NCBI GenBank assembly: GCA_017745595.1
Contig: WMBV01000037.1
Location: 1 to 51,378, forward strand
Source: Bordetella petrii
Lineage (GTDB): Bacteria; Pseudomonadota; Gammaproteobacteria; Burkholderiales; Burkholderiaceae_B
Direction of reading: 5' to 3'
Length of the DNA: 51,378 bases
Position numbers and translations under genes: made by a program. The notes beneath the pieces were generated by a model. The model was not told the DNA's origin, did not search any database, and saw only the letters and a list, made by a program, of their open reading frames with translations. Shown here piece after piece: positions 1 through 51,378 of the stretch (position 1 is its first letter; each line of letters starts with the position of its first letter).

Positions 1-525
1 GTCGGCGGGGGCGGCCATCAGGCGCGCGTTGTCGGCGGTATCGCGCGCCAGGCGGGCCTGGTGCGCGCGGTGCCGCTGGCGGGCCACCTGCGCGTCGGCG
101 GGTGTCCAGGCCCGCTCGGCCGGCACCATTTCGATGCAGTCGACCGGACAGGGCGCCACGCACAGGTCGCAGCCCGTGCACCAATCGGCCAGCACCGTAT
201 GCATGCGCTTGTTGGCGCCCACGATGGCGTCCACCGGACAGGCGCGGATGCACAGCGTACAGCCGATGCAGTGCGCTTCGTCGATGCGCGCCACCGTCAG
301 CGGGCCGGGCGCGCCGCGCGACGCGTCGAGCGGCAGGCGCGCGGTGTCGAGCAGCGCCGCCAGCGCGGCGATGCCGGCGTCGCCGCCGGGCGGGCAGCGG
401 TTGATGGCGGCGGTGCCGTCGGCTATGGCTTCGGCGTAAGGCCGGCAGCCGTCGTAGCCGCATTTGGTGCACTGCGTCTGGGGCAGCAAGGCATCGATGC
501 GGTCGGCAAGGGCAAGACAGGACAT
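1..525 (-). CDS. rsxB: RnfB/RsxB-like 4Fe-4S ferredoxin subunit, partial (3' end outside window)
   Basis: Homologue of the RnfB/RsxB subunit of the membrane Rnf/Rsx electron-transfer complex, which passes electrons through iron-sulfur clusters. The visible 175 residues start with ATG at 525 and run off the left edge. An N-terminal 4Fe-4S domain has Cys19, Cys22, Cys27 and Cys44 ([18 protein letters not shown]), followed by two classical ferredoxin motifs at Cys86/89/92/96 and Cys116/119/122/126. E. coli RsxB begins with a transmembrane anchor. This protein starts directly at the domain equivalent and has a longer C-terminal tail, so it is probably a soluble form. No other rnf subunit is adjacent. 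The family call is firm; partnership with a complete Rnf complex is inference. Confidence 0.85.
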
Positions 526-541
526 GGCGGATGAAGCAAGA

Positions 542-560
542 GCGGGCCAGGGTGGCCCGC
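542..560 (-). other. small GC-rich hairpin between phaZ and rsxB
   Basis: A perfect 7-bp stem, GCGGGCC / GGCCCGC, with a 5-nt loop lies in the 48-bp gap between the two minus-strand genes. There is no proper T tract, so a terminator or mRNA processing role is only possible. Confidence 0.3.
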
Positions 561-573
561 CTGCGCCGGGCTC

Positions 574-1788
574 CTAGGCCTGGCGGATGAATTCCGCGAT
601 TTTAGGACAGATCATCTCGCGCCAGCGCCGGCCCGAGAAAATGCCGTAGTGGCCGCAGCCCGGCGCGGTGTAGTGGTGCTTGCGGGCCGCCGGTATGCCG
701 CGGCACAGGTCGATGGCCGCGCGGGTCTGCCCCTGGCCGGAAATATCGTCCAGCTCGCCTTCAATGGTCAGCAGGGCCACCCGCTTGATGTCGGCGGGCC
801 GCACCGGCTGGCCGTCGACCCGCCAGGCGCCGTTGGGCAGCTGGAATTCCTGGAACACGACGCGGATGGTGTCCAGGTAGAACTCGGCCGGCATGTCGAG
901 CACCGCGTTGTACTCGTCGTAAAAACGCCGGTGCGCGGCCGCGTCGCTGTCGTCGCCGCGCAGCAGGTCCAGGTAGAAATCGTAGTGCGATTTCACGTGC
1001 CGGTCGGGGTTCATGGCGACGAAGCCGGCGTGCTGCAGGAAACCGGGGTAGACGCGGCGGCCGGCGCCGGGGTAGCGGGCCGGCACGGTGTCGATCAGCT
1101 GGCTTTCGAACCACGAATAGGGCTTGGTGGTGGCCAGCCGGTTGACTTGCGTGGGCGATTGGCGCGGATCGATGGGGCCACCCATCATGACCATGCTGCG
1201 CGGCTGCAGCGGATCGTCTTGCGAGGCCATCAGGGCGACGGCGGCCAGCACCGGCACGGTGGGCTGGCAGACCGAGATCACGTGGAGATCGGGCCCCAGG
1301 TGGCGGATGAAGTCCTGAATGTAGCGTACATAGTCGTCCAGGTGGAAGGGCCCTTGCGCCGCGGGCACCATGCGCGCATCGAGCCAGTCGGTCACGTAGA
1401 CGTCGTGCTCGGGCAGCAGGGCGCGCACCGTGTCGCGCAGCAGCGTGGCGTGGTGGCCCGACAGGGGCGCCACCACCAGCACCCGCGGATCGGCGCGGCG
1501 CGCGGCGCGCTGGAAATGCAGCAGCCGGCAGAAGGGCTTTTCGAGGGCCACCGTTTCCGTCACGCGCACCGCCCGGCCGCCGATGCGGGTGGACGGCAGG
1601 TCCCAGGCGGGCTTCTGGTATTCCTTGCCCAGCCGGTGCATGAGTTCACAGCTGGCGGCCAGTTGCCGCGACAGCGGCGTATAGGCCAGCGGGCTCAGCG
1701 GGCTGGAAAACCATTGCGAACCGGCCTCGGTGAACGCGGCGAAAGGGGTCAGGAAGGCCCGCTGCAATTCGTGCAAGTGATACAGCAT
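574..1788 (-). CDS. phaZ: intracellular poly(3-hydroxybutyrate) depolymerase
   Basis: Hydrolyses intracellular PHB granules to release 3-hydroxybutyrate units for carbon recovery. The protein has 404 residues. The start MLYHLHELQRAF at 1788 is the usual N-terminus of this family; the reading frame stays open further upstream but that part is not family-like. The nucleophile region is SVCQPTVPV with Cys174 where other alpha/beta hydrolases have serine, as in the Ralstonia eutropha PhaZ1 class. The C-terminal APGCGHYGIFSG segment carries the likely catalytic His. It lies upstream of rsxB and downstream of fpr on the same strand, with 130 bp separating it from fpr. No PHA synthase is in the window. 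Confidence 0.9.
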   Translation of the reverse strand: MLYHLHELQRAFLTPFAAFTEAGSQWFSSPLSPLAYTPLSRQLAASCELMHRLGKEYQKPAWDLPSTRIGGRAVRVTETVALEKPFCRLLHFQRAARRADPRVLVVAPLSGHHATLLRDTVRALLPEHDVYVTDWLDARMVPAAQGPFHLDDYVRYIQDFIRHLGPDLHVISVCQPTVPVLAAVALMASQDDPLQPRSMVMMGGPIDPRQSPTQVNRLATTKPYSWFESQLIDTVPARYPGAGRRVYPGFLQHAGFVAMNPDRHVKSHYDFYLDLLRGDDSDAAAHRRFYDEYNAVLDMPAEFYLDTIRVVFQEFQLPNGAWRVDGQPVRPADIKRVALLTIEGELDDISGQGQTRAAIDLCRGIPAARKHHYTAPGCGHYGIFSGRRWREMICPKIAEFIRQA

Positions 1789-1918
1789 ATGGACGAGGTT
1801 CCTAGGCTGGATAAGGGGCGGATTATTACCAATCCGTGTAAGGATATATCCAAATCGTCTAGGAACCCGGTGCCAATCGGGCCGGATCTGTTGCGAAAAT
1901 GCGACCCGCGCGGCCGCT

Positions 1919-2716
1919 TTACCAGTAGTTTTCGACCGCCAGGTTGCCCGGGATGCCGCGCCGGCCGGGCGCGAAACCGCGTTCGGACAGCAGTTTGCGG
2001 GCATCGGACAGCATGGCCGGGTTGCCGCACAGCATGATCTTGGATTGCTGCGGGTCGAGCGTGGCCCCGGCCAGCTGTTCCAGGCGGCCATCGGCAATGA
2101 GCGTGGTGATGCGCGCCTGGGGCGCCCCGGGCAGGGTTTCGCGGGTGGCGATGGGCAGGTAGACGAGCTTGCCCGGGTCTTGCTGGAAGAACGGCGCCAG
2201 GGCCGGCTGGCTGTGCCATTGCTGGATTTCGTCGCGGTAGGCCAGTTCGCTGGCCGTGCGCACGCCGTGCACCAGGACGATGCGCCGGAAGGCCTGCCAG
2301 GTGGCGGGGTCGCGCAGAATCGACAGATAGGCCGACAGCCCCGTGCCCGTGGCCAGCAGCCACAGGTCGCCGCCGGCGGCGAAGCGGTCGAGGGTCAGGA
2401 AGCCGTAGGGGTTTTTTTCGACGTACAGCGCGTCGCCCACCCGCAGGCGGGCCAGCCGCGGGCTGAACAGGCCTTCGGGCACCACGATGGAATAGAACTC
2501 GAGGCCGGCCTCGTGCGGCGCCGACACCATGGAGTAGGCGCGCCACACGGTGGGCGGCGCGCCGGGGTCGTCGGCGGCGGGCAGCCCAACGCGGGCGAAT
2601 TGCCCGGCCTGGAACTGGAAGGCCGGGTCGCGGGTAATGCGCACCGAGAACAGCTTGCCGGGTACCCAGGTATGGATGTGGGTGACGGTTTGGCGCGTGT
2701 ACTTGGTATCGGTCAT
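1919..2716 (-). CDS. fpr: ferredoxin--NADP(+) reductase
   Basis: Flavoprotein of 265 residues that exchanges electrons between NADPH and ferredoxin or flavodoxin. The FAD-binding motif RAYSMVSAP is at residues 59-67, and the NADP-binding segment LLATGTGLSAYLSI follows in the second half. The C-terminus ends in an aromatic residue (ENYW), common in bacterial Fpr proteins. It lies 45 bp downstream of fdxA on the same strand, so the pair may be co-transcribed and FdxA is a plausible redox partner. Fpr enzymes commonly serve iron-sulfur assembly and oxidative stress response. The family call is firm; the physiological partner is inferred from position. Confidence 0.93.
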   Translation of the reverse strand: MTDTKYTRQTVTHIHTWVPGKLFSVRITRDPAFQFQAGQFARVGLPAADDPGAPPTVWRAYSMVSAPHEAGLEFYSIVVPEGLFSPRLARLRVGDALYVEKNPYGFLTLDRFAAGGDLWLLATGTGLSAYLSILRDPATWQAFRRIVLVHGVRTASELAYRDEIQQWHSQPALAPFFQQDPGKLVYLPIATRETLPGAPQARITTLIADGRLEQLAGATLDPQQSKIMLCGNPAMLSDARKLLSERGFAPGRRGIPGNLAVENYW

Positions 2717-2761
2717 CGGGTCAGCGCAAGGCGGCGCCGCCAGGGGCGCGGCCGGGCCACG

Positions 2762-3085
2762 CTAGCGTTCCAGGTGCTGCAGCTTGTCTTGCACGCCGTT
2801 CCATTCGTCGGCGTCGGGCAGCGGTTTCTTGGCGCGGCTGATGGGGGCGAATTCGGGGGTAAGCTCGGCATTCAGGGCGATGAACTGGACCTGGTCCTGG
2901 GGCACGTCTTCTTCGGCGTAGATGGCGTTGGCCGGGCATTCGGGGATGCAGACGGCGCAGTCGATGCATTCGTCGGGATCGATGACCAGGAAGTTCGGCC
3001 CTTCACGGAAACAGTCTACGGGGCACACGTCGACGCAATCGGTGTACTTGCATTTGATACAGTTTTCGGTAACGACGTGGGTCAT
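2762..3085 (-). CDS. fdxA: 7Fe-8S ferredoxin FdxA
   Basis: Small cytosolic electron carrier of 107 residues with one 3Fe-4S and one 4Fe-4S cluster, the standard length for this family. Cysteines at 9, 12, 17, 21 and 25 and at 40, 43, 46 and 50 make the two cluster motifs, including [13 protein letters not shown]. The C-terminal extension after residue 60 is typical of Azotobacter FdI-like ferredoxins. A GGAG ribosome binding site precedes the ATG. It is the first gene of the minus-strand fdxA-fpr pair and is divergent from pncB. Confidence 0.95.
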
Positions 3086-3252
3086 TCGGGGACTCCGACA
3101 AACAACAGCTTTTTAACCTTTTCAGGATTTTACCCAATGCGGCGGGGCGGGGCGAACATAACCCTGGCCATGGTAGTGCCGGAACCGGGCCGGGACGGCG
3201 GGTTGCTTATGCTATGGTGTTACGAAACGAACCGCGGCCGAATCGCGCCATC

Positions 3253-4428
3253 ATGATCATTACTTCGCTGCTCGACACCGACCTGTACAAGTTCAGCATG
3301 ATGCAGGTGGTGTTGCATCATTTTCCCGCCGCCCAGGTCGAGTATCGCTACAAATGCCGCACGCCGGGCGTGAATCTGCGGCCCTATCTGGATGAGATCC
3401 GGGCCGAAGTGCACGCATTGTGCCAGTTGCGCTTCACCGACGAAGAGCTGCAGTACCTGGGGAATTTGCGTTTTATCAAAAGCGACTTCGTCGATTTCCT
3501 GCGCCTGTTCCATATGCCGGAGCGCTGCATTTCCATCGGCGAAGGCGAGCAGCCCGGCGAAATTTCCATTACGGTAAAGGGCCCCTGGCTGCACACGATT
3601 CTGTTCGAGATCCCGGTGCTGGCCATCGTCAACGAGGTCTATTTCCGCAATACATCGCGCCATCCCGACTGGGAAGAAGGGCGGCAGCGCCTGCAGTCGA
3701 AAATGCACCTGGTGCTCGACGACCCGGCCCTGGCCGATTTCCGCGTGGCCGAATACGGCACGCGGCGGCGCTTTTCGAAGCTGTGGCACGAAGAAATCGT
3801 GTCGACCATGAAAAGCCAGATGGGCGTGCATTTCGCGGGCACCAGCAACGTGCTGCTGGCGATGCGGCACAACGTGCTGCCGCTGGGCACCATGGGCCAC
3901 GAATACCTGCAGGCCTGCCAGGCGCTGGGGCCGCGCCTGCGCGACTCGCAGGTGTTCGCGCTGGAAGTGTGGGCCAAGGAATACCGCGGCGACCTCGGCA
4001 TCGCGCTGTCCGACGTCTACGGCATGGATGCGTTCCTGCGCGATTTCGACATGTATTTCTGCAAGCTGTTCGACGGCGCGCGCCATGATTCGGGCGACCC
4101 CTTCGTGTGGGGCGAGCGCCTGCTGGAACACTACCGCAACAACCGTGCCGATCCGCGCGCCAAGACCCTGGTGTTTTCGGATTCGCTGACCTTCCCGCGC
4201 GCCATCGAGCTGGCCCGGCAATTCGCCGGCCGCTGCAAGGTGTCGTTCGGCATCGGCACCAACCTGACCAACGACCTGGGCCACGAACCGCTGCAGATCG
4301 TGATGAAGATGGTGCGCTGCAACGGTCAGCCGGTGGCCAAGGTGTCGGACGCACCCGAAAAAACCATGTGCGACGATCCGGCCTACCTGGCCTATCTGCG
4401 ACAGGTTTTCCAGCTGCCCCCCGCCTGA
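3253..4428 (+). CDS. pncB: nicotinate phosphoribosyltransferase
   Basis: Converts nicotinate and PRPP to nicotinate mononucleotide in the NAD salvage (Preiss-Handler) pathway, coupled to ATP hydrolysis. The 391-residue protein is of normal bacterial length. The start [18 protein letters not shown] at 3253 fits the family better than an in-frame upstream GTG. His216 in [11 protein letters not shown] corresponds to the autophosphorylated histidine. The segment [11 protein letters not shown] near the C-terminus is the conserved phosphate-binding part. It is divergent from fdxA and followed by the RidA gene after 56 bp on the same strand. Confidence 0.95.
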
Positions 4429-4484
4429 CGGGCGCGGGGCGGTTCCAGTTTTTTTTACCAACCATTTCTCTCAGGGGATTTCCG

Positions 4485-4838
4485 ATGAGCAGCATCAAGC
4501 GCGTCAATGTGGAAAAGCGGCTGTCCGACATGGCCGTGTACAACGGCGTGGCCTATCTGGCCGGCCAGGTGCCCGACGACGCCTCGCTGGACATGGCCGG
4601 CCAGACCAGCCAGGTCCTGGCCACCATCGACCGCCTGCTGGCCGAGGCCGGCAGCGACAAAAGCAAGATCCTGATGGCCCAGATCTTCGTGGCCAACATG
4701 AAAGAGTTCGATGCCATGAACCAGGCCTGGGATGCCTGGGTGGCCGCCGGCAACGCCCCGCCGCGCGCCACCGTCGAGGCCCGCCTGGCCAACCCCGACT
4801 ACAAGGTCGAGATCGTGGTCACGGCCGCCGTGGGCTGA
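4485..4838 (+). CDS. RidA/YjgF-family protein
   Basis: A 117-residue YjgF/YER057c/UK114-family protein. RidA members deaminate reactive enamine/imine intermediates of PLP enzymes. Arg94 (PPRATVEARL) and Glu109 (KVEIVV) align by spacing with the catalytic Arg105 and Glu120 of E. coli RidA, so activity is plausible. It diverges elsewhere and may belong to a non-archetypal Rid subgroup. ATG at 4485 gives the normal family length. A strong terminator follows the stop within 60 bp, so the transcription unit ends here. Possible co-transcription with pncB is inference. Confidence 0.85.
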   Translation: MSSIKRVNVEKRLSDMAVYNGVAYLAGQVPDDASLDMAGQTSQVLATIDRLLAEAGSDKSKILMAQIFVANMKEFDAMNQAWDAWVAAGNAPPRATVEARLANPDYKVEIVVTAAVG

Positions 4839-4866
4839 TCCCCGGCCCCGCCCCTGGTCCCGGCCC

Positions 4867-4894
4867 AAGGCCTCCGGTTTCCGGAGGCCTTTTT
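4867..4894 (+). terminator. Rho-independent terminator after the RidA gene
   Basis: A perfect 11-bp stem, AAGGCCTCCGG / CCGGAGGCCTT, with loop TTT runs directly into a T tract. This is a textbook intrinsic terminator. Confidence 0.9.
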
Positions 4895-4931
4895 GTTGGG
4901 GCGGCGGGCGGGGCCGGGCCAGGCCGGGCCA

Positions 4932-5057
4932 GGTGTCTGGCTCCCGTCAGGGGGCCAGACACCGTATTAGTGAAGCAGCTTCTGCCCATTTCGGTGTCCG
5001 ACACCCTGCGGGAGTCGGACACCTGGCAACACAAGCACTCTGCGGGAGTCGGACACC
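4932..5057. repeat. REP-like palindrome pair (inverted doublet) plus a half copy
   Basis: The first palindrome, 4932-4963, has arms GGTGTCTGGC / GCCAGACACC. The second, 4993-5023, has arms GGTGTCCGAC / GTCGGACACC and its core is in the opposite orientation. The spacer is 29 bp. A half copy ending GTCGGACACC follows at about 5036-5057. The two palindromes differ in sequence, yet each keeps matched arms. They lie between the RidA terminator and the DUF3309 gene. Confidence 0.85.
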
Positions 5058-5177
5058 CGGAAGCCTGGCAGGCATGCCCCCGCAGGCAGGGCGCCTCGCC
5101 GGGGCGCCCGGGCACGCCGCTTGCAGAGGGCCGGGCGACGGCCGGATGGCCGTCCCGACAATCACAAGGAGCACGCC

Positions 5178-5330
5178 ATGGGTACTATCCTGCTGATCAT
5201 CCTGATCCTGCTGCTGATCGGGGCATTTCCAAGCTGGCCTTACAGCCGCGGCTGGGGGTATTACCCGAGCGGCCTGCTGGGCATCGTGGTCATCATCCTG
5301 ATCGTGATGCTGCTGACCGGCAGGCTATAG
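5178..5330 (+). CDS. DUF3309 small membrane protein
   Basis: A 50-residue, very hydrophobic protein with two membrane segments, roughly residues 3-15 and 30-47, joined by the loop PSWPYSRGWGYYPSG. This Trp/Tyr/Gly-rich loop between two Ile/Leu helices is the signature of the DUF3309 family, found in many proteobacteria without known function. ATG at 5178 follows an AAGGAG ribosome binding site 7 bp upstream. It stands alone, convergent with the flavodoxin-like gene that ends 3 bp away, with REP-like palindromes upstream. Too little is known to assign a role. Confidence 0.8.
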   Translation: MGTILLIILILLLIGAFPSWPYSRGWGYYPSGLLGIVVIILIVMLLTGRL

Positions 5331-5332
5331 CG

Positions 5333-5845
5333 TCATTCTTCGCCGGCCAGCAGGGTGGCGGCCAGCAGGCCGCCCAGCTCTTCGCACCGTTGCAGCGCTG
5401 CCAGGGGCACGGTCTTGGGGGCCAGGATGGCTTCCGGTGTCTGGGCGCCATTGCGTTCGATCAGGGCCGGCGCCACCGCGCGCAGCCGCCAGCCCGTGCA
5501 GATGCGGTCGGCCTGGCGGGCCGCGCCGGCGCCGTCGCTGCCGGCGCTGATCGCCAGGGCGTAGGGCCGGCCCTGGATGCGGTCCAGCACGCCGTAATAG
5601 CAGCGGTCGAAGCATTCTTTCATTTCGCCGCTCAGGCTGGCCAGGTTCTCGGGCGCGCAGAATAAATACCCGTCGGCGGCCAGCAGGTCCGCCGGCTCGA
5701 CGCCGCGGGCGCGCCGCGCGCTGACCCGCAGGCGGTCGGCCAGTTCCAGCGCAATGCCCGCCTGGCGCGCCCCGCGGGCCAGCGCGCGCGCCATCTGGCG
5801 CGCCGCGCCGGTGCGCGAATGCCAGACAATCAGCAGCTGTTTCAT
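5333..5845 (-). CDS. flavodoxin-like NAD(P)H-dependent FMN reductase family protein
   Basis: A 170-residue protein with a flavodoxin-like fold. The N-terminal LLIVWHSRTGAARQMA is an FMN phosphate-binding loop, and YLFCAPENLASLSGEM matches the second flavin-contacting loop of the family. ATG at 5845 overlaps the upstream mtfA stop by 4 bp (ATGA), which indicates translational coupling. The substrate is not predictable; members reduce quinones, FMN or other small acceptors. Its tight link with mtfA suggests co-regulation, but no functional link is established. Confidence 0.75.
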   Translation of the reverse strand: MKQLLIVWHSRTGAARQMARALARGARQAGIALELADRLRVSARRARGVEPADLLAADGYLFCAPENLASLSGEMKECFDRCYYGVLDRIQGRPYALAISAGSDGAGAARQADRICTGWRLRAVAPALIERNGAQTPEAILAPKTVPLAALQRCEELGGLLAATLLAGEE

Positions 5846-6705
5846 GCCGGCACCTGTCCCTGGCCGGCCGGCCGCTCCAGGCGGCCCAGCGGGTCCTGGC
5901 GGTAGTAGGCGCGCAGCAGCTCGTACCATTGCGGCAAGGCCTGCGCCAGCGGACCCGGATCGACGAAAAAGTGTTCCGAACTGACGGCGAAGAACTCCGC
6001 CTCGTCGGTGGCGGCGTAAGGGTCCAGGGGCAGTTGGCCGTACCAGGCGTCGGCGGCCTCGCTTTCGGGGTCGATGTGGCGCGGAATGGCGGCTTCCACG
6101 GCATCCAGCGCCGCGGTAAAGCGTTCCAGGCTGTCGTCCAGCACTTGCCGCCAGGCCCGCGGGCTCAGGTCGCGGTGCGCTCCCAGGGCCGGCATGCCAT
6201 CGGCGTGGCCCGACGAAAGATCCAGCTTGTGGGCGAACTCGTGGATCACGACATTGAAAGCGCCGGCGCCGGGCAGGGTGTCGGCCCAGGACAGGATCAC
6301 CGGGCCGCCTTCCCAGGCTTCGCCGGCGGCGGCTTCGTCGTATTCGTGCACCACGCCCACGTCGTCCTGCTGTACGCGCGGGATGGAAAAGCCTTCGGGG
6401 TACACAATGATCTCGTCCCAGCCCTCGTACAGCGCCGGGGCCAGGTTCAGGATGGGCAGGGCTGCCTGGGCGGCGATCGACAGGCGCATGAAGTCATCCA
6501 GCCGCAGGCCGCGCGCGCCGTTGAGGTTCTTGCTGGCCAGTAGCCAGGCCGCGCGCGCGAGCAGTTGTTCGCGCTCGGTTTCGTCGAGCACGGCCAGGAA
6601 GGGGTGCGCCTGCAGCACCCGCGTCCACAGCTCGGGCGCGATGCGGGATTGCACCTGCGCCACCGCCGAGGCACCCGCGCCCCGGCCCTTCAGCCATCGC
6701 AACAT
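5842..6705 (-). CDS. mtfA: MtfA (DgsA anti-repressor) M90-family zinc metallopeptidase
   Basis: Cytosolic zinc aminopeptidase of the M90 family. In E. coli MtfA binds the repressor Mlc (DgsA) and so affects the glucose PTS. The HEFAH zinc motif is in VIHEFAHKLDLSSG, with further acidic residues in the C-terminal half as in the family. I chose ATG at 6705 (MLRWLKG) because an AAGGAA ribosome binding site lies 9 bp upstream; an alternative ATG at 6726 adds seven residues. Length is 287 residues against 265 in E. coli. The gene is divergent from relA. Whether an Mlc orthologue exists here is unknown. Confidence 0.88.
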   Translation of the reverse strand: MLRWLKGRGAGASAVAQVQSRIAPELWTRVLQAHPFLAVLDETEREQLLARAAWLLASKNLNGARGLRLDDFMRLSIAAQAALPILNLAPALYEGWDEIIVYPEGFSIPRVQQDDVGVVHEYDEAAAGEAWEGGPVILSWADTLPGAGAFNVVIHEFAHKLDLSSGHADGMPALGAHRDLSPRAWRQVLDDSLERFTAALDAVEAAIPRHIDPESEAADAWYGQLPLDPYAATDEAEFFAVSSEHFFVDPGPLAQALPQWYELLRAYYRQDPLGRLERPAGQGQVPA

Positions 6706-6809
6706 AACTTTTGGTTCCTTGAACATGCCGGCCGCGCGGGCGTCGCGGCGCTTGCGCTTAGTGTAGAGTGTAGGAAAATTCTGCTTTTTGCCGGCCTGGT
6801 TCGTACGCG

Positions 6810-9038
6810 ATGTCCGTAATACCCGATACCGATGCGTTCTCGCCGTTCGACGACTCCTGGCGCGAGGTCGCCGGAGCCGGCCTCGATTCCGGTGCGCTGG
6901 AACACATCGAGCGGGCCGTGGCCTGGGCCATGCCGCAGTTCGCCGGCCAGCGCACTGCTACCGGCGAACCCCTGGCGCGCCATGCCGCCGGCGCGGTGCG
7001 CATCCTGGCCGGGCTGCAAACCGACGTCGCGGTGCGCATGGCCGCATTGCTGGCGGTGCTGCCCACCGATTTGTCCAGCCCCGCGCCGCCGCTGCGCAAC
7101 GACCCCATCGCCGCTGAGTTCGGGGCCGAGGTCGCCCGCCTGGTGCAGGGCGCGCGCGCCCTGTTGCGCCTGGGCATGGTGGCGCGCCACGCCAGCGACA
7201 GCGCCGCCGCCAGCGTCGACCAGAAAGAAATGCAGCGCAAGATGCTGCTGGCCATGGCGGCCGACCTGCGCATCGTGCTGATGCGCCTGGCCTCGCGCCT
7301 GCAGACCTTGCGCTGGCACGCCGAATCCAAGACCCCGTGCGCCCCGGCCTTCGCCCAGGAAACGCTCGACCTGTATGCGCCCCTGGCCAACCGGCTGGGC
7401 ATCTGGCAGGTCAAATGGGAAATGGAAGACCTGGCGTTCCGTTTTCTCGAGCCCGAGCGCTACAAGCAGATCGCGCGCCTGCTCGAAGAAAAACGCGTCG
7501 AGCGCGAGGCCTTCATTGCCGGCGCCATCGAGCGCGTGCACGCCGCGCTGGCCAAGGCCGGCATCCCGGCCGAAGTCAGCGGGCGCCCCAAGCATATCTA
7601 CAGCATCTGGAACAAGATGCGCCTGAAGGGGCTGGAATTCTCGCAGCTGTACGACCTGCGCGCGCTGCGGGTCATCGTCGACGACGTACGCGCCTGCTAT
7701 ACGGCGCTGGGCCTGGTGCACGACATGTGGAGCCCCATCGCCGACGAGTTCGACGACTATATTTCGCGCCCCAAGCCCAACGGCTACCGTTCGCTGCACA
7801 CCGTGGTGGCCGACGATGACGGCCGGCCGTTCGAGGTGCAGATCCGCACGCGCGGCATGCACCAATTCGCCGAATACGGCATGGCCGCGCACTGGCGCTA
7901 TAAAGAAGCGGGCAGCAAGGGTGGCCAGGTGGCGGCCTCCAGCGAATACGACCGCCAGCTGTCCTGGATGCGCCAGCTGCTGGCCTGGAACACCGATATG
8001 GAGTCCGGCGGCGGCAAGGCCGCCACGCCGGCCCACGCGCCGCGCGATGAACGCATCTACGTCCTGACGCCGCAGGCGCGCGTCATCGAGCTGCCGGCCG
8101 GCGCCACGCCGGTGGATTTCGCCTACCACTTGCACACCGACCTGGGGCACCGCTGCCGCGGCGCCCGCGTCGACGGCCAGATGGTTCCGCTGCAAACCCA
8201 TCTGGCCACCGGCCAGACGGTCGAGATCATCGCCGCCAAGGCCGGCGGGCCGTCGCGCGACTGGCTCAACCCGCAACTGGGCTTCCTGGCCAGCCCGCGG
8301 GCCCGCGCCAAGGTGCGCATGTGGTTCAACGCCATCGAGCTGCAGCAGCGCATCACCACCGGCCAGGCGCTGGTCGAAAAAGAACTGCAGCGGCTGGGCA
8401 AGACCGCGGTCAATCTCGAGCAACTGGCGCAAAGCCTGGGCTTCGCGCGCGCCGACGACCTGTACGTGGCCGCCGCCAAAGACGAATTCAGCCTGCGCCA
8501 GATCGACGCCGTATTTCAGCAGCCGGCGCCCGAAGCCGAGCCCGACGCCGCCGACCTGGCCAACGCGCACAGCGCCGACAGCGCCGCGCGCAGCGGCAAG
8601 AGCGGGGTGCTGGTGGTGGGCGTCGACTCGCTGCTGACCCAGCTGGCGCGCTGCTGCCGGCCCGCGCCGCCCGACGAGATCGCCGGCTTCGTGACGCGCG
8701 GGCGGGGCGTGTCCATCCACCGCACCGGCTGCCGCAGCTACCAGGCGCTGGCCGCGCGCGAGCCCGAACGGGTCATCGACGTGGCCTGGGGCACGACCTC
8801 CGAAACGTTCTACCCGGTCGATATCAGCGTGCGCGCGCACGACCGTTCCGGCCTGCTGCGCGACCTGTCGGAAGTGTTCGCCCGGCAGCGCCTGAACGTG
8901 GTGGGCGTCAACACGCAAAGCCGCCAGTCGCTGGCGCACATGATCTTCACGGTCGAGGTGCGCGGCGGCGAGTCGCTGGGCAAGGTGCTGGCGGCCCTGT
9001 CCGAAGTGCCGGGCGTGACCTCGGCGGGGCGGCATTAG
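6810..9038 (+). CDS. relA: GTP pyrophosphokinase RelA, stringent response (p)ppGpp synthetase
   Basis: Ribosome-associated alarmone synthetase of 742 residues that makes (p)ppGpp when uncharged tRNA accumulates. The N-terminal part has the hydrolase-like fold, but the HD metal-binding motif is missing (ARHAAGAVRILAGL, then LAVLPTDLSSP), so hydrolase activity is unlikely. The synthetase domain follows, with ADEFDDYISRPKPNGYRSLH carrying the EXDD signature typical of monofunctional RelA rather than the RXKD of SpoT/Rel. A TGS domain starts at RIYVLTPQARVIELPAG, and an ACT domain forms the C-terminus (DRSGLLRDLSEVFA). It is transcribed alone, divergent from mtfA, and ends next to a palindrome doublet. 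Confidence 0.93.
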   Translation: MSVIPDTDAFSPFDDSWREVAGAGLDSGALEHIERAVAWAMPQFAGQRTATGEPLARHAAGAVRILAGLQTDVAVRMAALLAVLPTDLSSPAPPLRNDPIAAEFGAEVARLVQGARALLRLGMVARHASDSAAASVDQKEMQRKMLLAMAADLRIVLMRLASRLQTLRWHAESKTPCAPAFAQETLDLYAPLANRLGIWQVKWEMEDLAFRFLEPERYKQIARLLEEKRVEREAFIAGAIERVHAALAKAGIPAEVSGRPKHIYSIWNKMRLKGLEFSQLYDLRALRVIVDDVRACYTALGLVHDMWSPIADEFDDYISRPKPNGYRSLHTVVADDDGRPFEVQIRTRGMHQFAEYGMAAHWRYKEAGSKGGQVAASSEYDRQLSWMRQLLAWNTDMESGGGKAATPAHAPRDERIYVLTPQARVIELPAGATPVDFAYHLHTDLGHRCRGARVDGQMVPLQTHLATGQTVEIIAAKAGGPSRDWLNPQLGFLASPRARAKVRMWFNAIELQQRITTGQALVEKELQRLGKTAVNLEQLAQSLGFARADDLYVAAAKDEFSLRQIDAVFQQPAPEAEPDAADLANAHSADSAARSGKSGVLVVGVDSLLTQLARCCRPAPPDEIAGFVTRGRGVSIHRTGCRSYQALAAREPERVIDVAWGTTSETFYPVDISVRAHDRSGLLRDLSEVFARQRLNVVGVNTQSRQSLAHMIFTVEVRGGESLGKVLAALSEVPGVTSAGRH

Positions 9039-9073
9039 GGGGATATGGCGGGGGATATTGCGGGGGATATTGC
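9038..9073. repeat. 12-bp tandem repeat, three copies
   Basis: Three consecutive units of GGGGGATATTGC (the first reads GGGGGATATGGC) start at the last base of the relA stop codon and end 1 bp before the palindrome doublet. Confidence 0.8.
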
Positions 9074-9074
9074 A

Positions 9075-9165
9075 GGTGTCTGACTCCCGCAGGGTGTCAG
9101 ACACCGACGCATGGCCAGGCTATCCCGACACTGCGGTGTCTGACACCCTGCGGGAGTCAGACACC
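9075..9165. repeat. REP-like palindrome pair (inverted doublet)
   Basis: Copies at 9075-9105 (core TCCCGCAGGGT) and 9135-9165 (core ACCCTGCGGGA) have the same arms, GGTGTCTGAC / GTCAGACACC, and lie in inverted orientation with a 29-bp spacer. The reverse complement of the spacer contains CTGGCCAT, shared with the doublet at 40 kb in the form CTAGCCAT. Confidence 0.9.
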
Positions 9166-9262
9166 TGGGCCCACACCCGGGCCCGGCCCGACACCGGGAC
9201 CGCCGCCTGGCCGCCGGCCGTTCTGGCCTACACTGGTGTTTTGTCCCGTCGAGAATCGTTAC

Positions 9263-10417
9263 ATGGATACGCGTACCTGGCTGGAAACGCTGGTGGGCAT
9301 CGATACCACCAGCCGCAACTCGAACCTGGGCCTGATCGAAACCGTGCGCGACAACCTCAAGGCGCAGGGGGTGCCGGCCTGGCTGGCGCACAACGCCGAC
9401 GGCGGCAAGGCCAATCTGTTCGCCACCCTGCCGGCCAGCGACGGCGGCGAGCAGGGCGGTATCGTGCTGTCGGGCCACACCGACGTGGTGCCCGTCGACG
9501 GCCAGGCCTGGTCGACCGACCCGTTTTCCCTGTCGGAATCCGACGGCCGGCTGTACGGCCGCGGCAGTTGCGACATGAAGGGCTTCATCGCCGCGTCGCT
9601 GGCGCTGGTGCCCGAATTTCTGGCCATGCCGCGCAAGAAACCCATCCACCTGGCGTTTTCGTACGACGAAGAAGTCGGCTGCGTGGGCGCGCCGGTCATG
9701 CTGGCCGAATTGCGCGAGCGCGGCATCCGGCCCGACGGCTGCGTGGTGGGCGAACCCACCGGCATGCAGGTGGTGGTGGCGCACAAGGGCATCAACCTGT
9801 TCCGCTGCTGTGTGCAGGGCAGGGCGGCGCATTCGTCGCTGACGCCGCGCGGCTGCAACGCCATCGAATACGCGGCGCGCCTGATCTGCCGCATCCGCGA
9901 ACTGGCCGATGCCCTCAAGGCGCAGGGTCCGTACGACGAGTTCTACGACGTGCCGTATTCCACGCTGACCACCAACCTGATCCAGGGCGGCATCGCCGTC
10001 AACACCATTCCCGAGCATTGCGAGTTTTCGTACGAGTTCCGCAACCTGCCGGGCATGCCGGCCGACGCGATCCAGGCCCAGATCGAGCGCTATGTCCAGG
10101 AAACGCTCTTGCCGGCCATGCGGGCCGAGTTCGACGACGCCCGCATCGATATCCAGGCCGGGGCCATGGCGCCGGGCCTGGACGCCTCCGAAGAGGCCGC
10201 CATTACTCAACTGGCGCGGGCCCTGACCGACGACCGCGCCACCCGCAAGGTAGCCTACGGCACCGAGGCCGGCCTGTTCCAGAACCTGGGCGTGCCCACC
10301 GTGGTGTGCGGCCCCGGGCATATCGAACAGGCGCACAAGCCCGACGAATACGTGGCAATCGACCAGCTCGCGGCCTGCGAGAAGTTCCTGCGCCGCCTGG
10401 GGCAGTCGCTGGCCTAG
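9263..10417 (+). CDS. argE: acetylornithine deacetylase
   Basis: M20-family zinc amidohydrolase of 384 residues that removes the acetyl group from N-acetylornithine in arginine biosynthesis. Metal-binding motifs are GHTDVVPVDG and YGRGSCDMKG, and the catalytic glutamate is in SYDEEVGCVGAP. The C-terminal GPGHIEQAHKPDEYV carries the last metal-binding His. ATG at 9263 matches the family N-terminus MDTRTWLETLVGIDTTSRNS. Related M20 deacetylases are similar, but the GRGSCDMKGF and EVGCVGAP motifs favour ArgE. It lies between a palindrome doublet and trpB. Confidence 0.88.
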   Translation: MDTRTWLETLVGIDTTSRNSNLGLIETVRDNLKAQGVPAWLAHNADGGKANLFATLPASDGGEQGGIVLSGHTDVVPVDGQAWSTDPFSLSESDGRLYGRGSCDMKGFIAASLALVPEFLAMPRKKPIHLAFSYDEEVGCVGAPVMLAELRERGIRPDGCVVGEPTGMQVVVAHKGINLFRCCVQGRAAHSSLTPRGCNAIEYAARLICRIRELADALKAQGPYDEFYDVPYSTLTTNLIQGGIAVNTIPEHCEFSYEFRNLPGMPADAIQAQIERYVQETLLPAMRAEFDDARIDIQAGAMAPGLDASEEAAITQLARALTDDRATRKVAYGTEAGLFQNLGVPTVVCGPGHIEQAHKPDEYVAIDQLAACEKFLRRLGQSLA

Positions 10418-10526
10418 CGCCGATGGGCCCCCGCGCGGGGCCGCCCCGTCCGCTCGGGTAAAATGGCGGGTTGCGAAGCGGGCTTCGCGGTGAACGGTGC
10501 GTTTGCCGCCAGCCCAGGAGAAACTG

Positions 10527-11726
10527 GTGAAATCTTACGATCTTCCCGATGCCCAGGGCCATTTCGGCCAATATGGCGGCGTGTTCGTGGCCGAAACGCT
10601 GATGCACGCGCTCGATGAGCTGCGTTCGGCCTACGACCGTTGCCGGGTCGACCCCAAGTTCGTCGAAACCTTCAACTACGAACTCAAGCATTTCGTCGGG
10701 CGTCCCAGCCCCGTCTACCACGCGGCCCGCTGGTCGCGCGAACTGGGCGGCGCACAGATCTGGTTCAAGCGCGAAGACCTGAACCACACCGGCGCGCACA
10801 AGGTCAACAATTGCATCGGCCAGGCGCTGCTGGCCCGCCACATGGGCAAGCCCCGCGTCATCGCCGAAACCGGCGCTGGCCAGCACGGCGTGGCCACCGC
10901 CACGGTGGCGGCCCGCTACGGCATGGAATGCGTGGTGTACATGGGCAGCGAAGACGTCCGGCGCCAGGCCTCCAACGTGTACCGCATGAAATTGCTGGGG
11001 GCCACGGTGGTGCCGGTCGAGTCGGGCTCGCGCACCCTGAAAGACGCGCTGAACGAAGCCATGCGCGACTGGGTCACCAACATCGAAAACACGTTCTACA
11101 TCATCGGCACGGTAGCCGGCCCCGACCCGTATCCGCGCATGGTGCGCGACTTCCAGACCGTCATCGGCAACGAATGCCTGCAGCAGATGCCGCAAGACGC
11201 CGGCCGCCAGCCCGACTACGTGGTGGCCTCGGTGGGCGGCGGCTCGAATGCCATGGGCATCTTCTACCCCTATATTCCGTACGAGCAGGTGCGGCTGGTG
11301 GGCGTCGAAGCCGCCGGCGAAGGGCTGGCCAGCGGCCGCCACGCGGCCTCGCTGGCGGCGGGGCAGGTCGGCGTGCTGCACGGCAACCGCACCTACGTCA
11401 TGCAGGATGCCGACGGCCAGGTGCAGGAAACCCATTCGGTCTCGGCCGGCCTCGACTATCCCGGCGTGGGCCCCGAGCACGCCTGGCTGAAAGACAGCGG
11501 GCGGGCCCAGTACGTGGGCATCACCGACGACGAAGCCCTGGCCGCGTTCCACGATTGCTGCCGCATCGAAGGCATCATGCCGGCGCTCGAGTCGTCGCAT
11601 GCCATCGCGCAGGCCGTGAAAATGGCGCCCACGCTGCCGCAAGACAACATCATCCTGGTCAATTTGTCGGGCCGCGGCGACAAAGACATGCATACCGTCG
11701 CCGAACGCGCGGGCATCCAGTTCTGA
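10527..11726 (+). CDS. trpB: tryptophan synthase beta chain
   Basis: PLP enzyme of 399 residues that condenses indole and serine to tryptophan. The PLP lysine is Lys92 in [10 protein letters not shown], and the glycine-rich phosphate loop is [11 protein letters not shown] chose GTG at 10527 ([14 protein letters not shown]) because AGGAG lies 6 bp upstream and it matches the usual Bordetella-type N-terminus; another GTG at 10497 is in frame. trpA follows after 4 bp. trpF, often next to trpBA in related bacteria, is not here; argE is upstream instead. A possible -10 TAAAAT lies at about 10459. Confidence 0.95.
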
Positions 11727-11730
11727 CACC

Positions 11731-12591
11731 ATGACTACCCCCTCCGATCGCATCGCCGCGGCGTTTTCCCGTGTGGCCGCATCCGGCCGCTCGGCGGCGC
11801 TGGTTCCCTACATCGCCGCCGGCGATCCCTCTCCGGACGCCACCGTGCCGCTGATGCACGGCCTGGTGCAGGCCGGCGCCGACATCATCGAACTGGGCGT
11901 GCCGTTTTCCGACCCCATGGCCGACGGCCCGGTCGTGCAGCGCGCCGCCGAACGCGCCATCGCGCAAGGCGTGGGCCTGCGCCGCGTGCTCGAACTCGTG
12001 GCGGGGTTCCGCCGCGACGACACCGCCACCCCCGTGGTGCTCATGGGCTATGCCAACCCCATCGAGCGCATGGGCCAGCAGGCGTTTGCCCGGGCCGCGC
12101 AGGCCGCGGGCGTCGACGGCGTGCTGGTGGTCGATTATCCGCCCGAAGAAATCGACGAATTCGCCGCGCAGCTCGATGCCTGCGGCATCGCGCCCATTTT
12201 CCTGTTGGCGCCCACCTCTACCGACGCGCGCATCCAGGCCATCGCCCGCATCGCGCGCGGCTATGTCTATTATGTGTCGCTCAAGGGCGTCACCGGCTCG
12301 GGCAGCCTGAACACCGACGACGTGGCGGCCCGCTTGGCGCTGATCCGGCGCCATGTCACCATTCCGGTGGGCGTGGGCTTCGGCATCCGCGACGCGGCCA
12401 GCGCGCAGCAGATCGCGCGTGCTGCCGATGCCGTAGTCATCGGCAGCAAACTCATCGAAACCATCGAGCAGGCCGTGGCCACCGCGCCGGCCGGCAAGCA
12501 GACCGAGGCCGCCGTGGCCGCCGCCAGCCAGTGGCTGGCCGGCATCCGCCAGGCGCTCGATCAAGTCAAACGAGGCAATCCGCCGGCCTGA
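11731..12591 (+). CDS. trpA: tryptophan synthase alpha chain
   Basis: TIM-barrel subunit of 286 residues that cleaves indole-3-glycerol phosphate and channels indole to TrpB. The catalytic pair is Glu54 and Asp65 in [14 protein letters not shown]. Phosphate-binding glycines appear in SLKGVTGSG and VGVGFGIRD. It is 4 bp downstream of trpB, so translational coupling is likely, and accD follows after 36 bp in the same direction. Sequence and context agree fully. Confidence 0.96.
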
Positions 12592-12627
12592 AGCCGCCGC
12601 GCGCTGCCTTTCTACGGAAGAACGACA

Positions 12628-13503
12628 ATGAGCTGGATCGAAAAACTCCTGCCGCCGCGTATCAACAAAACCAACGACAGCGGCGCGCGCCGCGTGCCCG
12701 AGGGGCTGTGGGTCAAGTGCCCGTCTTGCGAGTCGGTGCTTTACAGCGACGACCTGGCCGCCAACCTGCATGTGTGCCCCAAGTGCGATCATCACATGCG
12801 CATCGGCTCGCGCGCCCGCATCGATTCGCTGCTCGACGTCGAGGGCCGCGCCGAAATCGGCCAGAACACCCGGTCGGTCGATACGCTGAAATTCAAAGAC
12901 ACGCGCAAGTATCCCGAGCGCCTGCAAGAAGCCGTGAAGCAAACCGGCGAAACCGATGCGCTGGTGGTCATGAGCGGTTCGATCCGCGGGGTTCCCGCCG
13001 TGGTGGCCTGCTTCGAATTCGAATTCATGGGCGGGTCGATGGGCTCGGTAGTGGGCGAACGCTTCGCCCGCGGCGCCCAGGTGGCCCTGGACAACAAAAC
13101 GCCGTTCATCTGCGTGGCGGCCTCGGGCGGGGCGCGCATGCAGGAAAGCCTGCTGTCGCTGATGCAGATGGCCAAGACCAACGCCATGCTGACCCGCCTG
13201 TCGGCGGCCGGGCTGCCGTTCATCAGCGTGCTGACCGATCCCACCATGGGCGGGGTGTCGGCCAGCTTCGCCTTCATGGGCGACGTGGTCATTGCCGAAC
13301 CCAAGGCCCTGATCGGCTTCGCGGGCCCGCGCGTCATCGAGCAGACCGTGCGCGAAAAACTGCCCGAAGGGTTCCAGCGCGCCGAATTCCTGCTGCAGAA
13401 GGGCGCCATCGACATGGTGGTCGACCGCCGCCAGTTGCGCGAAGAAATTGCCCGCCTGCTGGCCTTGCTGACCGACCAGCCGGCCGACGTCGTGACGGCC
13501 TGA
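12628..13503 (+). CDS. accD: acetyl-CoA carboxylase carboxyltransferase subunit beta
   Basis: Beta subunit (291 residues) of the carboxyltransferase half of acetyl-CoA carboxylase, which makes malonyl-CoA for fatty acid synthesis. A four-cysteine zinc ribbon is formed by Cys31, Cys34, Cys50 and Cys53 (KCPSCESV ... CPKCDHHM). The crotonase-like core follows, with [13 protein letters not shown] as the oxyanion-type glycine region. It follows trpA in a likely trpBA-accD unit. folC, a common downstream partner of accD in proteobacteria, is absent here; a hairpin and pagL follow. Confidence 0.96.
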
Positions 13504-13512
13504 CGCGCGAAT

Positions 13513-13544
13513 TTCCAGTGCGATTCTTCCATTTCGCACTGGAA
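13513..13544. other. 11-bp perfect stem-loop after accD
   Basis: Arms TTCCAGTGCGA / TCGCACTGGAA surround a 10-nt loop, starting 10 bp after the accD stop. No T tract follows, so it is not a standard intrinsic terminator. Confidence 0.6.
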
Positions 13545-13591
13545 TACTGAGGGCATTCACCACCCGATGTCGGATTTTGTCGCCGTACTGT

Positions 13592-13610
13592 TACCTGGTT
13601 TACACAGGTA
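13592..13610. promoter_or_regulatory. short inverted repeat upstream of pagL
   Basis: TACCTG, 7 bp, CAGGTA lies 62 bp before the pagL start codon. It could be an operator half-site pair, but no known regulator is recognised. Confidence 0.3.
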
Positions 13611-13671
13611 CCGGTGGCGGACGAAGAAATTCTGATATGTTTACTGGTGCGTGAAAAACACAGGAGTCTTC

Positions 13672-14214
13672 ATGCTGAATCTCAATAATAAAAACATTCG
13701 TGCGGGCCTGGTCGCCTTGTTGCTGGCCGGCCTGGCGGGCACGGCCCAGGCACAGTCCACGCAGGGCGGCATCGGCCTGCACTATGGCGTGGGCGACCAC
13801 TACCAGCGCGCCGAGCTGGTCTACGAAACACCCGGCCTGGAACTCTACCAATTCGGCGGCAACTGGGGCCGGCTCGATCTCACGGGTGAGTTCGGCGCGG
13901 CGTACTGGTGGGCCAGCGGCTCGCGGTCGCCCAGCAGCGTCTGGCAGTTCAATGCCATTCCCATGTTCCGCTGGTGGATGAGCGAGCGCTTCTACGTAGA
14001 AGCCGGCATCGGCGCCACCGCGTTCACCAGCACCAAGTTCGCCGACGAAAACATCAGCACCGCGTTCCAGTTCGGCGATCACATCGGCATGGGTTTTCTG
14101 GTTACCCCCAACAACCGGCTGGGGCTGCGTTATTCCCACTTTTCCAATGCCAGCATCAAGCGGCCCAACCCCGGGCTCGACGTGGTGCAGCTGACCTACA
14201 CGTATCAGTTCTAA
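13672..14214 (+). CDS. pagL: PagL-type lipid A 3-O-deacylase
   Basis: Outer-membrane beta-barrel hydrolase that removes the 3-O acyl chain of lipid A and so alters endotoxin structure. The 180-residue precursor has a signal peptide (about 1-28, ending AGTAQAQ) and ends in phenylalanine (LTYTYQF), as outer-membrane proteins do. Conserved His156 and Ser158 are in RYSHFSNASIKRPNPG. The third member of the Pseudomonas triad, a glutamate 14 residues after the His, falls on Asp170 here. ATG at 13672 has an AGGAG site 5 bp upstream and is preferred over GTG at 13651. It stands alone between accD and a convergent thioesterase gene. Confidence 0.9.
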   Translation: MLNLNNKNIRAGLVALLLAGLAGTAQAQSTQGGIGLHYGVGDHYQRAELVYETPGLELYQFGGNWGRLDLTGEFGAAYWWASGSRSPSSVWQFNAIPMFRWWMSERFYVEAGIGATAFTSTKFADENISTAFQFGDHIGMGFLVTPNNRLGLRYSHFSNASIKRPNPGLDVVQLTYTYQF

Positions 14215-14244
14215 GCGCGTGCCGCGCGCGGCGCGGCGCCGCCG

Positions 14245-14691
14245 TCAATCGTCGGACACCAGATAGCGCGCCAGCCGTTCGCGGTGGCGCGCGGGTAGGG
14301 CAACCGGCCGCCGCGTTTGCGGATCGACATACACGTGCGTGAAAATGCCGCTGGCATGGCTGGCGCGGCGCTGCCCGGTATAGACGCCCAGCCGGTAGGT
14401 GACGCTGCTGGTGCCCAGCCTGGCCACCCGCAGCCCGATCTCGACCGGCGCGGGAAACGACACTGATTCAAAGTACTGGCATTGGGTGCTTGCCACCAGC
14501 CCGATGGCCTCGGGCGACGCCGCGCCGGCGATGCCTTCGGCGATCAGCATGGCGTTGACGGCCGTATCGAACCACGAGTAATACACCACGTTATTGACAT
14601 GGCCATAGACGTCGTTGTCCATCCAGCGCGTGGTGATGGGCGTGAAATGCCGGTAGGCATCGCGGTCTTCGGGCAGCAGCCGGTCTGTCAT
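14245..14691 (-). CDS. hot-dog fold acyl-CoA thioesterase (4HBT/YbgC type)
   Basis: A 148-residue single hot-dog domain protein that probably hydrolyses acyl-CoA thioesters. The active-site motif WMDNDVYGHVNNVVYYSWFD (residues 23-42) contains the Asp and the HVNN signature of the 4-hydroxybenzoyl-CoA thioesterase family. ATG at 14691 (MTDRLLPEDR) is the first family-like start; the frame is open upstream into the rne terminator region. It follows rne on the same strand but behind a terminator, so it probably has its own promoter. The substrate is unknown. Confidence 0.82.
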   Translation of the reverse strand: MTDRLLPEDRDAYRHFTPITTRWMDNDVYGHVNNVVYYSWFDTAVNAMLIAEGIAGAASPEAIGLVASTQCQYFESVSFPAPVEIGLRVARLGTSSVTYRLGVYTGQRRASHASGIFTHVYVDPQTRRPVALPARHRERLARYLVSDD

Positions 14692-14737
14692 GGTAGGGCT
14701 CCGGAAGCGGGGGCCGCCGAGGTCGCGGCGGCTTCGT

Positions 14738-14767
14738 AAAAAAAACGCCGGCATCGCTGCCGGCGTT
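14738..14767 (-). terminator. Rho-independent terminator of rne
   Basis: On the minus strand a 10-bp stem, AACGCCGGCA / TGCCGGCGTT, with a 4-nt loop is followed by a T run (A run at 14738-14745 on the plus strand). It lies about 25 bp past the rne stop codon. Confidence 0.9.
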
Positions 14768-14792
14768 GTCGCGTGGCCAGGCCGCGCTTAGC

Positions 14793-17700
14793 TTAGTGAG
14801 ACTGCGTTTCCACTTGCACCAGCGGCGCGCTGGACACCTGCGGCACCGGCTTGCGCTCGCGGCCCAGGCGCGCCGGCACGTGGCTGGCGGCAATGCGCTG
14901 CTGCGTTTGGGCGTGGCGCTCGGGATCGGTTTCGACCCATTGCAGCCCGGCGGCGCTGACCACGTCGTGCAGCGCCTGGGAAGACGCGGCCGGCGGCACC
15001 ACGATGGGCTGCGGAGCGACGCTGGCGGCAGCCGGCGCGGGTTCGGCCGGTGCCGTTTGCACGGGTGCCGGAGCCGGCGCCGGGACAGCCGCGGGCTCGG
15101 CCACGGGGGCGGCTACGGGCTCGGCCACGGCCGGCGGCTGCACGGCGTCGGCGGCCGGGGCCGCTGCAGCCGGCACTTCGTCGGCAGCCGGCGGCGCGGG
15201 CTCGGCGGCCGGAACCGTTTCGGCCGCCGGAGCCACTTCGACGGCCGGAGCCGCCACGGCCGGAGCCTCGCCGGTGGCCGCAGCCACTTCGGCAGCCGGA
15301 GCCGCCTCGGTAGCCGGAGCGGCTTCGGCGGCGTCCGCTGCCACGGGGGCCACGGCCGGCGCCGGCATCGCGATCGCGGGCACGGCGGGTTCGTCGGCGG
15401 GAGCCTGGGCTACCGGCTGAGAGGGCGCGGGCACGGCGACTTCGGGCATGCCTTGCGCCACGGCCGCGGCGTTGGATACGTCGGACAGGCTGGGCGCCGG
15501 GGCAGTGGCCTGGTCGTCGGCGGACGCGTCCTGATCCTCGCCTTCGGACCCCTGCAGGCCTTGCTCGTCCTGGTTGCGGCGGCCACGGCGGCTGCGGCGG
15601 CGGCGGCGCTTGCGTTCCGGGTCGGCCGCGCCTTCGGCGTTGTCGGCGTCGGCCGGCGCCTCGGTGGCGGACACTTCGGCGGCAGGCACGTCGGCGGCCG
15701 CTTCGACCTGTTCGTCCAGGGCGGCGGCAATCGCCGGGCCCTGGGCGGCGGGCAGCGCGGAGGCCACGGTTTCCGCCAGGGCGGCCACCATGCTTTCCTG
15801 TTCGCTCATCGGCGCGTCTTGCTGGGCGTTGTCGTCGCGACGGTTGCGGCCACGGCCACGGCGGCCGCGGTTGCCGCGCGGCGCGGCGTCATCGGCGGCC
15901 GTTTCGGGCGCCAGCGCGCGTTCGGGGCGGGCATTTTCGCGTTCGGCGCGCGGGGCGCGCTCGGCGCGGTCTTCCTGGCGGCGGCCGCCACGCACATGCT
16001 GGCGGGGCGCGGCATCGGCGTCCGTGGCCTCGGGCCGGCCTTCGCCGCGGCGGCCGCGGCCGCGGTCGGAGCCGTGGCGTTCACCGCGGCGTTCCTGGCC
16101 ATCGTGGCTGCGCTTGGCGCGCGTGCTGCCGCGCTTGGGTTCTTCTTTGGGGGCCGCGGGGGCGGCCGGCTCGGCGCTGCCGCTCAGCCAGCCCACCAGG
16201 CGCTTGAACAGGCCGCCGAAGCCGCCTTCGGTGGCCGGGGCCGCCGGCGCCGGGGCGGGCGCGGCCGACACGGGAGCCGGCTGCGAGGGGGTGATGCCCT
16301 TGACCAGGGCCTCGGGGCGCGCCTTGATTTCCTGGTCGCGCGGGGCCCAGGCCATGTCGGTGGACGGCGCCTCGGCGAGCTCGAAGCTGGTCTTCACTTC
16401 TTCCAGGCGCGGGTCGTCGTGGCGCAGGCGTTCGATGTGGTGATGCGGGGTTTCCAGGTGCTTGTTGGGGATCAGCACCAGGTTGACCTTCAGGCGGGCT
16501 TCCATCTTGGTGATGTCGGCGCGCTTTTCGTTGAGCAGGAAGGTGGCCACGTCGACCGGCACCTGGGCGTGCACGGCCGCGGTGTTTTCCTTCATGGCTT
16601 CTTCTTGCAGCAGGCGCAGCACATGCAGGGCGCTGGATTCGGCGTCGCGGATCACGCCGGTGCCGTTGCAGCGCGGGCAGGTGATGTGCGAGCCTTCGTT
16701 CAGGGCCGGGCGCAGGCGCTGGCGCGACAATTCCATCAGGCCGAAGCGCGAAATCTTGCCCATTTGCACGCGGGCGCGGTCGAAATGCAGGGCATCGCGC
16801 AGGCGCTGTTCGACGGCGCGCTGGTTCTTGCCGTCTTCCATGTCGATGAAGTCGATGACGATCAGGCCGCCCAGGTCGCGCAGGCGCAACTGGCGGGCCA
16901 CTTCGTCGGCCGCTTCCACGTTGGTGCGCAGGGCGGTTTCTTCGATGTCGGAGCCGCGCGTGGAGCGCGCCGAGTTGACGTCGACCGCCACCAGGGCTTC
17001 GGTGTGGTCGATGACCACGGCGCCGCCCGAGGGCAGCTGCACGGTGCGCGAATAGGCGGTTTCGATCTGGTGTTCGATCTGGAAGCGCGAGAACAGCGGG
17101 ATATCGTCGCGGTAGCGCTTGACGCGCTGCACGTTGTCGGGCATCACCACGCTCATGAAGGCGGTGGCCTGGTCGGCGATTTCGTCGGTATCGATCAGGA
17201 TCTCGCCGATTTCGGGCGAGAAATAGTCGCGGATGGCCCGGATGACCAGGCTGGATTCCAGGTAGATCAGGATGGGGGCGGCGTTGTCGCGGGCGGCCGA
17301 ATCGATGGCCGTCCAGAGCTGCATCAGGTAGGACAAGTCCCACTGGAGCTCTTCGACGTTGCGGCCGATGCCGGCGGTGCGGGCGATGATGCTCATGCCC
17401 TGCGGGACTTCCAGCTGCTCCATCGTGTCGCGCAGTTCCTGGCGGTCTTCGCCTTCGACCCGGCGCGATACGCCGCCGCCACGCGGATTATTGGGCATCA
17501 GCACCAGGTAGCGGCCGGCCAGCGAGATGAACGTGGTCAGGGCGGCGCCCTTGTTGCCGCGTTCTTCTTTTTCGACCTGGACGATCAGTTCCTGGCCTTC
17601 GCGCAGGGCGTCCTGGATGCGGGCGGAGCGGACGTCGACGCCTTCTTTGAAGTAGCTGCGGGCCACTTCCTTGAACGGCAGGAAGCCGTGGCGGTCTTCG

Positions 17701-17882
17701 CCGTAGTTGACGAAGCAGGCTTCGAGGCCGGGTTCGATGCGGGTGATGACACCTTTGTAAATATTGCCTTTGCGCTGTTCGCGGCCGGCGGTTTCGATGT
17801 CGAGGTCGATGAGCTTTTGCCCATCGACGATGGCAACGCGCAGTTCTTCCTGGTGCGTTGCATTGAACAGCATGCGCTTCAT
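14793..17882 (-). CDS. rne: ribonuclease E
   Basis: Essential endoribonuclease of 1029 residues that starts mRNA decay and processes rRNA and tRNA precursors at the inner membrane. The N-terminal catalytic half has the S1 domain (about 37-120), the DNase I-like metal site at Asp301 (VAVDVNSA) and Asp344 (VIDFIDMED), and the Zn-link Cys402/Cys405 (TCPRCNGTG) that holds dimers together. The C-terminal half, after about residue 520, is low-complexity: Arg-rich RNA-binding stretches (RGRRGRGRNRRDD, RKRRRRRSRRGRRNQ), then a long Ala/Pro/Glu-rich region typical of degradosome scaffolds. A 510-bp upstream gap with a hairpin suggests autoregulation. A strong terminator follows. Confidence 0.95.
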   Translation of the reverse strand: MKRMLFNATHQEELRVAIVDGQKLIDLDIETAGREQRKGNIYKGVITRIEPGLEACFVNYGEDRHGFLPFKEVARSYFKEGVDVRSARIQDALREGQELIVQVEKEERGNKGAALTTFISLAGRYLVLMPNNPRGGGVSRRVEGEDRQELRDTMEQLEVPQGMSIIARTAGIGRNVEELQWDLSYLMQLWTAIDSAARDNAAPILIYLESSLVIRAIRDYFSPEIGEILIDTDEIADQATAFMSVVMPDNVQRVKRYRDDIPLFSRFQIEHQIETAYSRTVQLPSGGAVVIDHTEALVAVDVNSARSTRGSDIEETALRTNVEAADEVARQLRLRDLGGLIVIDFIDMEDGKNQRAVEQRLRDALHFDRARVQMGKISRFGLMELSRQRLRPALNEGSHITCPRCNGTGVIRDAESSALHVLRLLQEEAMKENTAAVHAQVPVDVATFLLNEKRADITKMEARLKVNLVLIPNKHLETPHHHIERLRHDDPRLEEVKTSFELAEAPSTDMAWAPRDQEIKARPEALVKGITPSQPAPVSAAPAPAPAAPATEGGFGGLFKRLVGWLSGSAEPAAPAAPKEEPKRGSTRAKRSHDGQERRGERHGSDRGRGRRGEGRPEATDADAAPRQHVRGGRRQEDRAERAPRAERENARPERALAPETAADDAAPRGNRGRRGRGRNRRDDNAQQDAPMSEQESMVAALAETVASALPAAQGPAIAAALDEQVEAAADVPAAEVSATEAPADADNAEGAADPERKRRRRRSRRGRRNQDEQGLQGSEGEDQDASADDQATAPAPSLSDVSNAAAVAQGMPEVAVPAPSQPVAQAPADEPAVPAIAMPAPAVAPVAADAAEAAPATEAAPAAEVAAATGEAPAVAAPAVEVAPAAETVPAAEPAPPAADEVPAAAAPAADAVQPPAVAEPVAAPVAEPAAVPAPAPAPVQTAPAEPAPAAASVAPQPIVVPPAASSQALHDVVSAAGLQWVETDPERHAQTQQRIAASHVPARLGRERKPVPQVSSAPLVQVETQSH

Positions 17883-18392
17883 GAGTGGGGTTCTCCGTTG
17901 TCATGACGCGCCGATATCGGCGCGTGACCTTGGGCCACTCGGGCTGCGGACTGAAGCGGGGCAAGAAGGTCAAACGGCGGCCGGGCAGCGCCCAGGCGTA
18001 GCCGCCGCCGGTCAGGCGGGCACGTCGTGCCCTGGGGCACGCGGTTCTGGCAGCAGGGGAGTCAGGTTCACTAAGTGTGGTTGACGGAAGAGATTGCTGT
18101 GAACGGCAGGTGCGGCCAGCGATCGGCCTGCGCGCACCTGGTGCTTTATTACGTGACGATTCTTGCAGTGCTTCAGAGCCGCTTGCGGCATGCAACGGAC
18201 CTGCCAGGACAGCGGGCAAATGTCGTGCCACACCACCATCCGGCAGGGCGCGGTTGCGCCGGCGACCGAGAGGCCCCGGAGCTGAACGAGCAGGCAGCGG
18301 TACAATGGCGGCCCGCGCGCTCGACGGAGACGCGTACATGTTGCATCTCTACGCCAGGCGGCTGTTCAGCCCCTTAAGGCTGTCCCGATTAT
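17883..18392. promoter_or_regulatory. 510-bp rne-rluC divergent intergenic region, probable rne 5' leader
   Basis: No convincing coding frame lies here. It holds the rne ribosome binding site (GGAG on the minus strand), a 20-bp palindrome at 17906-17925, a smaller hairpin GGGCAC / GTGCCC near 18018-18032, and a -10-like TACAAT at 18301-18306 that could serve rluC. A long structured leader before rne is known in E. coli, where RNase E cleaves its own 5' UTR for feedback control. A similar role here is inference. Confidence 0.5.
17906..17925. promoter_or_regulatory. 20-bp perfect palindrome upstream of the rne ribosome binding site
   Basis: ACGCGCCGAT / ATCGGCGCGT forms, in the rne mRNA, an 8-bp stem with an AUAU loop about 23 nt before the start codon. 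It is a candidate for autoregulation or transcript stability. Confidence 0.55.
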
Positions 18393-19361
18393 ATGTCGCT
18401 TTCCGCAATGCGCAAAGAAACCGCGTTTTTTCCTGAATCGCCCCCCGCGGCGCGCCTCGTCGAAGTCGGGCCCGAGCACGACGGCCAGCGCATCGACAAC
18501 TTCCTGGTGCGGCTGTGCAAAGGCGTGCCCAAAAGCCACATCTACAAGGCCATCCGTGGCGGCGAGGTCCGGGTGAACAAGGGACGCATCCAGGCCGATT
18601 ACCGCGTGGCGGCCGGCGACGTGGTGCGCGTGCCGCCGCTGCGCCTGCCCGCGCCGGGTGCGCCGCGGCCGGTGCCCGGCGCCGAATTCCCGGTCGTCTA
18701 CGAAGACGACGCCCTGCTGGTGATCGACAAGCCGGCCGGGGTGGCCGTGCATGGCGGCAGCGGGGTGTCGTTCGGCGTCATCGAGCAATTGCGCGCGGCG
18801 CGGCCGCAGGCCCGTTTCCTGGAACTGGTGCACCGGCTCGACCGCGAGACCTCGGGCCTGCTGATGGTGGCCAAGAAGCGCAGCGCGCTGCTGGCGCTGC
18901 ACGCCATGCTGCGCGAGGGCAAGGGCGACAAGCATTACCTGGCCCTGGTCGAGGGCGACTGGGTCAACGACCGCCAGCATATCCGCCTGGCGCTCACCAA
19001 ATGGACCACCCAATCGGGCGAACGCCGCGTGCGGCCCGACCCGGCCGGGCAGGCGGCGCATACCATCGTCACCCTCAAACAGCGCCTGGGCGGGTACAGT
19101 CTGGTCGATGCTGAACTGCGCACGGGGCGCACCCACCAGATCCGGGTGCACCTGGCGGCCAGCGGCTTTCCCATCGTCGGAGACGACAAATACGGGACGG
19201 ATGAGACGCGCGCCCGGTTCGCGCGCCAGGGGTTCAACCGCATGTTCCTGCATGCACACCAGTTGACCCTGCCGCACCCTCTTACCGGAGCAACCCTGCG
19301 GCTGACGGCGGAACTGCCCGCGGCCTGCCGCAAACTGCTGCAGCAGCTGGAGACCCTGTAG
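18393..19361 (+). CDS. rluC: 23S rRNA pseudouridine synthase RluC
   Basis: Converts uridines of 23S rRNA to pseudouridine (positions 955, 2504 and 2580 in E. coli). The 322-residue protein has an S4 RNA-binding domain (about 32-80, RIDNFLVRLCKG) and a RluA-type catalytic domain with Asp150 in HRLDRETSG. The segment RTGRTHQIRVH is conserved in the family. ATG at 18393 is used here; ATG at 18408 (MRKETAFF) is possible. Head-to-head arrangement with rne is conserved in many proteobacteria. The HAD phosphatase gene follows after 2 bp. Confidence 0.92.
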   Translation: MSLSAMRKETAFFPESPPAARLVEVGPEHDGQRIDNFLVRLCKGVPKSHIYKAIRGGEVRVNKGRIQADYRVAAGDVVRVPPLRLPAPGAPRPVPGAEFPVVYEDDALLVIDKPAGVAVHGGSGVSFGVIEQLRAARPQARFLELVHRLDRETSGLLMVAKKRSALLALHAMLREGKGDKHYLALVEGDWVNDRQHIRLALTKWTTQSGERRVRPDPAGQAAHTIVTLKQRLGGYSLVDAELRTGRTHQIRVHLAASGFPIVGDDKYGTDETRARFARQGFNRMFLHAHQLTLPHPLTGATLRLTAELPAACRKLLQQLETL

Positions 19362-19363
19362 AT

Positions 19364-20020
19364 ATGCCTTATTCGCTGGTGGTGTTCGACTGGGACGGAA
19401 CCCTGATGGATTCCACGAACGGCATCGTGGCCGCCATTCAGGGGGCCTGCCGCGACCTCGATCTGCCCGTGCCGTCAGCCTCGGCGGCCAGCTGGGTGAT
19501 CGGCCTGTCGCTCGAAAGCGCGCTGCGCCGGGCGGTGCCGGAACTCACCCAGGCCATGGTGCCGCGCTTCCTCGAGCGCTACCGTACCCATTATTTGCTG
19601 CGCGACCCCGAACTGCGCCTGTTCGACGGCATCGAACCCCTGCTGGGCGAACTGGCCGGCCGGCAGGTGCGCCTGGCGGTGGCCACCGGCAAAAGCCGGG
19701 TCGGGCTCGACCGGGTGCTGGCCGCCACCGGCCTGCGCACGGTGTTCCAGGCCACCCGCACCGCCGACGAAACCTTCAGCAAGCCGCATCCCGCCATGCT
19801 GCACGAACTCATGGAAGAATTGGCGGTCGAACCCGAACACGTGGTCATGGTGGGCGATACGTCGCACGACCTGCAGATGGCCTCCAATGCCGGGGTGCAC
19901 GGCCTGGGGGTCGGCTATGGCGCCCACGAGCCGCAAGAACTGCAAACCTGCCAGCCGCAAGCCGTGGTCGACAGCGTGGCCGCGCTGCGCGAATGGCTGT
20001 TGCCCCGCGTCGGCGCCTGA
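19364..20020 (+). CDS. HAD-superfamily phosphatase (phosphoglycolate phosphatase-like)
   Basis: A 218-residue HAD subfamily IA hydrolase. Motif I is DWDGTLMDST with nucleophile Asp9 and Asp11; motif II is ATGKSR; the lysine of motif III is in SKPHPAM; motif IV is MVGDTSHDLQMA. The cap is helical, as in Gph and YjjG-like enzymes. It starts 2 bp after rluC and is presumably co-transcribed, an arrangement common in beta-proteobacteria. The substrate cannot be told from sequence; phosphoglycolate or a damaged nucleotide are possibilities. Confidence 0.85.
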   Translation: MPYSLVVFDWDGTLMDSTNGIVAAIQGACRDLDLPVPSASAASWVIGLSLESALRRAVPELTQAMVPRFLERYRTHYLLRDPELRLFDGIEPLLGELAGRQVRLAVATGKSRVGLDRVLAATGLRTVFQATRTADETFSKPHPAMLHELMEELAVEPEHVVMVGDTSHDLQMASNAGVHGLGVGYGAHEPQELQTCQPQAVVDSVAALREWLLPRVGA

Positions 20021-20101
20021 TCCGGTGCGCGGCGCGGAATAATCCGGCCCGCGCGTACGTCTAAACGATGCAGCCCCGCGCCAGGTACCCAGGAGACCGC
20101 C

Positions 20102-21067
20102 ATGTCGTCACGCAAGCCAGGCAACGTACCGCCGCCTTCCGAAATCACCCCCGAACGGGTCTGGCAGTCGCGCCGCGACTGGATGGCCCGCGCCGGCCTG
20201 GCCGCCGCCGCGGCGGGCCTGCCCGGCTGGGCGATGCGCCAGGCGTTCGCCCAGGACGCGCCGCCGCTGCCGGGCCAGCCCAGCCCGCAGTTCTCGGTGA
20301 TGGACAAGCAGACCTCGTTCAAAGACATCAGCACCTATAACAATTACTACGAATTCGGCCTCGACAAGGGCGATCCGGCGGACCACGCCGGAAAGCTCCA
20401 GACGCGGCCCTGGACCGTCACCGTCGACGGCGAAGTCCAGCGTCCGCAAACCTTCGATATCGATACCCTGCTCAAGCTGGCCCCCATGGAAGACCGCGTC
20501 TACCGGCTGCGCTGCGTCGAGGGCTGGTCGATGGTGATTCCCTGGGTGGGCTATCCGCTGGCCGCGCTGCTCAAGCAGGTCGAGCCCACCGGCAACGCCA
20601 AATATGTCGAGTTCACCACCGTGGTGCAGCGCGAGAACATGCCGGGCGTGCGCTCGCCGGTGCTGCAGTGGCCGTACGTCGAGGCCCTGCGGCTGGACGA
20701 GGCCATGCATCCGCTGGCGCTGCTGGTATTCGGCCTGTACGGCAAGGTGCTGCCCAACCAGAACGGCGCGCCGCTGCGGCTGGCGGTGCCCTGGAAATAC
20801 GGCTTCAAGTCGGCCAAGTCGCTGGTGCGCATCCGGCTGGTCGAGCGCCAGCCCACCAGTTCCTGGATGCAGGCCGCCCCCAGTGAATACGGCTTTTACG
20901 CCAACGTGAACCCCGATGTTCCGCACCCGCGCTGGAGCCAGGCCACCGAACGGCGCATCGGCGAAGACGGCCTGTTCACGCCCAAGCGCAAGACCTTGAT
21001 GTTCAACGGCTATGCCGATCAGGTGGCGTCCCTGTACCAGGGCATGGACCTGAAGGCCAACTACTGA
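20102..21067 (+). CDS. msrP: protein-methionine-sulfoxide reductase catalytic subunit MsrP
   Basis: Periplasmic molybdopterin enzyme (formerly YedY) that repairs oxidised methionines in envelope proteins. The 321-residue precursor has a Tat signal with SRRDWM at residues 23-28, then AGLAAAAAG and cleavage near AFA-QDA (about residue 50). Cys138 in [16 protein letters not shown] is the molybdenum ligand. The C-terminal domain ends with the usual GMDLKANY. msrQ follows after 17 bp, giving the standard msrPQ operon. An AGGAG site precedes the ATG. Confidence 0.95.
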
Positions 21068-21084
21068 ACCGCCGGGGCCACCGC

Positions 21085-21756
21085 ATGCGGGCGTTGCCAT
21101 CCGCGCCGCCATCCCCCGCGCGCCGCCCGGCGTGGTCGGCCGCGGCGGTGGGGCGCTGCAAGCCGCTGCTGTTCCTGGCCGGCCTGCTGCCCTTCGCGCG
21201 CTGGATCTGGCTGGGTTTCCATGACGGCCTTACCGCCAATCCCGTGGAATTCCTGACGCGTTCGTCCGGCACCTGGACCCTCGTGTGCCTGCTGGTCACC
21301 CTGTCCATCACACCGCTGCGGCGCCTGCTGGGCCAGCCGGCGCTGGTGCGGCTGCGCCGGCCCTGCGGGCTGTTCGCCTTCTTCTATGGCTGCCTGCATT
21401 TCATGGCGTGGGTCTGGTGGGACCGCGGTTTCGATCCGGTTTCTATGCTGCGCGACGTCGGCGAGCGGCCGTTCATCACCGCCGGCTTCGCCGCCTTCGT
21501 GTGCATGGCGGCCCTGGCCGCCACGTCCACCCAGGCGGCGATGCGCGCCATGGGGCGGCGCTGGCAGATGCTGCACCGCGCCGTGTACCTGATCGGCATC
21601 CTGGCCATCGTGCACTTGTGGTGGCACAAGGCCGGCAAGAACGATTTCCAGCAGCCCCTGGCCTATGGGGCGGTCCTGGTGGCGCTGCTGGGGTGGCGCG
21701 TGGCGGCCGCGCTGCGCCGGCTCAGTGGTGCAGGCCGGCCGGCAGGGCCATCGTAA
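21085..21756 (+). CDS. msrQ: heme-binding membrane subunit MsrQ
   Basis: Inner-membrane b-type heme protein of 223 residues that passes electrons from the quinone pool or flavin reductase to MsrP. About six hydrophobic segments are visible, with conserved histidines in FYGCLHFMAW, MLHRAVYLIG and IVHLWWH. The N-terminus is rich in Pro/Ala; a later start is possible but ATG at 21085 is the first after msrP. Length and order match the family. Palindromic repeats follow the stop codon directly. Confidence 0.92.
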   Translation: MRALPSAPPSPARRPAWSAAAVGRCKPLLFLAGLLPFARWIWLGFHDGLTANPVEFLTRSSGTWTLVCLLVTLSITPLRRLLGQPALVRLRRPCGLFAFFYGCLHFMAWVWWDRGFDPVSMLRDVGERPFITAGFAAFVCMAALAATSTQAAMRAMGRRWQMLHRAVYLIGILAIVHLWWHKAGKNDFQQPLAYGAVLVALLGWRVAAALRRLSGAGRPAGPS

Positions 21757-21950
21757 TTTGACAGGTGCCTGACACCGCCTGTGTGGAGAGGTTCGCGGCC
21801 GGCTTCGGTGTCTGACACCCTCTGGGAGTCAGACACCCGGCGAGGTGATTTGACAGGTGTCAGGCTCCGCAGGTGCCTGACACCGCTTGTGTGGGATGCT
21901 CGCGGCCGGCTTCGGTGCCTGACACCCTCTGGGAGTCAGGCACCCGGCGA
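21757..21950. repeat. tandem duplication of a palindrome-doublet unit
   Basis: Two diverged copies both start with TTTGACAGGTG (21757 and 21849) and end with CACCCGGCGA (21843 and 21950). The second holds a complete inverted doublet: 21856-21884 (GGTGTCAGGC / GCCTGACACC) and 21914-21944 (GGTGCCTGAC / GTCAGGCACC), 29 bp apart. The first keeps 21807-21837 (GGTGTCTGAC / GTCAGACACC), but its left palindrome is reduced to 13 bp (21764-21776). The loss equals 16 bp between two AGGTG direct repeats. The unit sits between the convergent genes msrQ and the amidase. Confidence 0.85.
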
Positions 21951-21956
21951 CCAAGA

Positions 21957-22781
21957 TCAGCGGCCTTGCCCCGCCGGCAGGGCCATCATGATGGCGGCCG
22001 TTTCGGCGTCGGGCTGGCCGTCGTAGTTGCCGGCCCGGTAGTGCATCTGGAACGCCGCCAGCACGTTGCGGGTGGCGCGGTCCAGCCGGCCGTGCTGCGG
22101 GCAGGCGTAGCCCAGCCGCGCCAGCTGTTTCTGGAACCAGGTCGTATCCGGCACGCCCTGGCGCTGCAGGGTGACCCAGTGCGCCGCCGCCTGCGTCTCG
22201 TCGTACCAGCGGCCGATGCCGGCTTCGGCCAGGCGTTTCCAGGGAAACAGCGGCCCGGGGTCGGTCTTGCGCTGCGGCGCGATGTCGCTATGGGCCACGA
22301 TATTCTCGGGGGCGATGCCGTGCCGCGCGATCAGGTCGCGCAGCAGCAGGATCAGCACCCGTATCTGCGCGTCGGGATAAGGCTGCCAGCCGGGCGCGGC
22401 GCCAGCCTGGTCGGCGCGCCCGGTGTTGACCAGTTCGATGCCGATCGACACCGGGTTGAGCGACACCTGGTCGTGCCAGCTGCTGGCGCCGGCATGCCAG
22501 GCGTTGCGGGTTTCGTCGACCAGCCGGTACACGTGCGGCCGCGTGTCGTCGGTGATCAGGTAGTGGGCGCTGACGCCGCCGCGCGACAGCAGTTCCAGCG
22601 AGCGGGCGGCCGGCGCCGACGTGTAGTGCAGCACGATGTAGCGCACCCGGCTGTCCTGGCTGACCGCCGTTATCGAGTCATCGATGTCCAGGCCCGGGGC
22701 CTGGTGGGTGGCGCAGCCGCCCAGCAGCCAGGCCGTGGCGGCCAGGGCCGCGAACAGGCGGGACGGGCGCGGGCGGCTCAT
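21957..22781 (-). CDS. amiD: N-acetylmuramoyl-L-alanine amidase, AmiD-like lipoprotein
   Basis: Outer-membrane-type lipoprotein of 274 residues that cleaves the amide bond between MurNAc and the peptide stem of peptidoglycan. The lipobox LLGGC puts the lipidated Cys at residue 23. The amidase_2 domain has zinc ligands in IVLHYTSAP (His52) and AHSDIAPQRKTDPGP. The C-terminal PTAW-FQKQL...AFQMHYR region is a peptidoglycan-binding fold. The start at 22781 overlaps the stop of the upstream methyltransferase by 4 bp. Domain order and length match E. coli AmiD rather than cytosolic AmpD. Confidence 0.88.
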   Translation of the reverse strand: MSRPRPSRLFAALAATAWLLGGCATHQAPGLDIDDSITAVSQDSRVRYIVLHYTSAPAARSLELLSRGGVSAHYLITDDTRPHVYRLVDETRNAWHAGASSWHDQVSLNPVSIGIELVNTGRADQAGAAPGWQPYPDAQIRVLILLLRDLIARHGIAPENIVAHSDIAPQRKTDPGPLFPWKRLAEAGIGRWYDETQAAAHWVTLQRQGVPDTTWFQKQLARLGYACPQHGRLDRATRNVLAAFQMHYRAGNYDGQPDAETAAIMMALPAGQGR

Positions 22782-23494
22782 GCGCGCCGGGCCAGGTACA
22801 GGAACAGGGTGGGGCGCTTGTCGAGCTCGGGCGCGGGGCGCGTTTTCCAGTCGGCGACGGAATAGGTGCGCACCCATTCGTCGTCGGTGGTCAGCGAGCG
22901 CGCCACGCACAGGCGCGTGTCGCCGCGCAGCGTGGCCAGCAGCGTGGCGTACATGGCGGCGTTGCGGTAGGGCGTTTCGATCAGCAACTGCGTCTGGTGC
23001 TGCCGCGCCGAATGCTGTTCCCAGGCCCGCAACTGTTTGGCGCGTTCGGCCGGGTCGACCGGGGCATAGCCATGGAAGGCGAAGCGCTGGCCGTCCAGGC
23101 CGCTGGCCATCAGGCCCAGCAGGATCGACGACGGCCCTACCCATGGGCGCACGGGCACGCCCAGTCGATGCGCGGCCGCTACCACCGTGGCGCCGGGATC
23201 GGCCACCGCGGGGCAGCCCGCCTCGGATACCAGCCCCAGGTCGCGGCCCTGGCGCACGGGCGCCAGCCATTGCTGGATCTCGCCCGGGTCGGTCTTGGGC
23301 GTGAGTGTGTGGATGGTGATTTCCTGCAGGGGCCGCGCCGTGCCGATCTGCTTGAGGAAGGCGCGCGCCGTCTTGGCGTTTTCGGCAATGTAGGTGTCCA
23401 GGCCACCCGCCAGGGCCCGCACGTCGGCCGGCAGCCAGCGTTCGGGCGCGGCCGGGCCCAGCCCGACGGGAATCAGGTGCAGGGTGCCGCTCAT
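22778..23494 (-). CDS. RsmI-like SAM-dependent methyltransferase (tetrapyrrole methylase fold)
   Basis: A 238-residue protein of the TP-methylase family, similar to the 16S rRNA C1402 2'-O-methyltransferase RsmI. Recognisable parts are LHLIPVGLGP at the N-terminus, GLVSEAGCPAVADPGA (SAM-binding loop), VGPSSILLGLMASGLDGQRFAFHGY and LLIETPYRN. Proteins of this short subgroup occur beside maf in beta-proteobacteria and are usually a paralogue of true RsmI. ATG at 23494 overlaps the maf stop by 4 bp. The substrate is unproven. Confidence 0.82.
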   Translation of the reverse strand: MSGTLHLIPVGLGPAAPERWLPADVRALAGGLDTYIAENAKTARAFLKQIGTARPLQEITIHTLTPKTDPGEIQQWLAPVRQGRDLGLVSEAGCPAVADPGATVVAAAHRLGVPVRPWVGPSSILLGLMASGLDGQRFAFHGYAPVDPAERAKQLRAWEQHSARQHQTQLLIETPYRNAAMYATLLATLRGDTRLCVARSLTTDDEWVRTYSVADWKTRPAPELDKRPTLFLYLARRA

Positions 23495-24090
23495 GGCGTG
23501 CCCGCCGCCAGCGGGTCCAGGCCGAACGTGGCCAGCATGCCGGTCAGGGCGATCAGGGGCAGGCCGATGATGGCGGTGGGGTCGTCGCTGCGGATGTATT
23601 CCATCAGGGCGATGCCCAGGCTTTCCGCCTTGGCGCTGCCCGCGGTATCGTAGGGCTCTTCGGCGCGCAGGTAGGCGGCGATGGCGGCGTCCGACAGCGG
23701 CCGGAAGCGGCATTGCGTGACCACGTCGGCTTTTTCCACGCGCTGGCCGTCGGTGACCGCCAGGGCGCTGTGAAATTCCACCGTGCGGCCAGCCAGTTCG
23801 CGCAGTTGAGCCTGCGCCCGGGCGAAGTCGCCCGGCTTGCCGATGGGCCGGCCGTCTGCCGTGGCGACCTGGTCCGACCCGATCACGATACAGCCGGGAT
23901 GCCGCTGGGCAATGGCCAGGGCCTTGCTTACCGATAGCCGCAGCGCCAGGTCGGCGGGCGCTTCACCGGGGACGGGGGTTTCGTCGATGTCGGGGGAAAC
24001 CGCGGCGAACGGCAGGCGCAGGCGCGCCAGCAATTCGCGCCGGTAGCGCGAGCTTGAGGCCAGGATCAGGCGAGGGTGGGAATCAGGCAT
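23491..24090 (-). CDS. Maf-family nucleotide pyrophosphatase (YceF-like)
   Basis: A 199-residue Maf protein that hydrolyses modified or non-canonical NTPs such as 7-methyl-GTP (the YceF group), a house-cleaning role. The N-terminal LASSSRYRRELL is the substrate-binding loop; conserved SDQVA and EEPYDTAGSAKAES segments carry the acidic residues that bind metal and the base. It is first in a chain of three overlapping genes (maf, methyltransferase, amidase) and divergent from yceD. That context, with yceD-rpmF-plsX opposite, matches yceF of E. coli. Confidence 0.9.
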   Translation of the reverse strand: MPDSHPRLILASSSRYRRELLARLRLPFAAVSPDIDETPVPGEAPADLALRLSVSKALAIAQRHPGCIVIGSDQVATADGRPIGKPGDFARAQAQLRELAGRTVEFHSALAVTDGQRVEKADVVTQCRFRPLSDAAIAAYLRAEEPYDTAGSAKAESLGIALMEYIRSDDPTAIIGLPLIALTGMLATFGLDPLAAGTP

Positions 24091-24097
24091 GCAAAGT

Positions 24098-24127
24098 TTG
24101 ACGGTAGTACGTAAGTCACGGTATTAT
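24098..24127 (+). promoter_or_regulatory. sigma-70 promoter for yceD-rpmF-plsX
   Basis: TTGACG at 24098-24103 and TATTAT at 24122-24127 are 18 bp apart, with the yceD start codon 33 bp downstream of the -10 box. Confidence 0.75.
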
Positions 24128-24159
24128 CTAACGTTTTGCGGGATTTTTGCAGGGTTGGC

Positions 24160-24807
24160 ATGAACAGCGACGATCGGAATAAGAACGATCGGAATGGCGG
24201 CAAGAGTGGCAGCAATCAGGCGGGGCTGCGCGGGTCCGGTTCGGACGCCGTGGTCGATGCCTTTGCGCTGGCCCGCCAGGGCGGTTGCGTGCAGGGTACC
24301 GTACCTCTGGTCCGGTTGGCCAGGGCGGTCGAAGGCTTGCCCGAGCAGCCTGCCGGCGAAGCCGGCCTGGTGGCGTGGTCGGTACGGGGCGAAACCGGCA
24401 CGGGCCTGGCCAAGACCGGCCTCGCGGCCGGCCAGCCGCTCTTGCACCTGCGCGTGCAGGCCCGGCCGGTGCTGGTGTGCCAGCGGTGCAATGCCCCGTT
24501 TGCTTATGCAATAGATTCCCGGACAGTGCTGCAGTTGGTCAAGTCTGAAGACGAGCTCGACGACGACCTGTCCCTTGATGCGCAAGACCCGGATCTTGCG
24601 GACTCGCTGCCCGAAAAGGTGGTGGGCTCGCATCGTTTCGACCTGTTGGCCCAGGTCGAAGACGAGCTCATCCTGAGCATTCCATACGTGCCCAGGCATC
24701 CCGTATGCCCGGGCGCGCAGGCCGACGACGGCGACGCCCCCCAGGCGCCGGCCGGCGGGCGTCCGTCACCGTTCGCGGTGCTCGAACAACTGAAGCACAA
24801 AGATTAG
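24160..24807 (+). CDS. yceD: YceD family protein (DUF177), 23S rRNA accumulation-related
   Basis: A 215-residue DUF177 protein. In E. coli and plants, YceD/DUF177 proteins are needed for normal 23S rRNA accumulation. The cysteine pair in PVLVCQRCNAPF and a second cluster near PVCPGAQ fit the family's metal-binding-like layout, as does the acidic ...KSEDELDDDLS stretch. ATG at 24160 gives MNSDDRNKN; an upstream in-frame ATG at 24136 would fall almost on the promoter. Order yceD-rpmF-plsX-fab is conserved widely. Confidence 0.88.
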   Translation: MNSDDRNKNDRNGGKSGSNQAGLRGSGSDAVVDAFALARQGGCVQGTVPLVRLARAVEGLPEQPAGEAGLVAWSVRGETGTGLAKTGLAAGQPLLHLRVQARPVLVCQRCNAPFAYAIDSRTVLQLVKSEDELDDDLSLDAQDPDLADSLPEKVVGSHRFDLLAQVEDELILSIPYVPRHPVCPGAQADDGDAPQAPAGGRPSPFAVLEQLKHKD

Positions 24808-24818
24808 GTCAACATCGG

Positions 24819-24840
24819 GCCGCATCGCGTACAATGCGGC
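24819..24840. other. 7-bp hairpin and -10-like box before rpmF
   Basis: GCCGCAT and ATGCGGC enclose an 8-nt loop containing TACAAT (partly shared with the arm), a possible -10 for rpmF. The -35 side is weak. Confidence 0.35.
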
Positions 24841-24858
24841 CCGTTTCTAGGAGTCATC

Positions 24859-25041
24859 ATGGCTGTTCAACAAAACAAGAAGTCCCCGTCCAAGCGTGGC
24901 ATGCATCGCTCGCACGATTTTCTGGTCAATCCGTCCACCGCGATCGAGCCCACCACCGGCGAAACCCATCTGCGCCACCACATCAGCCCCAACGGTTTCT
25001 ACCGTGGCCGCAAGGTCCTGAAGACCAAGGCCGACGAATAA
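24859..25041 (+). CDS. rpmF: 50S ribosomal protein L32
   Basis: Ribosomal protein L32 of the large subunit, 60 residues, with the invariant start [20 protein letters not shown]. This is a cysteine-less form without the CxxC zinc ribbon, common in proteobacteria. A TAGGAG ribosome binding site lies close to the ATG. It is followed by plsX after 52 bp, the usual link between ribosome and lipid synthesis genes. Confidence 0.98.
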
Positions 25042-25093
25042 CGTCGCGGCGGAAACGCTTCTTTCGCATTCACGGCAGCGCTGACCTGCAATT

Positions 25094-26155
25094 GTGATAC
25101 GCATCGCCATCGACTGCATGGGCGGCGATTTCGGCCTGCCCGTCACGATTCCGGCCGCGATCGAGTTCGCCCGGCAGTTTCCGGATTCCCGGCTGCTGCT
25201 GGTCGGCCTGCCCGACGCCATCGAGGCGGCGTTGGCCGAGCACAAGGCCGCGCCGCGCGATCGCCTTGAAATCGTGCCCGCCACCGAGGTCGTCTCCATG
25301 GACGACCCGGTCGAGGTCGCCCTGCGCCGCAAGAAAGATTCCTCCATGCGGCTGGCCGCGCAGGCGGTCAAGGACGGGCGCGCCGATGCCTGCATCTCGG
25401 CCGGCAATACCGGCGCCTGGATGGCCATTTCGCGCTACGTCCTCAAAACGCTCGACGGCATCGACCGCCCGGCCATCGCCACTTCCATCCCCAACCAGAC
25501 CGGCCGCGCCACCACGGTGCTCGATCTGGGGGCCAACGTCGACTGCAGCGCCGAACACCTGCTGCAGTTCGCCATCATGGGGGCGGCCCTGACCCAGGCG
25601 GTCGACCACCGCGACAACCCTTCGGTGGGCCTGCTGAACATCGGCGAAGAGGTCATCAAGGGCAACGAGGTCGTCAAAGAGGCGGCCGAACTGCTGCGCC
25701 GCAGTCCGCTGAACTTCCAGGGCAACGTCGAAGGCAACGACATCTTCAAGGGCACGGTCGACGTGGTCGTCTGCGACGGCTTCGTCGGCAATGTGGTGCT
25801 GAAGTCGGTCGAAGGCCTGGCCAAGATGCTGTCCAGCGTGATCCGCGAAGAATTCAAGCGCAACCTGATCACGCTGCTGGCGGGCGCCATCGCCAAGCCG
25901 GTGCTCAACCGCCTGCGCAACCGCGTCGACAACCGCCGCTACAACGGTGCCGCATTGCTGGGCTTGCGCGGCGTGGTCATCAAAAGCCATGGCTCGGCCG
26001 ATGTCTATGCGTATGGCTTCGCCCTGCAGCGCGCGCGCGAGGCCGTGGTGAGTAAACTGCAAGAACGCACTGCCCAGGCCGTCGCGCTGATCACCCAGCG
26101 CGTCCAGATGGGCGAGGCCGCCGGCGAGCCCGAGGCGGCCGGAGATACCGTTTGA
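25094..26155 (+). CDS. plsX: phosphate acyltransferase PlsX
   Basis: Makes acyl-phosphate from acyl-ACP, the first step of the PlsX/PlsY route to phospholipids, as a peripheral membrane enzyme. It has 353 residues and starts with GTG at 25094 ([14 protein letters not shown], read as Met). [11 protein letters not shown] and [17 protein letters not shown] are conserved family segments. The stop overlaps or nearly touches the fabH start (TGATG). Reading frame, length and context agree. Confidence 0.96.
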
Positions 26156-27141
26156 TGGGTACCGCAATGACTTATGCCGTGATCGCCGGCTCGGGCAGTT
26201 TCCTGCCCGAGCGGGTCGTGTCCAACGACGAGCTGGCCGCCGAACTGGCCACCCGCAATATCTCCACGTCCGACGAATGGATCGTCGAACGCACCGGTAT
26301 CCGCCAGCGCCATCTGGCCGAGCGCGGCGTCACCACCAGCGCCCTGGCCACCCAGGCGGCCCGGCGCGCCCTGGACGACGCCGGCGTACAGCCCGCCGAC
26401 GTCGACCTGATCATCGTCGCCACCTCCACGCCCGATTACGTCTTTCCCAGCACGGCCTGCCTGGTGCAGGCCAACCTGGGCGCCAAGGGCGGCGCGGCCT
26501 TCGACGTGCAAGCCGTGTGCAGCGGCTTCGTCTACGCGCTCAGCACCGCCGACGCCTTCGTGCGGGCCGGGCGCGCCCGCTGCGCGCTGGTCATCGGCGC
26601 CGAAGTCTTCTCCAGCATCCTCGACTGGAACGACCGCAGCACCTGCGTGCTGTTCGGCGACGGCGCCGGCGCGGTCGTGCTCAAGGCTTCCAGCCAGCCG
26701 GGCATCCTGGCGGCCCAGTTGCACGCCGACGGCTCGCAGACCAAGATCCTGTGCGCGGCCGGCAACGTGGCCTATGGCGACGTCACGGGCGATCCGTTCC
26801 TGCGCATGGACGGCCAGGCCGTCTTCAAGCAGGCCGTCACGGTGCTCGACCGCTCGGCGCGCGATACCTGTGCCGAAGCGGGCATCGACATCGCCGACGT
26901 CGACTGGCTGGTTCCGCACCAAGCCAACGTCCGCATCCTGAATTTCCTGGCGCGCAAGCTGCACGTGCCCACCGAGAAAGTGGTGATCACGGTCGATTCG
27001 CATGCCAATACCTCGGCGGCCAGCGTGCCGCTGGCGCTGGACGCCGCCCGCCGCGACGGCCGCATCAAGCCGGGCCAGCTGGTGCTGATGCAGGGCGTGG
27101 GCGGCGGCTTCACCTGGGGTTCGGTGCTGGCGCGCATGTAA
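26155..27141 (+). CDS. fabH: beta-ketoacyl-ACP synthase III (FabH)
   Basis: Starts fatty acid synthesis by condensing acetyl-CoA with malonyl-ACP. About 328 residues. Catalytic Cys122 is in [10 protein letters not shown], His in VPHQANVRI and Asn in [13 protein letters not shown] at 26155 overlaps the plsX stop and gives an N-terminus similar to other Bordetella FabH; ATG at 26167 (MTYAVIAG) is an alternative. It is the second gene of plsX-fabH-fabD-fabG-acpP-fabF. Confidence 0.95.
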
Positions 27142-27217
27142 CGCCGGCAGCGGCCCTGCCAACTGGGGCCCGGCGTCGGGTATTCTCACCGATTCAGAAA
27201 TCAGTCGATACATCATC

Positions 27218-28153
27218 ATGAAAATCGCCTTTGTCTTTCCTGGTCAGGGTTCGCAGTCGGTCGGCATGCTCGATGCCTGGGCCGGCAACGCGGCCGTGGC
27301 CGACGTCCTGGCCCGCGCGGGCCAGGCCCTGGGCCAGGATCTCGGCGCTCTGATCGCCCAGGGGCCGGCCGACCAGCTCAATCTCACCACCAATACGCAG
27401 CCCGCCATGCTGACCGCCGGCATGGCCGTGTTCGCCGCCTGGCGCGCGGCGGGCGGCGCGATGCCCGCCCTGGTGGCCGGGCACAGCCTGGGCGAATACG
27501 CCGCCCTGACCGCCGCCGGCGCGCTGGCCCTGGAAGACGCGGTGCGCCTGGTGCGAGTGCGCGCCGACGCCATGCAGGCCGCGGTGCCCGTAGGCACGGG
27601 CGGCATGGCCGCCGTGCTGGGCCTGGACGACGACGCGGTGCGCGCGGCGTGCGCGCAGGCCGCGCAGGGAGAAGTGGTCGAGGCCGTGAATTTCAACGCG
27701 CCCGCGCAGGTCGTCATCGCCGGCCACAAGGCCGCCGTCGAGCGCGCGTGCGAGGCCGCCAAGGCCGCCGGCGCCAAGCGGGCCCTGATGTTGCCGGTAT
27801 CGGCGCCGTTCCATTCCAGCCTGCTGCGGCCCGCCGCCGACGTGCTGGCCGGCGCGCTGGCGCAGGTCGCCGTGGCGGCCCCGCAGATGCCCGTCATCAA
27901 CAACGTCGACGTGGCCGCGCCCACCGACGCCGACGCCATCCGCGACGCCCTGGTGCGCCAGGCGTGGCATCCCGTGCGCTGGGTCGAGACCCTGCGGGCC
28001 ATGAAGGCGCAGGGCGTCACGCACGTGGTCGAATGCGGTCCCGGCAAGGTGCTGGCGGGCCTGACCAAGCGCATCGACAGCGAACTCACCGGCCTTTCCA
28101 TCACCGATCCGGCTTCCCTGGAAGCCGCGCTGGCCGCCCTGGGCCAGCACTGA
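27218..28153 (+). CDS. fabD: malonyl-CoA:ACP transacylase (FabD)
   Basis: Transfers malonyl groups from CoA to ACP for chain elongation. The 311-residue protein has the nucleophile Ser90 in GHSLGEYAAL and the catalytic His in VSAPFHSSLL. The start MKIAFVFPGQGSQ is the usual N-terminus. It lies 76 bp after fabH and is followed by a strong hairpin before fabG. Confidence 0.96.
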   Translation: MKIAFVFPGQGSQSVGMLDAWAGNAAVADVLARAGQALGQDLGALIAQGPADQLNLTTNTQPAMLTAGMAVFAAWRAAGGAMPALVAGHSLGEYAALTAAGALALEDAVRLVRVRADAMQAAVPVGTGGMAAVLGLDDDAVRAACAQAAQGEVVEAVNFNAPAQVVIAGHKAAVERACEAAKAAGAKRALMLPVSAPFHSSLLRPAADVLAGALAQVAVAAPQMPVINNVDVAAPTDADAIRDALVRQAWHPVRWVETLRAMKAQGVTHVVECGPGKVLAGLTKRIDSELTGLSITDPASLEAALAALGQH

Positions 28154-28156
28154 CAC

Positions 28157-28179
28157 GGTCCGCCCGTCGCGGGCGGACC
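28157..28179 (+). other. perfect 10-bp hairpin between fabD and fabG
   Basis: GGTCCGCCCG, loop TCG, CGGGCGGACC lies 3 bp after the fabD stop and 18 bp before the fabG start. There is no T tract. It could protect the upstream mRNA from 3' decay or affect fabG translation. Confidence 0.6.
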
Positions 28180-28196
28180 GGCAACACGGAACCGAC

Positions 28197-28952
28197 ATGG
28201 ACAAACAATCCGCAGAACTGCAAGGCAAAGTGGCCCTGGTAACCGGCGCGACGCGCGGCATCGGCAAGGCCATTGCCCATGAACTCGCGGCGCGCGGCGC
28301 CGTGGTGGTGGGCACCGCCACCAGCGAATCGGGCGCGCAGGCCATCAGCGAAGCGCTGGCGCCCCTGGGCGGGCGCGGCGTGGTGCTCGACGTCACCGAT
28401 GCCCAGGCCTGCGAGGCCCTGGTCGACGCGCTCAGCAAAGAACTGGCCGGCGGCCCCCATATCCTGGTCAACAATGCCGGCATCACACGCGACAACCTCG
28501 CCATGCGCATGAAAGACGACGACTGGTCCGCGGTCATCGACACCAACCTGGCGGCCGTTTTCCGCCTCTCGCGCGCCGTGCTGCGCGGCATGATGAAAGC
28601 CCGCTGGGGCCGCATCATCAACGTGACCTCGGTGGTAGGCGCCAGCGGCAACGCGGGGCAGGCCAACTACGCGGCCGCCAAGGCCGGCGTGGCCGGCATG
28701 TCGCGCGCCCTGGCGCGCGAGTTGGGCAGCCGCAACATCACGGTCAATTGCGTGGCGCCGGGGTTCATCGACACCGACATGACCCGCGCCCTGGGCGAGA
28801 ACCAGACCTCGGCGCTGCTGCAGCAAATTCCGCTGGGCCGGCTGGGTTCGCCGGTTGACATCGCGCATGCGGTGGCGTTTTTATCTGGCCCGCAGGCGGG
28901 TTACATTACTGGAACCACCCTGCACGTCAACGGCGGGATGTACATGCAATAA
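28197..28952 (+). CDS. fabG: 3-oxoacyl-ACP reductase (FabG)
   Basis: NADPH-dependent short-chain dehydrogenase of 251 residues for the first reduction step of fatty acid elongation. TGATRGIGKA is the cofactor loop, NNAGITRDNLA is conserved, and the Ser-Tyr-Lys triad is in NVTSVVGASGN and QANYAAAKAG. The C-terminus TLHVNGGMYMQ is typical of FabG. It sits between fabD and acpP, as in most proteobacteria. Confidence 0.96.
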   Translation: MDKQSAELQGKVALVTGATRGIGKAIAHELAARGAVVVGTATSESGAQAISEALAPLGGRGVVLDVTDAQACEALVDALSKELAGGPHILVNNAGITRDNLAMRMKDDDWSAVIDTNLAAVFRLSRAVLRGMMKARWGRIINVTSVVGASGNAGQANYAAAKAGVAGMSRALARELGSRNITVNCVAPGFIDTDMTRALGENQTSALLQQIPLGRLGSPVDIAHAVAFLSGPQAGYITGTTLHVNGGMYMQ

Positions 28953-28970
28953 GGCCGTCTCAGAACGGCC
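28953..28970 (+). terminator. weak terminator-like hairpin after fabG
   Basis: GGCCGT and ACGGCC with a 6-nt loop follow the fabG stop directly. No T tract is present, so termination would be partial or Rho-assisted. The strong acpP promoter lies downstream. Confidence 0.35.
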
Positions 28971-29020
28971 GCTATCGGGCATGACGGGGACACTCAGTCA
29001 TTTTTATCACGGCCAAGCGT

Positions 29021-29047
29021 TTGCATTCCCCTACGCTTGGCTATAAT
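29021..29047 (+). promoter_or_regulatory. promoter of acpP
   Basis: A perfect TATAAT at 29042-29047 with TTGCAT at 29021-29026, spacing 15 bp, lies 31 bp before the acpP start. A separate strong promoter for the abundant ACP is common. Confidence 0.65.
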
Positions 29048-29078
29048 TCGCGGGATTTTTCCCCAATTGGAGATCTGC

Positions 29079-29318
29079 ATGGAAAGCATCGAACAGCGCG
29101 TCAAGAAGATCGTCGCTGAACAACTTGGCGTCAACGAAGCCGAGATCAAGAACGAGTCCTCCTTCCTTGACGACCTCGGTGCCGATTCGCTCGACATGGT
29201 TGAGCTGGTCATGGCGCTCGAAGACGAATTCGAGACCGAGATCCCCGACGAAGAGGCCGAAAAGATCACGACCGTGCAGCAAGCGATTGACTACATCAAT
29301 TCGCACGGTAAGCAGTAA
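29079..29318 (+). CDS. acpP: acyl carrier protein
   Basis: Acidic 79-residue carrier of growing acyl chains. Ser37 in [10 protein letters not shown] is the phosphopantetheine site. ATG at 29079 ([10 protein letters not shown]) follows a TTGGAG ribosome binding site. Length and sequence are standard. It has its own promoter and is followed by fabF after 182 bp, which holds no other gene. Confidence 0.98.
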
Positions 29319-29500
29319 GCTCAGCCTGTATTTTCCGGTACGCCAAGCCGCCTTGCGGACGCGGCCGGAAGCAGGGCGGTTTCAGGAGCGCCGTGCGGTC
29401 CGTGCGCGGAGGCATCGTGTCGATGTTTCCGCGGCCGGACGGGCCGCATGAGCGGCGCATCCGAAAACCGCCTTTCTTTTGTCTGTTTTAGGAGTCATCC

Positions 29501-30730
29501 GTGAAGCGACGAGTCGTCATCACCGGCCTGGGTATCGTATCGCCCGTGGGCAATGACATCTCCAGCGCCTGGGACAATATCGTCAACGGACGTTCCGGCA
29601 TCGGCCGCATCACCCGTTTCGACCCCTCGGCCATCACCACGCACATCGCGGGCGAGGTCAAGGATTTCGACGTTACTCATTACATACCCGGCAAAGAAGC
29701 CCGCCAGATGGATACCTTCATCCACTACGGCATGGCGGCGGGTATCCAGGCCTGGCAAGACAGCGGCCTGGAGGTCACTGAGGCCAACGCCGAGCGCATC
29801 GGCGTCATCGTCGGCTCGGGCATCGGCGGCCTGCCCCGCATCGAAGACACCCAGACCGAGCTGCTGGCCAAGGGCCCGCGGCGCATCTCGCCGTTTTTCG
29901 TGCCGGGCGCCCTGATCAACCTGATCTCGGGCCAGTTGTCCATCCGCTTTGGCATGAAAGGGCCCAGCTACGCCGTCGTGTCGGCGTGCACCACCGGCCT
30001 GCACTGCATCGGCGATGCGGCCCGCCTGATCGAATACGGCGACGCCGACATCATGCTGGCCGGCGGCGCCGAATCCACCGTGTCGCCGCTGGGCATCGGC
30101 GGTTTCGCGGCCATGCGGGCGCTGTCCACGCGCAACGACGACCCCGCCACCGCGTCGCGTCCCTGGGACCGCGACCGCGACGGTTTCGTGCTGGGCGAGG
30201 GCGCGGGCGTGCTGGTGCTCGAAGAATACGAGCATGCCAAGCAGCGCGGCGCGCGCATCTATGGCGAATTCGTCGGCTATGGCATGAGCTCCGATGCCCA
30301 CCACATCACGGCGCCCGATAAAGACGGCCCGCGCCGCGGCGTGCTCAATGCCCTGCGCAACGGCGGCATCAACCCCGACGAGGTCGATTACGTCAATGCC
30401 CACGGCACCTCGACCCCGCTGGGCGACAAGAACGAATCCGATGCGCTGAAGCTGGCGTTCGGCGACCATGCCAAGAAACTGGTGGTCAATTCCACCAAGT
30501 CCATGACCGGCCATCTGTTGGGCGCGGCGGGGGGCATCGAAGCCGTGTTCACCACGCTGGCCGTCTATAACCAGAAATCGCCGCCCACCATCAACATCTT
30601 CAACCAGGACCCCGAGTGCGACCTGGACTACTGCGCCAACGAGGCCCGGGACATGAAGATCGACGTCGCGATTTCCAACTCTTTTGGTTTCGGCGGCACC
30701 AACGGCTCCATGGCCGTTCGCCGGATCTGA
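29501..30730 (+). CDS. fabF: beta-ketoacyl-ACP synthase II (FabF)
   Basis: Elongating condensing enzyme of 409 residues. Catalytic Cys163 is in VSACTTGLHC, and the two histidines are in NAHGTSTPLGD and MTGHLLGAAGG. It starts with GTG at 29501 (VKRRVVITGLG), supported by an AGGAG site 8 bp upstream. The next gene starts right after the stop, linking the fab operon to the sigma-E operon. Confidence 0.96.
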   Translation: MKRRVVITGLGIVSPVGNDISSAWDNIVNGRSGIGRITRFDPSAITTHIAGEVKDFDVTHYIPGKEARQMDTFIHYGMAAGIQAWQDSGLEVTEANAERIGVIVGSGIGGLPRIEDTQTELLAKGPRRISPFFVPGALINLISGQLSIRFGMKGPSYAVVSACTTGLHCIGDAARLIEYGDADIMLAGGAESTVSPLGIGGFAAMRALSTRNDDPATASRPWDRDRDGFVLGEGAGVLVLEEYEHAKQRGARIYGEFVGYGMSSDAHHITAPDKDGPRRGVLNALRNGGINPDEVDYVNAHGTSTPLGDKNESDALKLAFGDHAKKLVVNSTKSMTGHLLGAAGGIEAVFTTLAVYNQKSPPTINIFNQDPECDLDYCANEARDMKIDVAISNSFGFGGTNGSMAVRRI

Positions 30731-30731
30731 T

Positions 30732-31241
30732 TTGGACGGCCGCCGGGATACCGGCCGCCGCACGCTCTGCGTGCCGGTGCGCCGCCCGCGCCACCTGACT
30801 CTGTTGGGCCGTGCGGCCGTGGCAGGGGCCGGCGCCTGCGCGGCCACCGCCGCCTGGTGGCAGGCCGGCCCGCCGGGCCTGGCCGTGCTGGGCGCGGTCG
30901 CGGCGGCCGGCGCAGCCGCGCGCCGCGCAGCCGCGCGCCGCGCAGCCGGCCGGCGCCGGGCGCCCATTGGCCGTATCCAGGCGATCCGGGCCGGGGCGGG
31001 CAGCCGCCGCTGGCAGGTCCGGCTGGAACGGCGCTGGCACGCCGCTATCCTGCGCGACAGCCGGCGCGGCGCCTGCTGGCTCGACCTGCGGCTGTCCATC
31101 GAGCCGGCCGCGGGCCGGGCTGTTACAAATGGCCGCGTGACGGTGTGGCGGTCCTGCATGTCCGCGGTCCGCTGGCGGCGACTCTGCCTGCTGGCGGGCG
31201 CGGCGCAGCGCCTCGACGTACCTGTCCGGGGGGCGCCATGA
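30732..31241 (+). CDS. YgfX/CptA-like hypothetical protein
   Basis: A weakly conserved protein of up to 169 residues between fabF and rpoE. The pattern of a basic N-terminus, an Ala/Leu-rich double membrane segment and a C-terminal RLERRWHAAILRD ... VTVWRSCMSAVRWRRLCLLA resembles the YgfX (PF07254) family, whose E. coli member partners SdhE or acts as a toxin-like cytoskeleton inhibitor. The start is uncertain: TTG at 30732 or a later GTG. The stop overlaps the rpoE start (ATGA), which supports a real gene. An internal 15-bp tandem repeat is present. The family call is tentative. Confidence 0.55.
   Translation: MDGRRDTGRRTLCVPVRRPRHLTLLGRAAVAGAGACAATAAWWQAGPPGLAVLGAVAAAGAAARRAAARRAAGRRRAPIGRIQAIRAGAGSRRWQVRLERRWHAAILRDSRRGACWLDLRLSIEPAAGRAVTNGRVTVWRSCMSAVRWRRLCLLAGAAQRLDVPVRGAP
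30911..30948. repeat. 15-bp in-frame tandem repeat in the ygfX-like gene
   Basis: CGCAGCCGCGCGCCG occurs at 30911-30925 and 30926-30940, with an 8-bp partial third copy. It adds AARRA-type residues after the membrane segment without changing the frame. Confidence 0.85.
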
Positions 31242-31837
31242 GCGAACGCGACATCGACGCCGAACTGGTCGCGCGCGTGCAGCGCGGCGACAAAAAGGCC
31301 TTCGACCTGCTGGTGCTCAAGTACCAGCGCAAAATCCTGCGCCTGCTGGGGCGCATGATCCGCGATCCCGCCGAAATCGAAGACGTCGCCCAGGAAGCCT
31401 TCATCAAGGCCTACCGCGCGCTGCCCCAGTTTCGCGGCGAAAGCGCCTTTTACACATGGCTGTACCGTATCGCGGTCAATACGGCCCGCAACTGGCTGGC
31501 CTCGGCGGCACGCCGTCCCAGCGCGCCCAATGCAATAGAAACCGAAGACGGTGAAACTTTTAACGAAACCGACAACCTAACCGATATCAGCACGCCGGAA
31601 TCCATGTTGGCCAGCCGCGAAATCGCGGAAACCGTCAACTCGGTCATCGAGGAATTGCCCGAAGAGCTCCGGACCGCTATCGTGCTGCGTGAAATCGAAG
31701 GTATGAGTTACGAAGACATCGCCCAAAGCATGGACTGCCCGATTGGTACCGTGCGCTCCCGCATTTTCCGTGCGCGCGAAGCCATTGCCACCCGGTTGCG
31801 GCCCTTGCTGGACACCGATGCCGAGCGTCGTTGGTAA
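31238..31837 (+). CDS. rpoE: RNA polymerase sigma-E factor (RpoE/AlgU)
   Basis: Extracytoplasmic-function sigma factor of 199 residues controlling the envelope stress response. Region 2 is DLLVLKYQRKILRLLGRMI to EDVAQEAFIKAYRALPQFRGESAFYTWLYRIA; region 4 is LPEELRTAIVLREIEGMSYEDIAQSM with the helix-turn-helix CPIGTVRSRIFRARE. ATG at 31238 overlaps the preceding stop. The anti-sigma factor gene follows after 12 bp, then mucB and mucD, a complete classical operon. Confidence 0.96.
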   Translation: MSERDIDAELVARVQRGDKKAFDLLVLKYQRKILRLLGRMIRDPAEIEDVAQEAFIKAYRALPQFRGESAFYTWLYRIAVNTARNWLASAARRPSAPNAIETEDGETFNETDNLTDISTPESMLASREIAETVNSVIEELPEELRTAIVLREIEGMSYEDIAQSMDCPIGTVRSRIFRAREAIATRLRPLLDTDAERRW

Positions 31838-31849
31838 GGAGCGGCAGTC

Positions 31850-32350
31850 ATGCAATCAACAGTCAAATCCGCGGTAGATACCGATATATCCCTGGAAGAA
31901 TCGGTATCGGCCTGGATGGACGGCGAAGCGTCCGAAGACCTTTTTTCCGATCTCGCCACTGTGCAGGGCCGCCGAACCTGGGACACCTATCACCTTATCG
32001 GCGATGCCCTGCGCAATGCCGATCTGGCCGTCAGCCCCAGCGCCAGCTTCCACGCGCGCCTGTCGCGCGCCCTCGACGCCGAACTGCCCATCGTGGCGCC
32101 GCAGCGGCGCCGCTCGTCATTGCGCCTGGGCCTGTCCGGACTGGCCGTGGCCGCCGCCGTGGCCACCGTGGCCTGGGTGGCGCAACCCTACATCATGGGC
32201 GGCCCCAGCCACCCCGCCGAAACCCGTGTGCTGGCCGACGCCTCGTCGCCCGACGCGCCGGGCCTGCGCGATTACCTCGAAGCGCATCGCCAGATGGCCG
32301 GGCCCAGCGCGGTGCGCCAGGTCTCGTTCGATGCCGGAGCCGGACGTTGA
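31850..32350 (+). CDS. mucA: anti-sigma-E factor MucA/RseA
   Basis: Single-pass inner-membrane protein of 166 residues that holds RpoE inactive until regulated proteolysis. The N-terminal cytosolic RseA domain reads SLEESVSAWMDGEASED and TWDTYHLIGDALR; the membrane segment is about residues 93-113. The periplasmic part is short (about 50 residues). The stop TGA overlaps the TTG start of mucB. Position and domain layout make the call firm despite low sequence conservation in this family. Confidence 0.9.
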   Translation: MQSTVKSAVDTDISLEESVSAWMDGEASEDLFSDLATVQGRRTWDTYHLIGDALRNADLAVSPSASFHARLSRALDAELPIVAPQRRRSSLRLGLSGLAVAAAVATVAWVAQPYIMGGPSHPAETRVLADASSPDAPGLRDYLEAHRQMAGPSAVRQVSFDAGAGR

Positions 32351-33405
32351 TCGCACAGCTGCAACAGTTCTGTCGGCCGGTGCTGGCGCTGGGCGCCTGG
32401 GGCCGCCGGCCCGTACAGGGCGCCGGCTGGGCCTGCACCGCCGCCTTCCTGGTGGCCCTGACCGCCGTCCATGAGGCCGCCCAGGCGGCCGAGCCGGCCG
32501 AGACGGCCAGCTCCATCCAACTGCTCTACGACATCCAGCAGGCCGCCCGCAAGCAAGACTACGCCGGCGTCTTCCTGTACCAGCAGGGCGAAGTCATCCA
32601 GTCGTCGCGCCTGGTGCACGTCATCGACGGCACGGGCGAGCGCGAGCGCCTTGAAATCCTCGATGGCCAGCCGCGCGAATACCTGCGCCACAACGACGAA
32701 ATCCAGTGCCTGATTCCCGAGCGCAAGACCGTGCTGATGGAGCCGCGCCGCGGCGACCGCTTCCCGGGCCTGCTGCTGGGCAATCCCACCGACCTGGCCC
32801 AGCATTACGACATCCGGGCCCAAGACAAGCTGCACCGCGTCGCCGATCGCCAGTGCCGGATCATCACCATCGAACCGCGCGACGAGCTGCGCTATGGCTA
32901 TCGCCTGTGCGCCGACGTGGCCACCAACCTGCTGCTCAAGGCCCAGACCGTCGATGCCGAGCAGGGCGTGGTCGAGCAGGTTTCGTTTACGTCCATCCGT
33001 GTGGGCGGCAAGGTCGATTCGTCCGAACTGTCGTCGCGCTGGAGCACCCGCGACTGGAAAGTGCTGCAGCCGCGCATCGAGCCGGCCGACCTGGCCGCGC
33101 AGGGCTGGCGCATTCCCGCGCCCAAGGGCTTCGTGGCCGTGATGCAGGTCCGGCGCTCGATGGGCCACAGTAACGTGAACCAGCTGGTGCTGTCCGATGG
33201 CCTGGCCGCCATTTCGGTGTTCATCGAACCCTACGACAGCCAGCGCGGCCATCCCCTCTCGTCGGGCGCGGCCCGGCGTGGCGCCATCAACATCTATGGC
33301 ACGCGAATTGCCGACTTCTGGCTGACCGCGCTGGGCGAAGTGCCCGCCGCGACGCTCGAGCAGTTGGCCACTTCCACCGAGTACGTGCCAGTACCGTCTC
33401 AATAA
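32347..33405 (+). CDS. mucB: periplasmic sigma-E regulator MucB/RseB
   Basis: Periplasmic sensor that binds the MucA/RseA C-terminal domain and shields it from proteolysis. 352 residues, with a hydrophobic export signal around 25-48 (CTAAFLVALTAVHEAAQA). The N-terminal lipid-binding-like domain begins at SIQLLYDIQQAARKQDYAGV and the C-terminal domain ends near the stop. The start is TTG at 32347, overlapping the mucA stop by 4 bp; the frame is open further upstream but only overlaps mucA. The unusual start codon may keep levels low. Confidence 0.9.
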   Translation: MIAQLQQFCRPVLALGAWGRRPVQGAGWACTAAFLVALTAVHEAAQAAEPAETASSIQLLYDIQQAARKQDYAGVFLYQQGEVIQSSRLVHVIDGTGERERLEILDGQPREYLRHNDEIQCLIPERKTVLMEPRRGDRFPGLLLGNPTDLAQHYDIRAQDKLHRVADRQCRIITIEPRDELRYGYRLCADVATNLLLKAQTVDAEQGVVEQVSFTSIRVGGKVDSSELSSRWSTRDWKVLQPRIEPADLAAQGWRIPAPKGFVAVMQVRRSMGHSNVNQLVLSDGLAAISVFIEPYDSQRGHPLSSGAARRGAINIYGTRIADFWLTALGEVPAATLEQLATSTEYVPVPSQ

Positions 33406-33448
33406 CAATAAAACCTGCAAAAGGTTGGGGAATTTTCGGAGTTCTCTC

Positions 33449-34912
33449 ATGCAAACGCTTTCAGTGTCGAACCTCTTTTTCCGGCGCTTTTTCCTGGCCC
33501 TATTGGCCAGCTTCATGCTGGCGGGGGCCTACGGACCCGCGCAAGCCCAGACCCCGGCCGCGCCCACTGTGGCGCTGCCCGATTTCAGCGGCATCATCTC
33601 CAAGGTCGATCCGGCCGTGGTCAACATCCGCACCACCGCCAACGTGCCCGTGCGCTCGCCCGGCGGCGGCAACGACCCCTACGAACTGTTCCGCTGGTTC
33701 TTCGGCCCCGACTTCCAGCCGCCCGGCATGCCGCCGCAGCAGCAGATGCCGCGCCAGGCACCCGAAGAACGCAAGGTGCCGCGCGGCGTGGGCTCGGGCT
33801 TCTTCATCTCGGCCGACGGCTACATCCTGACCAATAACCACGTGGTCACCGACGCGGCCGACATCTTCGTCACCCTGACCGACGGCCGCGAATTCAAGGC
33901 CAAGGTCATCGGCACCGACGAACGCACCGACGTCGCCCTGATCAAGATCGACGCCAAAGACATGACGCCCCTGACCATCGGCGACCCCAAGCTGCTCAAG
34001 AAGGGCCAATGGGTGCTGGCCATCGGCTCGCCGTTCGGGCTGGATTCCACCGCCACCGCCGGCATCGTCAGCGCCATCGGCCGCGATACGGGCGAATACC
34101 TGCCTTTCATCCAGACCGACGTGGCCGTCAACCCCGGCAACTCGGGCGGCCCGCTGCTCAACCTGAACGGTGAAGTGGTCGGCATCAACTCGCAGATCAT
34201 TTCGCGCAGCGGCGGCTTCATGGGCATTTCGCTGGCCATCCCCATCGACGAAGCCATGCGCGTGGCCGACCAGCTGCGTGCCAGCGGCAAGGTTACCCGC
34301 GGCCGCATCGGCGTGCAGATCAGCGAAGTCGGCAAAGACGTGGCCGAAGCGATCGGGCTGCCCAAGGCCGAAGGCGCGCTGGTCAGCAATGTCGAGTCCG
34401 ACGGCCCGGCCGATGACGCCGGCGTCAAGGCGGGCGACGTGATCACCTCGTTCCATGGCGAATCCATCAAGCGCTGGTCCGACCTGCCGCGCATCGTCGG
34501 CGAAACCAAGCCGGGCACCCGCACCGAAATGGAAGTCTGGCGCCGTGGCAAGACGGTGACCCTGTCGGTCAAGGTGGGCGAACTCACCAATGCGTCGGCC
34601 AGTGCGTCCGACAAGGCCCCGGCCGAACCCGAGCAAGCCGGCAACGCGCTGGGCCTGCGCATGGCCGACGTGCCGGCCGACGTGCAGAAAAAGCTGGGCA
34701 TCAAGGGCGGGGCGCAGGTGCGTACCGCCGAGGGCGCCGCCGGCGCGGCGGGCATGCAGCCGGGCGATATCGTGCTGGCGATCAACAACACCGATATCAC
34801 CGATGCCGAGCACTTCAACAAGCTGGCCGACAAGCTGCCCAAGGGCAAGGCGGCCGGCCTGCTGGTGCGCCGTGGCGACCAAACCCAGTGGGTGGCGGTA
34901 GAGCCGAAGTAG
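33449..34912 (+). CDS. mucD: periplasmic serine protease MucD/DegP (HtrA family)
   Basis: Secreted HtrA protease-chaperone of 487 residues that removes misfolded envelope proteins and limits sigma-E activity. Signal peptide is about 1-34 (ending AQAQ). The catalytic triad is His131 (LTNNHVV), Asp161 (DERTDVALIK) and Ser232 (NPGNSGGPL). Two PDZ domains follow (about 280-375 and 390-487). ATG at 33449 has GGAG 7 bp upstream. It is the last gene of rpoE-mucABD; a GC hairpin follows the stop. Confidence 0.95.
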   Translation: MQTLSVSNLFFRRFFLALLASFMLAGAYGPAQAQTPAAPTVALPDFSGIISKVDPAVVNIRTTANVPVRSPGGGNDPYELFRWFFGPDFQPPGMPPQQQMPRQAPEERKVPRGVGSGFFISADGYILTNNHVVTDAADIFVTLTDGREFKAKVIGTDERTDVALIKIDAKDMTPLTIGDPKLLKKGQWVLAIGSPFGLDSTATAGIVSAIGRDTGEYLPFIQTDVAVNPGNSGGPLLNLNGEVVGINSQIISRSGGFMGISLAIPIDEAMRVADQLRASGKVTRGRIGVQISEVGKDVAEAIGLPKAEGALVSNVESDGPADDAGVKAGDVITSFHGESIKRWSDLPRIVGETKPGTRTEMEVWRRGKTVTLSVKVGELTNASASASDKAPAEPEQAGNALGLRMADVPADVQKKLGIKGGAQVRTAEGAAGAAGMQPGDIVLAINNTDITDAEHFNKLADKLPKGKAAGLLVRRGDQTQWVAVEPK

Positions 34913-34957
34913 GCCCCCCGAAGCCGGGGGGGCAGGCTCCGCAGGTGCCTGACCCCG
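34913..34957. repeat. hairpin after mucD and degenerate REP-like palindrome
   Basis: GCCCCCC / GGGGGGC (34913-34933) lies directly after the mucD stop without a T tract. It runs into GGCAGGCTCCGC and AGGTGCCTGACCCC, a decayed copy of the palindrome type seen at 21856-21884. Confidence 0.55.
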
Positions 34958-35040
34958 TTGCAGGCGGCGACTGTTGCAACGGAACGGGGCGGGCCCGCGG
35001 ATTCCCGGGGGAAACCACTGCCAGGCCGACCGGCGGCGTT

Positions 35041-35107
35041 ATATGGGTGCGAACCCGTATAAAATAGCTGGTTGCCGCAAAGGGGGCGCGTTGCGCCCCC
35101 TCGTTTT
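35041..35107 (+). promoter_or_regulatory. promoter-like box and terminator in the lepA leader
   Basis: An inverted repeat ATATGGGT, GCGA, ACCCGTAT (35041-35060) overlaps a -10-like TATAAAAT (35058-35065). About 16 bp further, a perfect stem AGGGGGCGC / GCGCCCCCT ends in TCGTTTTT (35081-35107), an intrinsic terminator 68 bp before lepA. The -35 region is weak. Either this terminates the mucD transcript or it attenuates a lepA transcript. Confidence 0.55.
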
Positions 35108-35174
35108 TGGCTGGTCGCCGGGGCGCTGCTCGCGCCTGCGCCCGCGCGTGTTTTGTCCCTATTTAATCCACCCT

Positions 35175-36968
35175 ATGCAGCATATTCGCAATTTCTCCAT
35201 CATCGCCCACATCGATCACGGCAAATCGACCCTGGCCGACCGCCTGATCCAGCGTTGCGGCGGGTTGGCGGCGCGCGAAATGTCTTCGCAGGTGCTCGAC
35301 TCGATGGAAATCGAGCGCGAGCGGGGCATTACCATCAAGGCCCAGACGGCCGCGCTGCAATACGTGGCCCAAGACGGCAAAACCTACAACCTGAACCTCA
35401 TCGACACCCCGGGGCACGTCGACTTCTCGTATGAGGTCAGCCGCTCGCTGTCCGCCTGCGAAGGAGCCTTGCTGGTGGTCGATGCCTCGCAGGGCGTCGA
35501 AGCCCAGACGGTGGCCAACTGCTATACGGCCATCGAACTGGGCGTCGAAGTGCTGCCGGTGCTCAACAAGATGGACCTGCCGCAGGCCGACCCCGAGGCC
35601 GCGCGCCAGGAGGTCGAAGACGTGATCGGCATCGACGCCTCGCAGGCGGTGCTGGCCAGCGCCAAGACCGGCGTGGGCATCGACGAGATCCTGGAAACCA
35701 TCGTGGCGCGCGTGCCGCCGCCGCAGGGCGACCCGGCCGGCCCGCTGCAGGCCCTGATCATCGATTCCTGGTTCGACAACTACGTGGGCGTGGTGATGCT
35801 GGTGCGCATCATCAACGGCGTGCTGCGCCCCAAAGACAAGATCCTGCTCATGGCTTCGGGCGCCACCCACCTGTGCGAACAGGTGGGCGTGTTCACGCCG
35901 AAGTCGCAGCCGCGCACCGAACTGTCGGCGGGCGAGGTCGGCTTCATCATCGCCGGCATCAAGGAACTGGCCCACGCCAAGGTGGGCGATACCGTCACCC
36001 TGGCGGGCAAGCCGGCCAGCGCGCCGCTGCCGGGCTTCAAAGAGGTCAAGCCCCAGGTGTTCGCCGGCCTGTACCCGGTGGAAAGCTCCGAATACGACCA
36101 ACTGCGCGATTCCCTCGAAAAGCTCAAGCTCAACGATGCCGCGCTGATGTTCGAACCCGAGGTCTCGCAGGCGCTGGGCTTCGGCTTCCGCTGCGGCTTC
36201 CTGGGCCTGCTGCACATGGAAATCGTGCAAGAGCGCCTCGAACGCGAGTTCGACATGGACATCATCACCACCGCGCCGTCGGTGGTGTACGAGGTCGAGC
36301 AGCGCGACGGCAGCATCGAAATCGTCGACAGCCCGGCGCGCATGCCCGAAGTGGGCAAAATCAACGACATCCGCGAGCCCATCGTCAAGGTCACGCTGTT
36401 CATGCCCCAGGAATACGTGGGGCCGGTCATGACGCTGTGCAACAACAAGCGCGGCGTGCAGATCAACATGAGCTACCACGGCCGCCAGGTACACCTGACC
36501 TACGAAATTCCGCTGGCCGAGATCGTGCTCGACTTTTTCGACAAGCTGAAATCGGTGTCGCGCGGCTATGCCTCGATGGACTACGAGTTCCTGGAATACC
36601 GCTCGGCCGACGTGGTGCGGGTCGACCTGCTCATCAATAGCGACCGCGTCGATGCGCTGGCCATGATCGTGCACCGCGCCAATGCCCGCTATCGCGCACG
36701 CGACGTCGTGACGCGCATGCGCGGCCTGATCCCGCGCCAGATGTTCGACGTGGCCATCCAGGCGGCCATCGGCGCCGAAGTGATCGCCCGCGAAAACGTC
36801 AAGGCGCTGCGCAAGAACGTGCTGGCCAAATGCTACGGCGGCGACATCTCGCGCAAGAAGAAACTGCTGGAAAAGCAGAAAGCCGGCAAGAAACGCATGA
36901 AACAGGTGGGCAGCGTCGAGATTCCCCAAGAGGCTTTCCTGGCCATCCTGCAAGTCGAAGACAAGTAA
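35175..36968 (+). CDS. lepA: elongation factor 4 (LepA)
   Basis: Ribosome-bound GTPase of 597 residues affecting translation initiation and 30S maturation. GTPase motifs are AHIDHGKST (G1), GITIK (G2), DTPGHVDF (G3) and NKMDLP (G4). The C-terminal part contains the LepA-specific domain ([17 protein letters not shown]). ATG at 35175 gives [18 protein letters not shown]. It is 13 bp upstream of lepB, the classical lepAB operon. Confidence 0.97.
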
Positions 36969-36981
36969 AAAGGCGTCTTAC

Positions 36982-37866
36982 ATGAGCTGGAACTTTGCAC
37001 TGATACTCTTTGTGCTGCTGGTGGTTACCGGCATAATCTGGGCCCTCGATGTCGCCGTATTGCGTCGGCGGCGCGCGCGCCGCGCCCGGGCGGCCGCCGA
37101 CGGCGTCGACACCGCCTATGCGGCCGACCCCCAAGAAGCCGCGCGCCTGCGCCAGGAAGCCGCCACGGCGGCATCGCGCATTCCGTGGTGGGTGGAATAC
37201 GCCGTCAGCTTCTTCCCGGTGATCCTGTTCGTGTTCGTGCTGCGCTCGTTCGTGGTCGAGCCGTTTCGCATCCCCTCGGGGTCGATGCTGCCCACGCTGC
37301 AATCGGGCGACCTGATCCTGGTGAACAAATTCGTCTACGGCATCCGCCTGCCCGTGATCGACCGCAAGATCATCGAGGTCGGCTCGCCCGAGCGCGGCGA
37401 CGTGGTGGTGTTCCGCTACCCCGTCGATCCCAACGTCGATTACATCAAGCGCATCGTCGGCCTGCCGGGCGACGAGGTCTCTTATGTCGACAAAAAGCTC
37501 TACGTGAACGGCCAGCTGGTGCCGCACGTGCGCGACGGCGAGTATTTCGAGCCCGACCGGGTGTCGTATATTGCACAGTACAAAGAGAAATTGGGCGAAG
37601 TTGACCACCAAATACTGCTAGAAGAGGGCAAATCGCAGATTTACGGCCCGATCTGGAAGTTTCCGGGGCTGAGCAACTGCGAGTACGCCCGTAATGGAGT
37701 ACGCTGCAAAGTACCCGAAGGCCATTATTTCGCCATGGGCGACAACCGGGACAACAGCGCCGACAGCCGCTACTGGGGGTTCGTCCCTGACGCTAATATC
37801 GTCGGGAAGGCATTCTTCATCTGGATGAACTTCAGCGATCTCAGCCGCATCGGCAGCTTTAACTGA
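36982..37866 (+). CDS. lepB: signal peptidase I
   Basis: Inner-membrane serine protease that removes signal peptides from secreted proteins. 294 residues, two N-terminal membrane segments (about 5-25 and 71-89). Catalytic Ser101 is in [10 protein letters not shown] and general-base Lys156 in [12 protein letters not shown]. The motif [14 protein letters not shown] is conserved near the C-terminus. It is followed by rnc after 1 bp. Confidence 0.96.
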
Positions 37867-37867
37867 C

Positions 37868-38629
37868 ATGTCCCTAGCCACGCTGGAAACCCGCCTGGAT
37901 TACCGCTACGGTAACGCGGCCCTGCTCGAGCAGGCGCTGACGCACCGCAGCCACAGCGCTCGCCACAACGAGCGCCTGGAATTCCTGGGCGATTCCGTGC
38001 TGAATTTCGTCGTGGCGGCCATGCTGTTCGAACGTTTCCCCAAGCTCGACGAAGGCGATCTGTCGCGCCTGCGGGCCAACCTGGTCAAGCAGGCCTCGCT
38101 GGCCGACATCGGCCAGCGGCTCGAGCTTTCGCTGTACCTGCGGCTGGGCGAGGGCGAGCTCAAAAGCGGCGGGTTCCGTCGCCCGTCCATTTTGGCCGAC
38201 GCGGTCGAGGCCATTTTCGGCGCCGCCTTCCTCGATGGCGGCTTCGATGCGGCGCGCAAGGTCATCGTGCGCCAGTACCAGCCGGTGCTGGCCAGCGTCG
38301 ATCCCAAGACGCTCGGCAAAGACGCCAAGACCCTGTTGCAGGAATTCCTGCAAGGACGCAAGCTGGCCTTGCCGCTGTATACCGTGGTGGCCACGCATGG
38401 CGCGGCCCACAGTCAGCAGTTCGAGGTCGAATGCGCCATCCCGGCGCTCGAAATCAAGGTCGTGGCGCCCGGCGCCAGCCGGCGCGCGGCCGAGCAGTCC
38501 GCCGCCAAGCTGGCGCTCGAGGCCGCGCAGGCCGCCAGCCCCGCGCGCGCCGCCGCGCGCAAGTCGGGCAAGGCCCGCAAAACCGCGCAATTGTCGCTGC
38601 CCGTGGCAGTGGCCCAAGAGGTCAAATGA
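37868..38629 (+). CDS. rnc: ribonuclease III
   Basis: Double-strand-specific endoribonuclease of 253 residues for rRNA processing and antisense decay. The RNase III signature is [14 protein letters not shown] with Glu38 and Asp42; the acidic residues of the second motif are in [17 protein letters not shown] double-stranded RNA-binding domain spans about 155-225. The Lys/Ala-rich tail after 225 is longer than in E. coli (226 residues). The stop overlaps the era start by 4 bp. Confidence 0.96.
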
Positions 38630-39516
38630 GCGATACCCCTTTCCGAACCGGCTTCATTGCCGTGGTCGGCCGCCCGAATGTGGGCAAGTCCACCCTGACC
38701 AACGCCCTGATCGGCTCGAAGATCTCGATTGTCTCGCGCAAGGCGCAGACCACCCGCCATCGCATTCATGGCGTGCTGACCCGCGAGCACGAGCAATTCG
38801 TGTTCGTCGACACGCCGGGGTTCCAGACGCGCCATGGCGGCGCCATGAACCGCATGATGAACCGCGTGGTCACCCAGGCCCTGGCCGAGGTCGACGTGGT
38901 GGTGCATGTGGTCGAGGCCGGCAAATGGACCGACGGCGATGCCAAGCTGCTGCCCCTGCTGCCCGACGCCCGCCGCACCATCCTGGTGATCAGCAAGATC
39001 GACGCCTTGAAGCGGCGCGACGACCTGTTCGCCTTCGTGTCCAAAATCATGGCGCTGCACGCGTACGACGCCGTGGTGCCGGTCAGCGCCCTGAAGGCCC
39101 AGCAGCTCGACCAGCTGCTCGAAGAAATCGCCAAGCGGCTGCCCGAAGGCGAGCCCTTGTTCGAAGAAGATACTCTTACCGACCGGCCGGTGCGGTTCAT
39201 CGCCGCCGAGCTGCTGCGCGAAAAAATCTTCCGCCTGGTCGGCGACGAACTGCCGTATGGCTGTACGGTCGTCATCGAGCAATGGGAAGAAACCGACAAG
39301 GCGGCCCGCGTGGCGGCCTGTGTCGTGGTCGAACGCGACAGCCACCGGCCCATCTTGCTGGGCGCCGGCGGCGAGCACATGAAGCGCATCGCCACCGAAG
39401 CGCGGCAAGACATCGCCAAGCTGCTCGACAAGCCCGTGCACCTCGAGGTGTATATCAAGGTGCGCAAAGGCTGGTCCGACCGCGAAAGCGCCCTGCGCGA
39501 CCTGGGCTATGAGTAG
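38626..39516 (+). CDS. era: GTPase Era
   Basis: Essential GTPase of 296 residues that binds 16S rRNA during 30S assembly. The P-loop GRPNVGKS is residues 15-22; switch and G3 are TTRHRIHG and VDTPGFQ; G4 is ISKIDALK. The C-terminal KH domain carries [21 protein letters not shown] at 38626 overlaps the rnc stop, and recO starts 8 bp before its own stop, so rnc-era-recO are coupled. Confidence 0.97.
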
Positions 39517-40096
39517 AAGGGCGCATCGCGTCCAGGATTGCGCCGCCTATATGCTCCACGCCACCGCGTGGCGCGAAACCTCGCTGATCGTCCAGAGCTT
39601 TTCCCGCGAACACGGCTGCGTGGCCCTGGTCGCCAAGGGCGCCAAGCGCCCGTATTCGGTGCTGCGGCCGGTGTTGTCGGCGTTCCAGCCCCTGCTGTTG
39701 TCCTGGAGCGGCGCGGGCGAAGTCAAGACGCTGACCCGCGCCGAGGTGGCCGGTCTGCGGCCCCTGGCGGGCACGGCCTTGATGTCCGCCTGGTACATGA
39801 ATGAACTGTTGCTGCGCCTGCTGCCGCGCGAAGACGCGCACCCGGCGCTGTTCGATGCCTACGACACGGCGTTGCGGCAACTGGCGGGCGGCAGCCGCGC
39901 GGCGGGGGCGCTGCGGCGCTTCGAATGGACCCTGCTGCGCGAAACCGGCTACGGCATCGACGAAGCCGCGCCCGATTTCGACGACCCGCTCATCGAGCCG
40001 GCCCTGCGGCGCGACCTGCGCGAACGCCTGGCCGCCAACCTGGCCGGCCGCCCCCTGGCCACGCGGCGGGTGCTGCTGGATTTGCAGCGGATGTAG
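39509..40096 (+). CDS. recO: DNA repair protein RecO (short form)
   Basis: RecO helps RecF/RecR load RecA at gaps. The N-terminal OB fold (DCAAYMLHATAWRETSLIVQ, about 8-80) and the helical part (SAWYMNELLLRLLPRED) are clear. At 195 residues it is shorter than E. coli RecO (242). After FEWTLLRETGYGIDEAAPDF it goes almost directly to the C-terminal ANLAGRPLATRRVLLDLQ, so the middle segment that often carries cysteines and beta strands is missing. The reading frame is clean. pdxJ, a common neighbour, is not next. It may be a natural compact form or an internally deleted protein. Confidence 0.85.
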   Translation: MSRRAHRVQDCAAYMLHATAWRETSLIVQSFSREHGCVALVAKGAKRPYSVLRPVLSAFQPLLLSWSGAGEVKTLTRAEVAGLRPLAGTALMSAWYMNELLLRLLPREDAHPALFDAYDTALRQLAGGSRAAGALRRFEWTLLRETGYGIDEAAPDFDDPLIEPALRRDLRERLAANLAGRPLATRRVLLDLQRM

Positions 40097-40130
40097 AGCG
40101 GTGCGCAGGGGGGCGCAGTAGGGGGGCCCA

Positions 40131-40267
40131 GGTGTCTGACTCCCGCAGGGTGTCAGACACCTAAGTGTGCAAGCGGTCTAGCCATATCGGTGTCTGACAC
40201 CCTGCGGGAGTCAGACACCTGGCTAAGGGAGTCAGACACCTGCCAGACCTGCCAGACCTGCCAGAAG
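40131..40267. repeat. REP-like inverted doublet, half copy and 9-bp tandem repeat
   Basis: Palindromes at 40131-40161 (core TCCCGCAGGGT) and 40189-40219 (core ACCCTGCGGGA), arms GGTGTCTGAC / GTCAGACACC, are separated by 27 bp. A half copy GGGAGTCAGACACC is at 40227-40240, followed by three units of TGCCAGACC (the last TGCCAGAAG) to 40267. They lie between the convergent genes recO and the PliI-like gene. Confidence 0.88.
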
Positions 40268-40278
40268 CTCCGCGTCCA

Positions 40279-40941
40279 TCAGGGGCGCTTCGACAATCCG
40301 GGCACCCATTCCAGCCGCTCGCCATTCCGTATCTTGTATACGTCCAGGGTGGTGTAGTTTCCGGAGCCCGCCGTGACCAGCGTGACCGCCAGTTCGGGCT
40401 GGCCGTCGCCATCCACGTCCTTCAGCTCCGCCTGGCGCAGTTCGCCATCGCGCGGGCGGATGATGCCGTCGGCATAGTCGCCGGTCGACAGATCGCGGTA
40501 CAGGCGTACGCTGTAGGTGCCGATAGAGGCCGGTTCGCCCGATTCCTGGGCCACCACCACGGCGGCCGGCGCCTGGGCCAGCGGCACCACGATGGGCGCG
40601 GGCGCGGCCGCGTCGGCCGGGCTGGGCGAGCCGGCCCATTCGACCACACTGGCATGGCTGCTGCGGCGGTCGACCAGGCACAGCATGGTCAGCGCCGCGC
40701 CTTTCATGTGCGCCTGCGTGGCGGTGCCGCGGATCAGCAGGGCGGTTTGCCCCGAACGGTCGTCGAACTGCATGGGCATGCCCACTTGCTCGGTTTGCGC
40801 CAGGCCGGACGCCTGGGCGCACAGGCGCAAGGCCTTGTCTTCTTGCTGCTGCCAGGCGGCGGGCGAACTCGCCTGGGCCGCCGGGGCAGCCAGGGCGGCG
40901 AGAAAAAGGCAGGCCGGGACGTGGCGTAGGCAGGGGGGCAT
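40279..40941 (-). CDS. PliI-like periplasmic lysozyme inhibitor (putative)
   Basis: A 220-residue exported protein with a signal peptide (about 1-24, LAALAAPAAQA). The C-terminal part reads EPASIGTYSVRLYRD, IIRPRDGELRQAELKDVDGDG and TAGSGNYTTLDVYK, which resembles the I-type lysozyme inhibitor PliI (SIGSYSVRLY ... RDG ... DVDGDG ... SAGTGNY). The N-terminal half (residues 25-130) has two cysteines and no family I recognise. Lysozyme inhibitors protect peptidoglycan from host lysozyme. The family call comes from memory of the motifs and is moderate. Confidence 0.5.
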   Translation of the reverse strand: MPPCLRHVPACLFLAALAAPAAQASSPAAWQQQEDKALRLCAQASGLAQTEQVGMPMQFDDRSGQTALLIRGTATQAHMKGAALTMLCLVDRRSSHASVVEWAGSPSPADAAAPAPIVVPLAQAPAAVVVAQESGEPASIGTYSVRLYRDLSTGDYADGIIRPRDGELRQAELKDVDGDGQPELAVTLVTAGSGNYTTLDVYKIRNGERLEWVPGLSKRP

Positions 40942-41056
40942 GGGGGGCTCGAGTCGGGGAACGGAATGCCTATCGTGTAGCACGCGCCGTGCCGGGTGTC
41001 TATGCGCCCCCGGGGGCGGCGGCGCGGCAGGTCGGCGGCGCGCGTTGCGGGAGGCA

Positions 41057-41172
41057 GGTGTCCGACTCCCGCAGGGTGTCGGACACCGGTGCCTGGAGCT
41101 TCTGCACACAGCGGTGTCAGGCACCCTGGCGGGAGCCAGACACCTGGCAAGACCTGGCCGGAGCCAGGCACC
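41057..41172. repeat. REP-like inverted doublet plus half copy
   Basis: Palindromes at 41057-41087 (arms GGTGTCCGAC / GTCGGACACC) and 41113-41144 (GGTGTCAGGC / GCCAGACACC, one mismatched pair) have opposite core orientation and a 25-bp spacer. A half copy ending GAGCCAGGCACC follows to 41172. Confidence 0.85.
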
Positions 41173-41178
41173 TTGTAT

Positions 41179-41205
41179 AAAAAAGGGCCCGCGCATGGCG
41201 GGCCC
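41179..41205 (-). terminator. Rho-independent terminator of the YccA-family gene
   Basis: On the minus strand an 8-bp stem GGGCCCGC / GCGGGCCC is followed by a run of six T, 25 bp past the stop codon. Confidence 0.88.
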
Positions 41206-41229
41206 CCGGATGCCGGCGAGTAAACCCGG

Positions 41230-41940
41230 TTATTCGCGATTGCCGCCGAAGATGCCCAGCAGCATCAGCAGGTTCGAGAAGACGTTGTAGACGTCCAGGT
41301 AGATGGCCAGCGTGGCGGAAACGTAATTGGTTTCGCCGCCGTTGATCACGCGTTGCAGGTCGACCAGCATGAAGGCCGAGAAGATGACGATGGCCAGCAC
41401 CGAGATGGTGAGCATCAGGGCGGGCATCTGCAGGAAGATGTTGGCCAGCGCCGCCACCAGGATGACCACCGCGCCGGTGAACAGCCACTTCTGCATGCTG
41501 GACAGGTCGCGCTTGATGGTGGTGGCCAGGGTGGCCATGGTGCCGAACACCACGGCGGTGCCGCCGAAGGCCGTCATGACCAGTTGCGCGCCGTTGCCCA
41601 TGCCCAGCACGAAGCCCAGCAGGCGCGACAGCATGATGCCCATGAAGAAGGTAAAGGCCAGCAGCAGCGCCACGCCCACCGAACTATGCTTGTTTTTCTC
41701 GATGGCGAACATCAGGCCGAAGGCACCCACCAAAAACACCATGGCCGACAGGCCGGGGCTGGCCATCATGACCTGGTTCACGCCGGTGTACAGGCCGACT
41801 GCCGCGCCCAGCACGGTGGGAATCAGCGACAGCGCCAGCAGCCAGTACGTGTTGCGCAGGACCTTGTTGCGGACGACTTCGCCCGGCGCGCCGGCATAGG
41901 GGCCGGAGCGGTTGAAAGGTGAAGGACGGTATTGGTTCAT
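41230..41940 (-). CDS. Bax inhibitor-1/YccA family membrane protein
   Basis: Integral inner-membrane protein of 236 residues with about seven hydrophobic segments. In E. coli YccA is a substrate and modulator of the FtsH protease. The C-terminal VYNVFSNLLMLLGIFGG with preceding LDV is conserved in the Bax-inhibitor family, as is the VDLQRVINGGETNYVSATLAIYLD region. ATG at 41940 (MNQYRPSPFN) is preceded by AGGAG. Its own terminator follows, so it appears monocistronic. Confidence 0.9.
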   Translation of the reverse strand: MNQYRPSPFNRSGPYAGAPGEVVRNKVLRNTYWLLALSLIPTVLGAAVGLYTGVNQVMMASPGLSAMVFLVGAFGLMFAIEKNKHSSVGVALLLAFTFFMGIMLSRLLGFVLGMGNGAQLVMTAFGGTAVVFGTMATLATTIKRDLSSMQKWLFTGAVVILVAALANIFLQMPALMLTISVLAIVIFSAFMLVDLQRVINGGETNYVSATLAIYLDVYNVFSNLLMLLGIFGGNRE

Positions 41941-42073
41941 GGACGGCTCCTGTGGGCGGCAAACGGGGTTGCCCAATGCAATTAGATAACTAGGATACCT
42001 TACAGTTCCCTGAAAAATCCACTTGCGGGGTGGCCCGAGGTTCTATATCGGGGCACATGGGGCAAAAAAAAGA

Positions 42074-42442
42074 TCAGCCGGGGCGCACGGCCCGCGCGGC
42101 GCGTTCAATGAGGGCGGGCAATTCGGCTTCCAGGCGGGCGCGCAGGCCGGCCGCGGCCTCGTCCACGGCCTGCTGCAGCGCCTGTTCCAGTTCGGCCTGC
42201 AGGGCCGCGCGCAGCACCGCGTCGCCGGCCGCCGCGCTGCTCCAGGCGGCCTGGGGCGAGCCCGCGCCGCCGGCTGCTTCGGCATGCGCCGGCGCGGCCG
42301 GGGCGTCGGCCACCTGGGTCAGGACGGGCAGATCGGCGCCGGGCGAGGGGGGCGGGGCGGACGGAGCGGCGGGAATAGGCGCCAGGGTGGGCTCGGCCCG
42401 CTGGGTCAGCGTGGGGATGCCGGGATCGGAATAATGAGGCAT
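42074..42442 (-). CDS. DUF2486-like hypothetical protein
   Basis: A 122-residue protein: a Pro/Ala-rich N-terminal half starting MPHYSDPGIPTLTQRAEP and a helical, possibly coiled C-terminal half (ALQAELEQALQQAVDEAAAG). This N-terminal PxLTxR-type motif and the place directly after holC match the DUF2486 family of Burkholderiales, of unknown function. It lies 19 bp after holC on the same strand. Disorder is likely in the first 60 residues. The family call is tentative. Confidence 0.6.
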   Translation of the reverse strand: MPHYSDPGIPTLTQRAEPTLAPIPAAPSAPPPSPGADLPVLTQVADAPAAPAHAEAAGGAGSPQAAWSSAAAGDAVLRAALQAELEQALQQAVDEAAAGLRARLEAELPALIERAARAVRPG

Positions 42443-42461
42443 TGGGGGCTCCAGGGTCGGC

Positions 42462-42905
42462 TTATGCCGAGCGGCCCGCCAGGTCGTGGCTGTGGGGCGT
42501 ATGGCCGGCGGCCTGATACGCGCGCCAGCGCTGGCGCGCCGCCTGGCGGTCGGCGGGGTCGTCGGAGACGACTTCCAGAACACGTTCGAATCCATCGTAG
42601 CCGGGCGGGCAGCCGTCGTCGAGGTTGAGCAGCCAGCACCCGGCGGCGTCGCCCGCCGCGGCGGGCTGGGGCGCGGCGGCGGTCAGGACGACCGGCGTGT
42701 CGGCGGCCAGCGGATCGGATGCCAGGACGTGCGGCACGAACGAGATGTCGTCGAATGCCCACAGCATGCGGTCGAAGGCCGCCAGGCGCGCGCCTTCGGC
42801 GCAATAGACCACCAGCCGCTGGCCCGCCAGGTAGCGCTTGCGGGCGGCCTGGCAGGCGGCCCGCAGGCGGTCGGAGGCGCCGAAGGCGAAGTCGATGCGC
42901 GTCAT
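42462..42905 (-). CDS. holC: DNA polymerase III subunit chi
   Basis: Chi subunit (147 residues) of the clamp-loader complex, which links the polymerase to single-strand binding protein. The start MTRIDFAFGASDRLRAACQ and the middle LVVYCAEGARLAAFDRMLWAFDDISFVPH are typical of HolC, as is LLNLDDGCPPGYDGFERVLEVV. ATG at 42905 lies 17 bp after the pepA stop. The pepA-holC order is conserved in many proteobacteria. Confidence 0.92.
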   Translation of the reverse strand: MTRIDFAFGASDRLRAACQAARKRYLAGQRLVVYCAEGARLAAFDRMLWAFDDISFVPHVLASDPLAADTPVVLTAAAPQPAAAGDAAGCWLLNLDDGCPPGYDGFERVLEVVSDDPADRQAARQRWRAYQAAGHTPHSHDLAGRSA

Positions 42906-42922
42906 GGGCAGGACGGGGGCGC

Positions 42923-44419
42923 TCAGGCCTGGTCGAGTAGGAATTGCATCAGCAGCGGCACCGGGCGGCCGGTGGCGCCCTTGTCTTTGCCGCTGCGCCA
43001 GGCGGTGCCGGCGATGTCGAGGTGGGCCCAGCGGTAGGCCTTGGCAAAGCGCGACAGGAAGCAGGCCGCCGTGACCGAGCCGGCCGGCGGGCCGCCGATG
43101 TTGGCCATGTCGGCGAAGTTGGACTTCAGCTGGTCTTGATAGGCGTCGTCCATGGGCATGCGCCACGCGGTGTCGAGCGCCTGCCGGCCGGCGGCCAGCA
43201 GCGCGTCGGCCAGCGTGTCGTCTTGCGAGAACAGGCCGGTATTGACGTGTCCCAGCGCCACCACGCAGGCGCCGGTGAGCGTGGCGATGTCGACCACGGC
43301 CGACGGCTTGAAGCGTTCGGCGTAGGTGAGCGCGTCGCACAGCACCAGGCGGCCTTCGGCGTCGGTGTTGAGGATTTCGATGGTCTGGCCCGACATGCTG
43401 GTGACGATGTCGCCGGGTTTATTGGCCTTGCCGCTGGGCAGGTTTTCGCAGGCGGCGATCAGGCCCACCACGTCGAGCGGCAGTTCGAGTTCGGCCAGGG
43501 CGCGGAAGGTGCCCAGCACGCTGGCCGCGCCGCACATGTCGTACTTCATTTCGTCCATGGTGGCGGCGGGCTTGAGCGAGATGCCGCCGGCATCGAAGGT
43601 GATGCCCTTGCCCACCAGCACCACCGGGCCGGACTTGGATTTCTTGGCCGGCTTGGCGGCGTGGCGCAGCACGATGAAACGCAGCGGTTCGTCGGAACCG
43701 CGCGCCACCGACAGGAACGACCCCATGCCCAGGGCCTCGACCTGCTTGCGGTCGAGCACTTCGACCTTCAGCGACTTGAATTCGCGCGCCAGCTTCTTGG
43801 CGGTGTCGCCCAGATAGGTGGGGGTGCAGACATTGCCGGGCAGGTTGCCCAGGGTGCGGGTGAGTTCCATGCCGCGGGCGATGGCGCCGCCTTCGCGCAG
43901 GCCCTGCTGGGCTTGCGCGGTGTCGCCGCGTTCGACCACTTGCGTGATTTTCTTCAGCTTGGGGCGGGCTTCGCGGTCGGGCTTGCCGAAGGTGGCGTCG
44001 TAGTGATAAGAGGCGGTGCCGGCGGCGATGGCGGCCGAGCGGGCGCGGGCACGCATGGCGGTGTCGGCGATGGGGTTGGCGGCCAGGGTGGAGACGGCTT
44101 CGGCGACCCGCGCCGCCACGCAGGCCGCGGCAAAGCCTTGTTCGGCCGCGGCATGCGCGCGCGCGTTGTATTCGTTTTGCTTGCCCAGGCCCACCAGCAC
44201 GACGCGCTGCGCCGAGACGCCGGGCAGCGCGCGCAGCACTAGCGTGGTGCCCGCGCGGCCGCGGAATTCGGCCTTGACTACGTTGCGCACGGCATTGTTG
44301 CTGGCGCGATCGATGACGTCGGCGGCGGGGCTGAGTTCGCCATCGGCGTACACGCCCACGGCCAGCGCGGCGGTCTTGATTTGATGCAGGGAAGCGGTGG
44401 TCTGTGTGCTAAATTCCAT
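42923..44419 (-). CDS. pepA: leucyl aminopeptidase PepA
   Basis: Cytosolic two-metal (Zn/Mn) M17 aminopeptidase of 498 residues that trims peptides; PepA also binds DNA in E. coli. The C-terminal catalytic domain has VGKGITFDAGGISLKP, MKYDMCGAASVLG and the signature NTDAEGRLVL. ATG at 44419 (MEFSTQTTAS) is preceded by AGGAT-like sequence. It is divergent from lptF with 54 bp between the start codons, an arrangement seen in many gamma- and beta-proteobacteria. Confidence 0.95.
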   Translation of the reverse strand: MEFSTQTTASLHQIKTAALAVGVYADGELSPAADVIDRASNNAVRNVVKAEFRGRAGTTLVLRALPGVSAQRVVLVGLGKQNEYNARAHAAAEQGFAAACVAARVAEAVSTLAANPIADTAMRARARSAAIAAGTASYHYDATFGKPDREARPKLKKITQVVERGDTAQAQQGLREGGAIARGMELTRTLGNLPGNVCTPTYLGDTAKKLAREFKSLKVEVLDRKQVEALGMGSFLSVARGSDEPLRFIVLRHAAKPAKKSKSGPVVLVGKGITFDAGGISLKPAATMDEMKYDMCGAASVLGTFRALAELELPLDVVGLIAACENLPSGKANKPGDIVTSMSGQTIEILNTDAEGRLVLCDALTYAERFKPSAVVDIATLTGACVVALGHVNTGLFSQDDTLADALLAAGRQALDTAWRMPMDDAYQDQLKSNFADMANIGGPPAGSVTAACFLSRFAKAYRWAHLDIAGTAWRSGKDKGATGRPVPLLMQFLLDQA

Positions 44420-44473
44420 GGAGGATTCCCGTGTGCGTGGTGCAGTGCGGTTGATTATCCCGCATATTCTCAC

Positions 44474-45574
44474 ATGTCTCTATTCAAACGGTCTGTGGTC
44501 GCCGAGATCACCAGCCACGCGGGCGTGGTGTTTTCCACGCTGGTGGTAGTGTGGCTCAGCGTGTTGCTGGTGCGCTTGCTGGGCGAAGCCGCCGGCGGCT
44601 CCATCGGCGCCGACGTGGTGCTGGGCCTGGCGGCTTTTTCCACGATTACGGCATTGCCGACGGTGTTGGCGGTGTCGCTGTTCATCGCGGTGCTTACCAC
44701 CGTGACTCGCAACTATCGCGAATCGGAAATGGTGGTCTGGTTCGCCAGCGGCCTGTCGCTGGCCGACTGGCTGCGCCCGGTGCTGCGCGTGGCGGTGCCG
44801 GTGGCCGCGCTGGTGGCCGTGCTGACGCTGGTGGCCTCGCCCTGGGCGTACCGCCAGATCGCCGAATACCGCGAACGGTTCGAACAGCGCTCCGATCTGT
44901 CCAAGGTTACCGCCGGCCAGTTCGCCGAATCGGGCGAGGGCCAGCGCGTGTTCTTCGCCGAAGAGCCCACCAAGCCCGGCGACGAACTGGGCAACGTATT
45001 CGCGCGCGAAATCGGCCCCGAATGGCATAGCGTCATGACGGCCAGCAGCGCGCGCATCGAAACCCAGCCCAACGGCGACCGCTTCCTGGTGCTGGGGCGC
45101 GGGCATCGCTATGACCTGAAACCCGGCACGCCCGAGATCCGCATGGTGGATTTCGTCAATTACGGCGTGCGCCTGGAAAGCAAATCGGGCGATCCCATCG
45201 CCGAGGCGCGCGCCGCCGCCGAGCGGTCCAGCAAGGCCCGTCCCACCATGCAGCTGATCGCCGACGATACCGACAGCGCCTGGTCGCAGATCATGTGGCG
45301 GGTATCGATGCCGCTGGCGGCCCTGAACCTGGCGCTGCTGGCGATTCCGCTGGGCGCCGTCAACCCCCGCCTGGGCCGTTCGGGCGATCTGCTGATCGCG
45401 GGCATGGTGGGCCTGCTGTACATGAACGTCATCAACCTGTCGCGGGCCTGGATCAGCAGCGGCAAGCTGCCGTTCGGCGTGGGCGTGTGGGTGGTGCACG
45501 CGGTGGTGCTGGCGCTGGCGGGCTACCTGCTGATGCGCCGCCTGCGCGTGAAGGCGCCGCGCCAGCCGTCCTAG
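44474..45574 (+). CDS. lptF: lipopolysaccharide export ABC transporter permease LptF
   Basis: Inner-membrane component (366 residues) of the LptB2FG transporter that extracts LPS for transport to the outer membrane. Six membrane segments: three before about residue 125 and three after about 275, enclosing a periplasmic beta-jellyroll (AEYRERFEQRSDLSKV to YGVRLESKSG). ATG at 44474 gives MSLFKRSVVAEITSHAG. lptG, which usually follows directly, is absent: the next gene is a LysR regulator on the other strand after 43 bp. Confidence 0.93.
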   Translation: MSLFKRSVVAEITSHAGVVFSTLVVVWLSVLLVRLLGEAAGGSIGADVVLGLAAFSTITALPTVLAVSLFIAVLTTVTRNYRESEMVVWFASGLSLADWLRPVLRVAVPVAALVAVLTLVASPWAYRQIAEYRERFEQRSDLSKVTAGQFAESGEGQRVFFAEEPTKPGDELGNVFAREIGPEWHSVMTASSARIETQPNGDRFLVLGRGHRYDLKPGTPEIRMVDFVNYGVRLESKSGDPIAEARAAAERSSKARPTMQLIADDTDSAWSQIMWRVSMPLAALNLALLAIPLGAVNPRLGRSGDLLIAGMVGLLYMNVINLSRAWISSGKLPFGVGVWVVHAVVLALAGYLLMRRLRVKAPRQPS

Positions 45575-45617
45575 CCGCGCCCGTCCGGGCGGCGCGGCGG
45601 ACCGCCCGGCTTCGGGT

Positions 45618-46538
45618 TCATGGCAGATAGCGCATGCCCCCCTGGCGGCCCGCCAGCAGCGCGGCATTGCGCACCACCGAGCGGCGCATGAAATCCCACA
45701 GCACCGCCATGCGCTTGAGCTTGTGCAGGTCTTCGTGGCAGTACATCCAGAAGCTGCGCGTGATGGCGATATCGTCTTCCAGCACCGGTACCAGGCGCGC
45801 GTCCTGCGCGGCGATGAAACACGGCAGGATCGCCAGCGAACGCCCTTGCAGCGCCGCGTGGTACTGGGCCACCACGCTGGTGCTGCGCAGCACCACGCGG
45901 CTTTCCGGCAGCAGGTCTTCCAGGTAGCGCAGCCGTTCGCTGAACAGCAGTTCGTCGACGTAGCCGATGAAGGTATGCCCGGCCAGGTCGGCGCGCGTCG
46001 CGATGGGCGCATGGCGCGCCAGATAGCCGGGCGTGCCGTACAGGCGCAGGGTGTAGTCGCACAGCTTGGTGCACACGTAGGGCCCGCGCTGGGGCCGCTC
46101 GATGGTGATGGCCAGGTCGGCCTCGCGCTTGGACAGGCTGACAAAGCGCGGCACGGGCAGGATATCGAGCGTGATGTGCGGATAGCGGCGCTGGAAGTCG
46201 GCCGCCAGCGGGGTCAGCACGTAGCTGCCGAAGCCCTCGGTGGCGCCGATGCGCAGGTGGCCCGACAGCGCCTGGCCGATGCCCGACAGGTTTTCGCGCG
46301 CGCTCTGCACCGCGCTTTCCATCTGTTCGGCATAGACGAACAGGCGCTGCCCGTCTTCGGTCAGTACGAAGCCGGTATTGCGCGATTTCTCGAACAGCAG
46401 GGAATCGAGCTCGGCTTCCAGGGCGCGCACCCGGCGCGACACCGTCGTGTGTTCGACCCCCAGCTTGCGCGCCGCCGCGCTGACGCGCTGAGTGCGCGCC
46501 ACCTCCAGAAAATAACGCAGGCCGTCCCAGTCCAGCAT
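45618..46538 (-). CDS. LysR-family transcriptional regulator
   Basis: A 306-residue LysR-type activator/repressor. The N-terminal winged helix-turn-helix is MLDWDGLRYFLEVARTQRVSAAARKLGVEHTTVSRRVRALE; the effector domain begins at about 92 (SGHLRIGATEGFGSYVL). ATG at 46538 is the first family-like start. It is divergent from the periplasmic binding protein gene, the classical layout for a LysR regulator and its target, with TTGTGC repeats between. The ligand is unknown. Confidence 0.9.
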   Translation of the reverse strand: MLDWDGLRYFLEVARTQRVSAAARKLGVEHTTVSRRVRALEAELDSLLFEKSRNTGFVLTEDGQRLFVYAEQMESAVQSARENLSGIGQALSGHLRIGATEGFGSYVLTPLAADFQRRYPHITLDILPVPRFVSLSKREADLAITIERPQRGPYVCTKLCDYTLRLYGTPGYLARHAPIATRADLAGHTFIGYVDELLFSERLRYLEDLLPESRVVLRSTSVVAQYHAALQGRSLAILPCFIAAQDARLVPVLEDDIAITRSFWMYCHEDLHKLKRMAVLWDFMRRSVVRNAALLAGRQGGMRYLP

Positions 46539-46556
46539 AAGAACCTCGTTGGTTAT

Positions 46557-46584
46557 TTGTGCACAACGAATGTGCAATTTGTGC
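46557..46584. promoter_or_regulatory. candidate LysR operator
   Basis: The perfect palindrome TTGTGCACAA (46557-46566) is followed by further TGTGC units (from 46570 and 46580) roughly one helical turn apart, in the 146-bp divergent gap. Spaced repeats like this suit LysR-type tetramers. Confidence 0.5.
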
Positions 46585-46684
46585 TGTTGCCTGATGATTT
46601 TTACACATCTACACTAGATCGGCCGACCTGCCCCCCTGGAAGGGCGCGGCGACAACGACACGAATAAATCACCGGAGACAACAT

Positions 46685-47899
46685 ATGACACTGCACGCTC
46701 GCGGGCTGGCCGCCGGTTTCTGTCTGGGCGCCATGCTGGCCGCCCCCGCCATGGCGGCCGACAAGCCGCCCGTCAAGATCGGCGTTCTTACCGACATGTC
46801 GGGCACGTACGCGGCCATGGGCGGCGCGGGTTCGGTGGCTGCGGCGCAACTGGCCATCGACGACTGCCTGGCGGCGGAATGCAAGGGCATGAACATCGAG
46901 CTGGTGTCCGCCGACAACCAGAACAAGGCCGACGTGGGCGCGTCGCGGGCGCGCGAATGGTTCGACCGCGACGGCGTGACCGCCATCGCCGACCTGACCA
47001 ATTCCGCGGTGGCGCTGGCGGTGCAGGGCATCGCCCGCGAAAAGAACAAGGTGGTGATGTTCTCGGGCCCCGCCACCACCGCGCTGACCAACAAAGAATG
47101 CTCGCCGGTGGGCTTTCACTGGATGTTCGACACCTATTCGCAGTCGGCCGGCGGCGCCAAGGCCACCGTGCGCGCGGGAGGCAAGTCGTGGTACTTCATC
47201 ACGGTGGACTACGCCTTCGGGCACTCGCTGGAAGCCGACACCGCCAAGGCGGTCAAGGCGCTGGGCGGCACGGTGGTCGGTTCGGTGCGCCATCCCCTCA
47301 ACGCGCCCGATTTCGCCTCGTATCTGCTGCAGGCGCAAAGCTCCAAGGCGCAGGTGGTGGCGCTGGCCAATGGCGGGCAAGACACCGTGAACGCGGTCAA
47401 GCAGGCGCGCGAGTTCGGCATCGTCGAGGGCGGCCAGCGCCTGGTGTCGCTGCTGATTTTCCTGTCCGACCTGCGCGCCCTGGGCCTGGATAACGCGCAG
47501 GGCCTGTCGTACGTGGACGGCTTTTACTGGGACTACGACGACGCCACCCGCGAATGGTCGAGCCGCTTCGAAAAAGCGTTCCGCGGCCTCAAGCCCACCA
47601 TGACGCAGGCCGGCGTGTATTCCAGCGTGCTGCACTACCTGCGCGCCGTGGCCGCCACCGGCAGCACCGACGGGCGCACGGTGGCCGACAAGATGCGCGA
47701 GCTGCCGATCAAGGACCCGATCATGCGCAATGCCAGCATCCGGCCCGACGGCCGCGTCATCCACGACATGTATCTGTACGAGGTCAAGAAGCCGGGCGAG
47801 TCCAAGGGCGGCTGGGATTATTCCAAGCTGGTCGCCACCATCCCGGCCGCCGAGGCCTTCCAGCCGCTGGCCGATTCGACCTGCCCGCTGCTGAAATGA
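46685..47899 (+). CDS. branched-chain amino acid-type ABC transporter substrate-binding protein
   Basis: Periplasmic type-I binding protein of 404 residues (LivJ/LivK-like, Peripla_BP_6). Signal peptide about 1-24 (MLAAPAMA-ADKPP). The core starts VKIGVLTDMSGTYAAMGG, the usual pattern for this family. No permease or ATPase gene is adjacent, so it is an orphan that must borrow a transporter or serve as a sensor. Divergent LysR upstream and mmsA downstream suggest a role with valine, aromatic or related carboxylate catabolism. The ligand is inference. Confidence 0.88.
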   Translation: MTLHARGLAAGFCLGAMLAAPAMAADKPPVKIGVLTDMSGTYAAMGGAGSVAAAQLAIDDCLAAECKGMNIELVSADNQNKADVGASRAREWFDRDGVTAIADLTNSAVALAVQGIAREKNKVVMFSGPATTALTNKECSPVGFHWMFDTYSQSAGGAKATVRAGGKSWYFITVDYAFGHSLEADTAKAVKALGGTVVGSVRHPLNAPDFASYLLQAQSSKAQVVALANGGQDTVNAVKQAREFGIVEGGQRLVSLLIFLSDLRALGLDNAQGLSYVDGFYWDYDDATREWSSRFEKAFRGLKPTMTQAGVYSSVLHYLRAVAATGSTDGRTVADKMRELPIKDPIMRNASIRPDGRVIHDMYLYEVKKPGESKGGWDYSKLVATIPAAEAFQPLADSTCPLLK

Positions 47900-47906
47900 T
47901 GGAGTC

Positions 47907-47984
47907 CACCCCCGAAGCGCTGTGCGCTTCCTCTTCAAGGGGGCGACGCTGGCGGACCGGCAAAGCCGGCTCCGCGGCGTCCCC
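47907..47984. repeat. multi-hairpin intergenic repeat between the binding protein gene and mmsA
   Basis: CCCCC and GGGGG enclose GAAGCGC, TGT, GCGCTTC (47914-47930), then CCGGCAAAGCCGG (47957-47969) flanked by GCGGA / CTCCGC. From memory, this type of element recurs between genes in Burkholderiales genomes. Only one copy is in this window. Confidence 0.55.
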
Positions 47985-48016
47985 AATTGAATCCGTGTAT
48001 CTATGAGGAGCAACCC

Positions 48017-49510
48017 ATGAGTGAAATCCCCAGCGTACCGCTCTTGATCGGCGGCAAGCTCGTTCAATCCAAGACGACTGAATGGCGCGACGTGATCGAT
48101 CCTGCCACCCAGAAAGTGGTCGCCCGCGTTCCCTTCGCCACGCGCGAAGAGCTGGATCTGGCGGTGTCCAATGCCAAAGAAGCGTTCCAGACCTGGCGCA
48201 ACACCGGGCAGGGCGCGCGCATGCGCATCATGCTGAAGCTGCAGCAACTGCTGCGCGAAAACACCGGCAAGCTGGCCGAGATGATCACACGCGAGCATGG
48301 CAAGACCCTGCCCGATGCCGAGGGCGAGGTCGGGCGCGGCCTGGAAGTCGTCGAGCACGCGTGCTCGATCGCCAACCTGCAACTGGGCGAGTATGCCGAA
48401 AATGCCGCCGGCGGCATCGACGTCTATACCCTGATCCAGCCGCTGGGCGTGTGCGCCGGCATCACCGCGTTCAATTTCCCGGTGATGCTGCCGTGCTTCA
48501 TGTTTCCCATTGCCGTGGCCTGCGGCAATACCTTCGTGCTCAAGCCGTCCGAGCAAGATCCCACTTCTTCGCTGTTCCTGGCCGAGCTGGCCCTGGAAGC
48601 CGGCCTGCCGCCGGGCGTGCTGAACGTGGTGCATGGCGGGCCCGATATCGCCAACGGCCTGTGCGAACACCCCGACATCAAGGCGGTATCGTTCATCGGG
48701 TCGACCCGGGTCGGCTCCGAGATCTACCAGCGTGCCTCGAATGCCGGCAAGCGTTGCCAGGCCATGATGGGGGCCAAGAACCACTGCGTGATCCTGCCCG
48801 ACGCCGATCCCGAAGTGGCGCTGAACCAGCTGTTGGGCGCGGCCTTCGGCGCGGCCGGCCAGCGCTGCATGGCCGCCTCGGTGGCGGTGCTGGTGGGCGA
48901 GGCGCGCAACTGGCTGCCCGACTTCGTCGAGCGCGCCAAGCGCCTGAAGGTCAACGCCGGCACCGACCGCCAGGCCGACCTGGGGCCGCTGGTGTCGCCC
49001 AATGCCAAGAAGCGCGTCGAAAGCCTGATCCAGAAGGGCGTGGACGAGGGCGCCAAACTGCTGCTGGACGGCCGCGACCTGAAGGTGGCGGGATTCGAGC
49101 AGGGCAATTTCGTGGGCCCCACGGTGTTCGAAGGCGTGACCGAGGACATGACCATCTACACCGAAGAAATCTTCGGGCCGGTGCTCGGCGTGGTCGGCGT
49201 CGACACCCTGGAAGAAGCGGTGGCGTTCATCAACCGCAATCCCAACGGCAACGGCGTGGCGCTGTTCACCCAGGACGGCGGCGCGGCCCGCTACTTCCAG
49301 AACAACATCGACGTGGGGCAGGTGGGCATCAATATTCCCATTCCCGTGCCGGTGGCGTGGTTCAGCTTCACCGGTTCGCGCGGCTCGAAGCTGGGCGACC
49401 TGGGCCCCAACGGCAAGCAGGCCGTGCACTTCTGGACCCAGACCAAGACCGTCACTGCCCGCTGGTCGGCGCACGGCCGTTCGGTGAACACCACGATCTC
49501 GATGCGTTAA
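48017..49510 (+). CDS. mmsA: CoA-acylating methylmalonate-semialdehyde dehydrogenase
   Basis: Oxidises (methyl)malonate semialdehyde to propionyl- or acetyl-CoA in valine and beta-alanine degradation. 497 residues, an ALDH fold. Cys284 is the catalytic thiol in AAGQRCMAAS. The usual ALDH general-base region reads MMGAKNHCVI, the form that marks the CoA-acylating MMSDH subgroup. ATG at 48017 is preceded by GAGGAG. It is downstream of the binding protein gene and followed by palindromic repeats. No other val-catabolic genes (mmsB, bkd) are in view. Confidence 0.92.
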   Translation: MSEIPSVPLLIGGKLVQSKTTEWRDVIDPATQKVVARVPFATREELDLAVSNAKEAFQTWRNTGQGARMRIMLKLQQLLRENTGKLAEMITREHGKTLPDAEGEVGRGLEVVEHACSIANLQLGEYAENAAGGIDVYTLIQPLGVCAGITAFNFPVMLPCFMFPIAVACGNTFVLKPSEQDPTSSLFLAELALEAGLPPGVLNVVHGGPDIANGLCEHPDIKAVSFIGSTRVGSEIYQRASNAGKRCQAMMGAKNHCVILPDADPEVALNQLLGAAFGAAGQRCMAASVAVLVGEARNWLPDFVERAKRLKVNAGTDRQADLGPLVSPNAKKRVESLIQKGVDEGAKLLLDGRDLKVAGFEQGNFVGPTVFEGVTEDMTIYTEEIFGPVLGVVGVDTLEEAVAFINRNPNGNGVALFTQDGGAARYFQNNIDVGQVGINIPIPVPVAWFSFTGSRGSKLGDLGPNGKQAVHFWTQTKTVTARWSAHGRSVNTTISMR

Positions 49511-49543
49511 GAGGCCGCGGCCGATAGGCCGGGTGTTCGTAGT

Positions 49544-49660
49544 GGTGTCAGGCACCTGGCGAGTTTCCAGGTGTCTGACTCCCGCAAGGGTGTCGGACAC
49601 CGGTACGCCGGTTCGCCGTCAAATTCCAAGGTGTCTGACTCCCGTAGGGTGTCAGACACC
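49544..49660. repeat. cluster of REP-like palindromes between mmsA and cysB
   Basis: A short GGTGTCAGGCACC is at 49544-49556. Full copies are at 49570-49601 (arms GGTGTCTGAC / GTCGGACACC, one wobble pair) and 49630-49660 (GGTGTCTGAC / GTCAGACACC). The two full copies have the same core orientation, unlike the other doublets, and are 28 bp apart. Confidence 0.85.
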
Positions 49661-49721
49661 GGCGCCGAGCCGTCCGTGCCCCATCGCCCTCGGACCGCCT
49701 TGCGTCCCCTCTAAACTTATA

Positions 49722-49761
49722 TCTATAAATAATATAGAACGGGTTCCTTATTACTTATAAT
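49722..49761 (+). promoter_or_regulatory. cysB promoter region with AT-rich inverted repeat
   Basis: TCTATA, AATAA, TATAGA (49722-49738) is a perfect inverted repeat in an unusually AT-rich stretch. TATAAT at 49756-49761 is a perfect -10. The repeat sits near the -35 position, as an autoregulatory site would. Confidence 0.55.
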
Positions 49762-49783
49762 TGGCCCTCTATCAGGGGCCCCT

Positions 49784-50728
49784 ATGAACCTGCAGCAATT
49801 CCGTTTTGTGCGCGAGACCATCCGCCGCGACTTCAACCTGACCGAAGCCGCCCGCATGCTGTATACGTCGCAGCCCGGCGTATCCAAGGCCATCATCGAG
49901 TTCGAGGACGAACTCGGCATCAAGATCTTCGAACGCCACGGCAAGCGCATCAAGGGACTGACCAAGCCCGGGCTGGCCGTGTCGCAGGTCATCGACCGCA
50001 TCATGCGCGAAGTCGACAACCTGAAGAAGGTCAGCGACGAATTCGCCCGCCGCGACGAAGGCGGGCTGGTCATTGCCTGCACGCACACCCAGGCGCGTTA
50101 TTTGTTGCCGCGCGTCATTCCCGGATTCCGCAAGCAGTTTCCCAAGGTGCACCTGTCGCTGGCCGAAGGCAGTCCGGCCCAATTGGCCGAGATGGTGCTG
50201 CACGAGCAGGCCGACCTGGCCCTGGCCACCGAATCGCTGGCCCTGACGCCGGGCCTGGCCACCTTGCCCGTGTATGCGTGGGAACACACCGTCGTGGTAC
50301 GGGCCGACCATCCGCTGGCCGAACTGACCAGCAGCGCGGCCCGCAACCTGACGCTGGCGCAACTGGCCGAATACCCCATCGTGACCTACGACCGCGCCTT
50401 TACCGGCCGCAGCACCATCGACGAGGTCTTCGCCAGCCAGGGCATCCACCCCGATATCGTGCTAGAGGCCATCGACGCCGACGTCATCAAGACCTACGTC
50501 GACGTCGGCCTGGGCATCGGCATCATTGCCGGCGTGGCCTACGACCCGCGCCGCGACGGCAACCTGGTGGGCCTGCCCGTGGGCCACCTGTTCGGCACGC
50601 ATACCACGCGTGTCGGGGTGAAGGCGGGCGTGTTCCTGCGCGATTACGTTTATACCTTCCTGGAAATGATGTCCCCGTCGCTGACCCGGCAGGTGGTCAC
50701 CGAGGCCGTGCAAGGCCACGTCGCCTGA
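49784..50728 (+). CDS. cysB: CysB-family LysR transcriptional regulator
   Basis: LysR regulator of 314 residues, in CysB-type proteins controlling sulfate assimilation or sulfonate use in response to N-acetylserine or related compounds. The N-terminus MNLQQFRFVRETIRRDFNLT with TEAARMLYTSQPGVSKAIIEFEDELG is the CysB-type helix-turn-helix. EHTVVVRADHPLA and YPIVTYDRAFTGRSTID are typical of the CysB/Cbl effector domain. Whether it is CysB proper or Cbl-like is not fixed; CysB is more likely. It is monocistronic with a clear terminator. Confidence 0.88.
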   Translation: MNLQQFRFVRETIRRDFNLTEAARMLYTSQPGVSKAIIEFEDELGIKIFERHGKRIKGLTKPGLAVSQVIDRIMREVDNLKKVSDEFARRDEGGLVIACTHTQARYLLPRVIPGFRKQFPKVHLSLAEGSPAQLAEMVLHEQADLALATESLALTPGLATLPVYAWEHTVVVRADHPLAELTSSAARNLTLAQLAEYPIVTYDRAFTGRSTIDEVFASQGIHPDIVLEAIDADVIKTYVDVGLGIGIIAGVAYDPRRDGNLVGLPVGHLFGTHTTRVGVKAGVFLRDYVYTFLEMMSPSLTRQVVTEAVQGHVA

Positions 50729-50749
50729 GGCGGCCCGCCCGTATTTCCG

Positions 50750-50772
50750 CCCGGCCGCCTGGCCGGGTTTTT
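50750..50772 (+). terminator. Rho-independent terminator of cysB
   Basis: CCCGGCC, loop GCCT, GGCCGGG, followed by TTTTT, 22 bp past the stop codon. Confidence 0.9.
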
Positions 50773-50854
50773 ATTTGGGCGGCGGCCGACGGGCATCGCT
50801 ATGCCAGGGCGGGGGCCGATAAAAATAATTAAATAAGAACTGATCTCATTTGTG

Positions 50855-50882
50855 TTGACTAAAAAATAGGAATCATTATCAT
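50855..50882 (+). promoter_or_regulatory. promoter with Fur box upstream of the DUF2325 gene
   Basis: TTGACT (50855-50860) and TATCAT (50877-50882) are 16 bp apart. A Fur-box-like sequence at 50862-50880 matches the E. coli 19-bp consensus in 14 positions, with AATCATTATC identical over ten in a row. It overlaps the -10 box, as expected for iron repression. Confidence 0.75.
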
Positions 50883-50913
50883 TAACTCCAGTTCAACGCT
50901 CTGGAGTACATAC

Positions 50914-51225
50914 ATGACGGCAGCACTTAGCGCAGTGGTCGTGGGCGCCGACAGACTGGGGAATATTCCAGACCTGCTGAAAGGCCACAATATTTCCATC
51001 ACGCATCACATCAGCGGACGCGATCCGTCGCACCAGAAGAAGACCCTGCAGCTGCCCTCGGGCACGCAGCTGGTGATTCTGCTGACCGATTTTCTGGGGC
51101 ACAACGTCATGAAGACCTTCCGGCACGCCGCGCAGCGCGGCGGCATCCGGGTGGTGGCGTGCCGGCGGTCGGTGTGCAGCATGCAGCAGGCCCTGCAGCA
51201 ATGCGGCCTGTGTGCGCTGCATTGA
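50914..51225 (+). CDS. DUF2325 domain-containing protein, probably iron-regulated
   Basis: A 103-residue DUF2325 protein: AVVVGADRLGNIPDLL at the N-terminus, HISGRDPSHQKKTLQLP, QLVILLTDFLGHNVMKTFR, and the Cys-containing end VACRRSVCSMQQALQQCGLC. The four cysteines near the C-terminus could bind metal or a redox centre. GGAG lies 7 bp before the ATG. The strong Fur box makes expression in iron limitation likely. The molecular function of the family is unknown to me; membership is clear from the motif pattern. Confidence 0.8.
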   Translation: MTAALSAVVVGADRLGNIPDLLKGHNISITHHISGRDPSHQKKTLQLPSGTQLVILLTDFLGHNVMKTFRHAAQRGGIRVVACRRSVCSMQQALQQCGLCALH

Positions 51226-51251
51226 GGGGGGGCGTACAGGTGTGTCGTATA

Positions 51252-51318
51252 GGTGTCTGAGCTATCCCGGGTTTTCCGGACAACCTTAAAAGTAGACAAT
51301 ACTTTCAGGAGGTGTCCC
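51252..51318. mobile_element. possible left end of an insertion sequence
   Basis: A half palindrome GGTGTCTGA at 51252-51260 stops abruptly and continues as GCTATCCCGGG and TTTTCCGGACAAC. TGA at 51258 is a common first triplet of IS3-type ends. The transposase-like gene starts at 51319. Only one end is in the window, so the boundary is tentative. Confidence 0.4.
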
Positions 51319-51378
51319 ATGGATAAATCCAAAGCTGGCAATGGTGGCAATCGGCGGCAGCATAGCCGCGAGTTCAAG
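51319..51378 (+). CDS. probable transposase OrfA, partial (N-terminus only)
   Basis: Twenty residues are visible before the right edge, beginning MDKSKAGNGG and ending HSREFK, preceded by a perfect AGGAGG ribosome binding site. The RRQHSREFK segment resembles the start of IS3/IS66-type transposase OrfA or TnpA helix-turn-helix proteins. The fragment is too short to assign the family. Confidence 0.45.
   Translation, partial: MDKSKAGNGGNRRQHSREFK

Follow-up and report, generated by a model that had tools for sequence, protein, structure and literature searches.

Six intergenic sites in a 51,378-nt stretch of Bordetella petrii DNA (the window, by which we mean the whole stretch analysed) carry repeated palindromes, and the question is whether these repeats are REPINs and which enzyme moves them. 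The first-pass annotation had read them as a REPIN-like family of paired inverted palindromes. All 13 of the palindromes that it listed lie where it placed them, the gaps in five inverted pairs are 29, 29, 29, 27 and 25 nt as it reported, and the six sites are also intergenic by our own gene calls, made with a home-made, unvalidated caller. Some details had to be revised. The copies at 49570 and 49630 form a direct repeat in the same orientation with 28 nt between them, not an inverted pair. The trio at 21807-21944 is present but is best taken as a tandem of two units, the left REP of the first having shrunk, and one degenerate copy (34928-34956) had been overlooked. When up to three mismatches to the 31-nt REP pattern were allowed, 18 strand-matches were found at 9 places in the window (mean of dinucleotide shuffles, 0.00). 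A comparison of the window with Rfam gave no matches at gathering scores. The repeats are as follows.

4932..5023: REPIN 1, inverted REPs at 4932-4963 (R) and 4993-5023 (F), 29-nt spacer
5048..5057, + strand: half-REP fragment GTCGGACACC
9075..9165: REPIN 2, inverted REPs at 9075-9105 (R) and 9135-9165 (F), 29-nt spacer, arms fully complementary
21764..21837: REPIN 3a (interpretive), left REP reduced to the 13-nt GGTGCCTGACACC at 21764-21776, right REP at 21807-21837 (F)
21856..21944: REPIN 3b, inverted 29-nt REP at 21856-21884 (R) and 31-nt REP at 21914-21944 (F), 29-nt spacer
34928..34956, + strand: single degenerate REP GGGGGCAGGCTCCGCAGGTGCCTGACCCC, absent from the earlier list
40131..40219: REPIN 4, inverted REPs at 40131-40161 (R) and 40189-40219 (F), 27-nt spacer
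40231..40240, + strand: half-REP fragment GTCAGACACC
41057..41144: REPIN 5, inverted REPs at 41057-41087 (R) and 41113-41144 (F), 25-nt spacer
41163..41172, + strand: half-REP fragment GCCAGGCACC
49544..49556, + strand: 13-nt half-REP GGTGTCAGGCACC
49570..49601, - strand: REP (R), the earlier copy of the direct repeat
49630..49660, - strand: REP (R), the later copy of the direct repeat, 28 nt past the earlier one

The REPs form hairpins some 29-32 nt long, each with a 10-bp stem, a short upper stem and a small loop. Most copies hold an A.A or T.T mismatch in mid-stem, which resembles the bulge in E. coli REPs, and because of this mismatch the REP has a direction. Two facing REPs about 29 nt apart make up a REPIN, here a unit of 93 bp whose fold has an energy of -45.7 kcal/mol (z -14.8); the spacers between REPs resemble one another. 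A conserved CA..TG lies just outside the REPs (GCCA..TGGC, the outer letters being weaker) and G..C just inside. Over 125 REPs, the frequencies of the four bases immediately 5' of the hairpin were G.54, C.55, C.84 and A.90. The foot of the hairpin therefore carries GCCA and not the GTAG (or GTGG) that defines the GTAG superfamily.

The family is abundant beyond the window. Exact TCCCGCAGGGT occurs at 441 sites, both strands counted, compared with 5 for the reversed control; the 31-nt pattern at one mismatch or fewer occurs at 573 places in the genome and a 29-nt variant at two or fewer at 136, and the genome holds at least about 700 REPs in all. Spacing was assessed in an 844-kb sample of the genome, where 44 of 65 close REP neighbours were inverted pairs with 29 nt as the commonest gap. 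The gap was 27-30 nt in 30 of these 44 pairs, 24-32 nt in 38 and 23-32 nt in 39, and 84 of the 129 sampled REPs belong to 42 RF pairs whose members lie no more than 35 nt apart, the pairing expected of REPINs. As for gene context, 120 of the 129 lie between called genes, 3 touch one and 6 are unplaced, having no called gene on one side. The placed REPs fall in convergent (63), tandem (52) and divergent (5) gaps; counted by gap, REPs occupy 30 of the 87 convergent gaps, 27 of the 459 tandem gaps and 3 of the 97 divergent gaps.

A search covering Y1/HUH genes found a single such transposase gene in the genome, with the same REPs on both sides, so the matching RAYT that the first-pass annotation had called for is present. 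The gene was found in six of the nine genomes of the group and was flanked by REPs on both sides in all six. The protein has the HxH and Y...NP motifs of the Y1/HUH fold. Two of the six RAYTs were scanned with NCBIfam NF047646 (cut-off 80 bits): that of the B. petrii genome scored 86.4, and that of G007, at 77.9, fell under the cut-off. Among the residues with which the E. coli enzyme contacts GTAG, all nine short RAYTs keep W94 and have replaced Q95 by E, E100 by S or C, H101 by R or W, and R104 by D or G.

We placed this enzyme among its relatives in two trees, a quick one and a second, more careful one with fewer rows and the C-terminal extension removed; both exclude group 3 proteins and the interrupted copy of G006. 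The short RAYTs and the long, TIR-flanked Achromobacter-type forms constitute a clade (support 98 in the first tree, 96/95 in the second), far from group 2 (subclass 2.2). Support for a single short clade was 97/63, not starred. In the second tree the long forms changed their outer order and long branches joined one another; consequently, we rely only on the clade of short and long Achromobacter-type forms. One 'long' row, L145 (G068), is 184 aa and lacks the tail, so that 'short' denotes the clade and not length alone. The short RAYTs lack the C-terminal extension: a GRP tail is present in none of 9 short forms, in 5 of 6 long Achromobacter-type forms and in 58 of 69 others. In a Pfam scan of five long forms no HTH was found, and DUF6725 appeared below threshold in one; hence the plain name 'C-terminal extension'. 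Judging from length, tail, motif and TIRs, and not with the authors' profiles, we take the long forms to be TIRYTs (subclass 2.1), with which the short RAYT shares the motif W[EQ]xR[FY]. The short RAYT thus has the tree position of a TIRYT and lacks its extension. Instead of TIRs with no REPs nearby, it has hairpin REPs on both sides at six Bordetella-group loci. Neither a RAYT on the TIRYT side nor a non-GTAG tag had been anticipated by the first-pass annotation.

The repeats themselves point to the same relatives. The REP is composed of a GGTGTC(A/T)GAC motif that is also present in the TIRs of the long transposases, and the TIRs flanking the long Achromobacter-type forms contain GGTGTCAGAC, the half-motif of the REP. 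Of 268 family genomes, 16 have the motif in dispersed copies; a short RAYT is present in 10 of these 16 and in none of the other 252, counts to which no probability is attached since related samples are not independent. The six repeat-rich genomes in which no RAYT was detected at E<=1e-45 are G004, G063, G075, G087 (78% complete), G092 and G097, and in G006, with 307 places matching the 31-nt pattern, a TGA lies within the RAYT. The 29-nt doublet is not universal. No RF pair was found in 200-kb samples of G006 or G007; G006 has other REP arrangements, and direction could not be assigned in 7 of its 25 sampled REPs, nor in 12 of 14 in G007. Palindromes of 13 nt occur in Achromobacter and G007, in doublets about 50-54 nt apart from start to start; the Achromobacter samples yielded five motifs in 20 kb of G062 and none in 20 kb of G083. 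Relatives mostly lack repeats at the sites corresponding to those in the window, except that G003 has a comparable unit at the position of REPIN 4 and shares the right half of REPIN 5. Empty sites of the kind predicted for sister strains were thus found, but between species, at which distance an empty site might reflect loss. No match came from plasmids and phages searched by blastn (E 1e-5) or from viral contigs searched by exact 31-mer; we have therefore encountered the family solely in the genome sets analysed.

We looked for the outcomes that the first-pass annotation had named as counting against it (few copies outside the window, no spacing preference, no RAYT in the clade) and encountered none, which supports its REPIN/RAYT reading, with the RAYT as the presumptive driver of movement. 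The repeats are very probably a REPIN population that belongs to a single-copy RAYT, the presumed agent of their transposition. They might instead be hairpins that serve the host, whether as terminators, as protein-binding sites or to stabilise mRNA, and that selection maintains and ordinary duplication spreads without a transposase. The marked bias of the REPs towards 3' ends of genes fits such a role; however, their spacing and direction are fixed, their spacers are similar, the same REPs flank the RAYT in six of six genomes, repeats and RAYT co-occur across the family, and the repeats turn over between species. Moreover, the 31-nt pattern has no match in two of the nine group genomes, from which it follows that the REP is dispensable, and we regard a host function of this kind as quite unlikely. 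MITEs mobilised by another transposase, either of the DDE type or from an unrelated IS, and near the RAYT only by chance, would also be short, non-coding, terminally inverted and multicopy. Yet the sole Y1 gene is REP-flanked on both sides in six of six genomes, and no target duplication was noticed in an unsystematic look at some flanks, so that this origin has very little probability.

It is a separate matter whether the family is the published 'Bor' repeat in another species, with only the link to a RAYT being new. Bor repeats carry the same genus name and are intergenic hairpins of about 30 bp (26-30 bp in the part of Petrillo 2006, PMC1590033, that concerns them), and Bor-1, given as 93-117 bp in excerpts of Cozzuto 2008 (PMC2267715), is in B. 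pertussis 93 bp long with 128 copies, near the 93-bp unit described here. By contrast, Bor is described in these extracts as E. coli REP-like, which the REP here is not obviously, on an unaligned comparison; the 31-nt pattern (one mismatch or fewer) is absent from 258 of 268 family genomes; and no abundant palindrome family was found in 220 and 260 kb of two genomes of another genus of the family, which we guess to be Bordetella proper, a result to which we give no weight. Identity with Bor is improbable, if less so than the other two alternatives. Compared by description, both are REP-like intergenic Bordetella hairpins, and those extracts link no transposase to Bor. BRE, in sections of Hot 2011 (PMC3110155) a betaproteobacterial repeat of about 90 bp with 8-22 copies per Bordetella genome, found also in Comamonadaceae and sometimes in tandem, is similar to our units in length, genus and mostly intergenic location, and is not described there as REP pairs. 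In the literature covered, with few subscription papers and no preprints, we found no account of this REP family and no RAYT tied to Bordetella repeats.

With the REPIN/RAYT systems known from Pseudomonas, Stenotrophomonas and E. coli (Bertels & Rainey 2011, PMC3116915; Corneloup 2021, PMC8266576), the B. petrii family shares inverted REP doublets that form one hairpin, extragenic location, hundreds of copies and a single-copy RAYT that has these REPs on its flanks. It differs from them in its CA/GCCA tag in place of GTAG, and from the E. coli RAYT in that the enzyme lies on a branch other than subclass 2.2, in trees without group 3. Its nearest tree relatives, so labelled by description, are the TIRYTs (TnpA subclass 2.1, or RAYT group 1; Di Nocera 2013, PMC3733652; Quentin 2018, PMC6006769). 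These are longer proteins that bear the C-terminal extension and reportedly have no REPs near them, whereas the short form does without the extension and its hairpin REPs or palindromes number up to hundreds. The nearest published parallel, likened by description and in a different lineage, is that of the S. maltophilia self-complementary TIR families, in which, according to passages of Di Nocera 2013 (PMC3733652), TIRYT TIRs are dispersed as dimers or clusters.

The RAYT probably copies the paired repeats. Studies of other RAYTs and of IS200/IS605 suggest how: a site would become single-stranded, probably as part of the lagging-strand template; both hairpins of the single-stranded pair would be bound by the RAYT, whose HUH/tyrosine centre would cut the hairpin foot beside the CA-containing tag, and the whole REP pair would be copied or moved into another single-stranded site. 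Copies would survive mainly downstream of genes, where they are probably least harmful. As to origin, tree and motif suggest that the RAYT derived from a TIRYT-type transposase whose TIRs each had one GGTGTCAGAC motif, that the enzyme lost its C-terminal extension, and that paired GGTGTCAGAC motifs gave rise to 13-nt palindromes (Achromobacter, G007) and then to the 31-nt REP on the B. petrii side. We lean slightly towards a second birth of REPIN/RAYT inside the TIRYT branch, with Bordetella and Achromobacter keeping its stages: a long enzyme with single-motif TIRs, a shortened one with 13-nt palindrome doublets, and finally 31-nt directional REPs in 29-nt-spaced REPINs with the CA/GCCA tag. 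If true, a RAYT type reported without REPs joins the REP-owning types, a tag is added to GTAG, and a large intergenic repeat that varies between species on the B. petrii side of Bordetella is explained. Parts of Bertels & Rainey 2011 (PMC3116915) conjecture that REPINs came from hairpins flanking an ancestral transposon and came to depend on the captured transposase, and the relatives described here may hint at mobile repeats arising from ordinary transposon ends. Since TIR-flanked and REPIN-owning members stand in one enzyme branch and share a motif, the step from TIR to REPIN is testable by swaps of enzyme and substrate.

The genome from which the window comes comprises 6,098,296 bases in 68 contigs, the window being contig 30. 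Each of the 13 palindromes listed by the first-pass annotation was found in the window at its position, and the gaps of the five inverted pairs were those it had given. Its description of six sites with paired inverted palindromes held for these five gaps and failed for the last pair in the window, which is direct; the triple at 21.8 kb is best read as two tandem units. The REP pattern had no match in shuffled window sequence. A further REP, single, degenerate and of the 29-nt type, is absent from the annotation's list; it lies between genes at 34928-34956. Directly before the first REPIN, a hairpin is followed by a T run (4867-4894); this terminator-like hairpin is also present in the relative G005, there without the REPIN.

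The annotation had also predicted copies outside the window, and these are abundant: TCCCGCAGGGT matched 214 + 227 times genome-wide, versus 2 + 3 for the reversed pattern. A generalised 31-nt pattern (≤1 mismatch) occurred at 573 places and the 29-nt variant (≤2 mismatches) gave 61 + 75 matches, so that the genome carries at least about 700 REPs. Their arrangement was analyzed in a sample of 843,907 bases (C11 1-400000; 140, 120 and 120 kb of contigs C4, C6 and C3; the tail of C36; and the window), in which the C36 tail, with the transposase, and the window had been picked because they bear REPs. The sample held 129 REPs and its reversed sequence 1. Direction, read in most from a mid-stem A.A or T.T mismatch, was F for 62 and R for 60 (3 weakly assigned, 4 unassigned), and 118 of the 129 had a neighbour no more than 100 nt away. 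The 65 neighbour pairs were R-then-F in 44 cases, F-then-R in 11, FF in 5, RR in 1 and ambiguous in 4. The expected spacing preference was borne out in this sample: gaps of the 44 R-then-F pairs measured 27-30 nt in 30 and 23-32 nt in 39, with a mode of 29 nt (15 pairs). Read along the F strand, 125 REPs had CA directly outside (A 90%, C 84%), C at 55% and G at 54% farther out, and C directly inside in 91%. The 15 spacers of 29 nt had a mean identity of 42% versus 26% when shuffled; judging from these sequences, the pair therefore looks like the spreading unit, rather than the single REP. A single REP is predicted to fold into 10 bp, a mismatch, 3 bp and a 3-nt loop; for the pair at 40129-40221, as single-stranded DNA, the prediction is one hairpin with an energy of -45.7 kcal/mol (z -14.8). 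Gene context was taken from a home-made gene caller, with 6 of the 129 REPs unplaced. Convergent gaps held 63 REPs, tandem gaps 52 and divergent gaps 5, two REPs were at a gene edge and one was inside a called gene. A REP was present in 30/87 convergent, 27/459 tandem and 3/97 divergent gaps, the same distribution as reported for REPs (PMC3733652).

The window is syntenic with its relatives, Bordetella petrii MY10 (G001) and Bordetella genomosp. 2 AU8256 (G007) being among the nearest compared. The genome of another, G003, consists of one contig (5,287,950 bases); we take it to be B. petrii DSM 12804. The six window sites gave 32 site-genome cases, assessed by reading the gaps by eye and by a half-motif scan. 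There was no REP in 25, and in one more (G007 at 40131) about 4 kb of other sequence stood in its place. In two cases, both in G003, the window's unit was present with an identical or similar spacer (at 40131, and at 41057 for the right half), and four had different repeats of their own (G006 at 9075 and 49570, G007 at 4932, G003 at 49570). Since the compared genomes are different species, gain is indistinguishable from loss at any one site. Pairs of 31-nt REPs with about 29 nt between them are the mark of the window's genome, G003 and G004; G006 has other arrangements, partly same-direction. In G007, 13-nt palindromes are often 50-54 nt apart, start to start, a step that recurs in Achromobacter genomes among the matches listed. 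G007 is the first branch within Bordetella on our trees, which fits, without proving, that 13-nt units preceded 31-nt ones. G003 has several tandem arrays; the one at C1:3908127-3909085 contains six REPs, mostly 181 bp apart.

In 16 of the 268 genomes of the family, the half-palindrome GGTGTCWGACAC reached 10 or more forward matches. Ten of these 16, counting the broken copy of G006, have a short RAYT; none of the remaining 252 does, and their top count was 3 on either strand. At E≤1e-45 no RAYT was found in G004, G063, G075, G087, G092 or G097 despite 32-152 forward half-motif copies, and these are orphan repeat populations. In G006, a TGA lies within the RAYT (L012, G006:C4:168851-169411) and the genome has 570 forward matches to the half-motif as well as 307 places of the 31-nt pattern; this population may have lost its enzyme. 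Loss of the transposase gene with REPs retained, and RAYTs in repeat-less species, have both been described (PMC3733652); the orphan genomes are therefore no argument against the RAYT reading. By analogy with other RAYTs (PMC3116915, PMC8049555, PMC8266576), the enzyme would move REP pairs, and the original REPIN interpretation is upheld. In the window's genome the RAYT stop codon lies inside the adjoining REP (L009:1261-1269), which thus fixes the last residues of the protein. Beside the RAYT of G005, six units that each bear a REP form a tandem array, repeating every 117 bp (L011:618-1239).

In the top 80 of 498 named relatives, three Achromobacter short forms (65-67% identity) are the nearest to the RAYT outside Bordetella, followed by Oxalobacteraceae and others at ≤45%. 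Two trees were built, of 99 and 51 proteins, the interrupted G006 copy being in neither; their short forms come from Bordetella (5), Achromobacter (3) and G141 (1, on a long branch). These form a single clade in the second tree (support 97/63) and adjoin six Achromobacter-type proteins (support 98 in the first tree, 96/95 in the second) that, L145 excepted, are longer. Both sets lie far from E. coli RayT and from other members of subclass 2.2. A C-terminal GRP tail is found in 0/9 short forms, 5/6 long Achromobacter-type proteins and 58/69 other relatives. Four of the five GTAG-contacting residues of E. coli RayT are changed in 9/9 short forms, which fits the lack of GTAG beside the REPs; at some of these positions long forms differ as well.

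Subclass 2.1, equivalent to RAYT group 1, is described as having a C-terminal domain and as lacking REP-like sequences nearby (Quentin 2018, PMC6006769), and probably corresponds to the TIRYTs of Di Nocera 2013 (PMC6006769, PMC3733652). The long forms are assigned here to subclass 2.1/TIRYT by description only; Pfam found no HTH domain in the five scanned. A scan of five long Achromobacter-type loci (all but L146) revealed inverted repeats with GGTGTCAGACT on both sides of L144, L147, L148 and L149, and no flanking inverted repeats at L145. L148 and L152 (G066:C48:5945-7948), both long TIRYT-type genes and almost identical, are arranged in tandem together with their flanking repeats. The TIR-like motif AAGGTGTCAGACTRC, counted on both strands at ≤1 mismatch, had 11-32 copies in five long-form genomes and 337 in G143, against 1, 2 and 1 in the window's genome, G003 and G006; the remaining short-form genomes searched had 0-9. 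Genomes for which no enzyme is listed also carry the motif, for instance G061 (47 copies). From the tree, the lost extension, the changed GTAG-reading residues, the common motif and the co-occurrence, we infer an origin of this REPIN system inside the TIRYT branch, a TIR motif having turned into a hairpin. The matches in the whole G143 genome (179 + 158) make up a large dispersed TIR family, and a long TIRYT-type enzyme is also there. Some 24 kb of G061 (C4:596085-620160) contain at least 34 TIR-like motifs, among them at least nine inverted pairs with a start-to-start distance of 34 nt; the stretch resembles a cassette-like region with TIR pairs as its markers.

Our literature search found no account of the window's REPs, nor of any RAYT accompanied by REPs in Bordetella. 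REP-like Bordetella hairpins had already been noticed, namely Bor (PMC1590033) and Bor-1 (PMC2267715). Bor-1 of B. pertussis, at 93 bp and 128 copies (PMC2267715), is near the window's unit in size. The BRE repeat (PMC3110155) is far rarer than the REPs of the window's genome.
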